Source: Mytilus galloprovincialis (lineage: Eukaryota; Mollusca; Bivalvia; Mytilida; Mytilidae). Taken from it: a DNA stretch of 64,000 nt. The stretch covers positions 95,065,743 to 95,129,742 of the forward strand of contig NC_134839.1 in assembly GCF_965363235.1 (NCBI RefSeq). Reading direction: 5' to 3'. Both the position numbers and the translations under genes were made by a program. Below, in pieces: positions 1 to 64,000 of the stretch (within the stretch, counting starts at the first letter, position 1; every line of letters starts with the position of its first letter). The notes under the pieces are model-generated. The model was given only the letters and a program-made list of their open reading frames with translations. It was not told the DNA's origin and made no database searches.

Positions 1-103
1 AAGGACAAGGTCAAGTGACATGTGACTGACTGAAAAGTACAGGATACACACTACAACTTAACCTAATATTGTAAACAGGTCTTAATACTTAATATTAACG
101 CAG

Positions 104-146
104 CAATCAAAAACTCATGCCAATGTCTCGCCTCCTTTTCAATCAG
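104..146 (+). CDS. possible internal coding exon, upstream gene
   Basis: This 43-base stretch lies between an AG at 102-103 and a good donor (CAG followed by GTGAGA at 147). The frame ending in a complete CAG codon reads NQKLMPMSRLLFNQ without a stop. It ends in phase 0, which fits the phase-0 start of the candidate last exon at 612-695. The acceptor has a weak pyrimidine tract and the peptide is not recognised, so this may be chance. Confidence 0.22.
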
Positions 147-611
147 GTGAGACAAAATAGAAAGCCCGGATTTGTCATTATTACAAACGTGCTTACACTG
201 CACTGATTTTCAAATATCCTACCTTCTAGACTTTATTCAAAAACATAGTTTATTGGTGTTAGTCGTTTTTGTTATTGCTCATAAATATTATCTGACTAGA
301 TGGTTAAAAGCTAGATGGTTTTGAAATGTTGTCGTTAAACACAATTGTCTTTGGAGGAGTAATAGAACATTAAAAGAAAGTATCTTTGAGAAATAAGTTC
401 CTCATGTCAGAAGCTATTTAATTACTGTTGTAATGAACAGTTTCATAGACAATGATTTAGTACTGGTATGATTTAAACTTTAATATTTTATTCATTGTCA
501 CTTAAACACAAGTTTTCTATTTGAATTGTTTAATATAAATTCATGTTATCACATTTATTCAGAGTTACTTCCCTCTCATTATGTTTTTTTTTGTAACCAC
601 ATTCTTGTCAG

Positions 612-695
612 GATTCTACTTTATCAAATATCTACCACGCCAAGGCTGATCTCAAAAACCTTACCAACACTATCATAGACAACAAAGAGGGATGA
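612..695 (+). CDS. possible terminal exon of a gene starting left of the window
   Basis: After an acceptor (TTCTTGTCAG, AG at 610-611) the phase-0 frame reads 27 residues, beginning DSTLSNIYHAKADLK and ending NTIIDNKEG, then TGA at 693-695. The peptide is hydrophilic and helical and uses codons more evenly than the AT-rich flanks. It looks like the tail of a longer cytoplasmic or nuclear protein, but the family is not recognised. No clean AATAAA follows closely. The other exons would lie left of the window, apart from the possible exon at 104-146. Confidence 0.38.
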   Translation, partial: DSTLSNIYHAKADLKNLTNTIIDNKEG

Positions 696-1338
696 TCAAG
701 GACCGATAGACTTGCCCGGGAAAGGTTTTGGTTAAGAAAGTTAAGGCCAGTTTCCCCAGAGTGCATATATGAAAAAAACAAAAAATAAGTTACTAATTTT
801 CCCTACCATCACTTGTTTCTTGTAACTCAGAAAGAAATACATTCCCAAGAATACATAGATCGGTCAGTGCTGTTTCTTGGGAATGTATTTCCACAAAATA
901 TTTGTTGTAACATTTGTCGTCACCTTTGACATTTCCAAATTGTACCAGTTCATATCGCACGTTTGTTTGTTTTTTATATGAAGCATATATTTGCAGTCTC
1001 TATTGTTAATAACTATATAACCTACGTCATTTTTTGGAATTTTAGAATAGTGCTAGCGTCTATGTGTTCGGTTTCAACTACATGTATCTTAATGTATAAA
1101 TTTCAAGATTGTTTAAGTTTAATTAGAATATTTTGATATGGTTAATTTTAAATCATAATCATACTGATGAAGGATATCTGTTATCCGACATATTTAACAT
1201 TTATTCATTTTCTTATTCTTTGGTGATGTTGTAACCTATTAGACTTGTTATATATTATTTTTTGAAGTGTACTGTTTCTTTATAAGTATATGATCCATCG
1301 CCCCATAAGAATTTTCGTTGGCTATTATTCAGTCATTT

Positions 1339-1450
1339 TATATATATATATATATATAACGCGATTTGGTGCCACGATATCCCGACCAGGGAAGAACAAA
1401 ACATTTGCTAATGCAAATTTAAAGATCTAACATAGACGAATTATATGTAC
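1339..1450 (+). repeat. (TA)n microsatellite and SINE fragment
   Basis: A run of about ten TA units (1339-1358) leads into a fragment sharing CGATTTGGTGCCACGATATC and GGGAAGAACAAA with the longer copy at 3345-3480. The part that would carry the pol III B box is missing here. Confidence 0.5.
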
Positions 1451-1500
1451 AGCATGTGTTTTCAACTTTATATCACCATCACTACTGATGATCCGATGGC

Positions 1501-2355
1501 CAGGGGTTAAGAAATCCACTAGCCCGACGCCCGGGACTACAATATTTAGACCTTGGGCAACCAAAACTTGTAACCCAAAATGCCCGACGGACTAGTAACA
1601 AAAAATTCTTGGCGTTTCTAAAATTGAAAGGGGAAAATCCCCTCATCACTTTTCTATCTTATCCAATCAGATTCAACTACGTCATCAAGGATTCCCAGAA
1701 TTTGAACTGATTTTGTACAAGTTTTTAAATAGAACAAATAACTCTGGGTGGATCTTGTACTTTCAATATATCGATGTGTCAGTACAGGGGGTGATATTGT
1801 ACATTGCTTATGCAACCTGATTTCACCACCTTCTGATTAATTCATTGCAATATAAATGTGAATCTCTTATGACAGCAGAAACCTGACTTTGGTCAGATAT
1901 AAATTTGAAACATGTGCTCGCCGGATAATTCTTTTACACAAACGTGATGATGCTATTGTATCTGATAAAACCCCCTCCAATTCTTTTACATACCCACGTA
2001 TAGCAGTGGTCAAGGCTTGTATCATCCCGGGATTTGGTCAACTCATTATATCAGAATTTTCAGTGAATATTCAATTATCGATTAATTGAATATATATGCT
2101 AATGGAATATTTTTTGCTGATATAAGTTTTGAATATCCAATTTGCAAAAATATCAATTGTACAATGCCGTGATTGGATAAAAATTGTTAAGTTTATAGAA
2201 TTCATTGTTATTGCAGCAAACTCTGAATTTGTAAGGCATACTAGGGCTAGCAGGTCAGTTTTTTTTGGGCTAGTAGTTCTTCCAACAGGGCTAGTAATAT
2301 CTTGCAACCAATTAGCCCTGGGCTAGTGAGCTATAACAAAATGTTTTAACCCCTG
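1501..2355. mobile_element. non-autonomous hAT-like DNA transposon
   Basis: The 855-bp segment begins CAGGGGTTAA and ends with its complement TTAACCCCTG. Both ends are rich in subterminal ACTAGCCC motifs: several inverted copies lie in 2240-2330 and one near 1517. CAGGG termini with subterminal repeats are typical of hAT elements. An 8-bp target duplication is at best partial (the flanks share GATGG). No transposase is visible and short open frames inside are not convincing. The family name is inferred from the ends. Confidence 0.55.
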
Positions 2356-2564
2356 ATGATGGATGCAATCTGTTGCAGATTCCTCGCTGCTTCAGACTAT
2401 AATTTATGTAGCTGCATCTTACATTGATTTGTAGGATCCTTTACAATAAATAATTCAGCTAATATGGAACAATTCCATATGCATGCCTCATATAGCATGT
2501 GCTAGATTAAAACTAACGGCAAAAGGTAACAACAGCCCATCATAAACTTTATTATTGAAGAAGC

Positions 2565-2830
2565 TATGTGTTTGAGTGGTCAAACGTAAAATCACAAAAA
2601 TACTGAACTTAGAGGAAAATCAATTCGGAAAGTCCATAATCACATGGCAAAATCAAATAATAAAACGCATCAAAAACGAATGGACAAGAACTGTCATATT
2701 CCATGACTTGGAACAGGTATTTTCAAATGTAGAAAATGGTGGATTAAACCTGGTTTTATAGCGCTAACCCTCTTACTTTGATGACAGTCTCATCAAATTC
2801 CGTTATATGTAAATTGATGCGTTAACTAAA
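2565..2830 (+). repeat. dispersed mussel repeat, family R2
   Basis: This copy has the marks of R2: AAAATCACAAAAATACTGAA, a GAAAGTCC-ATAATCA stretch, ACTGTCATATTCC-TGACTTGG and GGATTAAACCTGGTTTTATA. Other copies or pieces are at 28560-28850, 29285-29445, 51475-51575, 53795-54055, 56160-56560, 59115-59575 and 63170-63365. Short open frames inside are by-products. The class of element is unknown to me. Confidence 0.65.
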
Positions 2831-3344
2831 CAGACACAATAAATAAAATAGTCAAAATATGGGTACATCAGTCATCATCGTATAACAATTTTAAAAGGAA
2901 CAATTTAACAGAACACAAAAACATCTATCTACAAATACATTCATTTGTTTGTGTGTCTCACGTCAGAAAATGCTATACGTAACATAGATTTGTCGTTCAA
3001 TGTACATACAAACAATTTTAAAATTTACATAGGCAATGTTAGCATATAGGGTTAAAAAATCAAAAGTATGTAAGAATAAATTTCAGAAATAGACCGAGAT
3101 TTGAAAATAGTCCAAAAGTTATATATAGAATTTATAGGAATCCACAAATAGTTAATTCCACTACGCGATTGAATGATTTTGACGTTTATTGTTCAACGTA
3201 TTTTGCAATTCATAATAGAAATATATCATAATGACAAAAAATAGAACAATATCATACTGACGGGATCTTTTAAAGTACAGAGTCACGTTATAAGAACCAA
3301 AGAAATACAAAAAAAAGTCGCATATACAAACAAGAGCGTCGGGC

Positions 3345-3480
3345 ACAGTGCAACACGATTTGGTGCCACGATATCTCAGAAGCATAAGTTCGAATCTCGG
3401 CGAGGGAAGAACAAACAATTTGTTAACGCAAATTTACAGATATAACATTGTTGAGCTGATGTTATATAGATAAAGTCTAG
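3345..3480 (+). repeat. tRNA-derived SINE
   Basis: The segment holds AAGTTCGAATCTCGGCG, a match to the pol III B box (GGTTCGAATCC), followed by the SINE body GAGGGAAGAACAAA and AATTTACAGATATAACATTG. A second, shorter copy is at 1359-1450. The A-box part is diverged. No clear tail or target duplication is seen. Confidence 0.6.
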
Positions 3481-3667
3481 TTTCTGAGTTAGATGACGAG
3501 GAACTGCAAATACTGTATGCATCTATTTTTCAACAGCTTTGGAATTCACGAGAGCTGTTACCATCAGAAGTAGAAGGAATGAATAGAATAGAATAATTTT
3601 TTATTGCTTATCACAGCGCCCAAGGCTGAGCTGAATGTTTACATTATATTCAATGCTTACAATGATT

Positions 3668-3870
3668 TCAATATAAAAAAGAAGATATTGTATGATTGCC
3701 AATGAGACAACTGTACACAAGAGACCAAAATGACACAGACATTAACAACTATAGGTCACCGTACGGCCTTCAACAATGAGCAAAGCCCATACCGCATAGT
3801 CAGCTATAAAGGCCCCGATATGACAATGTAAAACAATTCAAACGAGAAAACTAACGGCCATATTATATAA
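3668..3870 (+). repeat. dispersed mussel repeat, family R1
   Basis: This is the clearest R1 copy here: GATTGCCAATGAGACAACTG, CAAGAGACCAAAATGACAC, AGGTCACCGTACGGCCTTCA and ACAATGAGCAAAGCCCATAC in order. Related copies are at 12395-12545 (minus), 33785-33890, 38760-38960, 45085-45215, 50000-50055 and 57180-57780 (minus, interrupted). It has no coding capacity and the class is uncertain. Confidence 0.7.
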
Positions 3871-4867
3871 AAGAATGAACGAAAAACAAATATGTAAAAC
3901 AAAACATGTGTTATTAAAATAAATGAATGGAATGAAGCAAAATGAATTGTTAAAGAAAAAGAGACATAAAAGAAACATTATATATAAGCTAAATGTCTAT
4001 GCCCATTGCCTCTCCATCCGTAGACATAATAGACATTAAAAGCCAGGAAAAATCATGGTAAGGATTATGATACATCGTCTCCAGAAGGTCCCAATAGGCT
4101 TCTGAAATATAAAACAAATACATTCTGCGTTCGGAACTCAGTGGAATACACTACTTATATGAAAACAAACATGAAATATCTGAAAATAGTTTCTTGATCC
4201 TTTTCCGATTTTGTATTGTTTGTTGTAACTATTTTATTCCAAAATGTATTGAAAAAATTAAGAATGTTGCTTTAAAGGATAAATGCACGGTATTTTATTA
4301 AAGACTATACATGATTTACATACATGTAGTGTTCAGTTCGTTCCTTGAACTTGACTTAATAAGGTCAATCGTTCCATAGTTATACCTTTTCAAAAGTCTC
4401 TTTACAGTCCAGATATATCATTATTTTAAAAGCGTTAACGATTGAATTAAATAATTTGATGAAAAAGGCTCTAAATTTAAAATGTGAAGTCGAGGGTCAT
4501 TTATGGAAAAAATGTTCGGTAGTTAATGCAGCTCCATGCTACCTTTAAAACAAAATCAACAAATCACTAAATATTCAATGCCAATAATTACCTTGGGGTC
4601 CAAGATGTTTCATAATTGCGGGAACCATGTTACTGGTTGTTCCATAAACATCAAATACAAATAAAACTAAACAAAAAACGAGCGTTATCATCCTATAAAA
4701 TAAGAAGAAACTTATGTATACAAATTGCCGTTTGCACCCAAAATCAATTATAAATGACTCCTTCGTTGTTGGTCATGATTCATTTTATTTTGAAAGTCTT
4801 GAAGAAAAGTGTTAAACAACAAGATATGATTAAAATTAATATTATTTAAAATCCATGTAAATGCATA
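3871..4867. other. no gene recognised
   Basis: AT-rich DNA with stops in all frames. I see no convincing exon or repeat here. Confidence 0.5.
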
Positions 4868-5024
4868 GGCGGATCCATGGGGGCCTGGGGGGCCCGGTCC
4901 CCCTTTCGTGGGAAAAAATGGTTGATTATATAGGAAATCATTGAAGCATGGCTGGAACGGGTCCCCACTTAGGTCAGTCAGCGCCCCCCCCCCCCCCCCC
5001 CTTAAAAAAAGTTCTGGATCCGCC
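4868..5024. mobile_element. GGCGGATCC short inverted-repeat element
   Basis: A 157-bp segment starts GGCGGATCCA and ends TGGATCCGCC. Inside are the GGGGGCCTGGGGGGCCC block, GGTTGATTATATAGG, AGCATGGCTGG and an 18-base C run at 4984-5001. From memory the same short element occurs in many marine invertebrates. A translation such as MADPELFLRGG on the minus strand is a known by-product when it lands in predicted genes. No target duplication is clear. Confidence 0.6.
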
Positions 5025-5039
5025 ACCGAAATGGTGTCA

Positions 5040-5700
5040 ATGTCAGATTGATCCTATCAGACGAACATGTATGACTTACAACTATTCCATACACAAAAGC
5101 TAGGTAACCAATCTCTTAAAGAATCTGCGAAACAACACTAACAAAACCGATCTTATGTTTGACGAATGAGCCGTGAAAATGAGGTCAAGGTCAGATAACG
5201 TTTGCCATCATTCCATACATGTACATACATGACATACACCACATGGTAAACCTATTATTTTATTCTAGAGAAATGGACTTAACTATGAAATCATTACACT
5301 GCATTTTGAAACATGAAAATCACGTCAGATGAAACTGTCAAACAGACATGTACACTTGCAATCATTCAATAACTAACTTCTGTAAGCCTTTTGCTTATAG
5401 TATATTAGAAACGAACTTAACCATTTAAAATAAAACTATAAAATTATCAATGAACCTTAACAATTTTGTCATGGTCAAGGTCAAATGAAAACTAGGCATA
5501 TATGTACATCTGTCAACAATTCCAAAAACACACTATAGTTGACCTATAATAATTGCTTAAATTGCGGACAATCAAAAAAATTAACTTTTATCACTGATTT
5601 CACGAAATGAAGTCGAGGTCAGATGAATCATGTCCGTCGGAGATAAATATGCAAGTATCCCTTAATTGTTACATGTATCCTACTACTCTTAATAAGTGAG
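5040..5700 (+). repeat. degenerate tandem repeat, about 145-bp period
   Basis: A GGTCAAGGTCAGATGAA-like core recurs near 5182, 5320, 5472 and 5613, each time preceded by a TGAAA-rich stretch and followed by CATGTACA or similar. The spacing is 140-150 bases and copies are strongly diverged. No open frame spans them. Confidence 0.5.
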
Positions 5701-6341
5701 AAATGCATAAGACAAAAAGAAGTATATTATAATATTTTAAGCTCGAGAAGTTATATATTCACTATTGTCATTTAAACATATAATTTTGAACCAATTATTA
5801 TTATTTATTACTAAGTATCTCATTTTACATGAAAAGGTACAAAACATTATTTATTGTCGCCATATATTATATTCATAAAGTAAACTTACTTTATAATAGG
5901 TTTCCAAAATCTTTTATTTTACTTCTATAACATAAACAATTTATTATTGTATCGTCTACAACAGCAGTAATTTAAGTTCAGACGGTTGCACAGTCACCAG
6001 GAAATTAATATACAGCTGCTGGCAAAATCTTACACAAGATAAATTAGAAAAAGGTTAAAATATAATCACAAAATATTTTAACTTACAATGTACGCCTTTA
6101 TTAATGTTATGTCAAATATAATTTTTTCTTAACAAAAACAAGTTATATAGAGGGGAAAAAAAAGAAACTATCAAGATAGATATACATGCGCTTCTAAGAT
6201 GAATCAAATAGGTTTCGGCACAATTGTATCTTATATCTTAGAATTCTAAACTTTTCTGTAACTCAAGAATTCTTTGCATATACAAGTTTCATGCACCAAA
6301 AATATCATATTTAAAGTTGTGTACATATATCAATATATTTA

Positions 6342-6387
<46 letters not shown>

Positions 6388-7149
6388 TAGTAAGCAAATG
6401 TCTTTACCTACTTGACAATAAAAACTACAACAGTTCGCTGTAACATTGCCTTCTTACATGAGTAGTTAAATAAGCCTCAGAGTCATATTTCCATGTACTA
6501 GGCCTATAATTGTGTATGCCAGACACGCGATTTATCTACAAAAGACTCAGCTTTAACGTTAAAATAAAAAGTTCAAAGTTCAAATAAAACAAAATTTCAA
6601 AGAGCATTAACAACCCACAAGTCCGAAAGATTTTGCAAATCAGTTTTAAGTTTACCTTTAGTTATCTAACTATCTATCCTTTGGAAGAAATCCTTAGTAT
6701 ATCCACACAAACTGAGTTAATCACCAGCAACATCAACTCACAAATACCAGTTTCTAGTACTATCGGCATATTCCTTTGACACTGAAAAAAAAACAGGTCC
6801 TAGAACACCAGGATAATTTAAGATGGCCTTGTGGAAAATGTAAACCAGCAGTCGTATAGAGGCATAAAACAGTATGCCATGACGCATGTGCAACATGGTT
6901 TTATATTCATTGCCAAGGCATAACAAAACATATAATTATATGTTGTAATGAACAACAGGAAAGTATAAGTTGGCATGATATTCAGTGTAGCATGGTGAAT
7001 TTTAATTCAATTTTCCTCAATCCATCCAACCCATCATTGAAATCTATAATTCTGACGAATTTCTTCAATGTCTAAACCACTTTTAGACTTATAAGTACAT
7101 TAAGTCCAGTTTCACTAAAGCAGCAACCATCATTTATTTTTATATAAGA
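5701..7149. other. no gene recognised; 42-base A run at 6344-6385
   Basis: AT-rich sequence with many stops. An uninterrupted run of 42 A begins directly after TTTAAT at 6344, which could be the tail of an old retroposed copy or a simple expansion. Nothing upstream is recognisable as a retroposed gene. Confidence 0.45.
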
Positions 7150-8925
7150 GGTTCAAATAATCGTAGTGTCACCATTCTATAGACCTCCATCTAACATTGG
7201 TTTATCAAATTCAATATTATTCCAACTGTCATTTAAACCGAATTAGCAAACAGTCAAATCTTCACTGATTACAGCGAGAGATTTTAATTTGATTTTATTT
7301 CATTCCAATTTATAGGGTCCCTACAAGGCACTTAAATACATATGACAAAAGTAATAATAATAAAAATGAAATAAAACATACCATCCTTAAACATTTGCAT
7401 TGCTAAGTTACTACAGTAGAGAAAAATCCCCCTAAAACACCTTGATGAAAAACACAACCAATAGTAGGACAAGAGAGGCAGCTGTATAACATGTATAAAG
7501 AGAAACAACTCTATTGTTATTCAAGTGTAAATAAACAACACCAACAACACTTATGTCAACAGTTTAACAAATATATAATAAACAGTCATAAATTAACAGT
7601 GACAGGTAAGATATGTATATATGTTTTTCAAGGTTATTCATAGATCAGTATTTTTCATCATTAAAAATATCATATGTTCATATAATATATATGTTATGTA
7701 AACCACGATTGTGAACTGTACATATTACTTGAACACTTTTAGGAACTAACTATCCTTTTAAGACGACAGTAGTTTACCGATTCTGAAATGTCGTACATAT
7801 ATTAGAACGAGACAAATTAAGGTAACAAATAGAATCTGAGGAAAAAGCATATACTAAAAAAGCAGCGACTTCGGGTGGCTCAACAGAGTTGTACCAGATA
7901 AAGGGTTTAGCCCTCATTCAAACATTACAAGACTAATCATCTCAACACCTGACATTACAAAACTATTTAACATCATCAACTCAAATAATATCATTTGGCA
8001 TATCTGAAGTTAAAACAAATGCACAAACACAGATATCATCAATCCTTACAATCATATTAAAAAATCACTCGAACCTGTGAAGACATTAAGGTATTTGTAC
8101 CAAATCACAGACTTTTATATATATGAAGCTATTATGGCATTTCTGGACTAACAGTGATTTAAATCTCTGCATTCCTTTTAAAATCCAAACATATAGTGGT
8201 TATGGATGGTGAGTCACCAAACACTCTCATTCACTTCAGGGGTGCTTCAAGGATTACTATTGCCGTATGCCTGGTCTTATTTTTAGCTTTAATGAAGGAC
8301 CTTCCATACTACTTAAATTATAGAAAGCTTAGACTATTCGCAGAAAACAGTATTATATTTAGGTCGATCAGATCCCAAGGAGACTGTAACAAACTGGTTG
8401 TTCTTGAGTCAGTATCAAAGTGGGAACAGGACTGGTTGATTGCTTTCCATCCCGACACACACAAAAAACAAGCATGATAATATGTATCATCTGCTAAATA
8501 CCATGGTATCTTTCTTCATTCTAATATAAAATGAGACAAACATATAAATAATATTACATCTAAATGTAGCAAAACTCTTGTTTTTCTAAAGCAAAACATA
8601 AAAAACATAAAACCATCATACCAAGAGCCAGACTTATAAGCACTTATTTGCTGTAAACTCTAGCTCAGTCTGGTGCCCAGTAACCACAAATTAATAGCAA
8701 AGATTTAACTGGTCCTTATTTGAGCTGCTCGTTATGTCAGTAGTAGGTATATCATAATACGAGTAGTGTATCTACGAGCTGAACATTCTAAACTGGTCAT
8801 CACTATCAGTTCATAAACTGTCCACGAGACATGTGATGATGCATAATATCTCACTTTATCTAGTCAAACACCATTCTTATATTTGAATATCCAAAAAGCT
8901 AGTAAGCTCCATCAACTCACTTTTA
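7150..8925 (+). mobile_element. decayed non-LTR retrotransposon (LINE), endonuclease and RT remnants
   Basis: At 7160-7290 the plus strand encodes IIVVSPFYRPPSN and later ARDFNL, matching the YRPP and GDFN motifs of LINE endonucleases. At 8190-8480 it encodes TSGVLQG in one frame and DLPYYLNYRKLRLFA, KWEQDWLIAFHPD in another, as in LINE reverse transcriptase domains. Further fragments run on to about 8900 (AKYHGIF, HINNITSKCSKTL, SSVWCP). Frames are interrupted by stops and shifts, and the middle (about 7300-8160) lacks recognisable RT. The copy appears to be cut at its right side by the element starting at 8926. The clade (Jockey/CR1-like) is not decided. Confidence 0.72.
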
Positions 8926-9658
8926 GACATGTATATATGTTCCAGACCATATGAGTATTTGGACCGTATACGTATACTCGTACGGTCGGCCGTATGAGTA
9001 TTCGCGTATGGTCCAGTATGAGCTGACCATACATGTTATTGGATCATATGGGTTACATCTATACAAACATTTATTACAATCTTTATTTTAAGTTTTACAA
9101 ATTGTTATTATTACAATAAGATGGATAAAATGAACTACCTAACAATTTAAATTAGATATTTGTTTAATTGTATATCTGAATCCCATTTTGAAACTCTCGC
9201 CAAAGGTGACACTCGCTACCAAAAGTATATTTTTCATATTTACATTTTTTCAGTTCATGCATGTTCCTTTCGATTAGCAAATTTTTGAAAAGTTGCTAAA
9301 TATTCTAAAGCAATTGTCCTCCCACATTATACACATTCAATTTCAGTGAGAATAATTGTCATAATTCAATTAGTGTATTATGCATTACTGATCTACATGC
9401 TTTGATACTAGAGATTTACAGATTAGCGTGAATTTTTTAAATAGTTAAAATATAAAGTTTTTATTTCAATTACAATTGATTTTTTTTTTATTTATTTGAG
9501 AGTTAAGATATGTTGATCTGTTATATGTATTTGTATCTAGTACATTTGACCAACTCCTTGATATTAGTCAGACCGTACGTGTACGGTCCGACCGTATGAG
9601 TATTTCTAAAAAGTACGCATACGGTCCAAATACTCATACGGTCTGGAACATATACATC
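8926..9658. mobile_element. non-autonomous TIR element with repeated GTATGAGTATT motifs
   Basis: The ends are inverted repeats of about 45 bp: ATGTTCCAGACCATATGAG and TATTTGGACCGTATACGTA on the left, and the complement with few changes at 9610-9658. Flanks carry TA on both sides (8924-8925, 9659-9660), compatible with TA target duplication. Within each arm CCGTATGAGTATT or its complement recurs, so the arms are themselves repetitive. The 500-bp core is AT-rich without coding capacity. Confidence 0.62.
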
Positions 9659-10049
9659 TAAGGGAACGACCATTTAACTCAAGAGTGGGAAGGGGGATAC
9701 GATAAAGATATTCTGATCTCCTATTCGATAAACAAAAATAATCTGGCCAAGCAGATGACAAAAAATCCAGATATCCCCGTTACTTTATAGTGTTTAATAT
9801 TAAATAAAATATTTGACCGATAGCATCGAAAAAATACAGAAAACAAATCTGACTCAGACAAAAAACCATAAACCCCCGTGAAATACATACAGACATTCAT
9901 TAATTCCGTTACCAATATTGCGATGGAATTCATTATCTATTTCAATAATTACTTCTTCGAATTCCTTAGTGGCAATCTATCATTGCTGTGTCTATATAGA
10001 AATATCACTTCAGTTGTTCTCTTTACTGTTATTTATTTGACCCTTTAAC

Positions 10050-10350
10050 TTTGTATGCCCCACGTAGGCCACGAGGCTTTAAGTTTTATCCTTTGCCGTC
10101 AGTTCTTTCTTCTGTCTGTCTTTTCGTCTGTCTGTTCGTCTGTCCGTCTGTACTTTTGTTAGTCCTAAATAACGTTTCTGCACTCTAACTTAAGATTCTC
10201 TCATTCAAATTTTATGAAACCCATACACAATCCCAAGAACACACACACAGACATAGTTCTAATTTGGGTTATGTGTCATTAACAGTTCAAGAGTTATGTC
10301 CCTCTTAAACTTGGAACATTGCAAAGCTAGAGCGGGGCATTTGTGTTCTC
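10050..10350 (+). repeat. dispersed mussel repeat, family R5
   Basis: The segment opens with GTATGCCCCACGTAGGCCAC, passes through a CTGTCTGTTCGTCTGTCCGT simple-repeat stretch and ends near GCAAAGCTAGAGCGGGGCAT. A second copy is at 39535-39775 in the opposite orientation. It is non-coding. Confidence 0.55.
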
Positions 10351-10429
10351 GGACATATTTTTCTTATCTTATTCGAACGTCCATGGTCTTCTGTAGTTGA
10401 AATGCACGTCTGGCGTACACAATTAAATT

Positions 10430-11690
10430 ACTAATTTTAATAAGCTAAAGTTGTAATGAATGTCAATCATTTAATCTATTCATTTGCACTAACAAACAAT
10501 TTGAACAAAATAGCACTGAATTTATTTCTTTTACTCCTTGCAAACCGGCAATTTATGTGAGTGTTTTCACCAATATCTTTATCAGAGTGAAAGCTTTATG
10601 AATTGAAACATAATTAATGCATTTTCTTTGAAACAACAAACACACCAGTTCGTTACTTCATTTCGTTTTGTTTTTTTAGTTTTTACTAATTTGTTTGATG
10701 GGTTATTTTTGCGCGTTTTGTTTTGTTTTGTTATTTATTTATCTTGATATTGTTTTGCGTGAGCAATCCAAAGAAAGGGTTCCGATCCTTAAATATCCGT
10801 TCTTTTCCTGTGATTCCATTGGGCAGGTATTTCAACTGATTTTGACAATTTATTCTTATGTTGTGCTCTTACATATACACTACCATCCCAGGTTGAGGGA
10901 GGATTAAGCGCATGCAACCATATTTAACCCACCATATCATTTAAGTACATGTATCCTACCGTAGTTTATAATCGATCATCTTGTTGGTTCGTCGGTATTT
11001 GTGTTAGTACTTATCACATGTGAAAACGCCGCATTGACGTTACTACGCTAATACCAGCGTTCAAAATTATCGCAAAATTCCTTTTTTTTCTACTCTTCTA
11101 AATAAAAAATAACCTTTCTAAAGAAGTGTGTATATGTTATTCAAAAGTATTGTACAAAAATGGCAATTTTTAATGGCTGTTTCAAACCTGTCTTCCGAAT
11201 GCATAAAAACATTTCAGAACTTCACAAAATCTCACTTTCGGCCTCCATTGCTTTTTTTTGGTGTAAATTCCATTAGGCGTCGTCAATTTTAATGGCAGAC
11301 AAAATAGGCCAAGCAAATCGTATTTTTAAGAACTTCAAAATGACAAGCACGTTACGTCTTACGCGATTTTGCCGCGACAAAAAACCCATCCAAAATGAAA
11401 GAAAAAAACTTTGGGAAAAAACGATGTTCATGCTATAACTTTGTTCAGGAATATAGAGTAGGTAAATAAAAAACAATATACATACATTTTTTATAAAAAA
11501 AAAATGGTTCACTATAAAGAGATCAATATACTGACCATATTCATAAAACATTCCATTGATGTCGAATTTCATGGCTTATAATTATATATAATGAGGTTTC
11601 CCTTTGAAAAAAAACCCCAATTTATTGCAAACTATTTCAAAGCAATACCACACAAATGTTTGATATAATTGCCTTAGTCTAAAAAAAACC
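10430..11690. other. no gene recognised
   Basis: AT-rich with a slightly GC-richer patch near 11270-11400. Open frames in either direction are short and unlike known families. Confidence 0.45.
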
Positions 11691-11779
11691 CCACTTAATA
11701 GACAATAGAGCAATTTGATTGGGTAAAACGATTCAAATCGTCACGTGGTTGTGACGCCATTGAAATTTGAATGTAAACA

Positions 11780-12180
11780 AACAGGGTCAGCAGCTTTGGT
11801 ATGGAACAACGACTGAGAAACAATTATGAGGGTATCATCAGCTCAGTAGTCAGTATTTCGGTACTGACATGATTTCACAAACTTTACTTAAATTGTCCGT
11901 TTATAAATTTTGAAATTATTAGAAACTAAGGTTTCAACTCCCTCAGGCAAAGTTGACTTTAGATGAATTTGGCTATTTATTTTAGGTATTTTTGTCATAT
12001 AGCTCTTCAACGGTTTCGGTACTTATTATATACATCTTCGGATTTCAAATGTTTGGCTTTGAGCGTTCCTGATCAAGGTAAATCCAGCAAAGCACTTCGG
12101 ACGCATATAATTATTAAACGTGTTGTTTGAGCGTTCCTGATCAAGGTAAATCCAGATAAGCACTTCGGACGCGTGTTGTT
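11780..12180 (+). repeat. dispersed repeat R4 with a two-copy tandem end
   Basis: The stretch has the mussel R4 features TCAGTATTTCGGTACTGACA, CTCCCTCAGGCAAAGTTGAC and GAGCGTTCCTGATCAAGG. Its last part is duplicated: GAGCGTTCCTGATCAAGG through CACTTCGGACGC occurs at about 12060 and again at about 12127, a period of roughly 67 bases. Related R4 pieces are at 10380-10430, 37960-38130, 43380-43490, 54430-54600 and 63425-63745. Confidence 0.55.
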
Positions 12181-12262
12181 TTCAATTTTTTATGAGTAAC
12201 CAAGCTTGATAATACACGGTCATAAAAAATCAAAGCAAAGTTTATAGAAAAAAAAGAAAACA

Positions 12263-12545
12263 ATGTCTATCATAGGTGAACGACATACCTGTCCCAAATC
12301 AAGAGTCACATGTAATTCAATTTTCGTTGGATTGTGTATCATATTTGTTTTTTCAACTATGTATTTACAAAAATCTGGCCATTTTTCTCATTTGAATTGT
12401 TCTACATTTTGTCTTATGTCGGGACCTTTTATAGCTGATATAAATACGGTAGTGTTTTGTTCAAAGTTGAAGGCCCTGTAATGTAACATATACGCTGCTT
12501 ACATCTCTAACGTTTAGTCTTTAGTGGAAAGTTGCCTCATTAGTT
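12263..12545 (-). repeat. R1-type repeat, reversed copy
   Basis: Read on the minus strand, the right part matches the R1 opening (AATGAGGCAACTTTCCAC). The left part carries the ACCTGTCCCAAATCAAGAG phrase also found near 22310, 22370 and 39145. The open frame across it is a by-product. Confidence 0.5.
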
Positions 12546-12692
12546 ATCATACTGAATTTCTTATTTTATATACTACGTTTTTCAATCTACAAATCGATGA
12601 AAACATCTAAACTTAATGACCGTTTACATTTTTTTGATTTTGCAATTTTTGTATTTATTTAAAACGCTAATACATTTTTTTATTTTATAATA

Positions 12693-13485
12693 TACTGGCC
12701 GACTTTAGAAACGCAGCACTAGATTATTCTCTTTAAAGTTTTGAATGAATGAGTCACCATCAAAAGCAATGACTGCCTGTAACAAACGCCAAAATGATTG
12801 TCAGAAGGTCAACCAATTCTGTTTTTGGTTCTGTTTTACACCTTCTGATTTTACATTTGTTCCACCCATTACAATAGGTTTGGGCAATTATGCGGTTTAA
12901 ACTTTAGGGCTTTAAATATTTTCTTTAGTCGATTCTTAAGCAGTTCAGTTTTTGGGAAACATTTATGGCATGAATCTGTGCGCAATGGCATTCGGCAATT
13001 TGATAAGCAGTTGGCGTAGCGGCCGCAAACATGAACCGCAAATCACGTTGCGTAATCAAATTCTTTTGATGTTGCATTGTCACTACAAATCCCGTCTACC
13101 TGTATCATTGTCGGAAGTCAAACTTTATGGTTGCAGAATGTCACGTTTTTCTGTTCGCAGTATTCTTATGGGCTGACTCAGTTTTTTATTCCTCAGTCTT
13201 GGCAATACGGAGATGCAACATTTTTAAACTGATTTAACTGTGGCCAAGGATTGAAAGAACTGTTTCACGAAGTAAAAAATCTTTAATTGGTTCCAAATTT
13301 CATATTAAGAAATTCGTGCGACTTCAAAAATCCGGTATGTTCAATAACCACTGATAAGTCAGACGTTGATTTTTTCTAAAGAGAAAGAAGTATGATAAGC
13401 ATGAAAAGATTTGTATGAAAATCAAACATGATTCAGTGAACAAAACTCAACAACATGAGTGTTGCGTTTTTAAGGTCAGTCAGTA
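12693..13485 (-). mobile_element. internally deleted Tc1/mariner-like transposon
   Basis: Inverted ends begin TACTGGCCGACTTTAGAAAC (left) and, read from the right, TACTGACTGACCTTAAAAAC; about 23 of the first 29 positions agree. Both sides are flanked by TA (12691-12692, 13486-13487), the Tc1/mariner target. On the minus strand near 13000-13090 a frame reads NLITQRDLRFMFAAATP, resembling the N-terminal helix-turn-helix region of Tc1-type transposases. At 793 bp it is well short of a complete element (about 1.3 kb) and no DDE domain is visible. Confidence 0.6.
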
Positions 13486-13489
13486 TATA

Positions 13490-14470
13490 ACCTTACAATA
13501 ATTAGCTTTTCATAAAGCTTGTCTGAATAAAGCATCGATTAAATGTTAGAATTGTTTTTTCAAGAAGGTAGCTCTGGTATAGGATTAGGACTTAAGTAAA
13601 AGCTGGCGTATATTGTAATTTAGATGGATGTTTAGCGCAACGAAAGTTCAGTATAGAGTATAGAATTATAGGAACTATATAAAATGTACAACTGTTTTTT
13701 GGACTTCAAGTTTCCAAACATAAACCTTGTAGTCTAAGAGTTTGAATTGTATTAATGTCTCTTTCAAGAACATACTCCACTACTGCTCACCATGATGGCG
13801 ATATAATAATACGAAAACAGGTACAGGGGAAAGTGTCAACAGATCAACACTAATTTAATTATTAGACATCCCCTTATTTGCATACTTTTTACTTGTATAA
13901 GCAAACAAGGTATAATATATGTTGGTCCCAATACGCAATGGTAGCTAAGAGCGTAGAAATGATTCGGTAAATTTAAGGATTGCTGCAGAAAGATTTCATT
14001 GCAAATTATATGAAATATGTATAAATGTTTTCTTTGAGCTTGGTACATTAGTTTACAATTTTGTTTCTTCATGTGAACATTTTGACTTAGACTTAATGCT
14101 TTGACCATAATCAAGACGAGAATATGTTATGTGATATAAATTTGAATGCTGCTTTGTACTAAACCGACACGCTAAAATACAGTAGCTGTCAAATAAGTCA
14201 TCCGAACCGGAGAAAAAACCCACTAACTTCGAAAGGACAATCATTTTAAATGCAGTATGGATGGAATAGAAGCAAAATATTGATGTTTGGTCCTATCCAG
14301 TAGGACATAGAATTAACGATTTTCTGCACCTGTATGAGTCCATACTGCCATAATGAGATGTTGCAATTATGAGCAAGACGCACAACACATTTCATAAAAC
14401 CAATGTACAGTCCATTATTTCGTGAAAATCGAAAGCTACAGACTAGTGCTCTGTCAGTAAATAAAAGCAT
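13490..14470. other. no gene recognised; 3' flank of the methionine-rich peptide gene
   Basis: AT-rich sequence. Minus-strand frames of 60-90 codons in 13836-14470 have unremarkable composition and overlap one another. I do not accept them as genes. Confidence 0.45.
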
Positions 14471-14488
14471 TTCACAAAGTTAAATTAG

Positions 14489-14494
14489 TTTATT
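14489..14494 (-). terminator. polyadenylation signal AATAAA of the methionine-rich gene
   Basis: TTTATT on the plus strand gives AATAAA on the minus strand, about 100 bases past the stop codon at 14593-14595. It implies cleavage near 14470. Confidence 0.6.
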
Positions 14495-14592
14495 AAAGAA
14501 AATAAATAATTTGTGAATGACTTAACATGTACAATGAAATGACAGTGAAAATATGTCCCAAAACAATCAATTTCTATGGTTCAGTTTGTTGT

Positions 14593-14705
14593 TTAACCCA
14601 TAAGCATCATAGTCATCATTGGGTCCATGTCCATCTGACTTCCCCACAACAATGGGAACATTCTGTTCATACCAGACATACCAGACTGACCAGCCGGTGA
14701 TCCTG
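14593..14705 (-). CDS. secreted methionine-rich peptide, exon 3 (C-terminal)
   Basis: This exon completes the protein begun in 15952-16120. The acceptor is AG at 14706-14707 (TATCTACTTTCAG). Joined in phase 1 it encodes AGSPAGQSGMSGMNRM, then FPLLWGSQMDMD and PMMTMMLMG, with a TAA stop at 14593-14595. A second AG three bases inside (TTCAGCAG) makes a tandem NAGNAG acceptor; use of the inner one would drop a single alanine and keep the frame. Confidence 0.85.
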
Positions 14706-15421
14706 CTGAAAGTAGATAAATACAAATTATGTTAAACAGTTGATAATTTGAATATCATTTGAATATCATAATGATTGTAGAATTATTCTTGTTATACAAT
14801 ATGTAAATCTTGAGCATTTTCAGAATTATTAGAAGGAAACGCAAGTATCCCCGAGGTCATTTCAACATCTCTATTCCATCCTCACATTACTGTCAATCCA
14901 GTGTCATCTAGTGGCATACATTGAATAATACCACGAGGTCAAATGCAAATGAGATACATCTGACCAGTATATTCCAGTTTTAAGCCGAAGCCTGTTATTG
15001 TAAGTGATAACTTTACGACATTAATTAACATTTTATGTCAGTTTACGAGTATTTTGTAATTTATAAATAATGACCAAGAGATCGTGACATTGATTCATTA
15101 TACAGCCATATTCATTATTTGTTTTAATGTGAAATATATAAGTAGCGTAAATTCATACATTTCGCAACACTCACATTGTTCGATTGGGTCTAACTTAGAA
15201 AATGACAATTATAATAACATGTATTATTTACAAAGGGTACCACTTAGGTAATTAAGTAATGAATTATGATAGTGAAACATTTTTATAATAATTATTCCGG
15301 AAAAAAACAGAAGCTATTAAAGATTTAATTTACTGAAATTGATAAAGACGATTTCACAATGTCGTCACTAAAACTATTACACTAATAGACAAATAATAAA
15401 GCTTACAAAAAAATCAACACG

Positions 15422-15660
15422 TTTTAGAGCTAATTTACTACTGCATGAAGACTACAACTTTGGTTGGCTTGCTTGCTTTGCTTGTATAATCGATAACTCA
15501 AGCTTTATAATTTAATAATATATATAGACATAGTCGAACATGTATATACTATATTTAAATTTGATTGGAAGTTATCCAAATTACAATTGTACAATATTCA
15601 AACTCAGCAAGCAAGCTAACAAAAGTCTTGGTTTTCATGCATTAGGAAATTAGCAGTAAA
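15422..15660. repeat. imperfect inverted repeat inside the intron
   Basis: The left arm (about 15430-15480: GCTAATTTACTACTGCATGA ... GGTTGGCTTGCTTGCTT) is complementary at roughly 80 percent to the right arm (about 15603-15655). The arms are about 50 bp with a 120-base AT-rich loop. It sits in the intron between the two coding exons and could be a small fold-back element. Termini and target duplication are not resolved. Confidence 0.5.
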
Positions 15661-15951
15661 GGAAAGAAAAGATCTATAAATTATGCAAAACATGTTTGAT
15701 ACTGCAAAAAAGATTTAGTTTTGCTTGAAAACAACCACATTCAACATGTACAGTTAACCCACGTTACGTGTGCAATTTTGAGATTAAAAAAAAAACTCGT
15801 ACGTATGAAACTTTTATAAAATATTTGAAAATAAACGCATAAAGGTATGTATTTTTTAAGAAGGGAAGAAAAACTAAGTTTTCATTTAAATGGGGGGTAA
15901 AAAGATCTTTTTCAACATGGTAAAATTATTAAATAGACTGAAAATCCTTAC

Positions 15952-16120
15952 CACCAGGTGCTCCTCCTAGAGCATTTGTATTCTGTGCTACTGAAGCATC
16001 TTGTCCTCCTGGGTTCATCATATGTCTCAGCAACATCATCTGTGCGAAATTATCAAACTGTGCGAAAGCACTTCCGGCCAAACAGACCACTAAAAACAAG
16101 GCTACAACTTTTTGGATCAT
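15952..16120 (-). CDS. secreted methionine-rich peptide, exon 2 (start and signal peptide)
   Basis: The ATG at 16118-16120 lies eight bases after a splice acceptor (AG at 16129-16130). The first 20 residues, MIQKVVALFLVVCLAGSAFA, form a textbook signal peptide, with cleavage expected before QFDNF. The exon continues AQMMLLRHMMNPGG and ends in ALGGAPG; the donor GTAAGG occupies 15951-15946. Spliced to 14593-14705 it gives 93 residues (169 + 113 bases, frame closed). The mature part of about 73 residues has 14 methionines, no cysteine, and many G, Q, N and S. Secretion is well supported. Methionine-rich low-complexity secreted proteins are known among molluscan shell-matrix proteins, so a mantle or extracellular-matrix role is one possibility, but no family is recognised. 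The gene has its own TATA box and non-coding exon 1. Confidence 0.87.
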
Positions 16121-16386
16121 TTTGGAATCTGTAATAAAAAAGAATAAAGAAATAGAGAAAGAATACTTTTGAAAATGTAACGTTGTGAATTAAACTTCGC
16201 AAATCCAAAGAATAAAATGTCAGTGAAGAAAAAAATTCGAATTAAATCATTATATAATTTCTAACCTTAATAAAATGATGAAAAAATACTAATACTAATA
16301 AAGATATGAAAAAATAAACTGAATCAAAAAGTGAAATATGATATATAAACCTTTTAACAAAAAAGGTAAATACTAGTAATGCTTAC

Positions 16387-16425
16387 TTTTAGTATGTTAT
16401 CCGTCTGAAGCAATGAATGTTCTGT
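16387..16425 (-). other. non-coding exon 1 of the methionine-rich gene
   Basis: A TATA box at 16449-16456 predicts transcription starting near 16420. The transcript would run to the donor AAAA followed by GTAAGC (16386-16381). The next acceptor at 16129-16130 opens the exon with the ATG. The start coordinate is an estimate from TATA spacing. Confidence 0.55.
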
Positions 16426-16448
16426 GACCATAAGTTGAACGGTTCGAG

Positions 16449-16456
16449 TTTATATA
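16449..16456 (-). promoter_or_regulatory. TATA box
   Basis: TATATAAA read on the minus strand, about 30 bases upstream of the predicted start of exon 1 of the methionine-rich peptide gene. Confidence 0.6.
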
Positions 16457-16459
16457 CTA

Positions 16460-19400
16460 CTCGTAACTGGTTAAAACCGAACTCTTACAGGTGATGAAGA
16501 TTGAATAATTACAGTACACGAATGAAGCCACAGGATAAACACGTATTTTATTGCCTCTGGGTAATTTATATTGTTTTCTGATCTTATGTATCTCAATCAG
16601 CATGTCCAAAAACTGAAAAATTAACAGATATACGATTGTCATTTTTCATCTTAATGGTGTTAAAGAAATGACCAGGGTGTGATTTATGTCACGACATCTG
16701 ACAGTGTTAGAGTTATTGTATCTGTAATAGTGATGTAATAAAGATGGAGTTTCATCCTAAGAAGTAAACTGATGACCCAACAATACAGTTATGTAGAAAG
16801 CGTTAAGTGTTTGAGAATTGAAAATTAAAAACCCTCAAAATCGGTTATCAAGAAAATTAATGTATATTTTTTGTTTGCAAAATATATATTAATTTTCTAG
16901 ATAGTTGATTCTGAGTTTTTTTTTCATGCAAATAGAACATTGAAAACTTAAAGCCGTCCTATCCTATCAGTGGGAAGTTTCTATTCCATAAAACCCGAAT
17001 TTTCCAATTAGATTGCATCCGAAAGTGCTTATTCTTTTTTTTTTTTTTTATCCCTACAGTTAAAGAGATACAACTATGAATTATGAAACAGAACTCATAA
17101 ATTGAAAATCAGTAGTAGTGATGTTTTTTTTTTTGTATCAATGTTGAATCATAATTAAGTATTTTTGTACTCTATAGCTGGTATTTTTTCTCCGCAATGC
17201 ACAGAATGACCTCTCTCGATGCACACAATTTAACATCATATTTATTTTAGCTAATAGGATATAGATTATTAAAATCAACATAAAATATATATAGAATAAA
17301 ATTATCAGTATTTAACATATTGAAATCATTTGCTTGTCTAGTGATGTATTTTGGAATAAGACAAGGGTTTCCGCTTAAGCAACACGTCTATCGAATAAAA
17401 ACAACAGGGAACATAGATAAAAAGGTATTTTCATGACATTTTCATTTACTAGGCTTTCCCTATTTTGAAATACGGATTTTTAAGAAATTTAGACGTTAAA
17501 AAATCTAGAAAAGGACTCAATATTCTCGGAAACATATAGACGCATTGTTTTGAGATTAAAATTAGACAGGTTCTAAATCTAAATATGTTTTGTGTAAATT
17601 TATCAACAAGTAATTGAATTTAGAATAATCATTTTTAAATGTGATTAAACTTTGTTGGAACAATGGTTTACAGACACACAAAAATGTAATAAATAAAATA
17701 AACCAAAGGTTCAAGGGATGTTATAATAAGATGACAAGATAAAGGAATTAAATATAATGAAAGTAATAAGTTAAAACATTATAGTGTACAATTCAAATCT
17801 CTTGCAACACAGAGTTTAAACATAGATTTCAGATTAATCGTTACCGATATAAGTACACGGAATTTACCCCTTTCATTTATAGTTTTATAATTTACAAGTT
17901 TTTCCCAGTTTTGACTTATTTGATTGGTTCATATCATGCATTATGATCAATTAAATTCGAAAGGCTACAGTTATTTGTTTAATTTCTGTCAATACAATTT
18001 TTCCTATCAGGAATAAAAAATTTACATACAAGAAAGTAGTGATATTCACCCATCCCCCTATTATTAGTCCAGCCCCATTTATGTCTCATTCTCTTCTTGT
18101 TTCAATATCAAATAGCAATGCTATAATCAATAAGACAAAGTGCATAGACGTGATAACTTATAACCATGATATTAATCAACCTATGAACATTAGAATGTTA
18201 CCACAACAATGATAGTTTAGGATTTTAATAGAAAGATTGGATTGTCTAATAGAAAGATTGTCAAGTTTTCAGATCGAATTCTTGAATTGCGAACTTCTTA
18301 CGGTGAGATGAAACTCGGCTTCATTCATCTCCTCGTTTACGTGCACAAATCTTAGCATCTCTGCAAATCGATTCCTTAGATTTAGTATTGAACATGACTG
18401 CGTATTTATACACCTCGGGCAGGCAAACGGGTTGACTGATACGTCGAGTTTGGGAATAAGGACGATGGTAAAAATCAACAGATTTATTAAGTGTGTACTG
18501 TTACTTGTTAAGACCGGAACAAAGAAGGCCTGGAAATTTACTCCGCCACTCAAAATAAAGCAAATTGGGTATGCACAACTTTTTACATATTTTCGACGAG
18601 AAAGTGGATTCAGTCGTACGATTAAAGGGAAATGTGAATATACATGTACGTCATCCAAAAAAGCAACAAAATAAAAAGTTAGGCAAGTTCTATCAACTAG
18701 AGATCAACAAATAGTCTTGAACAATAGAAACATATATGTTTATCTTACATCAATTGCTTAACCCTTACTCATTTGCTTAATCGCCCCAACATAGGTAAGT
18801 TGGGAATAGATATTCACCTTCAATAAATACACAACTAGGACTTCAAAAAGATTTATTTGTATTGATTGATTGCTTGCTAAGCGCCAGGGGTAAATAGATA
18901 ATTGCGTACTAAAAAATCGTAGCACACCTCCTTAGCCACTTTACAATAAATCTGTAATAACATGTACTGTACTTTAACAAATGCGTAGTAGTTTAATTGG
19001 CGAATTAATGTTTTACTTTGTTACAAGTTTTGCCATTTTCTATAAAAACAAATCCTTCAAATTATAAAGTTAGCTAATGTTTCCGCCTAAAAAAGTAAAA
19101 TACAAAAACAAAAACAAAAACAAAACCCGAATATGACCCTCAAGAACTTTACGCACACACAAAACAAGAACGGAAGTAAAATGTTTAAAATACAACAGTT
19201 GAAAGGTAAGAGAACACACAAGGAACTGCCACAATATTTTTCGCCTGAGTTCTTTATTATAGTGTTGCAACAGCTGAACTCGTATATGTAAGTTTGTTTG
19301 AGATATTTGTCTACATGTGTGTTACAGTAAAAGGAATAATGCTTCTTTAATTTCAGAACAAGATTCAAAGGAGATGAAAATTCAATAAAACAACACTCGG

Positions 19401-19780
19401 GGCTTTTAAGCTCAATATACCTGACCTACAGGAAATCAGACAGAGGAAAATATATTAGGTGGTTTTCAACAGTTTGTACATACATCAATGCCCAAGGGAA
19501 ATACATGGAATAAAAATGATCACTTTCATATTATAATATGCTAGTGTAATGACATGTTTATTTGTTACATTGAATTACATCACACATATATATCATTCGA
19601 TAAATGGGGTCCATTGACAAAATGTATAAGAAAGACATTTGTTAAGACATTGACTGATTAAACCAGGCATTTATGACATTTTGTCAGTTTGCATGCTGTG
19701 TACTTTAGGGACGACATCAAAAGTTCAATGTAGGATAAAAAACTTAATTCATATATTTTTTTCACATACCCCCTAGATGG
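16460..19780. other. no gene recognised
   Basis: AT-rich intergenic DNA. It includes T runs (17030-17050), an imperfect AT palindrome near 16850-16905 and an AAAAAC simple repeat near 19100-19125. Opposed frames at 18269-18674 overlap each other and match nothing I know. Confidence 0.45.
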
Positions 19781-19781
19781 G

Positions 19782-21100
19782 CACAGGACGTTTGCGCTTT
19801 TTTACCTGTAAAACGATAGGACATTTGCGCTTCAAATACTATGGACATTTGCGCTTTAAATTTTGATTCACCTGTATTAAATTGACCGGACATTTGCGCT
19901 TTTTACCTATAGACTTTAGTCGTCCATTTGTAAAAAAAAGAAATAAAACAGAGATTGGTTGACCAATTCGGACAGAGCCTATCTGCTGATATGACAAACT
20001 CATCTAGAGGCGTGTTTTATGCTTCATACAAAACAATGTTTTGTTTAGAGCCGTATTTACTCAATCTTAAAGTGGCAGATCGATACATCTACAGTAAATT
20101 TAGATGTTCAAACATCAACATCCCTATAGAAGTTGGTCGGTGGAAAAATACACCAAGAGAAAATCGTATATGCTGTCACTGCGATTCAAATACCATTGGT
20201 GACGAATATCATTATTTTTTTGTATGTTCCAATAAACAAATTATGTCTTTAAGAGAAAGGTATATACCTACATATTACATAAAAAATCCTTCCCAATTGA
20301 AATTTATTGGTCTATTATCACACTGTAACGTGCCAGTGCTAACAAAAGTGTGCATGTTTCTAAGACATATTGAAAAAATATTTTCATAATTCATAGCATG
20401 TTACAATAATTTCTAACCACGTTGCAATTAAGAATTTTGCAAACAAATCAACCAAATATATTTCAGTTTTATTGTATGATATCAATTATTAATCTATTGT
20501 GTGACTTTCTTGTAAATGTATCAGTATGTATGTAATTTGTAATGTATAACTGTTATCCTCTTGTAGCACCATACGTGTGCCTAAGTTGTAATAAATTGTC
20601 TTGTCTTGTCTCTTGTAATTTTAATGAGAAGTAATAGAACGTAGATGAATAACTTTAAATTTGTTATTATTAATTGAAATATGGTGCAGAATCCTTCCAA
20701 TCCCACTTCAATGAACAGTTCTGCTCACTCATTCTGCTATCTTTTAACAACAGTCGGTGAATTACATTAACATTTGTTATATTGATGAACAGGCACCCCA
20801 GAATTGAGAAGCATGATTATTTATTTGAAATATAGGCGAAATACCAGTAAGAACAGATAACTAGAGCTATTTTTTTTCAGTATTTGGGCTTCAGAGATCA
20901 AGCGAAAACAGAAAGTTTTCTTTTGCTAGTTTTAGCTGTATATGTGCTATGAAATGTGCTATGCAATGATTTTTAAACTTTTATCTCTGCCAGGTTAAAC
21001 CTGCCAGGATAGTAATAAAAAAACAAATATTGCAAAAGCGCAAATGTCCTTTTTTTAAAAAGCGCAAACGTCCTATGATTTGAAGCGCAAGTGTCCAAAA
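19782..21100. mobile_element. fold-back-like element with GGACATTTGCGCTT repeats in both arms
   Basis: The left arm holds four direct copies of a GGAC[AG]TTTGCGCTT unit at 19786, 19819, 19843 and 19888. The right arm holds three copies in inverted orientation at about 21034-21049, 21058-21074 and 21082-21096. Spacing between units is irregular (about 25-60 bases). Short tandem units arranged as inverted ends are the hallmark of Foldback elements. The core contains a LINE fragment (19940-20612) and unassigned sequence (20613-21030). No transposase is present and the exact ends are uncertain. Confidence 0.58.
19940..20612 (+). mobile_element. 5'-truncated LINE, C-terminal end of ORF2
   Basis: An uninterrupted frame from about 19946 to 20389 encodes RLVDQFGQSLSADM, EPYLLNLKVADRYIYSKF, IPIEVGRWKNTPRENRIC and GDEYHYFFVCSNK, then a stop. 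The CCHCDSN...DEYHYFFVC stretch gives the C-x2-C...H...C pattern seen at the C-terminus of many LINE ORF2 proteins. The 3' end is marked by ATAAATTGTCTTGTCTTGTC, a short TTGTC tail typical of LINEs without poly(A). The RT domain is missing, so the copy is 5' truncated. The intact frame suggests a younger insertion than the LINE at 7.1-8.9 kb. Confidence 0.75.
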
Positions 21101-21109
21101 ATAAAAACG

Positions 21110-22260
21110 CAACCCTTTAAACAATAAACATACAATACAATGCAAATCATGAAGCTTATATACCGTATACATAAAATCTTTAAATCTGTACTAAAATTCA
21201 CAATTTTACAGTCACATTTGTGTTGCTTTTGAGTTTTTATCAAATGGTGATGTATCATTGAACTTGTCACCTTAATTAAATTATAAATGTTTTAAGTTGG
21301 CTGAAAATAAAAAGATAAATGTTTTTAGAATTTTCACCAAAACTTGAATAGGGACATTTTTAATCAAGATCAGAATTTTATCGGAAATAAAGGTTTTTGG
21401 TAATTTGTCTCTCAAATACCCCAAAGTTCATGGTATAAAAATGGTTTGCGAAATCGCAGCAGATTTTACACAAAAAAAACTTGTTAAACAAACGGGTCAA
21501 TTTACTCTAAATGTATTACACACCAGCGCCATTTTCAAAAAGGATTTTTAATCTTTTAAATTACTTTAATAATAATTCATCGTATAATGTAACTTAGTAT
21601 GTGTACCGTAAGGTTTTAACAATATGTTTGCTTATTTTAAACAGGTTACACAATCATAAACGCACAATGAAGGCTCAATTTTGTCAAGATTTCAGTTTTT
21701 TTCACTTCGTCCCTCAGGTACAAAGATTTCAATTCGGTTAGCGATGTCATTTGATACAAAATATGACAGACACATGTAAAACTTGTCTCATCAGCATCAT
21801 GTACCACTGAATAAGTATAATTTAGATCTAATTGGAAGATTGTAAAACAGTATGTTAAGTATTATCCTAATTTAAATACTCTTATTTTTAATTTCCAGGA
21901 GATTTCAATTGACAACTTAAGGATTTTGACCCTTTGAATAAAGTAATAATGGAAATATGAGCAAACTCTTGCAATATTACATCAGCATTGTCTCTCACAA
22001 CAACGTTAGCATTTACTATGTATTTTATATGGATATATTATCTTAATTCAAAAATTCAGGAAGCCACTTTACTCCATATTAACATGTATTCAGTTACATT
22101 GTTATTCAACATTTTTTTAGACAACTACTAGTATGTGGGTGCCAAACAAATACAGGGAATATTGGAAATCATGTGACTTCTTTGACATATTTGGAAGTTG
22201 AATAAAAACTGCACCATACTCTTTTATCTGTGCTTTCTGTCTATGTCCCGACGTTAGAGA
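21110..22260. other. no gene recognised
   Basis: AT-rich sequence without recognisable exon or repeat. Confidence 0.45.
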
Positions 22261-22264
22261 TTTT

Positions 22265-22620
22265 CAATACTTCGTACTGCAGTCTGCTGTTACACCAATG
22301 TCCCAAGTCAGGGTAAGGTCCACTGCCTACAATCATGTTTAAACCCGCTACATTCTTCAAATGCCTATCTCAAGTCAGGAACTGTATTTCGGTGATTGTC
22401 GTTAGTTCTTGTCTGCCATTTTAGTTTTTCGTTAAGTTTCGTTATAATTAATCAGATGGTTAGTTTTAACTTTTTAAGGTCTAGACATTTTAAGCCGACT
22501 ATACGGTATGGGATTTTCTCATCGTTGAAGTCCATACGGATGTCTTTAAATTGCTTATATCCACTTCATTTGAACTCGGGTAAAAAGTTGTTACATTGGC
22601 AATCATACTACATCTAATTT
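22265..22620 (-). repeat. composite of dispersed repeats (R3/R1 related), reversed
   Basis: Contains TGTCCCAAGTCAGG twice, CATGTTTAAACCCGC, GGAACTGTATTTCGGTGATT and, at the right end, TTACATTGGCAATCATACTA, the reversed R1 start. The phrase order fits a reversed R1-type unit. It has no coding capacity. Confidence 0.5.
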
Positions 22621-24880
22621 TAATAATATCAATAATCAGTTTTGGCTCGAACTTTAATAGCGGAGCGTTATTTCATTATTTTTCTTTTTATTTTTCATCT
22701 CTTTTATAAAAAAATTTCTGCATATGCTACTTACTGATGTATTTTTAATGAATAATTATTTATGGCTTTGAAAAGGTCTGTCAATTAGTATCCATTGGAA
22801 TTCCTACAAGAAAGGTACATGTATGGATAAGATGACAAGTATTACCGGATTATCAATAAGTACAGGCAATTGACATTCTGCAAAATAAGAAACATGTATG
22901 GAAAAAAATGACGGTCAATTTTTACTGAACTATCAATAAGTAATACACAAGTGTTTCAGTATCGTGGAATTATTTTACTAAAATTTTAAACCAAGATTTG
23001 TCGCAGTTTTTAATCGATGATTTTGCTAGCGGAGCTTATGTACTTGTTGCACCTTTTCCTGTCAAAAAACGCAATTATTTTTTAATATTATTGCGCTTTG
23101 TACTTTTTAAAGTAGTATAGAATTTTCATGTAATATTTATAAAAGTTTAACAATAATAAGAAAAGCCAACGACGACAACACATACAATACAATACCGGTA
23201 TTCTGTTTTGGTGAATTGAAAACTAGCTACTGGCCGCCAAGTGATTTTTTTTTATTACTCAAACTTTTTTTTTTATGTGATAAAGCAGAAACTTTGCTGA
23301 TATTTAATTGTTTGTATTAAATAAAATTTTTCCTTTACTACCCTTTTTATAAATTAGACTACGCAATTTCAAACAACAGCTTTCCTGCTGTCACCATTAA
23401 AACAGTACTAAACAACATAGTGAATATAGGCTAACTTAAACACGCATTTGACCTAAACACGTAGATAACAAATATTCAATATACTAAAAGGACAAAGAAG
23501 ATAATAAATTTGTTTACCAATTACGGTACAAAAAGTAGGTGGCATTTTTTTTCTTTTCGTGTTAAATACTTTTAACATTTAACATGACACTTTCTCTAAC
23601 ACAGAAAACATGCATTAATAATAACATGTTCTAAAAACTTTTGTCATATTTTATCCACATGATCATATTGTTATTGTATCCCTAGGTTATCAATTATTAC
23701 AGTTTCTTGACTAAATATTTGTGGTTTATTTGACGCAAAAGCTTGGCTTTGTGGACTATATCGTGATGATAGACAAGTGCTTGTCATGATCTAACTGAAT
23801 CTTTGTCTTAGTGATAAATGTCTGTGAAATATTTAACCCATATATTTACACAACAAAGATAAACAACAAACAGATATTGTGTTAATTAATAAGTTCTGTA
23901 TAGAAAGTGTTAAACCTTTTACTTATATACAGTCTACATAAAGACTATGCTGACCCATATCTACTGAAGAGTGTTTATCCTAAATATATCAGAGGTCCAC
24001 AGGCACAAGATGATAGAGGACCCTCTAAATGGTGAGGATGATAATTGTGTTGCTAGTGTCTATTCCATGGGCGTTTAGTGCCACACATATAGAACATGTA
24101 TATGCTTTACCACAAGAAAGACATTTAAAAGATCACACACTTAAAGAATGAAAAATATATACTTTACAATATCTGGGAGGTATAAAAACATGTAACATGA
24201 TCAATGTTATGTGTGTGAAAATGCAGATATGGCAAATGCTTTCTGAGTATGTTTAAGGGCAGTTTTCGTTTTTAAAGTTTACATACATAATCAGTCCCAT
24301 CTACATGCACGTTTTCAAGATCCTTAATGTCAATCTGTCCAACAAATACTACCGTGCATTAAGTTACAGTTTGAAAGTTTGTATAATATTTAACTTTTAA
24401 CCTCGTCATTTGTGCTTGTAATGCAATAAAACTGTTTAAAATTAACTTAAGGATGTAAAGAGGAAGGGCCAATTTGCCGGGGATTTTTTTCACAGAAGGG
24501 CAAATTTCAAAAAGTGCCGACAGAATAAAATTTACTATAAAAACAAAAAATAAAAATGCTTTTTGATCAATATCTCGATTTACATATATTATGATATGTG
24601 TGCTCAATAGTTAATTTAACCCTCAAAAAGGATGAAAGTACAATATGCGGATTTTCGGGTGTTTTTAGGTGGAAAAAACAGGGAATCCCCCAGAAGGACA
24701 TTTCAAACCAACAAAAAGTTATGCTTTTTATGACTGTTGTTATTCATACTAGTTTTTCCCTCAAAAATGAAATTGGTTTAGTGTGTCCTTATTACATAAA
24801 AAAAAAACTTTTTGAAGAAAAAAATTGTAACATCGATAAATTGTACCGATATAGCTTCTTTATAACACGTATAATGATAA
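22621..24880. other. no gene recognised
   Basis: AT-rich; frames are short and interrupted. Nothing identified. Confidence 0.45.
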
Positions 24881-24881
24881 G

Positions 24882-24945
24882 TATCGCCGTAGCTCCATCA
24901 GTAGAGTACAGAAGAAAGGGTTCGAATCTCGCTCATAATACTTGC
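24882..24945 (+). repeat. tRNA-like sequence, decayed
   Basis: GTAGCTCCATCAGTAGAG resembles a pol III A box and D-arm, and GGTTCGAATCTC is a good B box. The distance between them is too short for an anticodon arm, so this cannot be a working tRNA. It is probably a tRNA pseudogene or the head of a SINE. Confidence 0.4.
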
Positions 24946-24949
24946 ATTT

Positions 24950-27900
24950 TTTTTTGTGTTGTTATATTTAAATTTTAATGTTTCTATTAATATATTTTTT
25001 CGAAATGTTTGCTTAATTCATAGAGTCATTCTGGTTCATTTTTTCTATATAGTTTACTAGTATATCATTTAACATGTATCAAAGAAAAAATAATGTATCG
25101 TTTATTGTGTGCAATCCTATGACTTCCATACTCTTGACTTACTTTCCATTCATGTGTTTATATTTATTAAATATATTCAAGGGACAACTGCCGTCAAACT
25201 GATGTAGGTGCCTGTACATAACCAATAACACGAGAATTAATTCTATAAAAATGAAGCCTACATGTTGCGGTGTAATATATACATAACTTAAAAATAGGCC
25301 ATTGTATACAAGTTTCAAAACAACAAAAAACAATTTTCGAAACCTTTTTTGAACATGGTATTATATGTAACAAATGCAGCCAACAACAATTTTGTCGCCA
25401 ATTCACAAACTGTATAGACACTAGTACTGATTTTTTTACCACCGTCCCTACACCGGTACCTTAGTCATCAGAAAATAAAACAACACAACAGAACAAATGA
25501 GTTACACTACAAATCGTAATTGTAAATAAAACATCAAGAAGCTGTTGCATCTGTATCAAAACGAAAAGCCGATTTGTTAAAATGACACTCGGAAAAGGCA
25601 ATATAACATGTGATAGTAACACAGGGTGATCTATGACCAACTGATGTAAGATGTTCTCCCGTTAAAATATATACATGTATTATCTTATCTTATCTTATAG
25701 ACGACAAATTCAGATATACATATATTCAGAATGAGAAAATCACGATTTGAATTTGTTCGATATTATTTGGCTCCTTGACAAGTTACGTGGTATGGCACCT
25801 TGCATAAAGGATGTTAATAATAAAATAAAATCAATATTAAAAAATCAATAGTCTTGGCCTTGTTTTGTAGGAATACCTGTTCAAGGTATGAAAATAGATG
25901 ATGTGACGTATTTTCATGTACTATAATTAGCATCTATCGGGTTATTTAAAACATGATTTTACCTATCTTATCGAATGAAACAAATGGCCGGCAAATTGGC
26001 TCTACCTCTTTCTACGGCATCCGAATGCAATCATTTTCGCGTGTTCTTGTTGTCGCCTTTGTATTGTCAAAGGCGATGACGCGAAATGTGAATTAAAACT
26101 CATTCCTCAATTTTGCAATTTCGCCGTTGAAAACACTCAGATCAATATGCGAATACGCTAAGTTAGTCACTTTCAGCTTTCATAAATTCATCCTGTTTCG
26201 ACAACTGAACTTTCATGTAAATGTCCTTACTCAGAACTTCTTAATTCATTTTGCCTCTAGATTGTCCTGTCAATGGTCGGTGGTTCTTTCCGGTCATAAG
26301 TCTTAAATCATGGAAGTATACCACCACTTAAAAAAAAATCAGTGAGTTTGTTATATTCTTTATTGGCTGCTTCAATGACCATGTGATCATGTACTTTGAA
26401 ATTTTTTAGTGTAACAATATAAATGCACGATAATAATTTAAATGTGTAGGAGACTTGTTTCTGGAATTCCTTTCATACTATAGTTGGTGAAGCCTTCCCC
26501 GTAAAATATTCATAATAACACATAAGGGCAATTTATGGACAAATTTGGCGCAGGTCAGTTCAACGTTAGGGAGTTTTAAATTATTTATAATATTAGTATA
26601 ATTGTGTTATTCATATTTTGTATAACTTGATAACCGGTAAGTCCATGAAAACTCCAAGTTCCAGTAAATTTATAATTGATTGCGGTGAAAATTAAAGATA
26701 GAACCATTAAGGAAAGATCCTGGAAATTGGCATTGAATCAATTGAAAGATATCTAAAAAAAAAAAACGCGAAAAAAATGGACGCTTCTCCGAAATCAATG
26801 ATACTTGGATTTTTAGTTCTTATTCTAAAACTAAATAAGCTTCAAATTGATCTGAACATAATGTCCATTCGAACCAAGAATGTTAGGAAACGATTTTTGG
26901 AAATCGTAACCATTACTCCTGTTGAAAACAAACATGCATGATCAATATTTCAATTATCTAACCTAGTATGACGAATGAAATAAACATGACTGTCATTGTC
27001 ACTATATATTTTGGAACCATTTGAGAAAACCAAAAACCTAATCAGAAACAAAAATACATTGTTTCCTGACACATACAACTGGTCTGTGGATGTGTCAGTC
27101 TCCTAATAATACGACCGGATAAGAAACATAAAAAATATAGAATATATAGAAAAAAAAACGCAATTTTTAAATGGGAAAGTACGTATATACGTTACTCATT
27201 TAATGTAAAATCATGAATTTCTTTATAATATTGTCTAACATATTTTTATTTTCTAAATAGGCTGTTACAGTAACCATGTACTCAAATCAAATGACTAATA
27301 AGCACTACAACATACCATCCCATAAAGTTTGCATATCAATGTGGGTCACATTTACTACACATGTACTAAGTCATTAGACCAAAATCTGGTCTTAAATCAA
27401 GCCCGCCTTGATAAATAGGCTTAACATAGTAACCTATAACTCACTGAATTAATCTAATTATCCCACTTTTCTTTGATAAATTCAAGATGTTACATTTAAT
27501 ATCTATTAACCAAGAAAACAATCTGGATTATTGTTTGGCTTATGTAGCTAGTTCATTGAAAGGTCAGGGTAAAAGTTGAAACTATGTGATCTGTATCAAC
27601 ATAAAGAGTGTGAACAGGTAGATGACTTAGTCTATTTTAAACATATTTATAACAATAGCATTTTAGTAATAGAAACTATTATTACACTCATACACGTAAA
27701 AATTAATCACTTCGGGTAAAAAGTGAAGCCACTATATATGCAGTCATAGCGGGGCCGTCGTCATATTAGTCCCCATTCAGAGACAAAACCATTATCATTA
27801 TTTTCCAATACAGGACTTATTAAGGACCATTATAATGACTAACTATTAGACTTTATATTAACAATACTATTGCACCAACCAAATAACGTATATGAGTATA

Positions 27901-28555
27901 GCTGGTGTATTTTTCATGTATTTTATTTGAAAGAGGGATTTTGACTTGACTGCCGTTTTCATCACCAGTTGAGCGGTTTGATATGATAAAATAAATTTCA
28001 ATTTGACAGAATTTAGAATCACAAGTGAATCACACGTGAACTCCAAAATGTGGACAACACTTTCAGTCAAGTTACAGTAAAACAGGCTACTAGTAGTTGA
28101 ATGTACGTTTCAGTCAGGTAACAGTAAAACAGGTTGGTTGATGGTTCGTATGCGTTTCATGTGAACTGATTCAGAAGAAATCAGAATAATTGATAAATTT
28201 TAATAAGAAATGTAAAAGCAAAGAAGCAGTTATTTTTTTTAAATAAGTACGATAAATTTCAGTTGCAAACTTCAATTTGCTTATTAGATTGATTTTAAAC
28301 ATCAAGTTGTTACATGGCGTCAGAAACAAAGTGGTGGTTTCTGACGTCAAACACACGATTCTACACCATAATTGATGTTGGTCTGGCAATTCGGTCACAG
28401 GACATAAAATGTTTCAATCATTTATGGGTTGATTTATAACATTCAGCGATGAAATACAAAAATAAGTGAGCAATGGACGTAGTTGTTAAATTTGATGTGA
28501 CTGTGCTTTTTGTGCTTCTTTGTTAAATATTTATTTGTTTTTGTTCCGATTGAAA
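24950..28555. other. no gene recognised; small simple repeats and a hairpin
   Basis: A TATCT simple repeat lies at 25679-25697. A GC-richer patch at 25985-26090 includes a perfect 9-bp stem (TCGCCTTTG / CAAAGGCGA, 26053-26076) with a 6-base loop. Two copies of an AGTCA-GT-ACAGTAAAACAGG phrase lie at 28065-28130. A 10-bp stem CGTCAGAAAC / GTTTCTGACG lies at 28318-28346. No exon is supported. Confidence 0.45.
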
Positions 28556-28559
28556 TTGT

Positions 28560-28850
28560 GACACGGTGATGACTGCTTTCCCCCTATTTTAACAGTTTTA
28601 CCTATTAAGTCTGTTTTGTTAATGCATCGTTTTCAATATAATGGAATTGTATGCCACTGTCATATAAGAGGTTTAGCGCTATAAAACCAGGTTTAATCCA
28701 CCATTTTCTACATAAGAAAATGTCTGTACCAAGTCAGGAATATGACAGTTTGATATGTTTTATCTCTTGTTTTTGCCATTAAAAAAATTTTGATTAAGAA
28801 CTTTCCGTTTTGAATTTTGGTAGGAGTTCAGTATTTTTGTGATTTTTCTT
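28560..28850 (-). repeat. dispersed repeat R2, reversed copy
   Basis: Reversed relative to 2565-2830: AAACCAGGTTTAATCCACCA, TGTACCAAGTCAGGAATATG and AACTTTCCGTTTTGAATTTT occur in mirror order. Both copies include the GCGCTATAAAACCAGG junction. Confidence 0.62.
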
Positions 28851-28985
28851 TTTACATTTCGAATATGTGGTGTAGCAGATTCTATGGTAAACAGAATGAC
28901 GAAGCAATGTTTATACTATTTTAATATCGTACTTCCCGATCAGAATCTCGTCATAGGTATTTGTAAGTTGCTCTCGACGAAAAGA

Positions 28986-29105
28986 TGGGCCGTGTTCAAT
29001 ATGGTAGTTGCTACGTTGTGCTACGTAGATTTTGACTATCGAACGTGATGCTATAGACCTGCGACATATATATTAATAGCAGCTACGATATTGAACTCAA
29101 CCCAT
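28986..29105. mobile_element. short MITE, about 120 bp
   Basis: The left end TGGGCCGTGTTCAATATGG plus TAGTTGCTA is complementary, with a few mismatches, to the right end TAGCAGCTACGATATTGAAC plus TCAACCCA. The arms are about 29 bp. The middle is CTACGTAGATTTTGACTATC and a short variable part. No coding capacity. Confidence 0.55.
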
Positions 29106-29159
29106 TTTAAATAATATCAGAAAAATATCGATACAAATATGACTGATGTTTTACATAAA

Positions 29160-29445
29160 ATTGAGAATGGAAATTGTAAATGTGTCAAATAGACAACAAC
29201 CCGACGAAAGAGCAGATAACAGCCGAAGGCCACCAATGAGTCTCCAATGCAGCAAGAAAATCCCGCACCCAGAGGCGTGCTTCAGTTAATGTTGAAAATG
29301 CCTGTACCAAGTCAGGAATATGACAGTTCTTGTCCATTCGTTTTTGATGCGTTTTGTTATTTGATTTTGCCATGTGATTATGGACTTTCCGAGTTGATTT
29401 TCCTCTGGGTTCAGTATTTTTGTGATTTTACTTTTTTTTTTAGCC
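29160..29445 (+). repeat. dispersed repeats R3 (plus) and R2 (reversed) joined
   Basis: 29160-29285 carries the R3 phrases GACAACAACCCGACGAAAGA, ACAGCCGAAGGCCACCAATG and AAAATCCCGCACCCAGAGGC. 29290-29440 carries a reversed R2 part (TACCAAGTCAGGAATATGAC). Other R3 copies are at 35935-36180 and, reversed, 37838-37935. Confidence 0.6.
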
Positions 29446-29449
29446 CATA

Positions 29450-30673
29450 AACAAAAATGTAAACTAGTTCAGTGATAATGGACGTCATACTATAAACTCC
29501 GAAATATGTAAAATAAACTACAAGTAAAAATCATACATCCCTTACTTAAAGCGTGCATAATTGGTTGGAATCACTAACACTATTGCTCTTTTTGCTCTCT
29601 AGGAAACATTTAATAGCTTTATGTCGATGTGACACGTACGTACTTGGAAATAGGTTAGACTAGTTTGAGAGTATATGTCATCGACCAGATTATTATGACT
29701 GTGTCCAACTGACCTAACTAGGTCGTTATAATGCAGTCCTACTGACCATGTAGTTTTATGGCATATTAATGTCAGTTCTAGATCTTTGAATATCATATAA
29801 ATTGCACGTAAAAGGGTCTTTAACTTCACTTTACTGTATACAACTATTCATCATGAACCGGGTTATATTTGTCTGCATCAACAGTTTTTATCATAGATGT
29901 TCTAGTTAGGCGTTTTTGCTACTTTATACTTTACACAATAAACTAAACTTCTCTCAATGTGATATATTAAGATAAGTGTTAAGAGGAAGTGTAGCAAATA
30001 GAAATGACATAAACTATTTTGAAAGTTATGACAATAGATTCAAGACATCTGGCACAGGAGTGCAGCACCTCATCACGATTATTCGTGTACGATAGAAGAT
30101 TACCGCTGGCCTTCAGAGTCAAGTTTTTGATTTCTATACGTTCACTCCAAAACCATTTATTTGAAAGGCCCTTTTTTCTGTAGAAATTGATAACTAGGAC
30201 AATTAATTTATTTTAAAAGTTCGTCTGAACCAGTGTCAACTCTATCACGGATTAATGTATATACTTAATCAAATGTATTTATAATAATTGTTCATAAAAC
30301 GCTGATCCAGTCGACCTAGGTTATTTGAATCAACTCTTTGGTCTTTCTATTTAATTTTGCCTCTTATGAATTTTACGTCTTATGAACACCAGGTAGAAAT
30401 TAGTTCACGAAATGGAGGTTGTTGGGTAAATATTATATACTGGTATATGCTGCTTCTCCGCACTTTTTTTTTGTCATTCCGTATATCAAATGGCTGTTTA
30501 AATTGTTATATAGAACTGTGGAGATCATATTAATAAAACTATATTTCATTTTTTTAAGTCACGATAATACAGATTATATATATGTTTATTTCACGTTCTA
30601 CATGGTGTACGTAGCTCAATTTATTTTCTGTAAAAAAGTTAGTTGCCTCGATAATTCAATATCAGAAAAAAGA
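29450..30673. other. no gene recognised
   Basis: AT-rich sequence flanking the large fold-back-like element; frames are short. Confidence 0.45.
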
Positions 30674-30700
30674 AAGATCTGAAAACAAGTCAAATTTTGC

Positions 30701-31183
30701 CTATATAGTTAGTAGACTGTCACTCTAGATCTATATAGTTAATAGACTGTCACTCTAGATCTATATAGTTAGTAGACTGTGACTCTAGATCTATATAGTT
30801 AGTAGACTGTCACTCTAGATCTATATAGTTAGTAGACTGTTACTCTAGATCTATATAGTTAGTAGACTGTTACTCTAGATCTATATAGTTAGTAGACCGT
30901 CACTCTAGACCTAGATCTATATAGTTAGTAGACTGTCACTCTAGATCTATATAGTTAGTAGACTGTCACTCTAGATCTATATAGTTAGTAGACCGTTACT
31001 CTAGATCTATATAGTTAGTAGACTGTCACTCTAGATCTATATAGTTAGTAGACTGTTACTCTAGATCTATATAGTTAGTAGACTGTCACTCTAGATCTAT
31101 ATAGTTAGTAGACTGTCACTCTAGATCTATATACTAGTAGTTAGAAGACTGTCACTCTAGATCTATATAGTTAGTAGACTGTC
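30701..31183 (+). repeat. 30-bp tandem array, left arm
   Basis: The unit reads TATATAGTTAGTAGACTGTC then ACTCTAGATC and repeats about 16 times with few substitutions (C/T in ACTGTCA or ACTGTTA). Two marker variants occur: one unit with an extra CTAGAC near 30905 and one with CTAGTAG inserted near 31131. Each unit contains TCTAGA and AGATCT palindromes. Confidence 0.9.
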
Positions 31184-32319
31184 AAAGAATTCGATTAGAT
31201 TGGATCACAATTCATACTAAATTGGCCGTCTGATAGGACTCACATTATATATAACATATAATATATATAATGTATGATATTTCTAATTACTAAAAAAATA
31301 CCTTGACAATACCTATTAATTTTTTGAATGCATTTATTTTGCAAGTGTCTCTTTCTTCAACAGAAATGAAGGGGAGACATTAGTTTAAGCCCAATAAAAT
31401 AGTTTTAACTAGATATTGATAATTAAATTAGTCTAGATGATAGACCTAGCGGGTTCAGAAAGGATTGTTCGAATAACGTCAGCTGTCATTAATCTGTCTA
31501 ACTGCTAATGGACTGAAATAAAATATTCGTCAAAACAACTGGTTCGATCCCGTATAGTCACTGCCACAATTCTAGTAATTTACGGTACAAGTCTGTGTAA
31601 TAGACCGGGATTTATAGAAACGACGACTTTTTTTATACCCCCACCCCAATAAGTGTATTGAATTTTTAATTTCTTTTTTTTTCAAGTAATTGCATCATTT
31701 TTACTTTATAATCAAAAACGAACGACGACCCATTGTAGAAGTTGTCCTTGTCTGCTTCCTTTGTTGGTAAATTTAATTGATTTGCACTGGTTGAAGAAGT
31801 ATGATAGGAAGTTGATATATTTCTGGCATTACCTCTTGTTTGGATTCATAGTTCTTTCAAGTGATTATTTAATATTGATGATGTACTCTAATGTAGAAAA
31901 TTATTCTTATTACACTGAAGGATATTGAAAAATTGATCAGTGTGTAATCAAAATCCTTTTTATAAAAGTTTATTTAAATAAACTTTATTTGAATACTTGA
32001 TCATAGATTTATTTTGTTCCAATATAGGCCCTTGTACATCCAGGAAAAATCCTACCAAGAATGCAAAAGAACGACGAAGGAAACATTTATATTGTACTAC
32101 ACCCAAAAGTAGATTTGTTTAAAAAGTCTACATAAACAAAGAAGTTTAGCATTTTACAAAGTCGTGCTCTTGATAGTGAATGATCACGTCGAATTTAAAA
32201 AAAAATAAAAAATTGTATAATATGCGTTTTTAACTACGGCTCTTAAGGTCAATCGATTTCTGATTTGGTCGGAGAGTTGGGTACCCACAACTAAATTTTC
32301 TAAAAGATGTCGTTGTGGC
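31184..32319. other. core of the fold-back-like element, left part; no gene recognised
   Basis: AT-rich unique-looking sequence without a convincing frame. The core as a whole encodes no recognisable transposase. Confidence 0.5.
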
Positions 32320-32830
32320 ACTGTACATCTCAAGTCCAGCACTGTTGATATGAAGTTCATCGTGGTTGTTGTAAATTCAAGTCCTGCAAATGTAAAGTCT
32401 AACGCTTCAGATATAAAGTCCATAGCGCTAGAGATCTAACGTTGAGCACAGTAGATATACACTCAAACGCTTCAGATTAAAAATTCTAGCGCTGGAATGT
32501 AAAATCCAGCAATGGAGTTCCGAAGTCCACCGCTAGAGGTGCAAAAGCCTAGCGCTGTAAATGTAAAAGTCTAGCGCTGTAAGTGTAAAAGTCTATGCGC
32601 TGTATATTCAGTGTCATGCGCTGAATATGTAAAGTCCAGCACTGGAGATCTTAAGTTCACTACTGGAGATTCAAAAGTCCAGCACTTTAAATGTAAAAGT
32701 CTAGCGCTATAACTGTTAATGTCCAGCCCTATATTTAAAGTCGTACACTGAAGATGTCAAGTCCAGCACCGGAGATCAAAAGTTGCGCGCTAGAGATGTA
32801 GGTTTAAGGTCCAGCGCTAGATCTTTTTTA
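32320..32830. repeat. degenerate 22-bp tandem repeat with AGCGCT cores
   Basis: About two dozen diverged units of the form GTCCAGCGCTGGAGATGTAA follow each other, for example AAAGTCTAGCGCTGTAAATG near 32550 and AAGTCCAGCACTGGAGATC near 32635. The centre of many units is the palindrome AGCGCT. Divergence between units is high, so the array is old compared with the 30-bp arrays outside it. Confidence 0.7.
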
Positions 32831-33784
32831 TATATTTTTATTGCGCTAGACTTAAAAAAAAAGCCACAATACCTTGTCTGTATGAGACCAACAGGAAGGG
32901 CCCCTTGACATATAAATGACAATCTTGTGATCTCATTAAATAATTATGATTGATGACGCTAACCGACTTCATACATGACCTTAAAAATACCATAAGTCAT
33001 AAATGGTCATACAGGTGTGAAATGGTAATAATGCATGGCTTTTCCAATAAAAACTCATCGCACGATGTCTTCAATCCAACACGCAATAACCAGTTTGTCT
33101 TTCATAGATGCGTAGTAATAGAAATAAATTAGTTTGTTTTGTTCAAGTTTATTTACTTACACCGTATGACAGTATAGTGGCCTATGGACACATGAAAATT
33201 TAATGAAAATAACAATTTTCTGTTTCTTTTGAATTATTAGTCTTTTTTTTCTAGCTATCGAGTAATCATTATGCCAAATACCTGAGTTATAATTGGAGCA
33301 GTTTCTTGCATGTAGCATGATTTTTGAAATGTTTTTAATGCTTTCAATTTTTAGACTCGACATAGAATATAAACTTTTCTATAATCAGAACATATCTAAA
33401 CAATAAATGCAGAGAGGCTAAATAACCAAATCCAGGAGTGAAAATAAAAGGAAATGGAACTGAGTTAGACGAAGTGCGTCGACAGGGTAACCATTTCCTG
33501 GTATTCATCAATCATCCATTACTTAACTCCAAAGTTGCATCCAGCAGTAACTGTCAAATCCAGGAACACGACAAAACAGATAATGTCATGATGGTATATT
33601 GATATATAGTGGAGATGTGGAATATATGACATTTATTAGGTTAATTTCCAATAACTCTAGACACAGACCAATGCCATCTATAGTTTGCAGGTGAAATAAA
33701 GGGGTCATTTTAAAGATAGACATTATTCAAGAATAACATTACATTAACATAATTTCGATTAAACGGTACTAATATAAGAATAAG

Positions 33785-33890
33785 GAAATGTGGTTTGATT
33801 GATAATGAGACAATTATCCACAAGAGAACAAATGACGCGGATTTATTCATACTTTAGATCACCATACAGACTTAAACTAGGGGCCATAAA
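33785..33890 (+). repeat. R1 repeat fragment
   Basis: TTGATTGATAATGAGACAAT, CCACAAGAGAACAAATGAC and AGATCACCATACAGAC follow the order of the R1 copy at 3668-3870. Confidence 0.55.
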
Positions 33891-33983
33891 AAGTCTGAGT
33901 TGCTTAACTAGGTCTTCTTCCATATTAAACAAATGAGTACTGAAGAAAAGAATAGAATTCATGGCAAAATCTGTAGTTTCTCT

Positions 33984-34195
33984 TACTGTGGATTCATTTA
34001 TTTTCGTGGGTACCAATTTTCGTGGATTGATGAAAACTTGCATATTCGTGGATATGTAAATTTGTTGATTTGGCAAATTATGCATACATTCCTTTAGAAA
34101 ATCTGTATTTCGTTGATCATTTAAATTCGTGGTTCCTCTGTCCCCACGAAATCCACGAAAATTGGTATCCAACGAATATTAATGAATCCACAGTA
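33984..34195. mobile_element. MITE with TACTGTGGATTCAT ends
   Basis: The 212-bp element has long inverted ends: TACTGTGGATTCATTTATTT and TCGTGGGTACCAATTTTCGT on the left, with the complement ACGAAAATTGGTATCC ... AATGAATCCACAGTA on the right. It lies in the core of the fold-back-like element next to the right array. I remember similar ends from bivalve genomes. The frame across it is a by-product. Confidence 0.75.
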
Positions 34196-34260
34196 TTTTC
34201 TTTAGATTTTGCTTAAAACACAAAAAATGTTAAAAAAACTAGTTAAATGGCAATCACTCT

Positions 34261-35275
34261 TATATAGATTTAGAGTGACAGTCTACTAACTATATAGATT
34301 TAGAGTGACAGTCTACTAACTAAATAGATCTAGAGTAACAGTCTACTAACTATATAGATCTAGAGTGACAGTCTACTAACTATATAGATCTAGAGTGACA
34401 GTCTACTGACTATATAGATCTAGAGTAACAGTCTACTAACTATATAGATCTAGAGTGACAGTCTACTAACTAAATAGATCTAGAGTAACAGTCTACTAAC
34501 TATATAGATCTAGAGTGACAGTCTACTAACTATATAGATCTAGAGTGACAGTCTACTGACTATATAGATCTAGAGTAACAGTCTACTAACTATATAGATC
34601 TAGAGTGACAGTCTACTAACTATATAGATCTAGAGTGACAGTCTTCTAACTACTAGTATATAGATCTAGAGTGACAGTCTACTAACTATATAGATCTAGA
34701 GTGACAGTCTACTAACTATATAGATCTAGAGTGACAGTCTACTAACTATATAGATCTAGGTCTAGAGTGACGGTCTACTAACTATATAGATCTAGAGTAA
34801 CAGTCTACTATCTATATAGATCTAGAGTAACAGTCTACTAACTATACAGATCTAGAGTAACAGTCTAATAACTATATAGATCTAGAGTGACAGTCTACTA
34901 ACTATAAAGATCTAGAGTCACAGTCTACTAACTATATAGATCTAGAGTGACAGTCTACTAACTATATAGATCTAGAGTGACAGTCTACTAACTATATAGA
35001 TCTAGAGTGACAGTCTACTAACTATATAGATCTAGGTCTAGAGTGACGGTCTACTAACTATATAGATCTAGAGTAACAGTCTACTATCTATATAGATCTA
35101 GAGTAACAGTCTACTAACTATACAGATCTAGAGTAACAGTCTAATAACTATATAGATCTAGAGTGACAGTCTACTAACTATAAAGATCTAGAGTCACAGT
35201 CTACTAACTATATAGATCTAGAGTGACAGTCTACTAACTATATAGATCTAGAGTGACAGTCTACTAACTATATAG
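34261..35275 (-). repeat. 30-bp tandem array, right arm, with a higher-order duplication
   Basis: About 34 copies of the same 30-bp unit as the left arm, in the opposite orientation. The extra-CTAGAC marker variant is present twice, 276 bases apart (near 34755 and 35031), and neighbouring variants (TACTATCTATA, CTATACAG, TCTAATAAC, CTATAAAG) recur in the same order. A block of about nine units has therefore been duplicated within the array. The CTAGTAG-insert variant is present near 34645. Confidence 0.9.
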
Positions 35276-35302
35276 GCAAAATTTGACTTGTTTTCAGATC
35301 TT

Positions 35303-35934
35303 GCATTGCTGATTATTTTCGCTATCTAAAGTTTTATTTGTATACCTTTTTTTTTGATCATATAAGGCAAAACGCAAAAGATTAGTAGAAATCGTCAATA
35401 AAGGGCAATGACTGCAATACGGAGTCGTCGTATGATTTCTTTCGTGTTGTCCAATTTTTTTATTTTCGTGCTGATCATTTTCATGTTTTACTTGTTTAAG
35501 TTTTTATCTGTTTATGATAAAGAAAAATAAAATATATCAGGCAAAACGCAAAAACAAATATGGTTTAAATCATCATCAATGGACTACAACTATAATAAAT
35601 GGATTTAGAATATGCTAAAAGCGACAATTATGACCCTGAATCCGCGCCATAACAATGAGTCGGATGACGATTTCGACGATGAGACTTTAAAGATATTTGT
35701 AGTAATTGTCTTACTGATCAATTTTGCATTTTTAAGTTTCTCTTTTATCTATGATAGTTTTCAATATAATAGTCAAAAATTCAAAAAAAGTTGTGAAATG
35801 TGTCAACTAATGGCAATAAATCGTATAAGAAGTCGACTGCAAGTTTTGACATATATACACAATTGCACAATTGGTAGAGCTAAACATTCTGAACATTTAG
35901 ATTATCATTTTCTCTATTTATAACAGTTTTAACA
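35303..35934. other. no gene accepted; possible small membrane-protein frame at 35612-35923
   Basis: A plus-strand frame of 103 codons has an acidic N-terminal part (ESDDDFDDETLK) followed by one hydrophobic stretch (IFVVIVLLINFAFLSFSF). No start context, splice site or family supports it. I leave it as an unproven frame. Confidence 0.25.
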
Positions 35935-36180
35935 ATAATGGACAAATAAAATCGAGAACGGAAATGGGGAATATGTCAGAGACAACAACCCGACCAAAGA
36001 GCAGACAACAGCCGAAGGCAACCAATGGGTCTTCAACGCAGCGAGAAAATCCCAGAAGGTTGTGCTCAGCAACTTGTATTTCACCGCTATGTTCTATTGT
36101 TAGCCAGGTCGGTTGTTTTAGTTTGCAGTCGGGGTCCACAGGCATTTCTAAAACTAGATTCCCCAATAATGATAGTGGCC
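35935..36180 (+). repeat. dispersed repeat R3
   Basis: Matches the copy at 29160 (GACAACAACCCGACCAAAGA, ACAGCCGAAGGCAACCAATG, CAGCGAGAAAATCCC) and continues through CCAGGTCGGTTGTTTTAG. Overlapping frames on both strands here are by-products. Confidence 0.6.
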
Positions 36181-36787
36181 AAGTTTGGCTATAATTTGGC
36201 CAAGCAGTTTTAGAGGATAAGATGTTTTGTAAAAGTTAACGAGTGGCTGATAGCACGCAATTAAACAAATCATAGCCCCAGTTGTACCTTACCCGTATAC
36301 CTGGGTGTTGCTTCCCATTACGCTAGATTTCTTCTGCGGCGCGTTTTCCATAGTTTTGTTGTTGTTCCAAGCGCATGATTTGTTTTTTTAATTGATCCAT
36401 GATGTATGTGATTAAATATGCAATCCATGGACGAGTTTATCCTTTTATGACGATAACTGTGATTTATTTTAAGAAATGCATCAAATTTCTGCCTCGATGA
36501 CTGACTGCTCACCTGGTTATGCAAGTGACCCACGTTGACCTCTAGCGCCTTTGATTTATTCAACTGTTTGTAGTTTATCCGTCTTTGGATTGAATACTTT
36601 TTAAAAATGTAGGATTCTATCAAAGATAGTTAGTACCTATATTCAATAAAACTTTTTAGATATTGAAGAAAAACCCGTTGCTTTCACGTTACAGTTTTTG
36701 TCCTAATTTTCCATTAAAATCGGCCGATTCGGACTTAGTCCGCCAATTAATTCGTTATATACGTTCATATCCGAAGAAATCATTATT

Positions 36788-36958
36788 TTAACACCCTGGT
36801 AGGAGTACCCCACTAAAAAGGTAAAGGTAATGACGATAATTGTCGTTATCAACAGATAGATAAGGTCCAGGAAGACTGTGCTCTCCTGGAAATGAAGCAG
36901 TAAACCAAAATGTTCCTCCTGTAGTGACACCATACGACAACCTAAGATCAACTGCTAG
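36788..36958 (-). CDS. possible coding exon, reading frame ambiguous
   Basis: A good minus-strand acceptor (CAAATTTTACAG, AG at 36959-36960) opens a GC-richer stretch. One frame reads LAVDLRLSYGVTTGG, TFWFTASFPGEHSLPG and PYLSVDNDNYRHYLYL, then LLPGC and TAA at 36788-36790 (56 residues). A different frame gives a membrane-helix-like sequence running to about 36703. Only one can be coding; the first has the more protein-like composition. No other exon of the same gene was found and no family is recognised. Confidence 0.3.
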   Translation of the reverse strand, partial: LAVDLRLSYGVTTGGTFWFTASFPGEHSLPGPYLSVDNDNYRHYLYLFSGVLLPGC

Positions 36959-36959
36959 C

Positions 36960-37830
36960 TGTAAAATTTGAACCGAAAGTGTTGAAGATCTAATCGCATT
37001 GCCACTAAATACAGAATTAAATTGAACATGTACATCACTTTAATTAGAAACTTGTAAAGAAATGAAACATGATTTAAATTTAGTTTCCAACTATTATCAA
37101 CGAAGGTGCCTGTTGTAGACAGATCTATAATTATTCACCATGTAAGTACTCATTATATATTTAAAAAAAAAATTAAACAATCAACTAATAATGGTTTATT
37201 AAAATACTGATTGTATGGATTGTATAAAAACGTTAAAATTGATAATAAAATTTAAAATAGAAATTTGTAAGTTGTATTGAAGACATCCAGCTATACTAGA
37301 TTTAAACAAAGAGAGACTACTCCATCATCCTCATATATATAGAAGTACTCAATTTCTGTCTAACACCTATATACACCTATGACAAAATAAATGTAATGAA
37401 GTGTAACCTTTTACGTCGGAAAATCCTACCAAACAATTTGAGATTATGGCATGAATATATCCATTGGTCATTAAATATAAAATAAAAAAAAAAATCGCTG
37501 AAGAAAGTTGCGCTTGATAAAATTAAATTGTTTCATATGTGCTGATAACTTATAGCCAGCTATTTTTTTATCATTAATTTAATTTGGTACTTTATACCAA
37601 AGACCTATACATTGTGTTTTGTTATGATGTCTTTTATCTAAGATATTAAATTGCTATATTCATGTTTAGAATTCAAGATTTAAAATATAAGGGATTTGCG
37701 TTTTCTGCCTAAGGGCAAATTGATATGTGTAAATTGGGGAGGCAGGCAGATTCCAAAATCTTGGGAGATGCGAAATTAAGCATTGATTACATGCACAAAT
37801 ACATGCAATTGCACTCGGGAATAGATTAAA
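36960..37830. other. no gene recognised
   Basis: AT-rich sequence upstream of the candidate exon; no further exon could be supported. Confidence 0.4.
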
Positions 37831-37837
37831 CGCTGCA

Positions 37838-38130
37838 TTTAAGACCCATTGGTGGCCATCGGCTGTTGTCTGCTCTATCGTCGGGTTGTTGTCTCTCTTT
37901 TTTACACATCCCCATTTCCATTCTCAATTTTCCCTTAGCTGTGTTTGGCAAAACTTTTGGTGTTATAAAATTGCTCTCCAACTTCGTTCTTTATTTGACC
38001 CTTTTTTTAACATGTTTGAATCGAGCGTCACTGATAAAAACGCGTGACTGGCGCAAATACAATATTTCAATCCTGATATGTTTGGTATCTATGATGAGTT
38101 TATTTGCAATATTTTTTACTCCTTACAACT
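37838..38130 (-). repeat. R3 (reversed) followed by R4 pieces
   Basis: CCATTGGTGGCCATCGGCTG and TCGGGTTGTTGTCTCTC mirror the R3 copies. 37960-38130 contains GAGCGTCACTGATAAAAACG and TGACTGGCGCAAATACAATA of R4. The open frames from 37866 to 38371 therefore start in repeat sequence. Confidence 0.55.
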
Positions 38131-38755
38131 TTTCAAGCACCAACTTTGAAACGTGTAAATGTGTGTCTATTTTGTGTGTGAAAAAATCATGGTTTGGAAG
38201 GTTTTTGTTATCTGTTGTACTGCCCAATATTTTTGGGGGAATTCCTTTACCAGTATTACATGTGTAAGTACATGTATAAATATTTGCATTTTCTGCTTTA
38301 TATCGAATTCATATATGCAAATTATGGAAGGTAAGAAGACTGCCTATATTTGGAGTCATTACAACCATTAAAAGTCTCTGAAAATATAAAAAGCACTGTA
38401 TAAAAGCCAATTATAAAGAAAAGCTAACTCCGCCCTTTCTATATATAGGTACAAAAAATGTATGTTCATTGATATATATATATATATATATAATGACAAA
38501 AAAATAAATAACGAGATGAGTTGCAGTACTGAGGAATTATTATATTGTCAAAATCTAGAAGTATGAGTATCAACAACAGTGGGCATTTATTTATATGTAT
38601 TTTCAGATAACAAGGTCACGACCTAGATGTACAGAAATAAACAATGATCTTTACAGAACACCCAAAATCATCCGAGGTCAAGTTACATTTAAAACAAATA
38701 AGTACAATGTAACCGTTCATACCGTAAAATACATCTTTATCTGTTAAAATAGGGA
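38131..38755. other. no gene recognised; AT microsatellite near 38472-38491
   Basis: AT-rich with an (AT)n run. A short frame with several cysteines (38159-38371) is an extension of repeat-derived sequence. Confidence 0.4.
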
Positions 38756-38759
38756 TATT

Positions 38760-38960
38760 CTATTAGATAGTCAAGGAGAGTGACAACCATCTAGCAAAGC
38801 AAAACAAAAGGACTGAAACAACTGCAGATCTTTACACAGTCCTCAACAACGAGCAACACTTATACCATATACATGTGGTATGGTATTACAGCTCCCGGAA
38901 TAACACAAAACAATTCACAAGAGAAAAACAACGACCTAATATGTACCTTTAATGCTCCTA
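38760..38960 (+). repeat. dispersed repeat R1
   Basis: GAGTGACAACCATCTAGCAA, CAGTCCTCAACAACGAGCAA and ACAAAACAATTCACAAGAGA follow R1 order with considerable divergence. Confidence 0.5.
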
Positions 38961-39534
38961 TACTAAAACTAAGTCTGATATTGTATCATTGTACTTGTCG
39001 TTGTCTATGTAACATGAATTGGTTACTAGTAATTGCAACTTTAAGGTCAAGTTGTACATTGCCAATCACTCTTTCCTTCCATAAATCATATGAGATAATA
39101 CAGTTTTTTTAAGAGTACATGTAGTACGAGATTCTAGGTGAACATACGCCTGTCCCAAGTCTGTAATTCAGTGATTTTCGTGTGTTATTTAAAAATGATA
39201 TGAACAAATCAGCCCTAATACGGATGAATCAGTATGTGCAATACTGATGACATTGCCCTGTTAATATTGCTTTTCGGACCGGTCAAATACGAGAAAAGCC
39301 GTATTAGCACATGGTTCACTTCCGGTATCTTTTATAGACGTATTGTCCGAATTAAAACTCTGCAATATATTATAAATTAACTAAAATTAATCAAAGAGCT
39401 GATAGCTCTGAGGTGGAAGAAGGTGAATAAAAGGTAACTTGGATTACCATAAAAGCAGCCCCACTAACCAAGCCTGCTTTGTTCCATTATCGTTATGACA
39501 TAATTTTTTTTCTTCAAACAAGAATGTGTCATAA

Positions 39535-39775
39535 GTACATGGATTTTCCATCCGTACAATCATTTTTTATGTTCAGTGGACTGTGAAAATTAGGTAAAAT
39601 CTTGTATTCGGCAGTAAAATTAGAAAGATCATATCATAAGGAACACATGTGTACTAAGTTCCAAGTTGATTGGATTTCAACTTCATCAAAAACTACCTCG
39701 ACCATAAACTTTAACCTGAAGCAGGACAGACTGACAGACCAGAAAACATAATGCCCATAAATGGGGCATAAAATA
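39535..39775 (-). repeat. dispersed repeat R5, reversed
   Basis: Ends in GACAGACTGACAGACCAGAA and AATGGGGCATAAAA, the reversed start of the mussel repeat also seen at 10050. The frame across it is a by-product. Confidence 0.55.
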
Positions 39776-40083
39776 GTAAGACTTGTTACATACCTGCCAA
39801 CTTTTGAAAGTTCCAATGGGGGTTTTTAGTGCGCGACAACAATTTTAAAGGTTACAATTTTTAGAGAAGTATTTTGCACGATCTGGATTGTCTAGAAAAA
39901 GTGTAATATTTGTATGATGAGCTTACATGCCTTTTTCTTAAGTCTGTTTGCATGATTTTAGATATTAAATCAGTAGAAAAGATGAACATGTAGCTAGCAG
40001 ACCCGGGTTTTTTTCTTGTGTAAGAATATTAGATGCTTGTTGAAATTTCCAATTTTGAATTATGCACAAAGATGGAACTTTAA

Positions 40084-40478
40084 CAGGTTGGGAACAACAC
40101 TCCAAATGAGGGTACCCCTCATTGGAAGAACATTACAACCCACTGTAAAAAATGAGCACCTTTATATTCATATTATTTGATGAAACTTTTCCCCAAGAAC
40201 TATGCATCTATCAAGTATTAAATGGTCAAAACATGTCAAAAAAATTTTGTGATGTTTCTAAACTTATATCTTCTTTATTAATTTATTAATGTGACCCCTC
40301 ATTTAGAAAAGTTGTTCCAAATATAATGAGTTTTCCCACTTGTTAATTAAAAATCATAAAAATTTCCTTTTTTCTTTTTTTTCAACAGTAAAATGACCCC
40401 TTGTTTTAGGGACAGTCCCTCATTTAGGGGACACCACACATAATGGGGGGGGGGGGGGGGGGGGGGGGTCCCAACCTG
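40084..40478. mobile_element. CAGGTTGGGA family element, copy A
   Basis: The 395-bp segment starts CAGGTTGGGAACAAC and ends TCCCAACCTG. Near its right end are ACAGTAAAATGACCCCTTG and a 24-base G run (40445-40468). Reversed, this side matches the opening of copy B at 57299 (GGGAG..., ACAAGGGGTTATTTTACTG). No clear target duplication and no coding capacity. Confidence 0.58.
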
Positions 40479-40479
40479 T

Positions 40480-41370
40480 TGTTTGGTCTTTGTGATAAAA
40501 AGAATAGTACATTGTGCTTTACATTGTAAATGATTTATTTGAATACAAAAATTACATATGTTACAACTAGTATTATGTCAATATTATTTATTATCTGTAT
40601 GGTAGTACTGCATCATTGAATTTTGTCAATCAGCCATGCTTTTATCCTTAAGCTGTGAAAGAACCTCCTTGCAGATGAAAATGCACATGCCATGTTCACG
40701 ATTTTACAACTATATGAAAACAACACAAGTTCAAAATCTAGCATGTAAGAATAATCTTCAGAGAAAACGTTTTTGATTGGCTTATTAATTTGATCATGAA
40801 AAACACAGAATTTGATTGGCTGACCACGATTGCCTTACCTTGGGAACAACATAAGGAACAGGTGATGTTCACTTAATCGTGTTTTAGAGGTTTTTTAACG
40901 ATACCATTAATATTAATATTTTCTAATAAATGCAAGGACGTATTTTAAAACGTCCTTGATAAGAGTAAAGAGAATAAACACAAGGCGAACATACTATACG
41001 GGCGAAAGATCTCAGGACGAACAGACCAAGGGCGAACATGTAAACAGGGCGAGCTGTCCCGATACCAAATTCACGCATGCATACTTCGAATATCTACATT
41101 AAAAACATCCGGTTACAAGTAAACAAATAACGTTCATGTAGATGAGATGGAATCTAATAATTTACATAAATAAAAGGGTACATATTTACGATAGTGATTG
41201 TTTTTCAATCCTAATTTACAAATTAAGTGATTCATATGCTTAATCATGTAAAAATCGGTATCAAGAATCGGAAGTTGTTATGAAATTGTAATACACAGAA
41301 ACGGATGCGGCATACGGAGGTGGTGCAATGATTTTAAAGTCGGCCCCATAGGCCTTCAGAAGACTTGAAG
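40480..41370. other. no gene recognised; GGGCGAAC motif patch
   Basis: Between 40980 and 41060 the motif GGCGAAC or a close variant occurs four or five times at irregular spacing. The rest is AT-rich. Confidence 0.35.
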
Positions 41371-41379
41371 TCTTCTTCC

Positions 41380-41490
41380 ACCAAAAATCATAAAAGACGA
41401 ACAAAGGCCAGAGGCTCCTGACTTGGGACAGGTGCAAAAATGCGGCGGAGTTAAACATGTTTTGTGAGATCGCAACCCTCCCCTCATACA
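41380..41490 (+). repeat. fragment of dispersed mussel repeat
   Basis: ACAAAGGCCAGAGGCTCCTG, ACTTGGGACAGGTGC and TTTGTGAGATCGCAACCCTC form a phrase shared in reverse with 22310-22400. The minus-strand frame here is not a gene. Confidence 0.5.
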
Positions 41491-41742
41491 TCTAGTTAAC
41501 TGTAGAAAACAAACACACAGCAATACACACAGTTAAACTCAGTTTAAAAGCTGTAAATAAATAATTCTGTCATAGCACAATTATCTTTCAGTAATTATGG
41601 AATAACAAGGTTGATATAGAATTTAAAAAAAAATGTCAGTCTTAGACTGGCCAAGTTCTCTTTAGCTATAGACCTAAGTATTTGTGAGCCAAAAATCTCT
41701 AGATTTTTATTATGCCTTTGCAAAATGTAATAACCGTTTTTG

Positions 41743-41922
41743 TCATTGGACAACAGATTGATTATATTTTCCTTGGAATGACTCATTAGCCAAACTAGCT
41801 GCCTCGTCTCTGCTATATCCATAGGCCCAGTACATACACATCAATTCTTCCTTTGTTTCTATGTCGTCATCAAATTCGGGTCTGAGGAGAACATTTCTAC
41901 ATTCTTCTAGATCTGTTACATC
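41743..41922 (-). CDS. secreted C-x20-C EF-hand-like protein, copy 1, body exon
   Basis: The acceptor is TTTCGACAG (AG at 41923-41924). The phase-0 frame reads DVTDLEECRNVLLRPEF, DDDIETKEELMCMYWAYG and YSRDEAASLANESFQ, ending 59 codons in with TGA at 41743-41745. It joins in phase with the signal-peptide exon at 43949-44017 for an 82-residue secreted protein. C-x20-C-M-Y-W and the A-x(3)-A helix are shared with copies 2 and 3. The first Cys-linked loop (FDDDIETKEEL) looks like a weakened EF-hand. The second EF-hand is not in this frame; just past it another frame reads LSNDKNGYYILQ, which aligns with the intact loop of copy 3, suggesting a frame change in this copy. Either the protein ends early or this is a decaying gene. 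Confidence 0.68.
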   Translation of the reverse strand, partial: DVTDLEECRNVLLRPEFDDDIETKEELMCMYWAYGYSRDEAASLANESFQGKYNQSVVQ

Positions 41923-42582
41923 CTGTCGAAATATAACACAATATCATTATCAATTTATTAATTTGCCCGAAAGTGTTAAAATGAATTTCTATTTTATGTA
42001 ACTTCTTGTTTAAATCTTTTTAATTGTATGAATAAAACGAGATGTAAGAAAAAAAAGCTATCTGGATAGAGACACACGGCACAGATAACCGAAAGACATC
42101 TATAAGAGGTCGACATATAATAATATAGTATTCAATTACAGAAGATTGTGTCCTTTTTAAAGACGGATATAATTTATAACAAAATCCACAAATAAATGAA
42201 ATTCTAATGCAATTTGTATGTAACAATTTTTTTCATTGGCTAAAAGTTGCCGTCAAATCCACAGTTGACCAGGCGTAACTAAGGAGGGACAACCATTTTG
42301 AAATTATTGAATCAACAAATTTCGATTACTACTATATAATCCAAAATAAAACAACACCTACCTCGAATTCGCCGTTTTAAAGTTATTTTATCCGAATCTG
42401 AAGCGTACTGGTAACGTAATAACCTCCAGTTTGTAAGTTTTCATTTGTCTGACGTCACGTTTACCCATGACGTCTTTGCGCCAAAATCATTCATGAAGTT
42501 TCGCGGATATTTTTTTATTTGTCAAATTTAGACATTTTTCCAAGTTTTATCGTATTATTTCTTTTTGAAATGCATTAGAATC

Positions 42583-42747
42583 GGAATAACAGTACTGTAG
42601 TTGAAGAGTTGCCACCGTCAATTTTGATTTGACGGTCGAAAATCTCCGTTTTACTGTCTCCGCTACGCGTCGCCAGTAAAACTGCATTTGCGACCGTCAA
42701 ATCTACAATTGACGGTGGCAACTCTTCAACTACAGTACTGTTATTCC
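42583..42747. mobile_element. near-perfect palindromic MITE
   Basis: The 165-bp segment begins GGAATAACAGTACTGTAGTT plus GAAGAGTTGCCACCGTCAA and ends with the exact complement over about 40 bp. Inner parts (GTTTTACTG / CAGTAAAAC) continue the pairing, leaving only a short centre around TCTCCGCTACGCGTCGC. It lies in the intron of copy 1. Sequence just to the left (42245-42290) shares GTTGCC and CGTCAAAT words and may be a related remnant. Confidence 0.75.
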
Positions 42748-43379
42748 TTAATTATACTGTATCACAGAATACTCGCAGTTACCGAAACTTCATGTACATA
42801 ACCTGAAGACGAGAAATCATCCCGTCAAAATTCGTGTATCCAATGAATGGGTCCAAATTTTGAAATTTATAGCAGACATCAAACAACAACACTCAAAATT
42901 CCGAAAACAAAACCAAAGACGTACTAACACAAAACGAACACTACGAACCAAGATTTAAAGCAGCCTACAGTAAATGTAATTGTGATATCCTGAACATCTA
43001 AATAAATGGAATAGATGCATTCTACCATTCAACAAACTTTAAATTATCTAGTGAAAGTACATCACTTACATGGCGTATTTTGTAGTCAAAGTATCCGGTT
43101 CAATATTAAAACTGGTGTAGTGTAAAACAATCCTAGAATAGTTGAGATCAGTTCTTAAAAGAGGCTAGAACAAATGTAGTTGAAAAACACGTTCACCTAA
43201 GTTAACAATACAAATTAAGATTTCAATTTAGAAACGCCTTGATAAATATATAAATTGTAAGGCCATTTTATGGGGTTGCCAGTAAAATAACTATCTACCT
43301 TCAACCAAAGGACAAGGTTGTTATCTGTTCTAGCTCTCTCGGGAAAAAATTATATAAGATGGATTCGGCTAATATTCTA

Positions 43380-43490
43380 TTTAAGTCCGTTTTTGTCATA
43401 CAGTTTCTTGCGTATTCTTGTATTGATAGATTCTTGGCTTCCAATATAAATTTTGAGCGTTCCTTTTGAAGTTAAATCATTCGAACAAAC
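43380..43490 (+). repeat. R4 repeat fragment
   Basis: CCGTTTTTGTCATACAGTTT to TTGAGCGTTCCTTTTGAAG follows the R4 pattern seen at 11.9-12.2 kb. Confidence 0.4.
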
Positions 43491-43948
43491 ACGCCATGAC
43501 AAACAACACAAAGCGTGTTATTCTCCATATTTTAATACGATACATTTGTTTCTAAGTTTGCTATATGAAACATAGTTGAATTAATTGTTCATCGGTTTTG
43601 TCGATCTGTATGATGACTAACTACACTATTACGTTAAAAAAAATGAAATACGTTTATAAATTATGACCTTGAATATCTTTTTGTTATCTTTATTCTCCTT
43701 CTGATATATATTATATAATGTATAGCATTTCTGTATGTAATTATGCAATTGAAAGATAATTGCATCCGACGCATGGCAAATTGTCTGACTAGTGGGAGCC
43801 TAATGAACCCAATTTACAGTTGCTTTAAAACTGCTGTACAAGCCATTACAGGGGAATGTTTGGATGGAAAGTAATACTACCCTGTTACCTTACATAACTT
43901 ATCGACGTATCTTTGCTGATTTTCATGTGCAAGTTAAACTTGACTCAC

Positions 43949-44017
43949 CTGCTCATTATGTGCCTGTAAAATGTTACTCCAGAACAACATGTAACATATA
44001 AGGAAGAGAAACTGCAT
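43949..44017 (-). CDS. copy 1, signal-peptide exon
   Basis: The ATG at 44015-44017 follows an acceptor at 44023-44024 (TTGATTACAG) by five bases. Twenty-three codons, MQFLFLICYMLFWSN then ILQAHNEQ, form a signal peptide; the donor GTGAGT occupies 43948-43943. The exon ends in phase 0, matching the body exon at 41922. The nearby donor at 44637 (AAAA followed by GTAAGT) could close a non-coding first exon, the same layout as in the methionine-rich gene. Confidence 0.72.
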
Positions 44018-44637
44018 TGTACCTGTAATCAACATGAATAATACGGAGTAATTCCAATTAGACAGCCAGGTAACAATACAAACATATTAAATCAAAAACT
44101 AGAGAGATCAACACACATCCTTAGAAATATCCTTTCTCAAAATGTCAAGCACTGTTACTAGAAAGTAACATATACTAAAGATGAACTATTAACCCTTACA
44201 TGTATGTATAATGATTCAGTATAATACAGTGTACAAGTTATTAATATATCTACTTTACAAAAGTTTATATATTTTAATAAGCAGTCATTAATACCAGACT
44301 ATAATATAGCACTAAAATCACACTATAATAATATAGCAATCATCGACAATTTTAAAAGTAAAATGCTCCTAATTAGATCATACTCGTCTGCATGTCGAAT
44401 GGTTAAGGACAACAATATATATATGCACTCAACAGCTCTCAGGGAGGATAGTACAAAATGCTACAAGAACAAAATTCAACGACAATATAATTGTCTTACT
44501 TCTGACAATCGCTGGTAATTGTAACACTTCAGCTCACATTATCTTTTAGAGAAAGTTATATTATTACATATGTTTAGTTAAAAACACCCATCATAAGATT
44601 GCGAGACCAACAGACACAGATACTTACTTTTAATAAA

Positions 44638-44690
44638 CTATATCACTCCTCATAAATCCCTATAATGTAAAATATTAAATGTGTACATTC
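44638..44690 (-). other. possible non-coding first exon of copy 1
   Basis: A strong minus-strand donor (TTATTAAAA followed by GTAAGTATC, GT at 44637-44636) lies 600 bases upstream of the acceptor that precedes the ATG exon. The far end is only guessed, since no clear TATA box is placed. Confidence 0.3.
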
Positions 44691-45084
44691 GACATTGTGT
44701 AGGCGTGTTTGAAATGTCATAGATATTATAAGCTGATGCACTTTAACGTTTTCATAATCAATAAATTGTAGAAATGTAATGTGCAAGCAACTATAGTTCT
44801 AATATATGGCTATCCAAGTATTTGCTGTTAATTCATATACGAATGAGATTTATTGAAATCTTTCCATGCTAGATTTTGTTCAGGAAGTAAGGTTAACTGT
44901 AGTTGTTCCCATCATCGTCCTTAACGTTCTGTCTTTGTTAGTTCGTTGTTTCATTGACAATCATACAATATTTCCTTATTTCTTGATTTTAATAGAAACA
45001 GGTACTTTCTTTTCACAAATTTATTATAAAAAGGACATTTGTGTTGTCAAAACCCAAGTGTTGACTGGGGTATGGAAATATCGT

Positions 45085-45215
45085 CATAGTCCTTATAGAT
45101 ATAAAAGATGTGGTACGAGTGCCAATGAAACAAATCTCCATTTAAGTCACATTTTTTTTTAAAGTAAACTATAGTAGGTCAAAGTATGGTCTTCAACACG
45201 GAGCCGTGGCTCCAT
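45085..45215 (+). repeat. dispersed repeat R1
   Basis: GATGTGGTACGAGTGCCAAT, CAAATCTCCATTTAAGTCAC and GGTCTTCAACACGGAGCC are in R1 order. It ends just before the candidate exon at 45235. Confidence 0.6.
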
Positions 45216-45234
45216 GAATAACCCTCTTATCTAG

Positions 45235-45421
45235 CTTTGAAAACCTTGGTAAAAATGGGTGTATGTTTGGTTGTTCTGGATTTAAAGATAATCAAACACG
45301 TTCGGTTAGAACAGGGGCAATATCTCCAGAAGAATACACAGCCCATCGTGTCTGTGAGTGGCATGGACGTAGGAAAATGTGCATTGATGGCACTATCCAC
45401 AACACCTTTATTTTTACCTGA
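45235..45421 (+). CDS. possible terminal exon of a cysteine-bearing protein
   Basis: After CTTATCTAG (AG at 45233-45234) the frame starting at 45236 reads 61 residues: FENLGKNGCMFGCSGF, KDNQTRSVRTGAISPEEY, TAHRVCEWHGRRKMCIDG and THNTFIFT-like end IHNTFIFT, then TGA at 45419-45421. Four cysteines in C-x3-C and C-x8-C spacing, with a GC content above the flanks, suggest an extracellular domain. A GTGAGT inside (after HRV) could instead be a donor. AGTAAA at 45424 could serve as a weak polyA signal. No partner exon or family is recognised. Confidence 0.4.
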
Positions 45422-45885
45422 GCAGTAAAATACTTTTTAGATTTGTTGTTTACCTTTACTTGTTTTTGTCCTGAAAATATATGGAAAGTTTGTTCCTGGG
45501 AGTCATGTAAACATAAATCAATGGATCAACCATGTGATGTATTGGTGGGAAATGTCAATGATATACCAGCTGTAAGCCAATCTTATTTCCAGTGTCAAAC
45601 TAATTAATTATCTATGACGTGAAACTGTTTGATCTTGTGATCGAAGTCAAACTAGCTTAATTAAATATAGTACTTCAACCGTACTGTTAATTAACAAGAT
45701 ATGTTTTATTTATTTCACTTTTACTTGAAATAATTCAATATGCAAAGGTCGTAGTCACCATTCGCTAGTATTTTATGCTTTTTTAAACAACTGAAATTTC
45801 TTAACAAAAACTAATCATTTATATATACACCTTAAGCTGCTCACAAGGAAGCTATTAAACCAAGAGTTCCAAATGGTGATGTTGA

Positions 45886-46310
45886 AATCATCCCTTCGTA
45901 AATTTTACGGACGCCATCACGAGTTGCTTGACCGTTATGGAATAGCCGTTTCACAAATAATATCGGATATGTTCCATTCGTCGTAACTACAATCCCCTTC
46001 CCTTTCATGAATGTGACCTACCGAATTAGACTATTTACCGGATTTGTTATCACATAAGCAACACGACGGGTGCCACATATGGAGCAGGATCTGCCTACCC
46101 TTCCGGAGCACCTGATATCACCCCTAGTTTTTTGGTGGGGTTCGTGTTGTTTATTCTTTATTTTTCTATGTTGTGTCATGTGTGCTGTTGTTTGTTTGTC
46201 TTTTTCATTTTTAGCCATGGCGTTGTCAGTTTGTTTTAGATTTATGAGTTTGACTGTCCCTTTGGTATCTTTCGTCCCTCTTTTAAGTTTGTTATTTTAA
46301 GAACTAAATG
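45886..46310 (+). mobile_element. 3' part of a Penelope-like retroelement
   Basis: The segment carries ACGGACGCCATCACGAG, TTATGGAATAGCCGTTTCAC, CATATGGAGCAGGATCTGCC and ATGGCGTTGTCAGTTTG, followed by TTGACTGTCCCTTTGGTATC. The same order occurs in reverse at 59576-60016 directly after a reverse transcriptase frame, and again at 54060-54400. It is therefore the tail of that retroelement. It shows no intact frame. Confidence 0.58.
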
Positions 46311-46319
46311 ATATCTTTA

Positions 46320-47195
46320 ATTTCGTGCCTTCAAACAGATTTAAGATTAAAGATTAAAGATAAAAAGGCATAAGATACGATAAATAGCCAAACAAAATAT
46401 TGTACCCTCTCTTCAAGTGTTGGCTATATAACATTCAGATTGTCCGTATTTTCGTTGGTCATTCTGTTGGCCTAACAAATATTTCTTGAACTCTTTTATC
46501 AGATACTTATGAACAGAAAGACTTTATATTTTGGTCAGCAGCTTGATAGTCGTGAGGTGCAACGTTTCGGCACTTTTCGGATTTGTCAACCACCACAACT
46601 TCTTGTTTGACAACATTTCAATATTTTCAAATATTAAATGAACTTAAAATATTTCGAAACACAATCCTCAAGTACTACCGAAAAGAAAGACTTCACACTT
46701 GATCAGCTAAATGACCGTGATGAGTTGTAACGTGTCAGATATTTTGGACACCTTCTTCCTGTTTGTTGATGCCTTGAATTGTGCAAACAGTTGTAAGACC
46801 AAACCAAATACTAAGATGAAAAGCATTGAAAACCAGAATGTCTAAATACGGCTATGAGTATCTATACTTGGAGTAAAGAAATTGTATAATTCAACAAGTT
46901 ATAAACCGTAAATTCTTAGAAAATGAATCAATAACATATAGTTCATGTCAACACACAAGTCAGGTGATAACCCCGGTGATAAAACGTCTACCAAATGTGG
47001 AATCGACCTACTTGTTGCACAAACACAATTTATCAGAGCATTGAGAGCCAAAACTTCAGAAATAAAGTACCACTTACCACTAAAGTTATATTTGCCTGTG
47101 GTAGAAAAGTTTAAGTGTTATTAGAATAATTCAATAAACTGTACGTTTGAAAAAATGAACGGATCGATAATGTTCATAATTAACACAAAAGAGCA
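46320..47195. other. no gene recognised
   Basis: AT-rich sequence without a supported exon. A possible 18-base exon between splice-like signals near 47079-47096 (minus) is too short to accept. Confidence 0.4.
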
Positions 47196-47202
47196 GACTA
47201 CT

Positions 47203-47520
47203 ACTAGGTTCGATATACATATTGGGAGTACGAAACATTCTCCAGCGGTGGCATTGACTAAGACTACTAGGTTCGTGATACATATTGGGAGTACGAAACA
47301 TTCTCCAGTGGTGGCATTGACTAAGACTTCTAGGTTAGATATACATATTGGGAGTACGAAACATTCTCCAGCGGTGGCATTGACTAAGACTACTAGGTTC
47401 GTGATACATATTGGGAGTACGAAACATTCTCCAGCGGTGGCATTCACTAAGACTACTAGGTTCGTGGTACATATTGGGAGTACGAAACATTCTCCAGCGG
47501 TGGCATTGACTAAGACTTAT
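47203..47520. repeat. 63-bp minisatellite, five copies
   Basis: The units start ACTACTAGGTTCG, contain CATATTGGGAGTACGAAACA and TTCTCCAGCGGTGGCATTGA, and repeat every 63 bases with a few substitutions. Because 63 is a multiple of three and the unit lacks stops in at least one frame on each strand, long frames appear in both directions: repeats of IHIGSTKHSPAVALTK on plus and NATAGECFVLPICI on minus. No start context, intron or family supports coding. Confidence 0.88.
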
Positions 47521-47539
47521 TGGTTGCCAAAAATGTAAA

Positions 47540-48585
47540 GATACCTAGCTTATAATTAAGACATCCTGTTAAATTTAAAGGCAAATTAATTTATGATTCT
47601 TGTTCTCCTTAGTTGACGCTTTTATTTTTTGAAAACATTATCATGAAAAATGCAGTATATTTTCTTTCACATTAAATCAATAATTCAGATATTAAGTGGT
47701 CACTCCTTAAATATTTTTGGAATATATTTATTACTGTATAAGCACAACTGTTTTATGCGTAAAGGTGTATAAAAACAAAAGATGAATCAGACGAAGAGTT
47801 GTTAATGCAATAATGCATTGAATATGCTATAATTAATGTGAATTTATAATAAACGAGATATACTTTTAAATAACAATTGGCATGCAAAATAAAAAATGAC
47901 AAAAACACAAATTCGTGTGGGTTTGGATAAAGCAAAAGGAATTAAGTTTTAATCAGTTTTGTTGTTAGAAGCAAGTTTGGATTCATCTAAAACAATGTTG
48001 ACACGTTTTTAATCAATCAGTGTGTCTTTTTATCATTGACATTAGTGACGTTTCTGAGCAATTTGTAAGTCACAGTCGAAGTATAGTATGCCACAGAAGA
48101 ATAATGATAACAGAATGACGACAACAGTTCAATTGTCATTCTCGTTTCAAGTGTAGGTATATAGACGTTGTACCAAAACAGTTTAACCAGAAAATCTATG
48201 TTTCCTTTAAATGGCTTTAATCGTTCCATTATCTTTTCCCAAACTCTGTAAATAAACAAGAAAAAACTTGTCATTGGAGAATCGATAAACAAAGAATAAA
48301 AACAGATTTTCTAATCATTTCTATTTTTTTTAAGATTGCTACATTACTTGTTTCCTTTGGATAACATTTATTTCCTTCACCGAACTTAAATTCGTTTTTA
48401 AACATTTTAACCTTTTATATACGGATACTTAACCCTACGATGATGTTGATACATGTACACATTGATGTACATTTGACCTTCTCGGAAAGATACTGATGTT
48501 TTCATATGATTTGAAAATACTTTGCAATACAAACGATTATAGTTTATAGCTGCTCCCATCTGTTTTGTTATCTGTGTCTCAATTA
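47540..48585. other. no gene accepted
   Basis: A minus-strand acceptor at 48246-48247 (TATTTACAG) opens a frame that in phase 1 would add EFGKR and a stop (48229-48231); it is a possible last exon of copy 2 (50552-50702). The remainder is AT-rich. Confidence 0.3.
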
Positions 48586-48589
48586 ACTA

Positions 48590-49882
48590 TACACATGGAA
48601 AAAAGTATTGCAACACCAAATTGAAATTGAAATTAAAAAAACACTCTTTATTTTTTAGTGATATAATTTGTTAAAATAGAACAAGTTAAACATTATTTAA
48701 ATATCACCTGAGTTTGATCAATAATTATCGACTCGATGAGTTCTTATCTGCACATGCAGCTACTGTACCCGTAAACAGCAAAACAGGTGTTTTGATCCTC
48801 ATTGTTTTCAACACTTTAAATAACCAAGTTTATAAAGTTATTTGATTAACACCTTGTAATGAGTTCTCCACAACTCTTAACCGCAGCAAGATGGCAGATT
48901 ATCAGCATGAGAGAAGCAGGAATGTCGCTGTGACAACCGCACGTATTGTTGGTCATCACCATTCCACTATTAGTCGTTTTTAGAATAAAAATCGGGCAAT
49001 AAACGATGTTAAAGACTATCCGAGATCAAAAAGACCGCCTATGCCATCTGCTAGCGAAAATCAAGCATAATGAAACTTGGTCAGAAAGAAACCCATTGCA
49101 TACAATACAATCCTAAAAAGAGAGTGGTGAGCATACAGGAGCCTTTTAACACAAATTGTTCGAGATCGACTCATCGCTACTGGTTATTATGTAATAAGAC
49201 CTTTTCCGAGACCTTTGCTTACGAACAGACACACAGTTGTCCGTATCCAATGTAATGCAGAGCTCGCCTAAGTTGGAAATTAGCATCGTGTAGGAAGATC
49301 CATTGTTCCAGTTGAATTCGGTTTATCTTCCTTGGCCCGATCGTAGCCCGGATTTGAACCATATCGAGCACATATGGGACACTATTGGGCGTAATGTGCG
49401 CGAAAGGACACCCCGGTACAAACACATGCTGAAATAAACAATGCCCTTCATCAGAAATGGTTGCTGCTACCTTAGCAACACATTAGTCGATTTATGGTAG
49501 GAATGAGAAGACGTTAAGTGGCGGTTAACCGTTTGAATGGAGGCTGCGCAAAGTACTAATTCTTTGGCGTATAACGATCAACCATGATGTGAACCATCAT
49601 TTTAAGATAAACTTTGAAATGTCTGACATTGTAAAGTTCGACTACAGTTAAAGTTGTAAAATGCAGTTTTTTGTACAAAAAACACTTCATTTTGTTTTTA
49701 AAATTGTGGTTAGATAAATCATTTTTTTTTCAAACTTTTTTTGTTCGTTAAAATGCCAATGTAATCATAAACTATGTTTCAATATCATTTTACAAATATT
49801 TTATCATATTTCATCCAAAATAAAAGGCTGATTTTTCAAGTTTTAAAAAATCAAGGTGTTGCAATACTTTTTTCCATGTGTA
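48590..49882 (+). mobile_element. Tc1-like DNA transposon, transposase decayed
   Basis: The 1293-bp element has almost perfect 28-30 bp inverted ends (TACACATGGAAAAAAGTATT plus GCAACACC) and TA on both sides (48588-48589, 49883-49884). On the plus strand remnants of a Tc1 transposase are readable: AARWQIISMREAGMS (DNA-binding domain, near 48880) and LPWPDRSPDLNHIEHIWDT (the conserved P-W-P-x-S-P-D-L-N-x-I-E-x-x-W of the catalytic domain, near 49325). Between them the frame is broken by stops and shifts and part of the catalytic core is lost. It sits downstream of copy 2 of the secreted EF-hand genes. Confidence 0.85.
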
Positions 49883-49999
49883 TATATGATGTAGTTATTC
49901 AAACGCATAATATTAAGACAGAAAGTGATACATCGTAAATGGAATTATCAATCATAATGGATAATGTGAAAGGGACATATATTCGACTTCAATATAAAA

Positions 50000-50055
50000 A
50001 CAAGGATATGTAGTATGAAAGCCAATGAGACAACTATCCATCTGAGCCATATATA
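50000..50055 (+). repeat. R1 repeat fragment
   Basis: GTATGAAAGCCAATGAGACA and ACTATCCATCTGAG match the start of R1. Confidence 0.45.
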
Positions 50056-50164
50056 TTATATATACTGACGTAATAATCCAACAGATAATGTAAGGACCAT
50101 AAAGTATTTGGTTTTTCACATGTTTTTGTGAAAAGTAATCGTTTAATCTTATCTAACAAATCTA

Positions 50165-50410
50165 TTATAAGGAACAAATGATCAGTATGCTGGAGTTTCT
50201 GTTTGACCACACATTTGTTGAAATGGAGGAAGACTTGCTCAACAAATAGTCAGCATTTCAATTTGAACGAACTGTGCGACTCTACTTGTCGACTTCTATT
50301 TTCATATGAATCGGAGTTCCTTCAGACACTTGTTAAAAACACGATTGTCAAAGAAGCCAAGTCATAATATTTCACATACGAATATGTTGATGATACAGCG
50401 GTCCACAAGT
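50165..50410 (+). mobile_element. reverse transcriptase fragment, Penelope-like
   Basis: Frames on the plus strand read MISMLEFLFDHTFVEMEE, then LLFSYESEFLQTLVKN and FTYEYVDD. These align with the MLDFLIDN, LFLYSYEADF and FRYIDD stretches of the retroelement family at 59.6-60.6 kb. Only the part around the active-site YVDD remains and the copy is broken. Confidence 0.55.
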
Positions 50411-50551
50411 TCAAAATTACTGGTAAACAGACACTTGAATTACCGAGATAACAATTAAATGTGAATAAACATTTGATATATGATACTTAGCTATTGTTAC
50501 AAAATATAACTAATGAATCGATACTTTTTTAACAAAATAATATTTCTTTAC

Positions 50552-50702
50552 CCATTTTAGCAAATGTTTCTGCCTCCTGTTTAGTAAATCCATAAGCCCA
50601 ATACATGCATTTTAAGTAGCGTAGAGTGACTTGTCCATTTCCTGATTCATCGCTTAAAAGAACATCTCTACAATCATTCGTCCATTCTTCATCTAATCGC
50701 GC
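50552..50702 (-). CDS. secreted C-x20-C EF-hand-like protein, copy 2, body exon
   Basis: The acceptor CTTTACAG (AG at 50703-50704) opens in phase 0. The exon reads ARLDEEWTNDCRDVLL, SDESGNGQVTLRYLKC and MYWAYGFTKQEAETFAKM, and is followed by a GTAAAG donor (phase 1). C-x20-C-M-Y-W-A-Y-G matches copies 1 and 3. The loop DESGNGQVTLRY has D, S, N, G and V at EF-hand positions 1, 3, 5, 6 and 8 but Y instead of E at 12, a degenerate calcium loop. The second EF-hand is not in this exon. A candidate next exon at 48229-48245 would add only EFGKR. Two signal-peptide exons upstream (55388-55447 and 58620-58679) both end in phase 0 and could each be spliced to it. Confidence 0.72.
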
Positions 50703-51024
50703 CTGTAAAGATATAAATCCCCATAATATAGTTTCGTATGAATATAAGTTTTGTCACTTTATAATTGTCTAAAAGAATAAAAACCATCAAAATATAATAG
50801 CCTCCTCAAAAAAACAAAACGATACTAATACAGCAAGCTACTAGATTTCATGCAAAATTTCAGCGATCACAATACTATCCTTATCAGGTGTACAAAGAGA
50901 GATAACACATGCATTTTTGATATTGACTTCACTGTGCTAAAATAAATCAATTGTTATGATTATGTTGATGTATCATACTTTGTACGTTAATGCACCTGTT
51001 TCGTTAGGGATATCATTTGCTCTC

Positions 51025-51087
51025 CTAATCGGAAAGGCTCACTAATTCCACTATTTCGCGATCGTCCAAGTTGTCGTAAGTAGTAAT
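51025..51087 (-). CDS. possible small exon between copy 2 body and its signal exons
   Basis: A minus-strand acceptor (GATGTTTAACAG, AG at 51088-51089) opens a GC-richer stretch. In phase 0, the phase left by either signal exon, it reads ITTYDNLDDREIVELV then SLSD and TAG at 51025-51027. Another frame reads longer (YYLRQLGRSRNSG, EPFRLGEQMISLTKQ). If used, it would make a short alternative secreted peptide. Without transcripts this is speculative. Confidence 0.2.
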   Translation of the reverse strand: MTTYDNLDDREIVELVSLSD

Positions 51088-51089
51088 CT

Positions 51090-52390
51090 GTTAAACATCA
51101 ATATTTTCTACATCTTCTCTTAATCACAAGCAAAATTACCCAAACAAGTCAGGTTTGTCATTTTGAAGTCCATCTATAAACGATATGTATCTGACTGTAA
51201 GTCAACTTTACATGATAAACAATTGGGACCCACTACAAACGATTTTCACTCACTGAGATCGGGTTGTAAATAAAGGGTCACTGGAAGGACAAACAACTTA
51301 TTTCCGATTGCGAACCTTTAGTAAACCACTTTTATTTTTTTATCCCCTTCAATTTGCATTTAAACCAAGCAACAGTAGTATACCGTTGTTCAAAAGTCAA
51401 AAAGCGATCAGGCAAAAGTATATATTTGGGTTTCAAAATAAAACCCAATAACACCCAGGGAAACCCGTCAACTCTAAAGAAGAAAACAATGGAACAACAG
51501 AAACACTGAACTGTAACAGTTACACACGCCAACAAACATAGACATAAAACGAACTTTTGGATACCAACTATCATATTCCTGAGTAGGTAAATGCCATTTT
51601 AACTGTTACATTCATCATACATGACAGTCTTTTTGTTTTAAATGGATAAATGACATGACCACCAATCGCTATGGTTACTAGTATTATGGATCATTTTTAA
51701 ATAAAATCTGTTCCGGCATTGAATATTTTATATCAATTTTTTGGTTTATGTTCGCTTTCAACAATTTTATATAATAAATACACACAGACAAACTGATCAA
51801 TGTTGATAAGGTATGGACACATATGATTAAACTTTTACATTCAAATCTAAATTTAATTGGTTAGTGTTCTGTCAATGTTTTTTTTTATATTTGGCACCTT
51901 CATTTTAAAATCATGGAAGATAAGTCAATAGTATGTAAATATATCAAATGAGCGATACCCAGAATCTCTATTTTCTTCTGAGAAGTGAAAGGCTTATCGC
52001 TCATAAATATTGCCAGGCTATAGGCTAAAAAATAAAAAAATAAGACATATATATTCTTTCCAAATTGGTAACAAGGTCATATTGCTGGGTGTTTCAAAAT
52101 GATTCACGAAAAAACTTTTGGCTAAAATAATTCTATGTAATCAGCTTTAAAGACCGAGCTTTAGAGTTCTTATGGGACTACGTACTTGTGGGGCAGTATG
52201 AACCAGATGTGTATACTTAACACATTCAAATGATCTCTTAGAGTGCATACAATCTTAGTCTCTTTTCTCTTGCAAAAGTATTAAGAACATTTGACTTTTT
52301 TACCCTTTAGAAAAGTATTCCCCCCCTTTTTTTTTTTAAATTAAGACATATTGAAAGAAATAAAAAAATGTAGATACACGTATCTTGTTT
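51090..52390. other. no gene recognised; R2 fragment at 51475-51575
   Basis: 51475-51575 carries the R2 phrases GAACAACAGAAACACTGAAC and CACGCCAACAAACATAG, also present at 63200. Its reverse translation mimics a signal peptide. The rest is AT-rich. Confidence 0.45.
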
Positions 52391-52394
52391 TGGG

Positions 52395-52556
52395 AAGATG
52401 TACGTTTTAATTGGCATTCCTCTGGGAACCAATTGTGCTCCTCTTCTTGCTGACTTGCTCTTTTATTCGTATGAGGCTGAAGTCATACGGGAGCTTCATA
52501 TGCAGTATGGTGATAAGCTAGAATTATCTTTCAACTACATGTTCATCTATAAAAAT
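52395..52556 (+). mobile_element. reverse transcriptase fragment, Penelope-like
   Basis: The plus strand reads IGIPLGTNCAPLLADLLF, YSYEAEVIRELHMQYG and LELSFNYMFIY, matching GIPMGTNCATLLADLFIY and the following part of the copy at 60.0-60.4 kb. The sequence departs from the family just before the active-site motif. It is a short broken copy. Confidence 0.65.
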
Positions 52557-52559
52557 TAC

Positions 52560-53385
52560 TAAAAAACACCCACATATAGAGCGTGGTTATGTAATCTGTT
52601 GTAGGATGAAATTTTGTCAAGATTTTATGACTAAAGAAATTCAGGAAAGGTATCAAAAGTCATAGGTACTTGATGAGAGATTTTTTTTTTATTTAGCCCT
52701 CTACCCTTTTCCAAAGTCCGTAATTTTTTATGTTTGTTTTCTGTATACTATAAACATAAATATTCCATAAAAAGGTGTATTTTCTATTTACTATCAATTC
52801 CAAGTTTACTATCCACGGCAGTCACTGATATATTGAATGAGACTCTCTAAATAATATATTAGTGACCGCTGTGGATAGTAAACTTTGAATTAGTCTCTAT
52901 ATAATATATCAGTGACACCCACACAATCGCGGGCATTAAGAGCGTGGTTGAAAGTATGTCAAGTATTGTGGGATGAATTTTTGTAAAAGATGCTATGATT
53001 GGAGAATTTAAGGAAAGGTACCAATAGTTATCAAAAGTACCAGGATTATAATTTAGTACGCCAAAAGTCATATGTACTTGGTGACAGGACAATTTATTTT
53101 AGTCCTCTGCCTTTTTCCCAAAGTCTGTATTTTTTTTGCTTTCTGTTTTTCTGTATACTATGCACATAAGTATACCACAAATAAACTGTATTTGCTATTT
53201 ACTATCAATTCCAAGTTTGCTATCGTCACTATCCAAGGCGGTCACTGATATATTACATAGAGACTCTTTATATACTCGTGGATAGTAAACTTGGAATTGA
53301 TAGTAAATAGCAAATACACTTTATTTATCGTATATTTATGATCATAGTATACAGACAAACGCGAAAATAATGTCCTGTCCTCAAG
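52560..53385. repeat. direct duplication with hairpin arms
   Basis: A unit of about 385 bp running from ACACCCACA through AGAGCGTGGTT, AGGAAAGGTA and TGTATACTAT to CTATTTACTATCAATTCCAA occurs twice (from about 52563 and from about 52915). Each ends in a hairpin. The second is long: TACTATCAATTCCAAGTTTG and flanking sequence at 53140-53225 pair with 53280-53365 over about 85 bp. The 50-base loop contains GCGGTCACTGATATATTA, which recurs in the first unit. Related words in R4 suggest mobile origin. Confidence 0.6.
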
Positions 53386-53389
53386 TACG

Positions 53390-53790
53390 TGTGTAAATAA
53401 TGTATTATTTTAAGACAGTCATAAACGGAAGTCTTGTCTATGACTTAAAAGTCCGTCCGATGACGGAAACAATAAACAAACTCCTTTATTTTTGATTTTT
53501 TTCTAAAAATAACCCAAACTGAATAATCATAAGCGAGTATAACATGTATAACAAATGCGACTATGCATGGTACCTATAGGACACATATGCATGATGATAA
53601 ATTTATTGTGGAAGGAAGAGAAGCGACACACAAAATGAGGTCTTTTCATTTAATAGTATAGATGACATCTCATTTTATAATGGAAAGTTTTGTAACTATT
53701 TTGAACGCGTCTATTTTTATCTAACTAGAAATAAATAAGACAATAGATTTCCTATCAGGATTGCTGCTTGTCAATAAAGCTACATAAATG
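53390..53790. other. no gene recognised
   Basis: AT-rich sequence, no exon or repeat identified. Confidence 0.4.
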
Positions 53791-53794
53791 AGGT

Positions 53795-54055
53795 TACAAA
53801 CAAGATTAAAATCACTTAGAGGAAAATCAAATCGGAAAGTCCCTAATCACACTGCAAACTCAAACGACAAAACACATCAAAAACGAGAGGACAAGAACTG
53901 TCATATTCCTAACTTGGTACAAGCATTTTCAAATGAAGAAACATGGTCTTGTAGCGCTAAACCTCTTAATTTGTACAACGGTCTCGTCAAATTCCGATAT
54001 ATATTTATATACAATGATGCATAAACTAAACAGACATAATGAATAAAATAGTCAA
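53795..54055 (+). repeat. dispersed repeat R2
   Basis: TTAGAGGAAAATCAAATCGG, AACTGTCATATTCCTAACTT and TGCATAAACTAAACAGACAT correspond in order to 2565-2830. The open frame from 53788 is a by-product. Confidence 0.65.
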
Positions 54056-54059
54056 AATA

Positions 54060-54400
54060 TGGGTAACCTCAGTCATTCTTAAATGTCACGGATGCCATCA
54101 AGAGATCTCTGTCATCATTGAAAATCTGTTTCAGAGATAACTACTTATATGTTCCAATTGTCGGGACCACAATCACTTCCTCATCTTCGAATATACAAGT
54201 ACATGAGCATACTGCCAATGGTAGGATCTTTTTACCCTTTCGAAGCACCTGATATCACCACCATGTTTTGTTGAGAGTAGTCTTTAGGTTTCTATGTTGT
54301 GTTTTGTAGACTTGTTTATCGCTTGATGGTTTTTCGTCTTTTTTGTCTTGGCATTGTCAGTTTTCGACTTTGAATATTTCTTCAGTATCGTTCACATTAC
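54060..54400 (+). mobile_element. 3' part of a Penelope-like retroelement
   Basis: ACGGATGCCATCAAGAG, TTTCGAAGCACCTGATATCA and TTGGCATTGTCAGTTTTCGA match the tail at 45886-46310 in order, more diverged. Confidence 0.5.
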
Positions 54401-54429
54401 GATTATTGAAATAATAATAATAAAAAAAA

Positions 54430-54600
54430 CTAGCCATATAGTTTATAGGGTTTAAATAGTTAATGCTCTTCAACTTTGTACATGTTTGGCTTTTTAACTG
54501 TTTTGATATGAGGGTCAATGATGAGTCTTATATAGACGAAATGCGCGTCTGGCGTATTAAATTATAATCCTAGTACCTTTGATAATTATAATCACACTTT
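54430..54600 (+). repeat. dispersed repeat R4
   Basis: Best R4 copy in the window: CTCTTCAACTTTGTACATG, TTGATATGAGGGTCAATGAT, GACGAAATGCGCGTCTGGCG and AATTATAATCCTAGTACC. Confidence 0.6.
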
Positions 54601-54604
54601 TGTA

Positions 54605-55385
54605 ATTTTGTTGCACTAACATACACATCAAATCCAAAACAAGTTCATCTTTTTATTCAACCGATTAAAAAGTATTCAATTTTGTAAAAATTTTAGCAGT
54701 CCAACACCATGGGAGTTCTAAGATCAACATTTTAAAGCTTGTTTGTCATAGAAGATGTTGTTTATATAAATATTGGATTTATTAAGTTTCGATAAGCCGC
54801 ATATGCTTGCAAGAGAAATGACAAGACAACTAACACAGAGACCATATAAAAAAGGCCATTACATCTACTTAAGATGTTCGAACAAATTATTTATATTATT
54901 CAAGATTAAATATTACACATTCAGTTATAAAATAATGATGATGAATACCAAAGATGGTACTGATTTCAATAATAACGGTACCTCCGACAACATAAAATGA
55001 AAGTTTCAGACAATTTAATTGCTTTAGTGTCGTTATTCCTTTTTCGAAGCAATAACAATCTGACTTGTTTGATGGCGTCATGCGACGTAACGTTTTGAGT
55101 GAATCATAATGTCATACAGATAATTATTTGGAGGCTACGTCAATAAACAGACGACGAATGTCAGGTAGTGGCAATGGTTGTCAATAGCTCATATAAGCTC
55201 TAACAGACAAAAAAATGTACAATTTACCCTTCTTTCAATATCCGAGATCAAGGAAATCCATTAGGACATTTGTGCACAATCTCGTTTTTAAAACATTTGC
55301 GTATTCCTCTTGTAATTTAAATAACTCAATTTAGAATATGAAGTTTAAGCATCAGAAGATACATGTAACAAAAGTAGTAACACTG
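54605..55385. other. no gene recognised
   Basis: Intron-like AT-rich DNA between the body exon of copy 2 and its first signal exon. Confidence 0.4.
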
Positions 55386-55387
55386 AC

Positions 55388-55447
55388 CTGACTTTGTTGT
55401 ACGTTCCATGAAAACAAACATAACGTTAGAATCATGACAAAATGCAT
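55388..55447 (-). CDS. copy 2, signal-peptide exon A
   Basis: The ATG at 55445-55447 starts 20 codons, MHFVMILTLCLFSWN then VQQSQ, followed by the donor GTCAGT (55387-55382), phase 0. This is a typical secretion signal. It differs from exon B at 58620-58679 at only a few residues, and the upstream DNA is also similar (for example the TATTTTATGCAAG block at about 55543 and 58777), so the exon and its promoter region were duplicated. It joins in frame to the body exon at 50552-50702. Confidence 0.7.
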
Positions 55448-55449
55448 AG

Positions 55450-56155
55450 TCCGACTTATATGAATGTGTGCAGCAAGAATGTGGAAGTTTGTGTTTATGA
55501 TGAAAAAGGATCTACTGAAACAATCTTACAATGACAAATCTACTATTTTATGCAAGTTTCTATACAGAATTATTGATTAGCACTGATATCGCTTTACTAT
55601 ATTAATTTAAGTTTCTTCAATATTTACAAATATTGATTTATGATTAGGTATTACATGTTTTCAGAATAAAAGTATCAGATATCTGATGTTAGTTCAGTAG
55701 TCAAAGACTAGTCATGTTTACATATACCAGAAGGTACTAGACAATGATAACACAGTGTATTTTATTGTCCACAATACAACTGGGAAATGTCGTTTTAGTG
55801 CAATATAAGGATGACGAGGGAATTCCAGTGATATAAAACAATCCACTAAAAAATAGAATAGTTTAATAGTAAAATAATAAGGTTTCTGTGAACTAATTAT
55901 TTTTGTCGATGAATTACTTTAAACATATTTTATTGTTAAAAAATGACAAATGGATTAGACACAAGTCTATGTCGATGAATGATACGAATCAAATTCAAAA
56001 AGTATACATGATTGTTTTGAAGAATATATTCTAGATATTGCCTTTGTCATCTTAGTTACGTGTCATAAAGTTCTTTTATTTGTCTTTGTAATTAATAAAT
56101 CTTACTGCTTATTCCATTTTTGATAATATGCTTTAGGCTTGACTCGGTACTTATG
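55450..56155. other. upstream region of signal exon A; no other gene
   Basis: The first 200 bases resemble the upstream region of signal exon B, including CATAAAATA (minus strand) that may act as a weak TATA element. Beyond that the sequence is AT-rich. Confidence 0.4.
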
Positions 56156-56159
56156 CATC

Positions 56160-56560
56160 TCGCCAATGTTTTTTGTGCTGTTGTCATTTGTTTTGTATTT
56201 TTCTCTTCCTTTTTGGCTAATATGATTTGTCTATATACCAAATGAGTTTTTTTTTTTTTTGCTGACATTTTATTTGTTATAGTGATTATGATGTTAACAC
56301 AATGTAAACTGCTGGACTCCTATTATTGATATTTTTACATGTAATTTCTGTTTGGTTTGTTCATACATTGCTGACAATATAATGGAATTTTATTGGACTA
56401 TCATAAAAGAGAAAGTTTCAACTAGCTATGAAACAACGGTTCCACATTAGGAAATGCCTGTACCAATTCAGGAATATGACAGTTGTTTTCCATTCATTTG
56501 ATCTTGTAATTTAGGACTTCGTTATTTTAGGATTTTGTTATTTAACTTTTTAGGATATAT
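56160..56560 (-). repeat. dispersed repeat R2, reversed, with its longer upstream part
   Basis: GACTCGGTACTTATGCATCT, TGTAAACTGCTGGACTCCTA, TATAATGGAATTTTATTGGA and GAAATGCCTGTACCAATTCA follow the order seen at 28560-28850 and 59115-59575. Confidence 0.55.
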
Positions 56561-57298
56561 GTATTTAAAAACATTTGATCAAATCTTAGATTAAGGCCAC
56601 ACCAATTTAATTCCTTGTTCGACAGACCCGCCCGCACATATTTTTTTCAAAACAGAATTTTTTTATTTTTTTTTATATTCCCGCTTCCCGCATCCGGAAA
56701 TGTAATCATGTCCATTTCCAGCACCGTTTTTTTTTGTAAATGATATAAAAAGATATCAACATTTGTTTTTAAAATCACTGTCTAAACCTGTATATAACGA
56801 TTTTAAACCTATCAGCACCACACTGTGTAAATATCTGTGAGAATATTTGTTTGAGCATGAAACCCTAGTGCTCCGATATAAATATATAACAGCGGAAATA
56901 CCTGTAAAGAACAAAACGTTGGTTTCTTTCCCCCTTACACATATTCCCCTATAAAAAAATGTTCGTTGTTAGAATAAAGTACAAAGAACTTCTGAAGGAT
57001 TTGCCTTCAACTGCAATTACATTGTATGCTGGCGAAACAAAACTATCCATAGCCGCTGCATGTTTATGCACCTGTTCTGATTGATTCGGGGGCCTGTCGT
57101 TCAACAGTTGTCGTTTGTTGATGCGGTTCATTGGTATTTTCCCGTTTGCCGGTTTGGATATATAAATTCGGTCGTTGGTTTTTCTGTTCGAATTATGTAT
57201 ACTAATAATTTTAGGGTCCTTTATAGCTTGCTGTTTGATGACGGTCTGGACCAAAGGCCTGTGTAAAAGGCTGTACTTTGACCTGTGTTTGTCATTAT

Positions 57299-57704
57299 CA
57301 GGTTGGGAGCAACTCTCCCTCAGACAAGGGGTTATTTTACTGATGTAGAAATGAAATAGAAATACCAAGAATTTGTATATTGCTACTAAAAAAACTAAAA
57401 GAGGGTTCCACTTGTTTTGAATACTATTGAACTGTTAAAGTAAATATGTTAACATGGTAAAAGTCCAGGAATATTAAAAAATTCTTGGAGACATGTTTTG
57501 ACCATTTACTACCAGATAGATATATAGTTCTTTGGAAAAATATGAGCCCTTTTGTACTAAAAAGTGTTTTTTTTTTACAAGAAAAGATATTATATTAAAC
57601 TTATATCAGGGACTTTCTATACTTACTTAGTATAGAAAGTCCCTGCTTAAACTGACACCTCATAAAAGGGATATTTATAAAATTAAGGGGTTGTTCCCAA
57701 ACTG
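57299..57704. mobile_element. CAGGTTGGGA family element, copy B
   Basis: The 406-bp insertion begins CAGGTTGGGAGCAAC and ends GTTCCCAAACTG. It is flanked by ATTAT on both sides (57294-57298 and 57705-57709) inside an R1 repeat, so its boundaries and a 5-bp target duplication can be read directly. It is homologous in reverse to copy A at 40084-40478. It contains a perfect 17-bp hairpin at 57607-57645. It has no coding capacity; the superfamily is not assigned. Confidence 0.68.
57607..57645. repeat. perfect 17-bp inverted repeat
   Basis: CAGGGACTTTCTATACT, the spacer TACTT, then the exact complement AGTATAGAAAGTCCCTG. It lies within copy B of the CAGGTTGGGA family. Confidence 0.85.
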
Positions 57705-58039
57705 ATTATGACTTGGATGGAAAATTGTCTCATTGTCAGTCACACATACATAGACCAGATTTAACTATTCAGTTATTTCTTGGTGAACAGGGAAAAATTA
57801 CTTCATAAGTTAAAGAAAAGTCAAAGTACAAGTGATAATCAAGTTTTAATAAATGTCAAAACCTACTATTTTATGTTTACGAAAAAAAAAATAATCGCTC
57901 GACTTAAATTTTCAAGCTTCGCCTCACAAAATTGCAAATTAAATATTTTTTTATTAAAATTTTCAAATCGCTCGCTCGCCCCAAATTTTGGAGTCCAAAA
58001 ATCCGTAGAACAAGACATTAATTTGGTGTGGCCTTATAG

Positions 58040-58615
58040 CAATTTATCCATCAATTGATTTTTTTAGAATTTTTCTTTTTGAATTTTACATTTTATAAAA
58101 AATACCATGCGTTTAAAGTAATAACGGTCATGTTGGTTTGATGTCTTAAAAGGAATGCATTTCAAAATAATTATAAGGAGCAAATTGTTGGCAATATTGA
58201 AACAGCTTAGATGTTCAAAAGATAGGCCAAAGATGTCGCTAATGACAAAAGCTTATAACGGTATTCATTTGGAACATATTATTATTATGTTCTAGTTTTA
58301 GTACACAAGGTATACATTGATATTGTTCATTTTAAAAAATTTGTAGAATCCTGCCGTTTTTCGTTTCACAGATAAAATATCATATCTCAAAAACAGCCCA
58401 ATCCAAAATAAAAATCACCAAATAAGACCCTCATATTTAATGGATTGCAATGTCTTAATGACATGTCGTTTATCAGATCAATGTTTTATAACTTTTAGGG
58501 TATTTCTCAGATCAATGTTTTATAACTTTAAGGGTATTTCTCATAAGCACTTATTATAAGTTTTTTTTAACAAAAGCCAATATCTAAGTTTACACCTCAC
58601 AAGATATAAAATAAC
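58040..58615. other. no gene recognised; short tandem duplication near 58480-58550
   Basis: CAGATCAATGTTTTATAACT plus TT-AGGGTATTTCTCA occurs twice, about 33 bases apart. The rest is AT-rich. Confidence 0.4.
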
Positions 58616-58619
58616 TCAC

Positions 58620-58679
58620 CTGACTTGCTTGTACGTTCCATATAAACAGGCATAACGTTAGAAGCATGACGAAATGCAT
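58620..58679 (-). CDS. signal-peptide exon B (duplicate of exon A)
   Basis: The ATG at 58677-58679 starts 20 codons, MHFVMLLTLCLFIWN then VQASQ, followed by the donor GTGAGT (58619-58614), phase 0. The donor is closer to consensus than that of exon A. No body exon was found between here and exon A, so it is either an alternative first exon of copy 2 or the leftover of a partial gene duplication. The upstream region has CATAAATAG and CATAAAATA as possible TATA elements on the minus strand. Confidence 0.62.
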
Positions 58680-59114
58680 AGTTCCCCGTCAAAGTATTGG
58701 TATGACAAGTCCGTGGAAGATTCTATTTATGTGGAATAAAGGTCCCTTGTTACAATACTTCAATGACTGCTGTCGTATTTTATGCAAGCATCCCGACGGA
58801 ATTATTGATTGGCACTGCTATTGTTTTAACTGTATCAAAAACAATATCTTCTATATTTACATATAACTCATTACGAATCCGGTACATGTATTTATCTATT
58901 ACTTAAGAGATATGTAATGTTTATGGAGGCGGTATTGCAATACTACACAAATTACTGGAAAACATAGAAAATACAGATAAGGTTAATCAATTCACATGTA
59001 AATGTAGTTACGGTTGTTTTTCATTGTTTGTATCTTTCATAAATAATACACGATTGCCTTTGCGTATATATTCTAGTCACTGACGTTGTTTGTCATCTCA
59101 ATAACGTATTATAG

Positions 59115-59575
59115 TGTTCCTTTGTTTGTTTGTATGCCTATTGCTTTTACTGTTTAGTCTGTTCTTATGGTGGTATTCATTGTACTTGGCTCTGTATTTA
59201 TACATCCCGTCATTGTGTTATTGTTCTATGATATTCTTTGGTTTTTTTTTTATTTTTGCTAATATGCTTTTTCTGTATGCCTTTTTTTGTGTTTCTTGGT
59301 TATATATGACGTGACTCTGTAATTATACACCCCGTCATTATTTTATTGTTCTATAATAAATTCTGTATTCTTGTCTTTTGTTTTTGGTAATGACATTTGT
59401 CTGTGTGCCTTTTTGTTGTTTCTTTCCTGTATGTGACGTGGATCTGTACTTTTTATAGTGATTAAGACAGTAACACAACGTTGACTGCTGTATCCTATTT
59501 TTAACATTTTTACCTATATTGTGTGTTTTTTTTAAGTTTGCACATTGTTGTCAATGAAATGGAATTTTATACGAC
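59115..59575 (-). repeat. R2-related repeat with about 125-bp internal units
   Basis: CTGTATTTATACATCCCGTC (59191) and CTGTAATTATACACCCCGTC (59317) head units about 125 bases apart, and a third partial unit starts near 59441. The segment then continues as at 56280-56400 (ACACAACGTTGACTGCTG, AATGGAATTTTATACGACTG). Confidence 0.55.
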
Positions 59576-60640
59576 TGCCAGTCTTAGAAAAGAGAGACGA
59601 AAGATACCAGAGAGATAGTCAAACTCATAGATTGAAAATAAACTGACAACGCCATAGCTAAACATAAAAAGACAGACAGACAAATAATAGTACAGAATAC
59701 AAAACAAAGAAAACCAAAGACTAAGCAACACAAATCCCACAAAAAACTGGGGTGATCTTAGGTGCTCCGGAAGGATATGCAGATCCTGCTCCTCATGTGG
59801 AACCCGTCGTTTTGCTATTGTTATTACAAATCCGGTCAAAAGTCTAATACAGTAGGTAACAATGGTTTCAATGGAAGGGTATTGTAGTTACGACATAAGG
59901 AACATATCCGATATCATCTGTGAAACGGTTATTCCATAACGGTCAACTAACTTATGAAAGCTTCCGTAAAATTTACGAATGGGTGATTTCAACTTCACCA
60001 TTTAGAATTCTTAGTTTAAAAGCTTCCTTTTGGAAAGCTGAAATCATCTCTTTTGTCGTAAAGTTTTGTTTTCAACCGACCCTCATTGTCAATTTCTAGA
60101 TGTAAGTCAAGATATGAGACCGACTTAACTGTATCTGTAATATCCTTTATCTCTAGTTCGATGGGATAGATGCGTTCAACATAGTCACCAAATTTTGGAT
60201 TATTTAGCGAAAGAAAATCGTCTATATATCGGAAAGAAGAGTTGAAGGATATTCCTAACTTCTTATCTTTCTTCCTAAGAAGTTCCTGAATGAAGTCAGC
60301 CTCATAATAATAAATAAACAAGTCGGCAAGAAGAGTGGCACAATTTGTTCCCATTGGAATGCCGACAGTCTGTTGAAAAACACTCTTTCAATTTGTCTTT
60401 TAGTTTAGAATGTGGAATACTTGTGTAAAGTGTAGAAAAGTTAAATTAATGTTTAATACTATTACAAGATGAAATAGAGTTAGATTGTATGTACTCTAAA
60501 AGATCTTTGGAATTTTTTTAAGTATCCACATCTGATTCACGCCACCTCTAGAATAGGCAGTTTCGCAATAACTCTGAAGCCCGTCTTTGATTGCTAATAA
60601 AATAGATGTTGATAATTAAGAAAGAGGTTTCGTGAACATA
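59576..60640 (-). mobile_element. Penelope-like retroelement, partial reverse transcriptase and 3' tail
   Basis: On the minus strand a frame from about 60365 to 60016 reads GIPMGTNCATLLADLFIY, YYEADFIQELLRKKDKK, SFRYIDDFLSLNNPKFGD and SVSYLDLHLEIDNEGRL, ending KLYDKRDDFSFPKG. FRYIDD is the RT active-site box. Upstream remnants (IKDGLQSYCETAYSRGG, VNQMWILKKF) occur near 60520-60600. Downstream comes the non-coding tail shared with 45886-46310 and 54060-54400. The Penelope-like assignment rests on the overall motif style and is not certain. The copy is incomplete. Confidence 0.68.
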
Positions 60641-60711
60641 ATCTATGTTTTCAATCATAATAATGTGAAATTAAAATTAAGGAGTACATATAAAATGATG
60701 TTTGAATCTAT

Positions 60712-60717
60712 TTTATT
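60712..60717 (-). terminator. polyadenylation signal of copy 3
   Basis: AATAAA on the minus strand, about 80 bases past the stop at 60794-60796. Confidence 0.6.
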
Positions 60718-60793
60718 GAACAAACAACAAAATGTGACGTATTTCTAATTTACGCCTATGATCCATTTGATCATCCGTTTAGTTCCGTCTTTA

Positions 60794-60804
60794 TTAAAAT
60801 TCTT
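60794..60804 (-). CDS. secreted EF-hand protein, copy 3, exon 3 (last three residues)
   Basis: The acceptor CTTTTTCAG (AG at 60805-60806) and phase-1 joining create GAA from G plus AA. That glutamate is exactly position 12 of the EF-hand loop DTNKNGAIDGDE. GAA, TTT and a TAA stop follow. Only eleven coding bases are needed to complete the loop, which strongly supports this tiny exon. Confidence 0.72.
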
Positions 60805-61262
60805 CTGAAAAAGAAAATTATATGTCAATTGCACTATGTTGTATAATCATTTTCAAAGGCAATGTTGAGTAGTTATACATTGTCAGGTTATTCGGCGCCA
60901 AATCATCACTTTATATCATTAAACGTAATGGGTTATGGTAACACAAATGATAGACACAAAATTAATGACGAAAACGGCATTGAAAAGCAGAAACAAGATA
61001 AAATTGCCTTTGTATTTTAATGTTCCGAAATAGCCGTGTTCTATTGTTTCCATGTACCGCATACTGGGACAATTATTAATCCTAAAAGCCTTTAAACGAA
61101 AAAAATATCTTATTAAGTAAAAAGTTTTGAGCACTTGTTTCAGAAATAGTTCAATCATTTACTCGGGCTTTTTGTAACAGATTTCGAAAATATAGATCTC
61201 TTTATTTATTGACTTTTGGAAGTAAGATTCCAAATTAACTATATATCAGTTGTTTAACCTAC

Positions 61263-61446
61263 CATCACCATCGATAGCTCCGTTTTTATTTGTATCATTT
61301 TCTAAGAGTGTCTTGTCAGCCATGTTTTCTGCATCTTTTTGTGAATTACCAGAATCCCAGTACAGACATACCATTTCTTCTCTGGTTAATGTACTATCAT
61401 CTATTTTAGGACTCTGAATCAATTGGTCACATTCTTCGCTTATTTC
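61263..61446 (-). CDS. secreted EF-hand protein, copy 3, body exon
   Basis: The acceptor TTTTTTGTAG (AG at 61447-61448) opens phase 0; the donor GTAGGT (61262-61257) closes in phase 1 after 184 bases. It encodes EISEECDQLIQSPKI, DDSTLTREEMVCLYWD and SGNSQKDAENMADKT, then LLENDTNKNGAIDGD. C-x20-C-L-Y-W matches copies 1 and 2. The first loop is degenerate; the second, completed by exon 3, has D, N, N, G, I and E at positions 1, 3, 5, 6, 8 and 12 and should bind calcium. Joined with 62553-62633 and 60794-60804 the protein has 91 residues: signal peptide, two-EF-hand domain, no tail. It is probably secreted or in the secretory lumen; the function is unknown. Confidence 0.82.
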
Positions 61447-61669
61447 CTACAAAAAAGGTCAATTTCAAATACTGAACACGACTTATATAAACTCGGGATG
61501 AATAAGACACACAACCCGTTTGTTTTGCAGGTGAAGTTGAAATTATGCTCAAAATTCGATAACGTCTCTTTTCAATATAATCATAAAAATATAGATTTTA
61601 TCACTGCAACAAGTGTGTTACGATATTTCGCTACTCGCGACGGTACAATTTTATTATTTTAAGCGCGAA

Positions 61670-62545
61670 GCTTGCTGAGCTTTTTAAATGGTATTTTAAT
61701 TTAACTGTTGAGAGTTGAGTGCTATCATATACACGAGTTATAGTGGTGGTATCTGTTTCTCGTTATGTTTTTTTTTATCCTTTGTCAAAGATTTGCAAAG
61801 AATTGTGTTCTTCATACGTGACGTCATCGGGCATAGTCGACTTTTTTCGGGACGTCACAATAGGAAATTTGGAAGAAATCAAGAAAAATTTAACGTCATA
61901 ATTAAATTTCGACCAATCAATTGCTGAGAAGAGTGTATCATTAGTGAGGAATTAAAGTGTTCATGTTGTAAAACCTAGTTTACAACTACTAATTATCTTA
62001 CCAAGGGTCTACATGATTAGTAAATGGCTCTGGGAATGATCAAATGATTTTGTTGTATTTATGCCAGTGTTATATTGTTGTCTACCTTTGGTGTAGATCA
62101 ACATCGGTTATTTAAGTGTTTTATAAGAAAAACTATTAGTTGTAGAGATTATATGTTTTATTTTACAAAGAATGTTTTGAATGTGAGCAACATAGTCATT
62201 ACACTTTGAATTATTCTTTGAGGGATAACTACTTTAAAGCTGAGCGTCATAATGTTAGCCTATTTTCACTTGTCTTTAGAATCCATTGGGTATTCAATTA
62301 ATGCTAGGACTACAAGGCTTGTCTTGCACATGGATACACTGAAATATTTCATTTTGAATATATTTCCCGAATGTTTTACATTACCACGAGATGTCTGTAG
62401 GTTCAGAACACTCGCAAACATCAACGTAGTTCATGTTTATTTGTAAAAAAACAAATATTTAATCATCCGCTTCAAGGTTCAAAATGTCTACATTCATTGT
62501 GTTTTTATATCTATTGAAAACCCCAATTGAAATAATTGTAAATAA
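61670..62545. other. first intron of copy 3; no other gene recognised
   Basis: The stretch around 61800-61860 has a TGACGTCA palindrome (61819-61826) and a second GACGTCAC, but these lie in the intron and are not assigned. Plus-strand frames at 61715-61927 are not convincing. Confidence 0.4.
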
Positions 62546-62552
62546 TGCTTAC

Positions 62553-62633
62553 TGTGTCTCTTAAACTATTTCTTCTATGAATTCCCAACACTATTGTGGT
62601 ATATACCAATAAAACTGCTAGTCTAATAAACAT
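62553..62633 (-). CDS. secreted EF-hand protein, copy 3, signal-peptide exon
   Basis: The ATG at 62631-62633 lies about 43 bases after a TATA box. Twenty-seven codons, MFIRLAVLLVYTTIVLG then IHRRNSLRDT, give a signal peptide and a short basic stretch. The donor GTAAGC (62552-62547) leaves phase 0. Unlike copy 1, no intron is needed in the 5' leader. Confidence 0.78.
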
Positions 62634-62675
62634 GATTTCTGTTCCAAAATATGAAAGAATATTTAAACACAATGG

Positions 62676-62683
62676 TTATATAG
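62676..62683 (-). promoter_or_regulatory. TATA box of copy 3
   Basis: CTATATAA on the minus strand, placing the transcription start near 62650, a short distance before the ATG. Confidence 0.5.
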
Positions 62684-62689
62684 CTGAAA

Positions 62690-63165
62690 AATTGAAATAT
62701 TATTGAGAATTTTATTAAAAAAACTCTTGGAATAATGAAACTGGAAGAAGACTGAACGTAAGTCCCTTGTCTATACTAAATAGTATTGTAAAAAATACTA
62801 TGATGTCAAAGTTATGGCTATACTTCAGTGTTTTCGTAAAATATTATTGAACTACTGTCTCATGACTCGATTATTTACTTTCTGCCATTTACTATTAAAC
62901 AGAATTTGTTAGCTGTGCATCCAAATTTTACAAACTATATTCTGTACTCAGTTCTCAACGGATTTTTTTTTATTAATTATGTATGAAAACTCCTGTAGCA
63001 TAACAAAGGTCGAATCATTACAAAGTATAAAGAAGCAAGTGTTTGTACATATAAAATCTATATTTCAAACATACTGTGAATAGGTACGTTATAATTAAAA
63101 ATACAAAATACCGGCAACAGTAGCAACGGTGTACAAAACTAATAAAACGATTGAGAAAAAACAAA
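62690..63165. other. no gene recognised
   Basis: AT-rich sequence upstream of copy 3; no conserved element identified apart from the TATA box. Confidence 0.4.
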
Positions 63166-63169
63166 TCCG

Positions 63170-63365
63170 GGTTCTAAACCAAAACCGAGGGAACATATCA
63201 ACCATAAGAGGAACACATCGAAACAACAGGAACACCGAAGTGCAACAACAACAAACGCCAACACACATAGAAACAAACTATTTAAAAAAAAACTGCCATA
63301 TGCCTGACTGGGTACACGACATTTTAAGTAATAAATGTTGGTTGAGCCTGATTTAAACCTCCCGT
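63170..63365 (+). repeat. dispersed repeat R2 variant
   Basis: AACCGAGGGAACATATCAAC, GAACACCGAAGTGCAACAAC, ACGCCAACACACATAG and CTGCCATATGCCTGACTGG follow the R2 order. The open frame is a by-product. Confidence 0.6.
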
Positions 63366-63424
63366 AAAAATGTCAAAAACACTTTTGTTTTTATACTTGA
63401 CACTTACGAGTGGATTTCTTTTTA

Positions 63425-63745
63425 TTCGAACCCCACTGATGAATCTTATGAAGACGAAATGCACTCTGACGTCTATAAAATCATACGCTTGAATGCACTC
63501 TGGCGTCTATAAAATCATACGCGTAAATGCACTCTGGCGTCTATAAAATCATGATGAATCTTATGAAGACGAAATGTACTCTGACATCTATAAAATCATA
63601 CGCTTGGTCGAACCCCACTGATGAATTTTATGAAAACAAAATGCACTCTGACATCTATAAAATCATACGCTTGGTCGAACCCCACTGATGAATCTTATGA
63701 AATTGAAACCCACTCTGACATCAATAAAATCATACGCTTGATATC
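63425..63745 (+). repeat. irregular tandem repeat derived from R4
   Basis: AATGCACTCTGACGTCTATA, AAATCATACGCTTG and CGAACCCCACTGATGAATCT recur in units of about 68 bases, some with the CGAACCCC part deleted (about 38 bases). The AAAATCATACGC core occurs about five times. It resembles the R4 phrase GATGAGTCTTATGTAGACGA expanded locally. Confidence 0.7.
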
Positions 63746-64000
63746 ATCGATTATTTTTTATGTCAGATTTATCCCCGTAAATTTTCGTAACTTCGTCACT
63801 TTTAGAGGTCTTTGTGAAAATATCAGTTTCTGCACGAGAGTTAACAATGAATTTCCTCTGAAAATAAAATTTAATATATTATTAAGAATTGGGGCAAACA
63901 AACTATAATCACACATTATCTTAATTTCTTTCTATATCAAGATTTCAATTCAGTTCACATTAGAATTTCTTTAGTTTTAGTTTATTTTGAAAAATAAAGG
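63746..64000. other. no gene recognised
   Basis: AT-rich end of the window. Confidence 0.4.

Follow-up and report, generated by a model that had tools for sequence, protein, structure and literature searches.

A tandem family of predicted secreted EF-hand proteins with a conserved C-x20-C pair in Mytilus galloprovincialis

The 64-kb stretch of DNA analyzed here (the window; contig C2, positions 95065743 to 95129742) carries on its minus strand the parts of three related genes, each with a signal-peptide exon and a body exon that encodes two cysteines spaced by 20 residues (Table 1). A reading of the sequence alone had proposed three such body exons, each behind a signal exon of its own; the translations were as claimed, and a separate phase-0 signal exon followed by GT lies upstream of every body. 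The signal exon of copy 2 is found about 8 kb upstream of its body, and between the two sits another intact signal exon, which either serves copy 2 as an alternative first exon or is the relic of a lost copy. Rfam gave no matches to the window at gathering scores, and a Pfam search of ten longer window frames gave weak matches to four families in three of the frames, all short of the respective cut-offs. Elsewhere in the genome, an array of the mussel foot protein 1 decapeptide on contig C4, with 16 matches in a single open frame of 770 codons, supports a Mytilus-type mussel as the source.

Table 1. Gene parts of the family in the window, and predicted tail exons of the C3 relatives
Feature	Position	Strand	Description
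Copy 1 signal-peptide exon	43949..44017	-	MQFLFLICYMLFWSNILQAHNEQ, donor GTGAGT, phase 0
Copy 1 body exon	41743..41922	-	C-x20-C-MYW; hand 2 lost; in-frame end at TGA
Copy 2 signal-peptide exon	58620..58679	-	MHFVMLLTLCLFIWNVQASQ, donor GTGAGT, phase 0
Second intact signal exon, near-copy of that of copy 2	55388..55447	-	MHFVMILTLCLFSWNVQQSQ, then GTCAGT
Copy 2 body exon	50552..50702	-	C-x20-C-MYW; near-canonical loop 1; without loop 2; phase-1 donor G/GTAAAG
Copy 2 tail exon, predicted	48229..48245	-	Acceptor TTTACAG; completes E-F-G-K-R-stop (E-V-G-K-R in c2p)
Copy 3 signal-peptide exon	62553..62633	-	MFIRLAVLLVYTTIVLGIHRRNSLRDT, donor GTAAGC, phase 0
Copy 3 body exon	61263..61446	-	C-x20-C-LYW; loop 2 DTNKNGAIDGD; phase-1 donor G/GTAGGT
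C3a tail exon, predicted			From acceptor +777; E-LFGRPNPEKTKNVTA
C3b tail exon, predicted			E-LYGRPNKERYRM; similar to C3a tail

A tblastn search of the 1.38-Gb genome (331 contigs), with the three window bodies and the C3a body as queries and only the best candidates scored, recovered at least nine family bodies, seven on contig C2, mostly in two tandem blocks, and two on contig C3. These are copies 1, 2, and 3; their duplicates c1p, c2p, and c3p, which lie 66 to 74 kb beyond them with their order unchanged; c3pp; and C3a and C3b on C3. Copy 3 retrieved copy 1 at an E value of 2.4e-4 and a C3 relative at 3e-8, and copy 1 retrieved copy 2 at 2.9e-4. Neither copy 2 nor copy 3 retrieved the other directly in this search, and C3a reached copy 2 at an E value of 0.057 only; the link that places the two in one family runs through copy 1 and C3a. 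Seven bodies were combined into a profile, copies 1 to 3 among them (these therefore match by construction); it located seven bodies in a 194-kb stretch around the window and no fourth body in the window itself, where the next best match had an E value of 2.9.

The spacing of 20 residues between the cysteines is kept in all nine bodies, and an alignment of eight, with C3b left out, has seven invariant columns (C, T, C, W, G, A, and A). The M/L-Y-W that it placed after the second cysteine holds in the window's three copies, but other paralogues widen this core to [MLI]-[YF]-W. All eight copies with an open frame have a signal exon. C3b, which carries an extra in-frame TGA codon and for which no signal exon was found, is pseudogene-like. 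By sequence comparison, the three window bodies are confirmed as real paralogues, beyond a chance resemblance. In the literature searched, where few subscription papers were covered, no published description of a C-x20-C EF-hand family was recognized, and none appears in the accessible portions of PMC6641155, PMC4517812, PMC3039611, PMC3299671, PMC5549309, and PMC6171432.

The bodies of copy 3, c3p, c3pp, C3a, and C3b all end one base into the codon for residue 12 of loop 2, where a GT follows. A full EF-hand loop had been claimed for copy 3; the body does encode 11 of the 12 loop residues, but residue 12 needs the next exon, and the 91-residue product proposed earlier was not reproduced, as signal and body give 88 residues plus a tail from an exon not located. 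About 11 kb downstream was scanned for acceptors in copy 3, c3p, and c3pp, and because the candidates were inconsistent between these paralogues, no copy 3 tail exon is claimed. Read-through in place of splicing is unlikely, since the read-through tails of copy 3 and c3p differ in frame. Predicted tails of copy 2 (E-FGKR), c2p (E-VGKR), and the C3 genes were obtained, and in copy 2 and the C3 genes the tail would provide the twelfth residue of loop 2; for C3a, the acceptor at +750 was replaced by one at +777 after comparison with C3b. Another frame of copy 1 contains SNDKNGYY, a possible relic of loop 2 that is suggestive only.

The same GT position was found in nine of ten EF-hand loci sampled from this genome (L048 to L057, the exception being L052). 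These ten were drawn from 57 matches to the Pfam model EF-hand_8, a lower bound obtained by scoring the best 150 of 314 candidates, and 43 of the 57 lie on C3. At least six of the ten loci are plainly calmodulin-like, and six stretches scored from the loci reached at most 5.5 bits against the family profile; for these two reasons the loci read from these EF-hand arrays are not counted as members.

A structure model (pLDDT 78) has the element order helix-strand-helix-helix-strand, as in an EF pair, and shows the topology of such a pair, two helix-loop-helix units with short strands in both loops. Among the matches listed, all 50 Foldseek and all 50 VIA-align rows are EF-hand proteins by title, with modest scores. 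Because the model and the listed structural matches all give an EF-hand pair, the 20 residues between the cysteines can be read as 6 residues, a 12-residue loop, and 2 residues. A canonical 12-residue Ca2+ loop is completed in C3a, with DLDKNGVIDGE followed by E across the predicted tail splice, and alignment of the bodies shows that loop 2 is absent from copies 1 and 2. The first hand had been called degenerate, which is true of copy 3 but not of copy 2, whose hand 1 keeps a near-canonical loop (DESGNGQVTLRY) while hand 2 is gone. Paralogy by tblastn, the EF-pair model, and the signal exons bear out the view of one secreted, EF-hand-like family.

Pfam EF-hand models matched one of eight bodies (EF-hand_8, 1.2e-4, below cut-off) and the c3pp product at 2.9e-4, and the curated Pfam EF-hand cut-offs were missed both by c3pp (best 21 bits versus 28) and by C3a (18.5 versus 25.9, scanned as the product with the first tail choice, acceptor +750). 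Neither bodies 1 and 2 nor the joined signal and body of copy 3 matched any Pfam family. The sole PDB matches of the all-body profile, F1-ATPase alpha chains at E values of 1.4 or worse, were judged chance, and the C3a product with the +750 tail gave two PDB matches at an E value of 0.6, nothing convincing. The earlier suggestion of a layout outside any named family survives as far as these searches reach, with no Pfam family of its own, but the genes belong to the EF-hand superfamily as one of its branches; they vary a widespread protein type, and their fold is not new.

A link to ordinary EF-hand genes is provided by a secreted paralogue on contig C9 (L045), which has a signal exon and a body with a canonical loop 1 and in which the cysteines are absent. 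GT stands at the same position of the residue-12 codon, the tail begins EFT, and the product spliced in silico has 117 residues. Plain tblastn found this gene at an E value of 2.2 only; against the family profile it scores 18.4 bits, compared with 4.6 for the best of 2,000 of its own shuffles and 5.5 for the best of six EF-hand stretches from this genome, and it passes the Pfam EF-hand cut-off (32.2 versus 25.4). From these sequences, we infer that a calmodulin-type EF pair gained the cysteine pair and that loop 1 of copy 3 lost Ca2+ binding.

Duplicates were compared with their flanking DNA as a measure of constraint. Between copy 3 and c3p, 1 of 264 coding bases changed versus 57 of 984 flanking the body (p 2e-5), and between copy 3 and c3pp, dN was 0.31 and dS 2.9 (saturated). 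Judged by these substitutions, copy 3 is strongly constrained, and the copy 3 type behaves like a functional coding gene; as a source of the low change from c3p, exon-sized gene conversion is less probable. A dN/dS comparison of C3a with C3b was set aside, as the extra codon of C3b throws the codon pairing out of register. The signal exons of copy 1 (69 bases) and copy 3 (81 bases) are identical between the block and the duplicated block, as is the copy 2 signal peptide. The bodies of copy 2 and c2p differ at 20 of 150 bases versus 56 of 968 in flanking sequence (p 0.0015), with 15 amino-acid-changing and 5 silent changes (dN 0.138, dS 0.181), which is no clean sign of positive selection because silent changes are raised equally. 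Copy 1 and c1p differ at 5 of 246 coding bases; every difference lies in the body and alters an amino acid. Copies 1 and 2 thus far display no clear constraint in these comparisons and may be diverging or decaying.

In one interpretation, copies 1 and 2 are pseudogenes in decay, and copy 3, its relatives, and C3a are the members that still work. The exclusively amino-acid-changing differences of copy 1 accumulated at a rate like that of its 150-base flanks (10 of 298, p 0.44), and C3b already has an in-frame TGA, with no signal exon found. Set against 300-base flanks (36 of 597, p 0.013) copy 1 looks constrained, although part of those flanks diverges far more strongly and is perhaps misaligned. 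Both copies nevertheless remain open, with both cysteines and their splice sites kept and their signal peptides unchanged in both blocks, and we regard decay of copies 1 and 2 as possible but somewhat unlikely.

The reading we favor, with moderate confidence, is of a tandem family of secreted EF-hand pairs in which hand 1 is perhaps stapled by the cysteines and hand 2 binds Ca2+ only in the copy 3 and C3a types. The gene structure supports it at the level of sequence, through the phase-0 signal exon, the single body exon with both hands, and the block duplication. Assuming the predicted splices, a signal-peptide exon would have been joined to a calmodulin-type two-hand module. In copy 3, hand 1 would no longer bind Ca2+, and a disulfide would hold its two helices, joining the two cysteines that are the only ones beyond the signal peptide. 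Hand 2 of the copy 3 and C3a types would bind Ca2+ at the high concentrations found in extracellular fluid, and the protein would have an extracellular role as a Ca2+ buffer, a carrier, or a Ca2+-stabilized matrix component, most likely in mantle and shell. Having shed loop 2, copies 1 and 2 would be Ca2+ independent there, or decaying. The fold, the presence of a signal peptide, and earlier work on extracellular EF-hand proteins of molluscs are the grounds for proposing Ca2+ binding by loop 2, the extracellular role, and the mantle or shell site.

Beyond the signal peptide, each of the five products written out (copy 3 without its tail) contains two cysteines, a count that suggests either a single internal disulfide or a dimer, and the pair in hand 1 is perhaps a disulfide staple. 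Disulfide-linked dimers in place of an internal staple would account for the same count, and the intra-hand pair of SPARC is spaced otherwise (x15). No sign of an interface was seen, however, and the x20 spacing kept in nine bodies fits a staple equally, so that dimers seem unlikely.

More doubtful is the idea that copies 1 and 2 are disulfide-bonded secreted signaling or defense peptides that no longer bind Ca2+, copy 2 being amidated and about 50 residues long. G-K-R-stop is the usual C-terminal amidation signal, and with the GKR-stop ending predicted for both copy 2 and c2p, copy 2 would leave the cell in amidated form; copies 1 and 2 both lack hand 2, and the copy 2 body evolves faster than its flanks. 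The copy 2 tail, however, is predicted from an exon of 17 bases, the accompanying rise in silent changes tempers the rate argument, loop 1 of copy 2 is still near-canonical, and copy 1 has no such ending. A G-[KR]-[KR] site is likewise absent from the signal plus body of copy 3. The corresponding full trajectory, in which a Ca2+-binding EF-hand pair became a disulfide-stapled peptide as the staple replaced Ca2+, hand 2 was lost, and an amidation signal arose in copy 2, is improbable; if it were true, one 20-kb cluster would display the stages between a Ca2+-sensor fold and an extracellular peptide free of the need for Ca2+.

The most surprising part, that a staple took the place of Ca2+ and hand 2 was then discarded, is plausible. 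With adjacent copies that have and lack the second Ca2+ loop, loss of Ca2+ binding is directly testable. The intron position and the cysteine-less paralogue provide a traceable route from calmodulin-type EF hands to secreted Ca2+-binding proteins, which are central to shell making in bivalves and include many that are uncharacterized. The mussel genes are a small, real family for which no description was found, and a variation on the secreted EF-hand kind.

Among known proteins, SPARC/BM-40 offers, by analogy, a precedent for two cysteines within a single hand of a secreted EF-hand pair; there the cysteines surround one loop, lie in hand 2, and are bonded. In the mussel family the pair is in hand 1 with x20 spacing, versus C-x15-C around the loop in the SPARC sequence. 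SPARC is also a much larger protein with a follistatin-like domain. In the predicted mussel splice the EF body follows straight on the signal exon, and Pfam gave no match to these two parts of copy 3. SPARC does not occur among the fold matches listed, which is not counted as evidence. Calmodulin-type genes share an EF pair in the same register (a weak match, E value 0.57) and the GT at the same spot in the residue-12 codon of the last loop. Calmodulin is intracellular and four-handed; the mussel family has one EF pair and a signal peptide, with at most two hands in one body exon and a signal exon in all eight open copies, and falls outside calmodulin. MCFD2, an EF-hand pair of the secretory pathway, is among the top structural matches listed.

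The nearest kind, by analogy, is the extracellular EF-hand shell proteins of bivalves. In Pinctada, EFCBP and the EST genes 000262, 000493, and 002138 are described as extracellular or signal-peptide EF-hand proteins of shell formation (PMC3120837), and the abalone extracellular EF-hand protein Hdh-SMP5 has been studied in the same context (PMC10741955). The available descriptions of EFCBP and Hdh-SMP5 mention no cysteine pair and no x20 spacing, and Hdh-SMP5, with 134 residues and three predicted Ca2+ sites, is unlike the mussel bodies. In Mytilus itself, positively selected EF-hand proteins of shell formation offer a lead (PMC9063065, as far as the available text goes). Compared by description, the mantle proteins EFCBP and Hdh-SMP5 and the mussel family have in common an EF-hand combined with a signal peptide or extracellular label.

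Among the genes found, the nearest outgroup of the family of small secreted EF-hand-pair proteins is the L045 gene on contig C9, whose predicted product has 117 residues encoded in three predicted exons. Within the family, the pseudogene-like member on contig C3 adjoins an intact gene, C3a. The same contig holds 43 of the 57 EF-hand_8 matches listed in the genome search, for which 150 of 314 candidates were scored, and both members of the C3 arrays that were read (L048 and L049) were calmodulin-like.

Features within and outside the window
Feature	Location	Strand	Description
L045 gene	C9:78647303 region, 1109-3033 of locus		two EF hands, secreted, Cys-less
Family member C3b, pseudogene-like	C3:31964703-31964888	+	additional in-frame TGA codon
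EF-hand gene clusters	G000 C3, about 5.0-5.14, 40.1-40.2, 43.8-44.2, 48.6 Mb		from EF-hand_8 matches
Additional intact signal-peptide exon	window 55388-55447	-	close duplicate of copy 2 signal exon
Possible secreted protein frame	window 15932-16189	-	signal peptide, then Met- and Gly-containing stretch (MIQKVVALFLVVCLAGSAFAQFDNFAQMMLLRHMMNPGG...)
Reverse transcriptase-like fragment	window 60016-60387	-	FQQTVGIPMGTNCATLLADL

The additional signal-peptide exon, also found in block 2 (the duplicate of copies 1 to 3 further along the contig), may be either an alternative first exon or the relic of a lost gene. The possible secreted frame, which had zero matches in a Pfam scan, may encode a secreted matrix protein. 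Several frames at window 47121-47538 show repeats when translated. The reverse transcriptase-like fragment, with nothing above the cut-off in its Pfam scan, is presumably Penelope-like.
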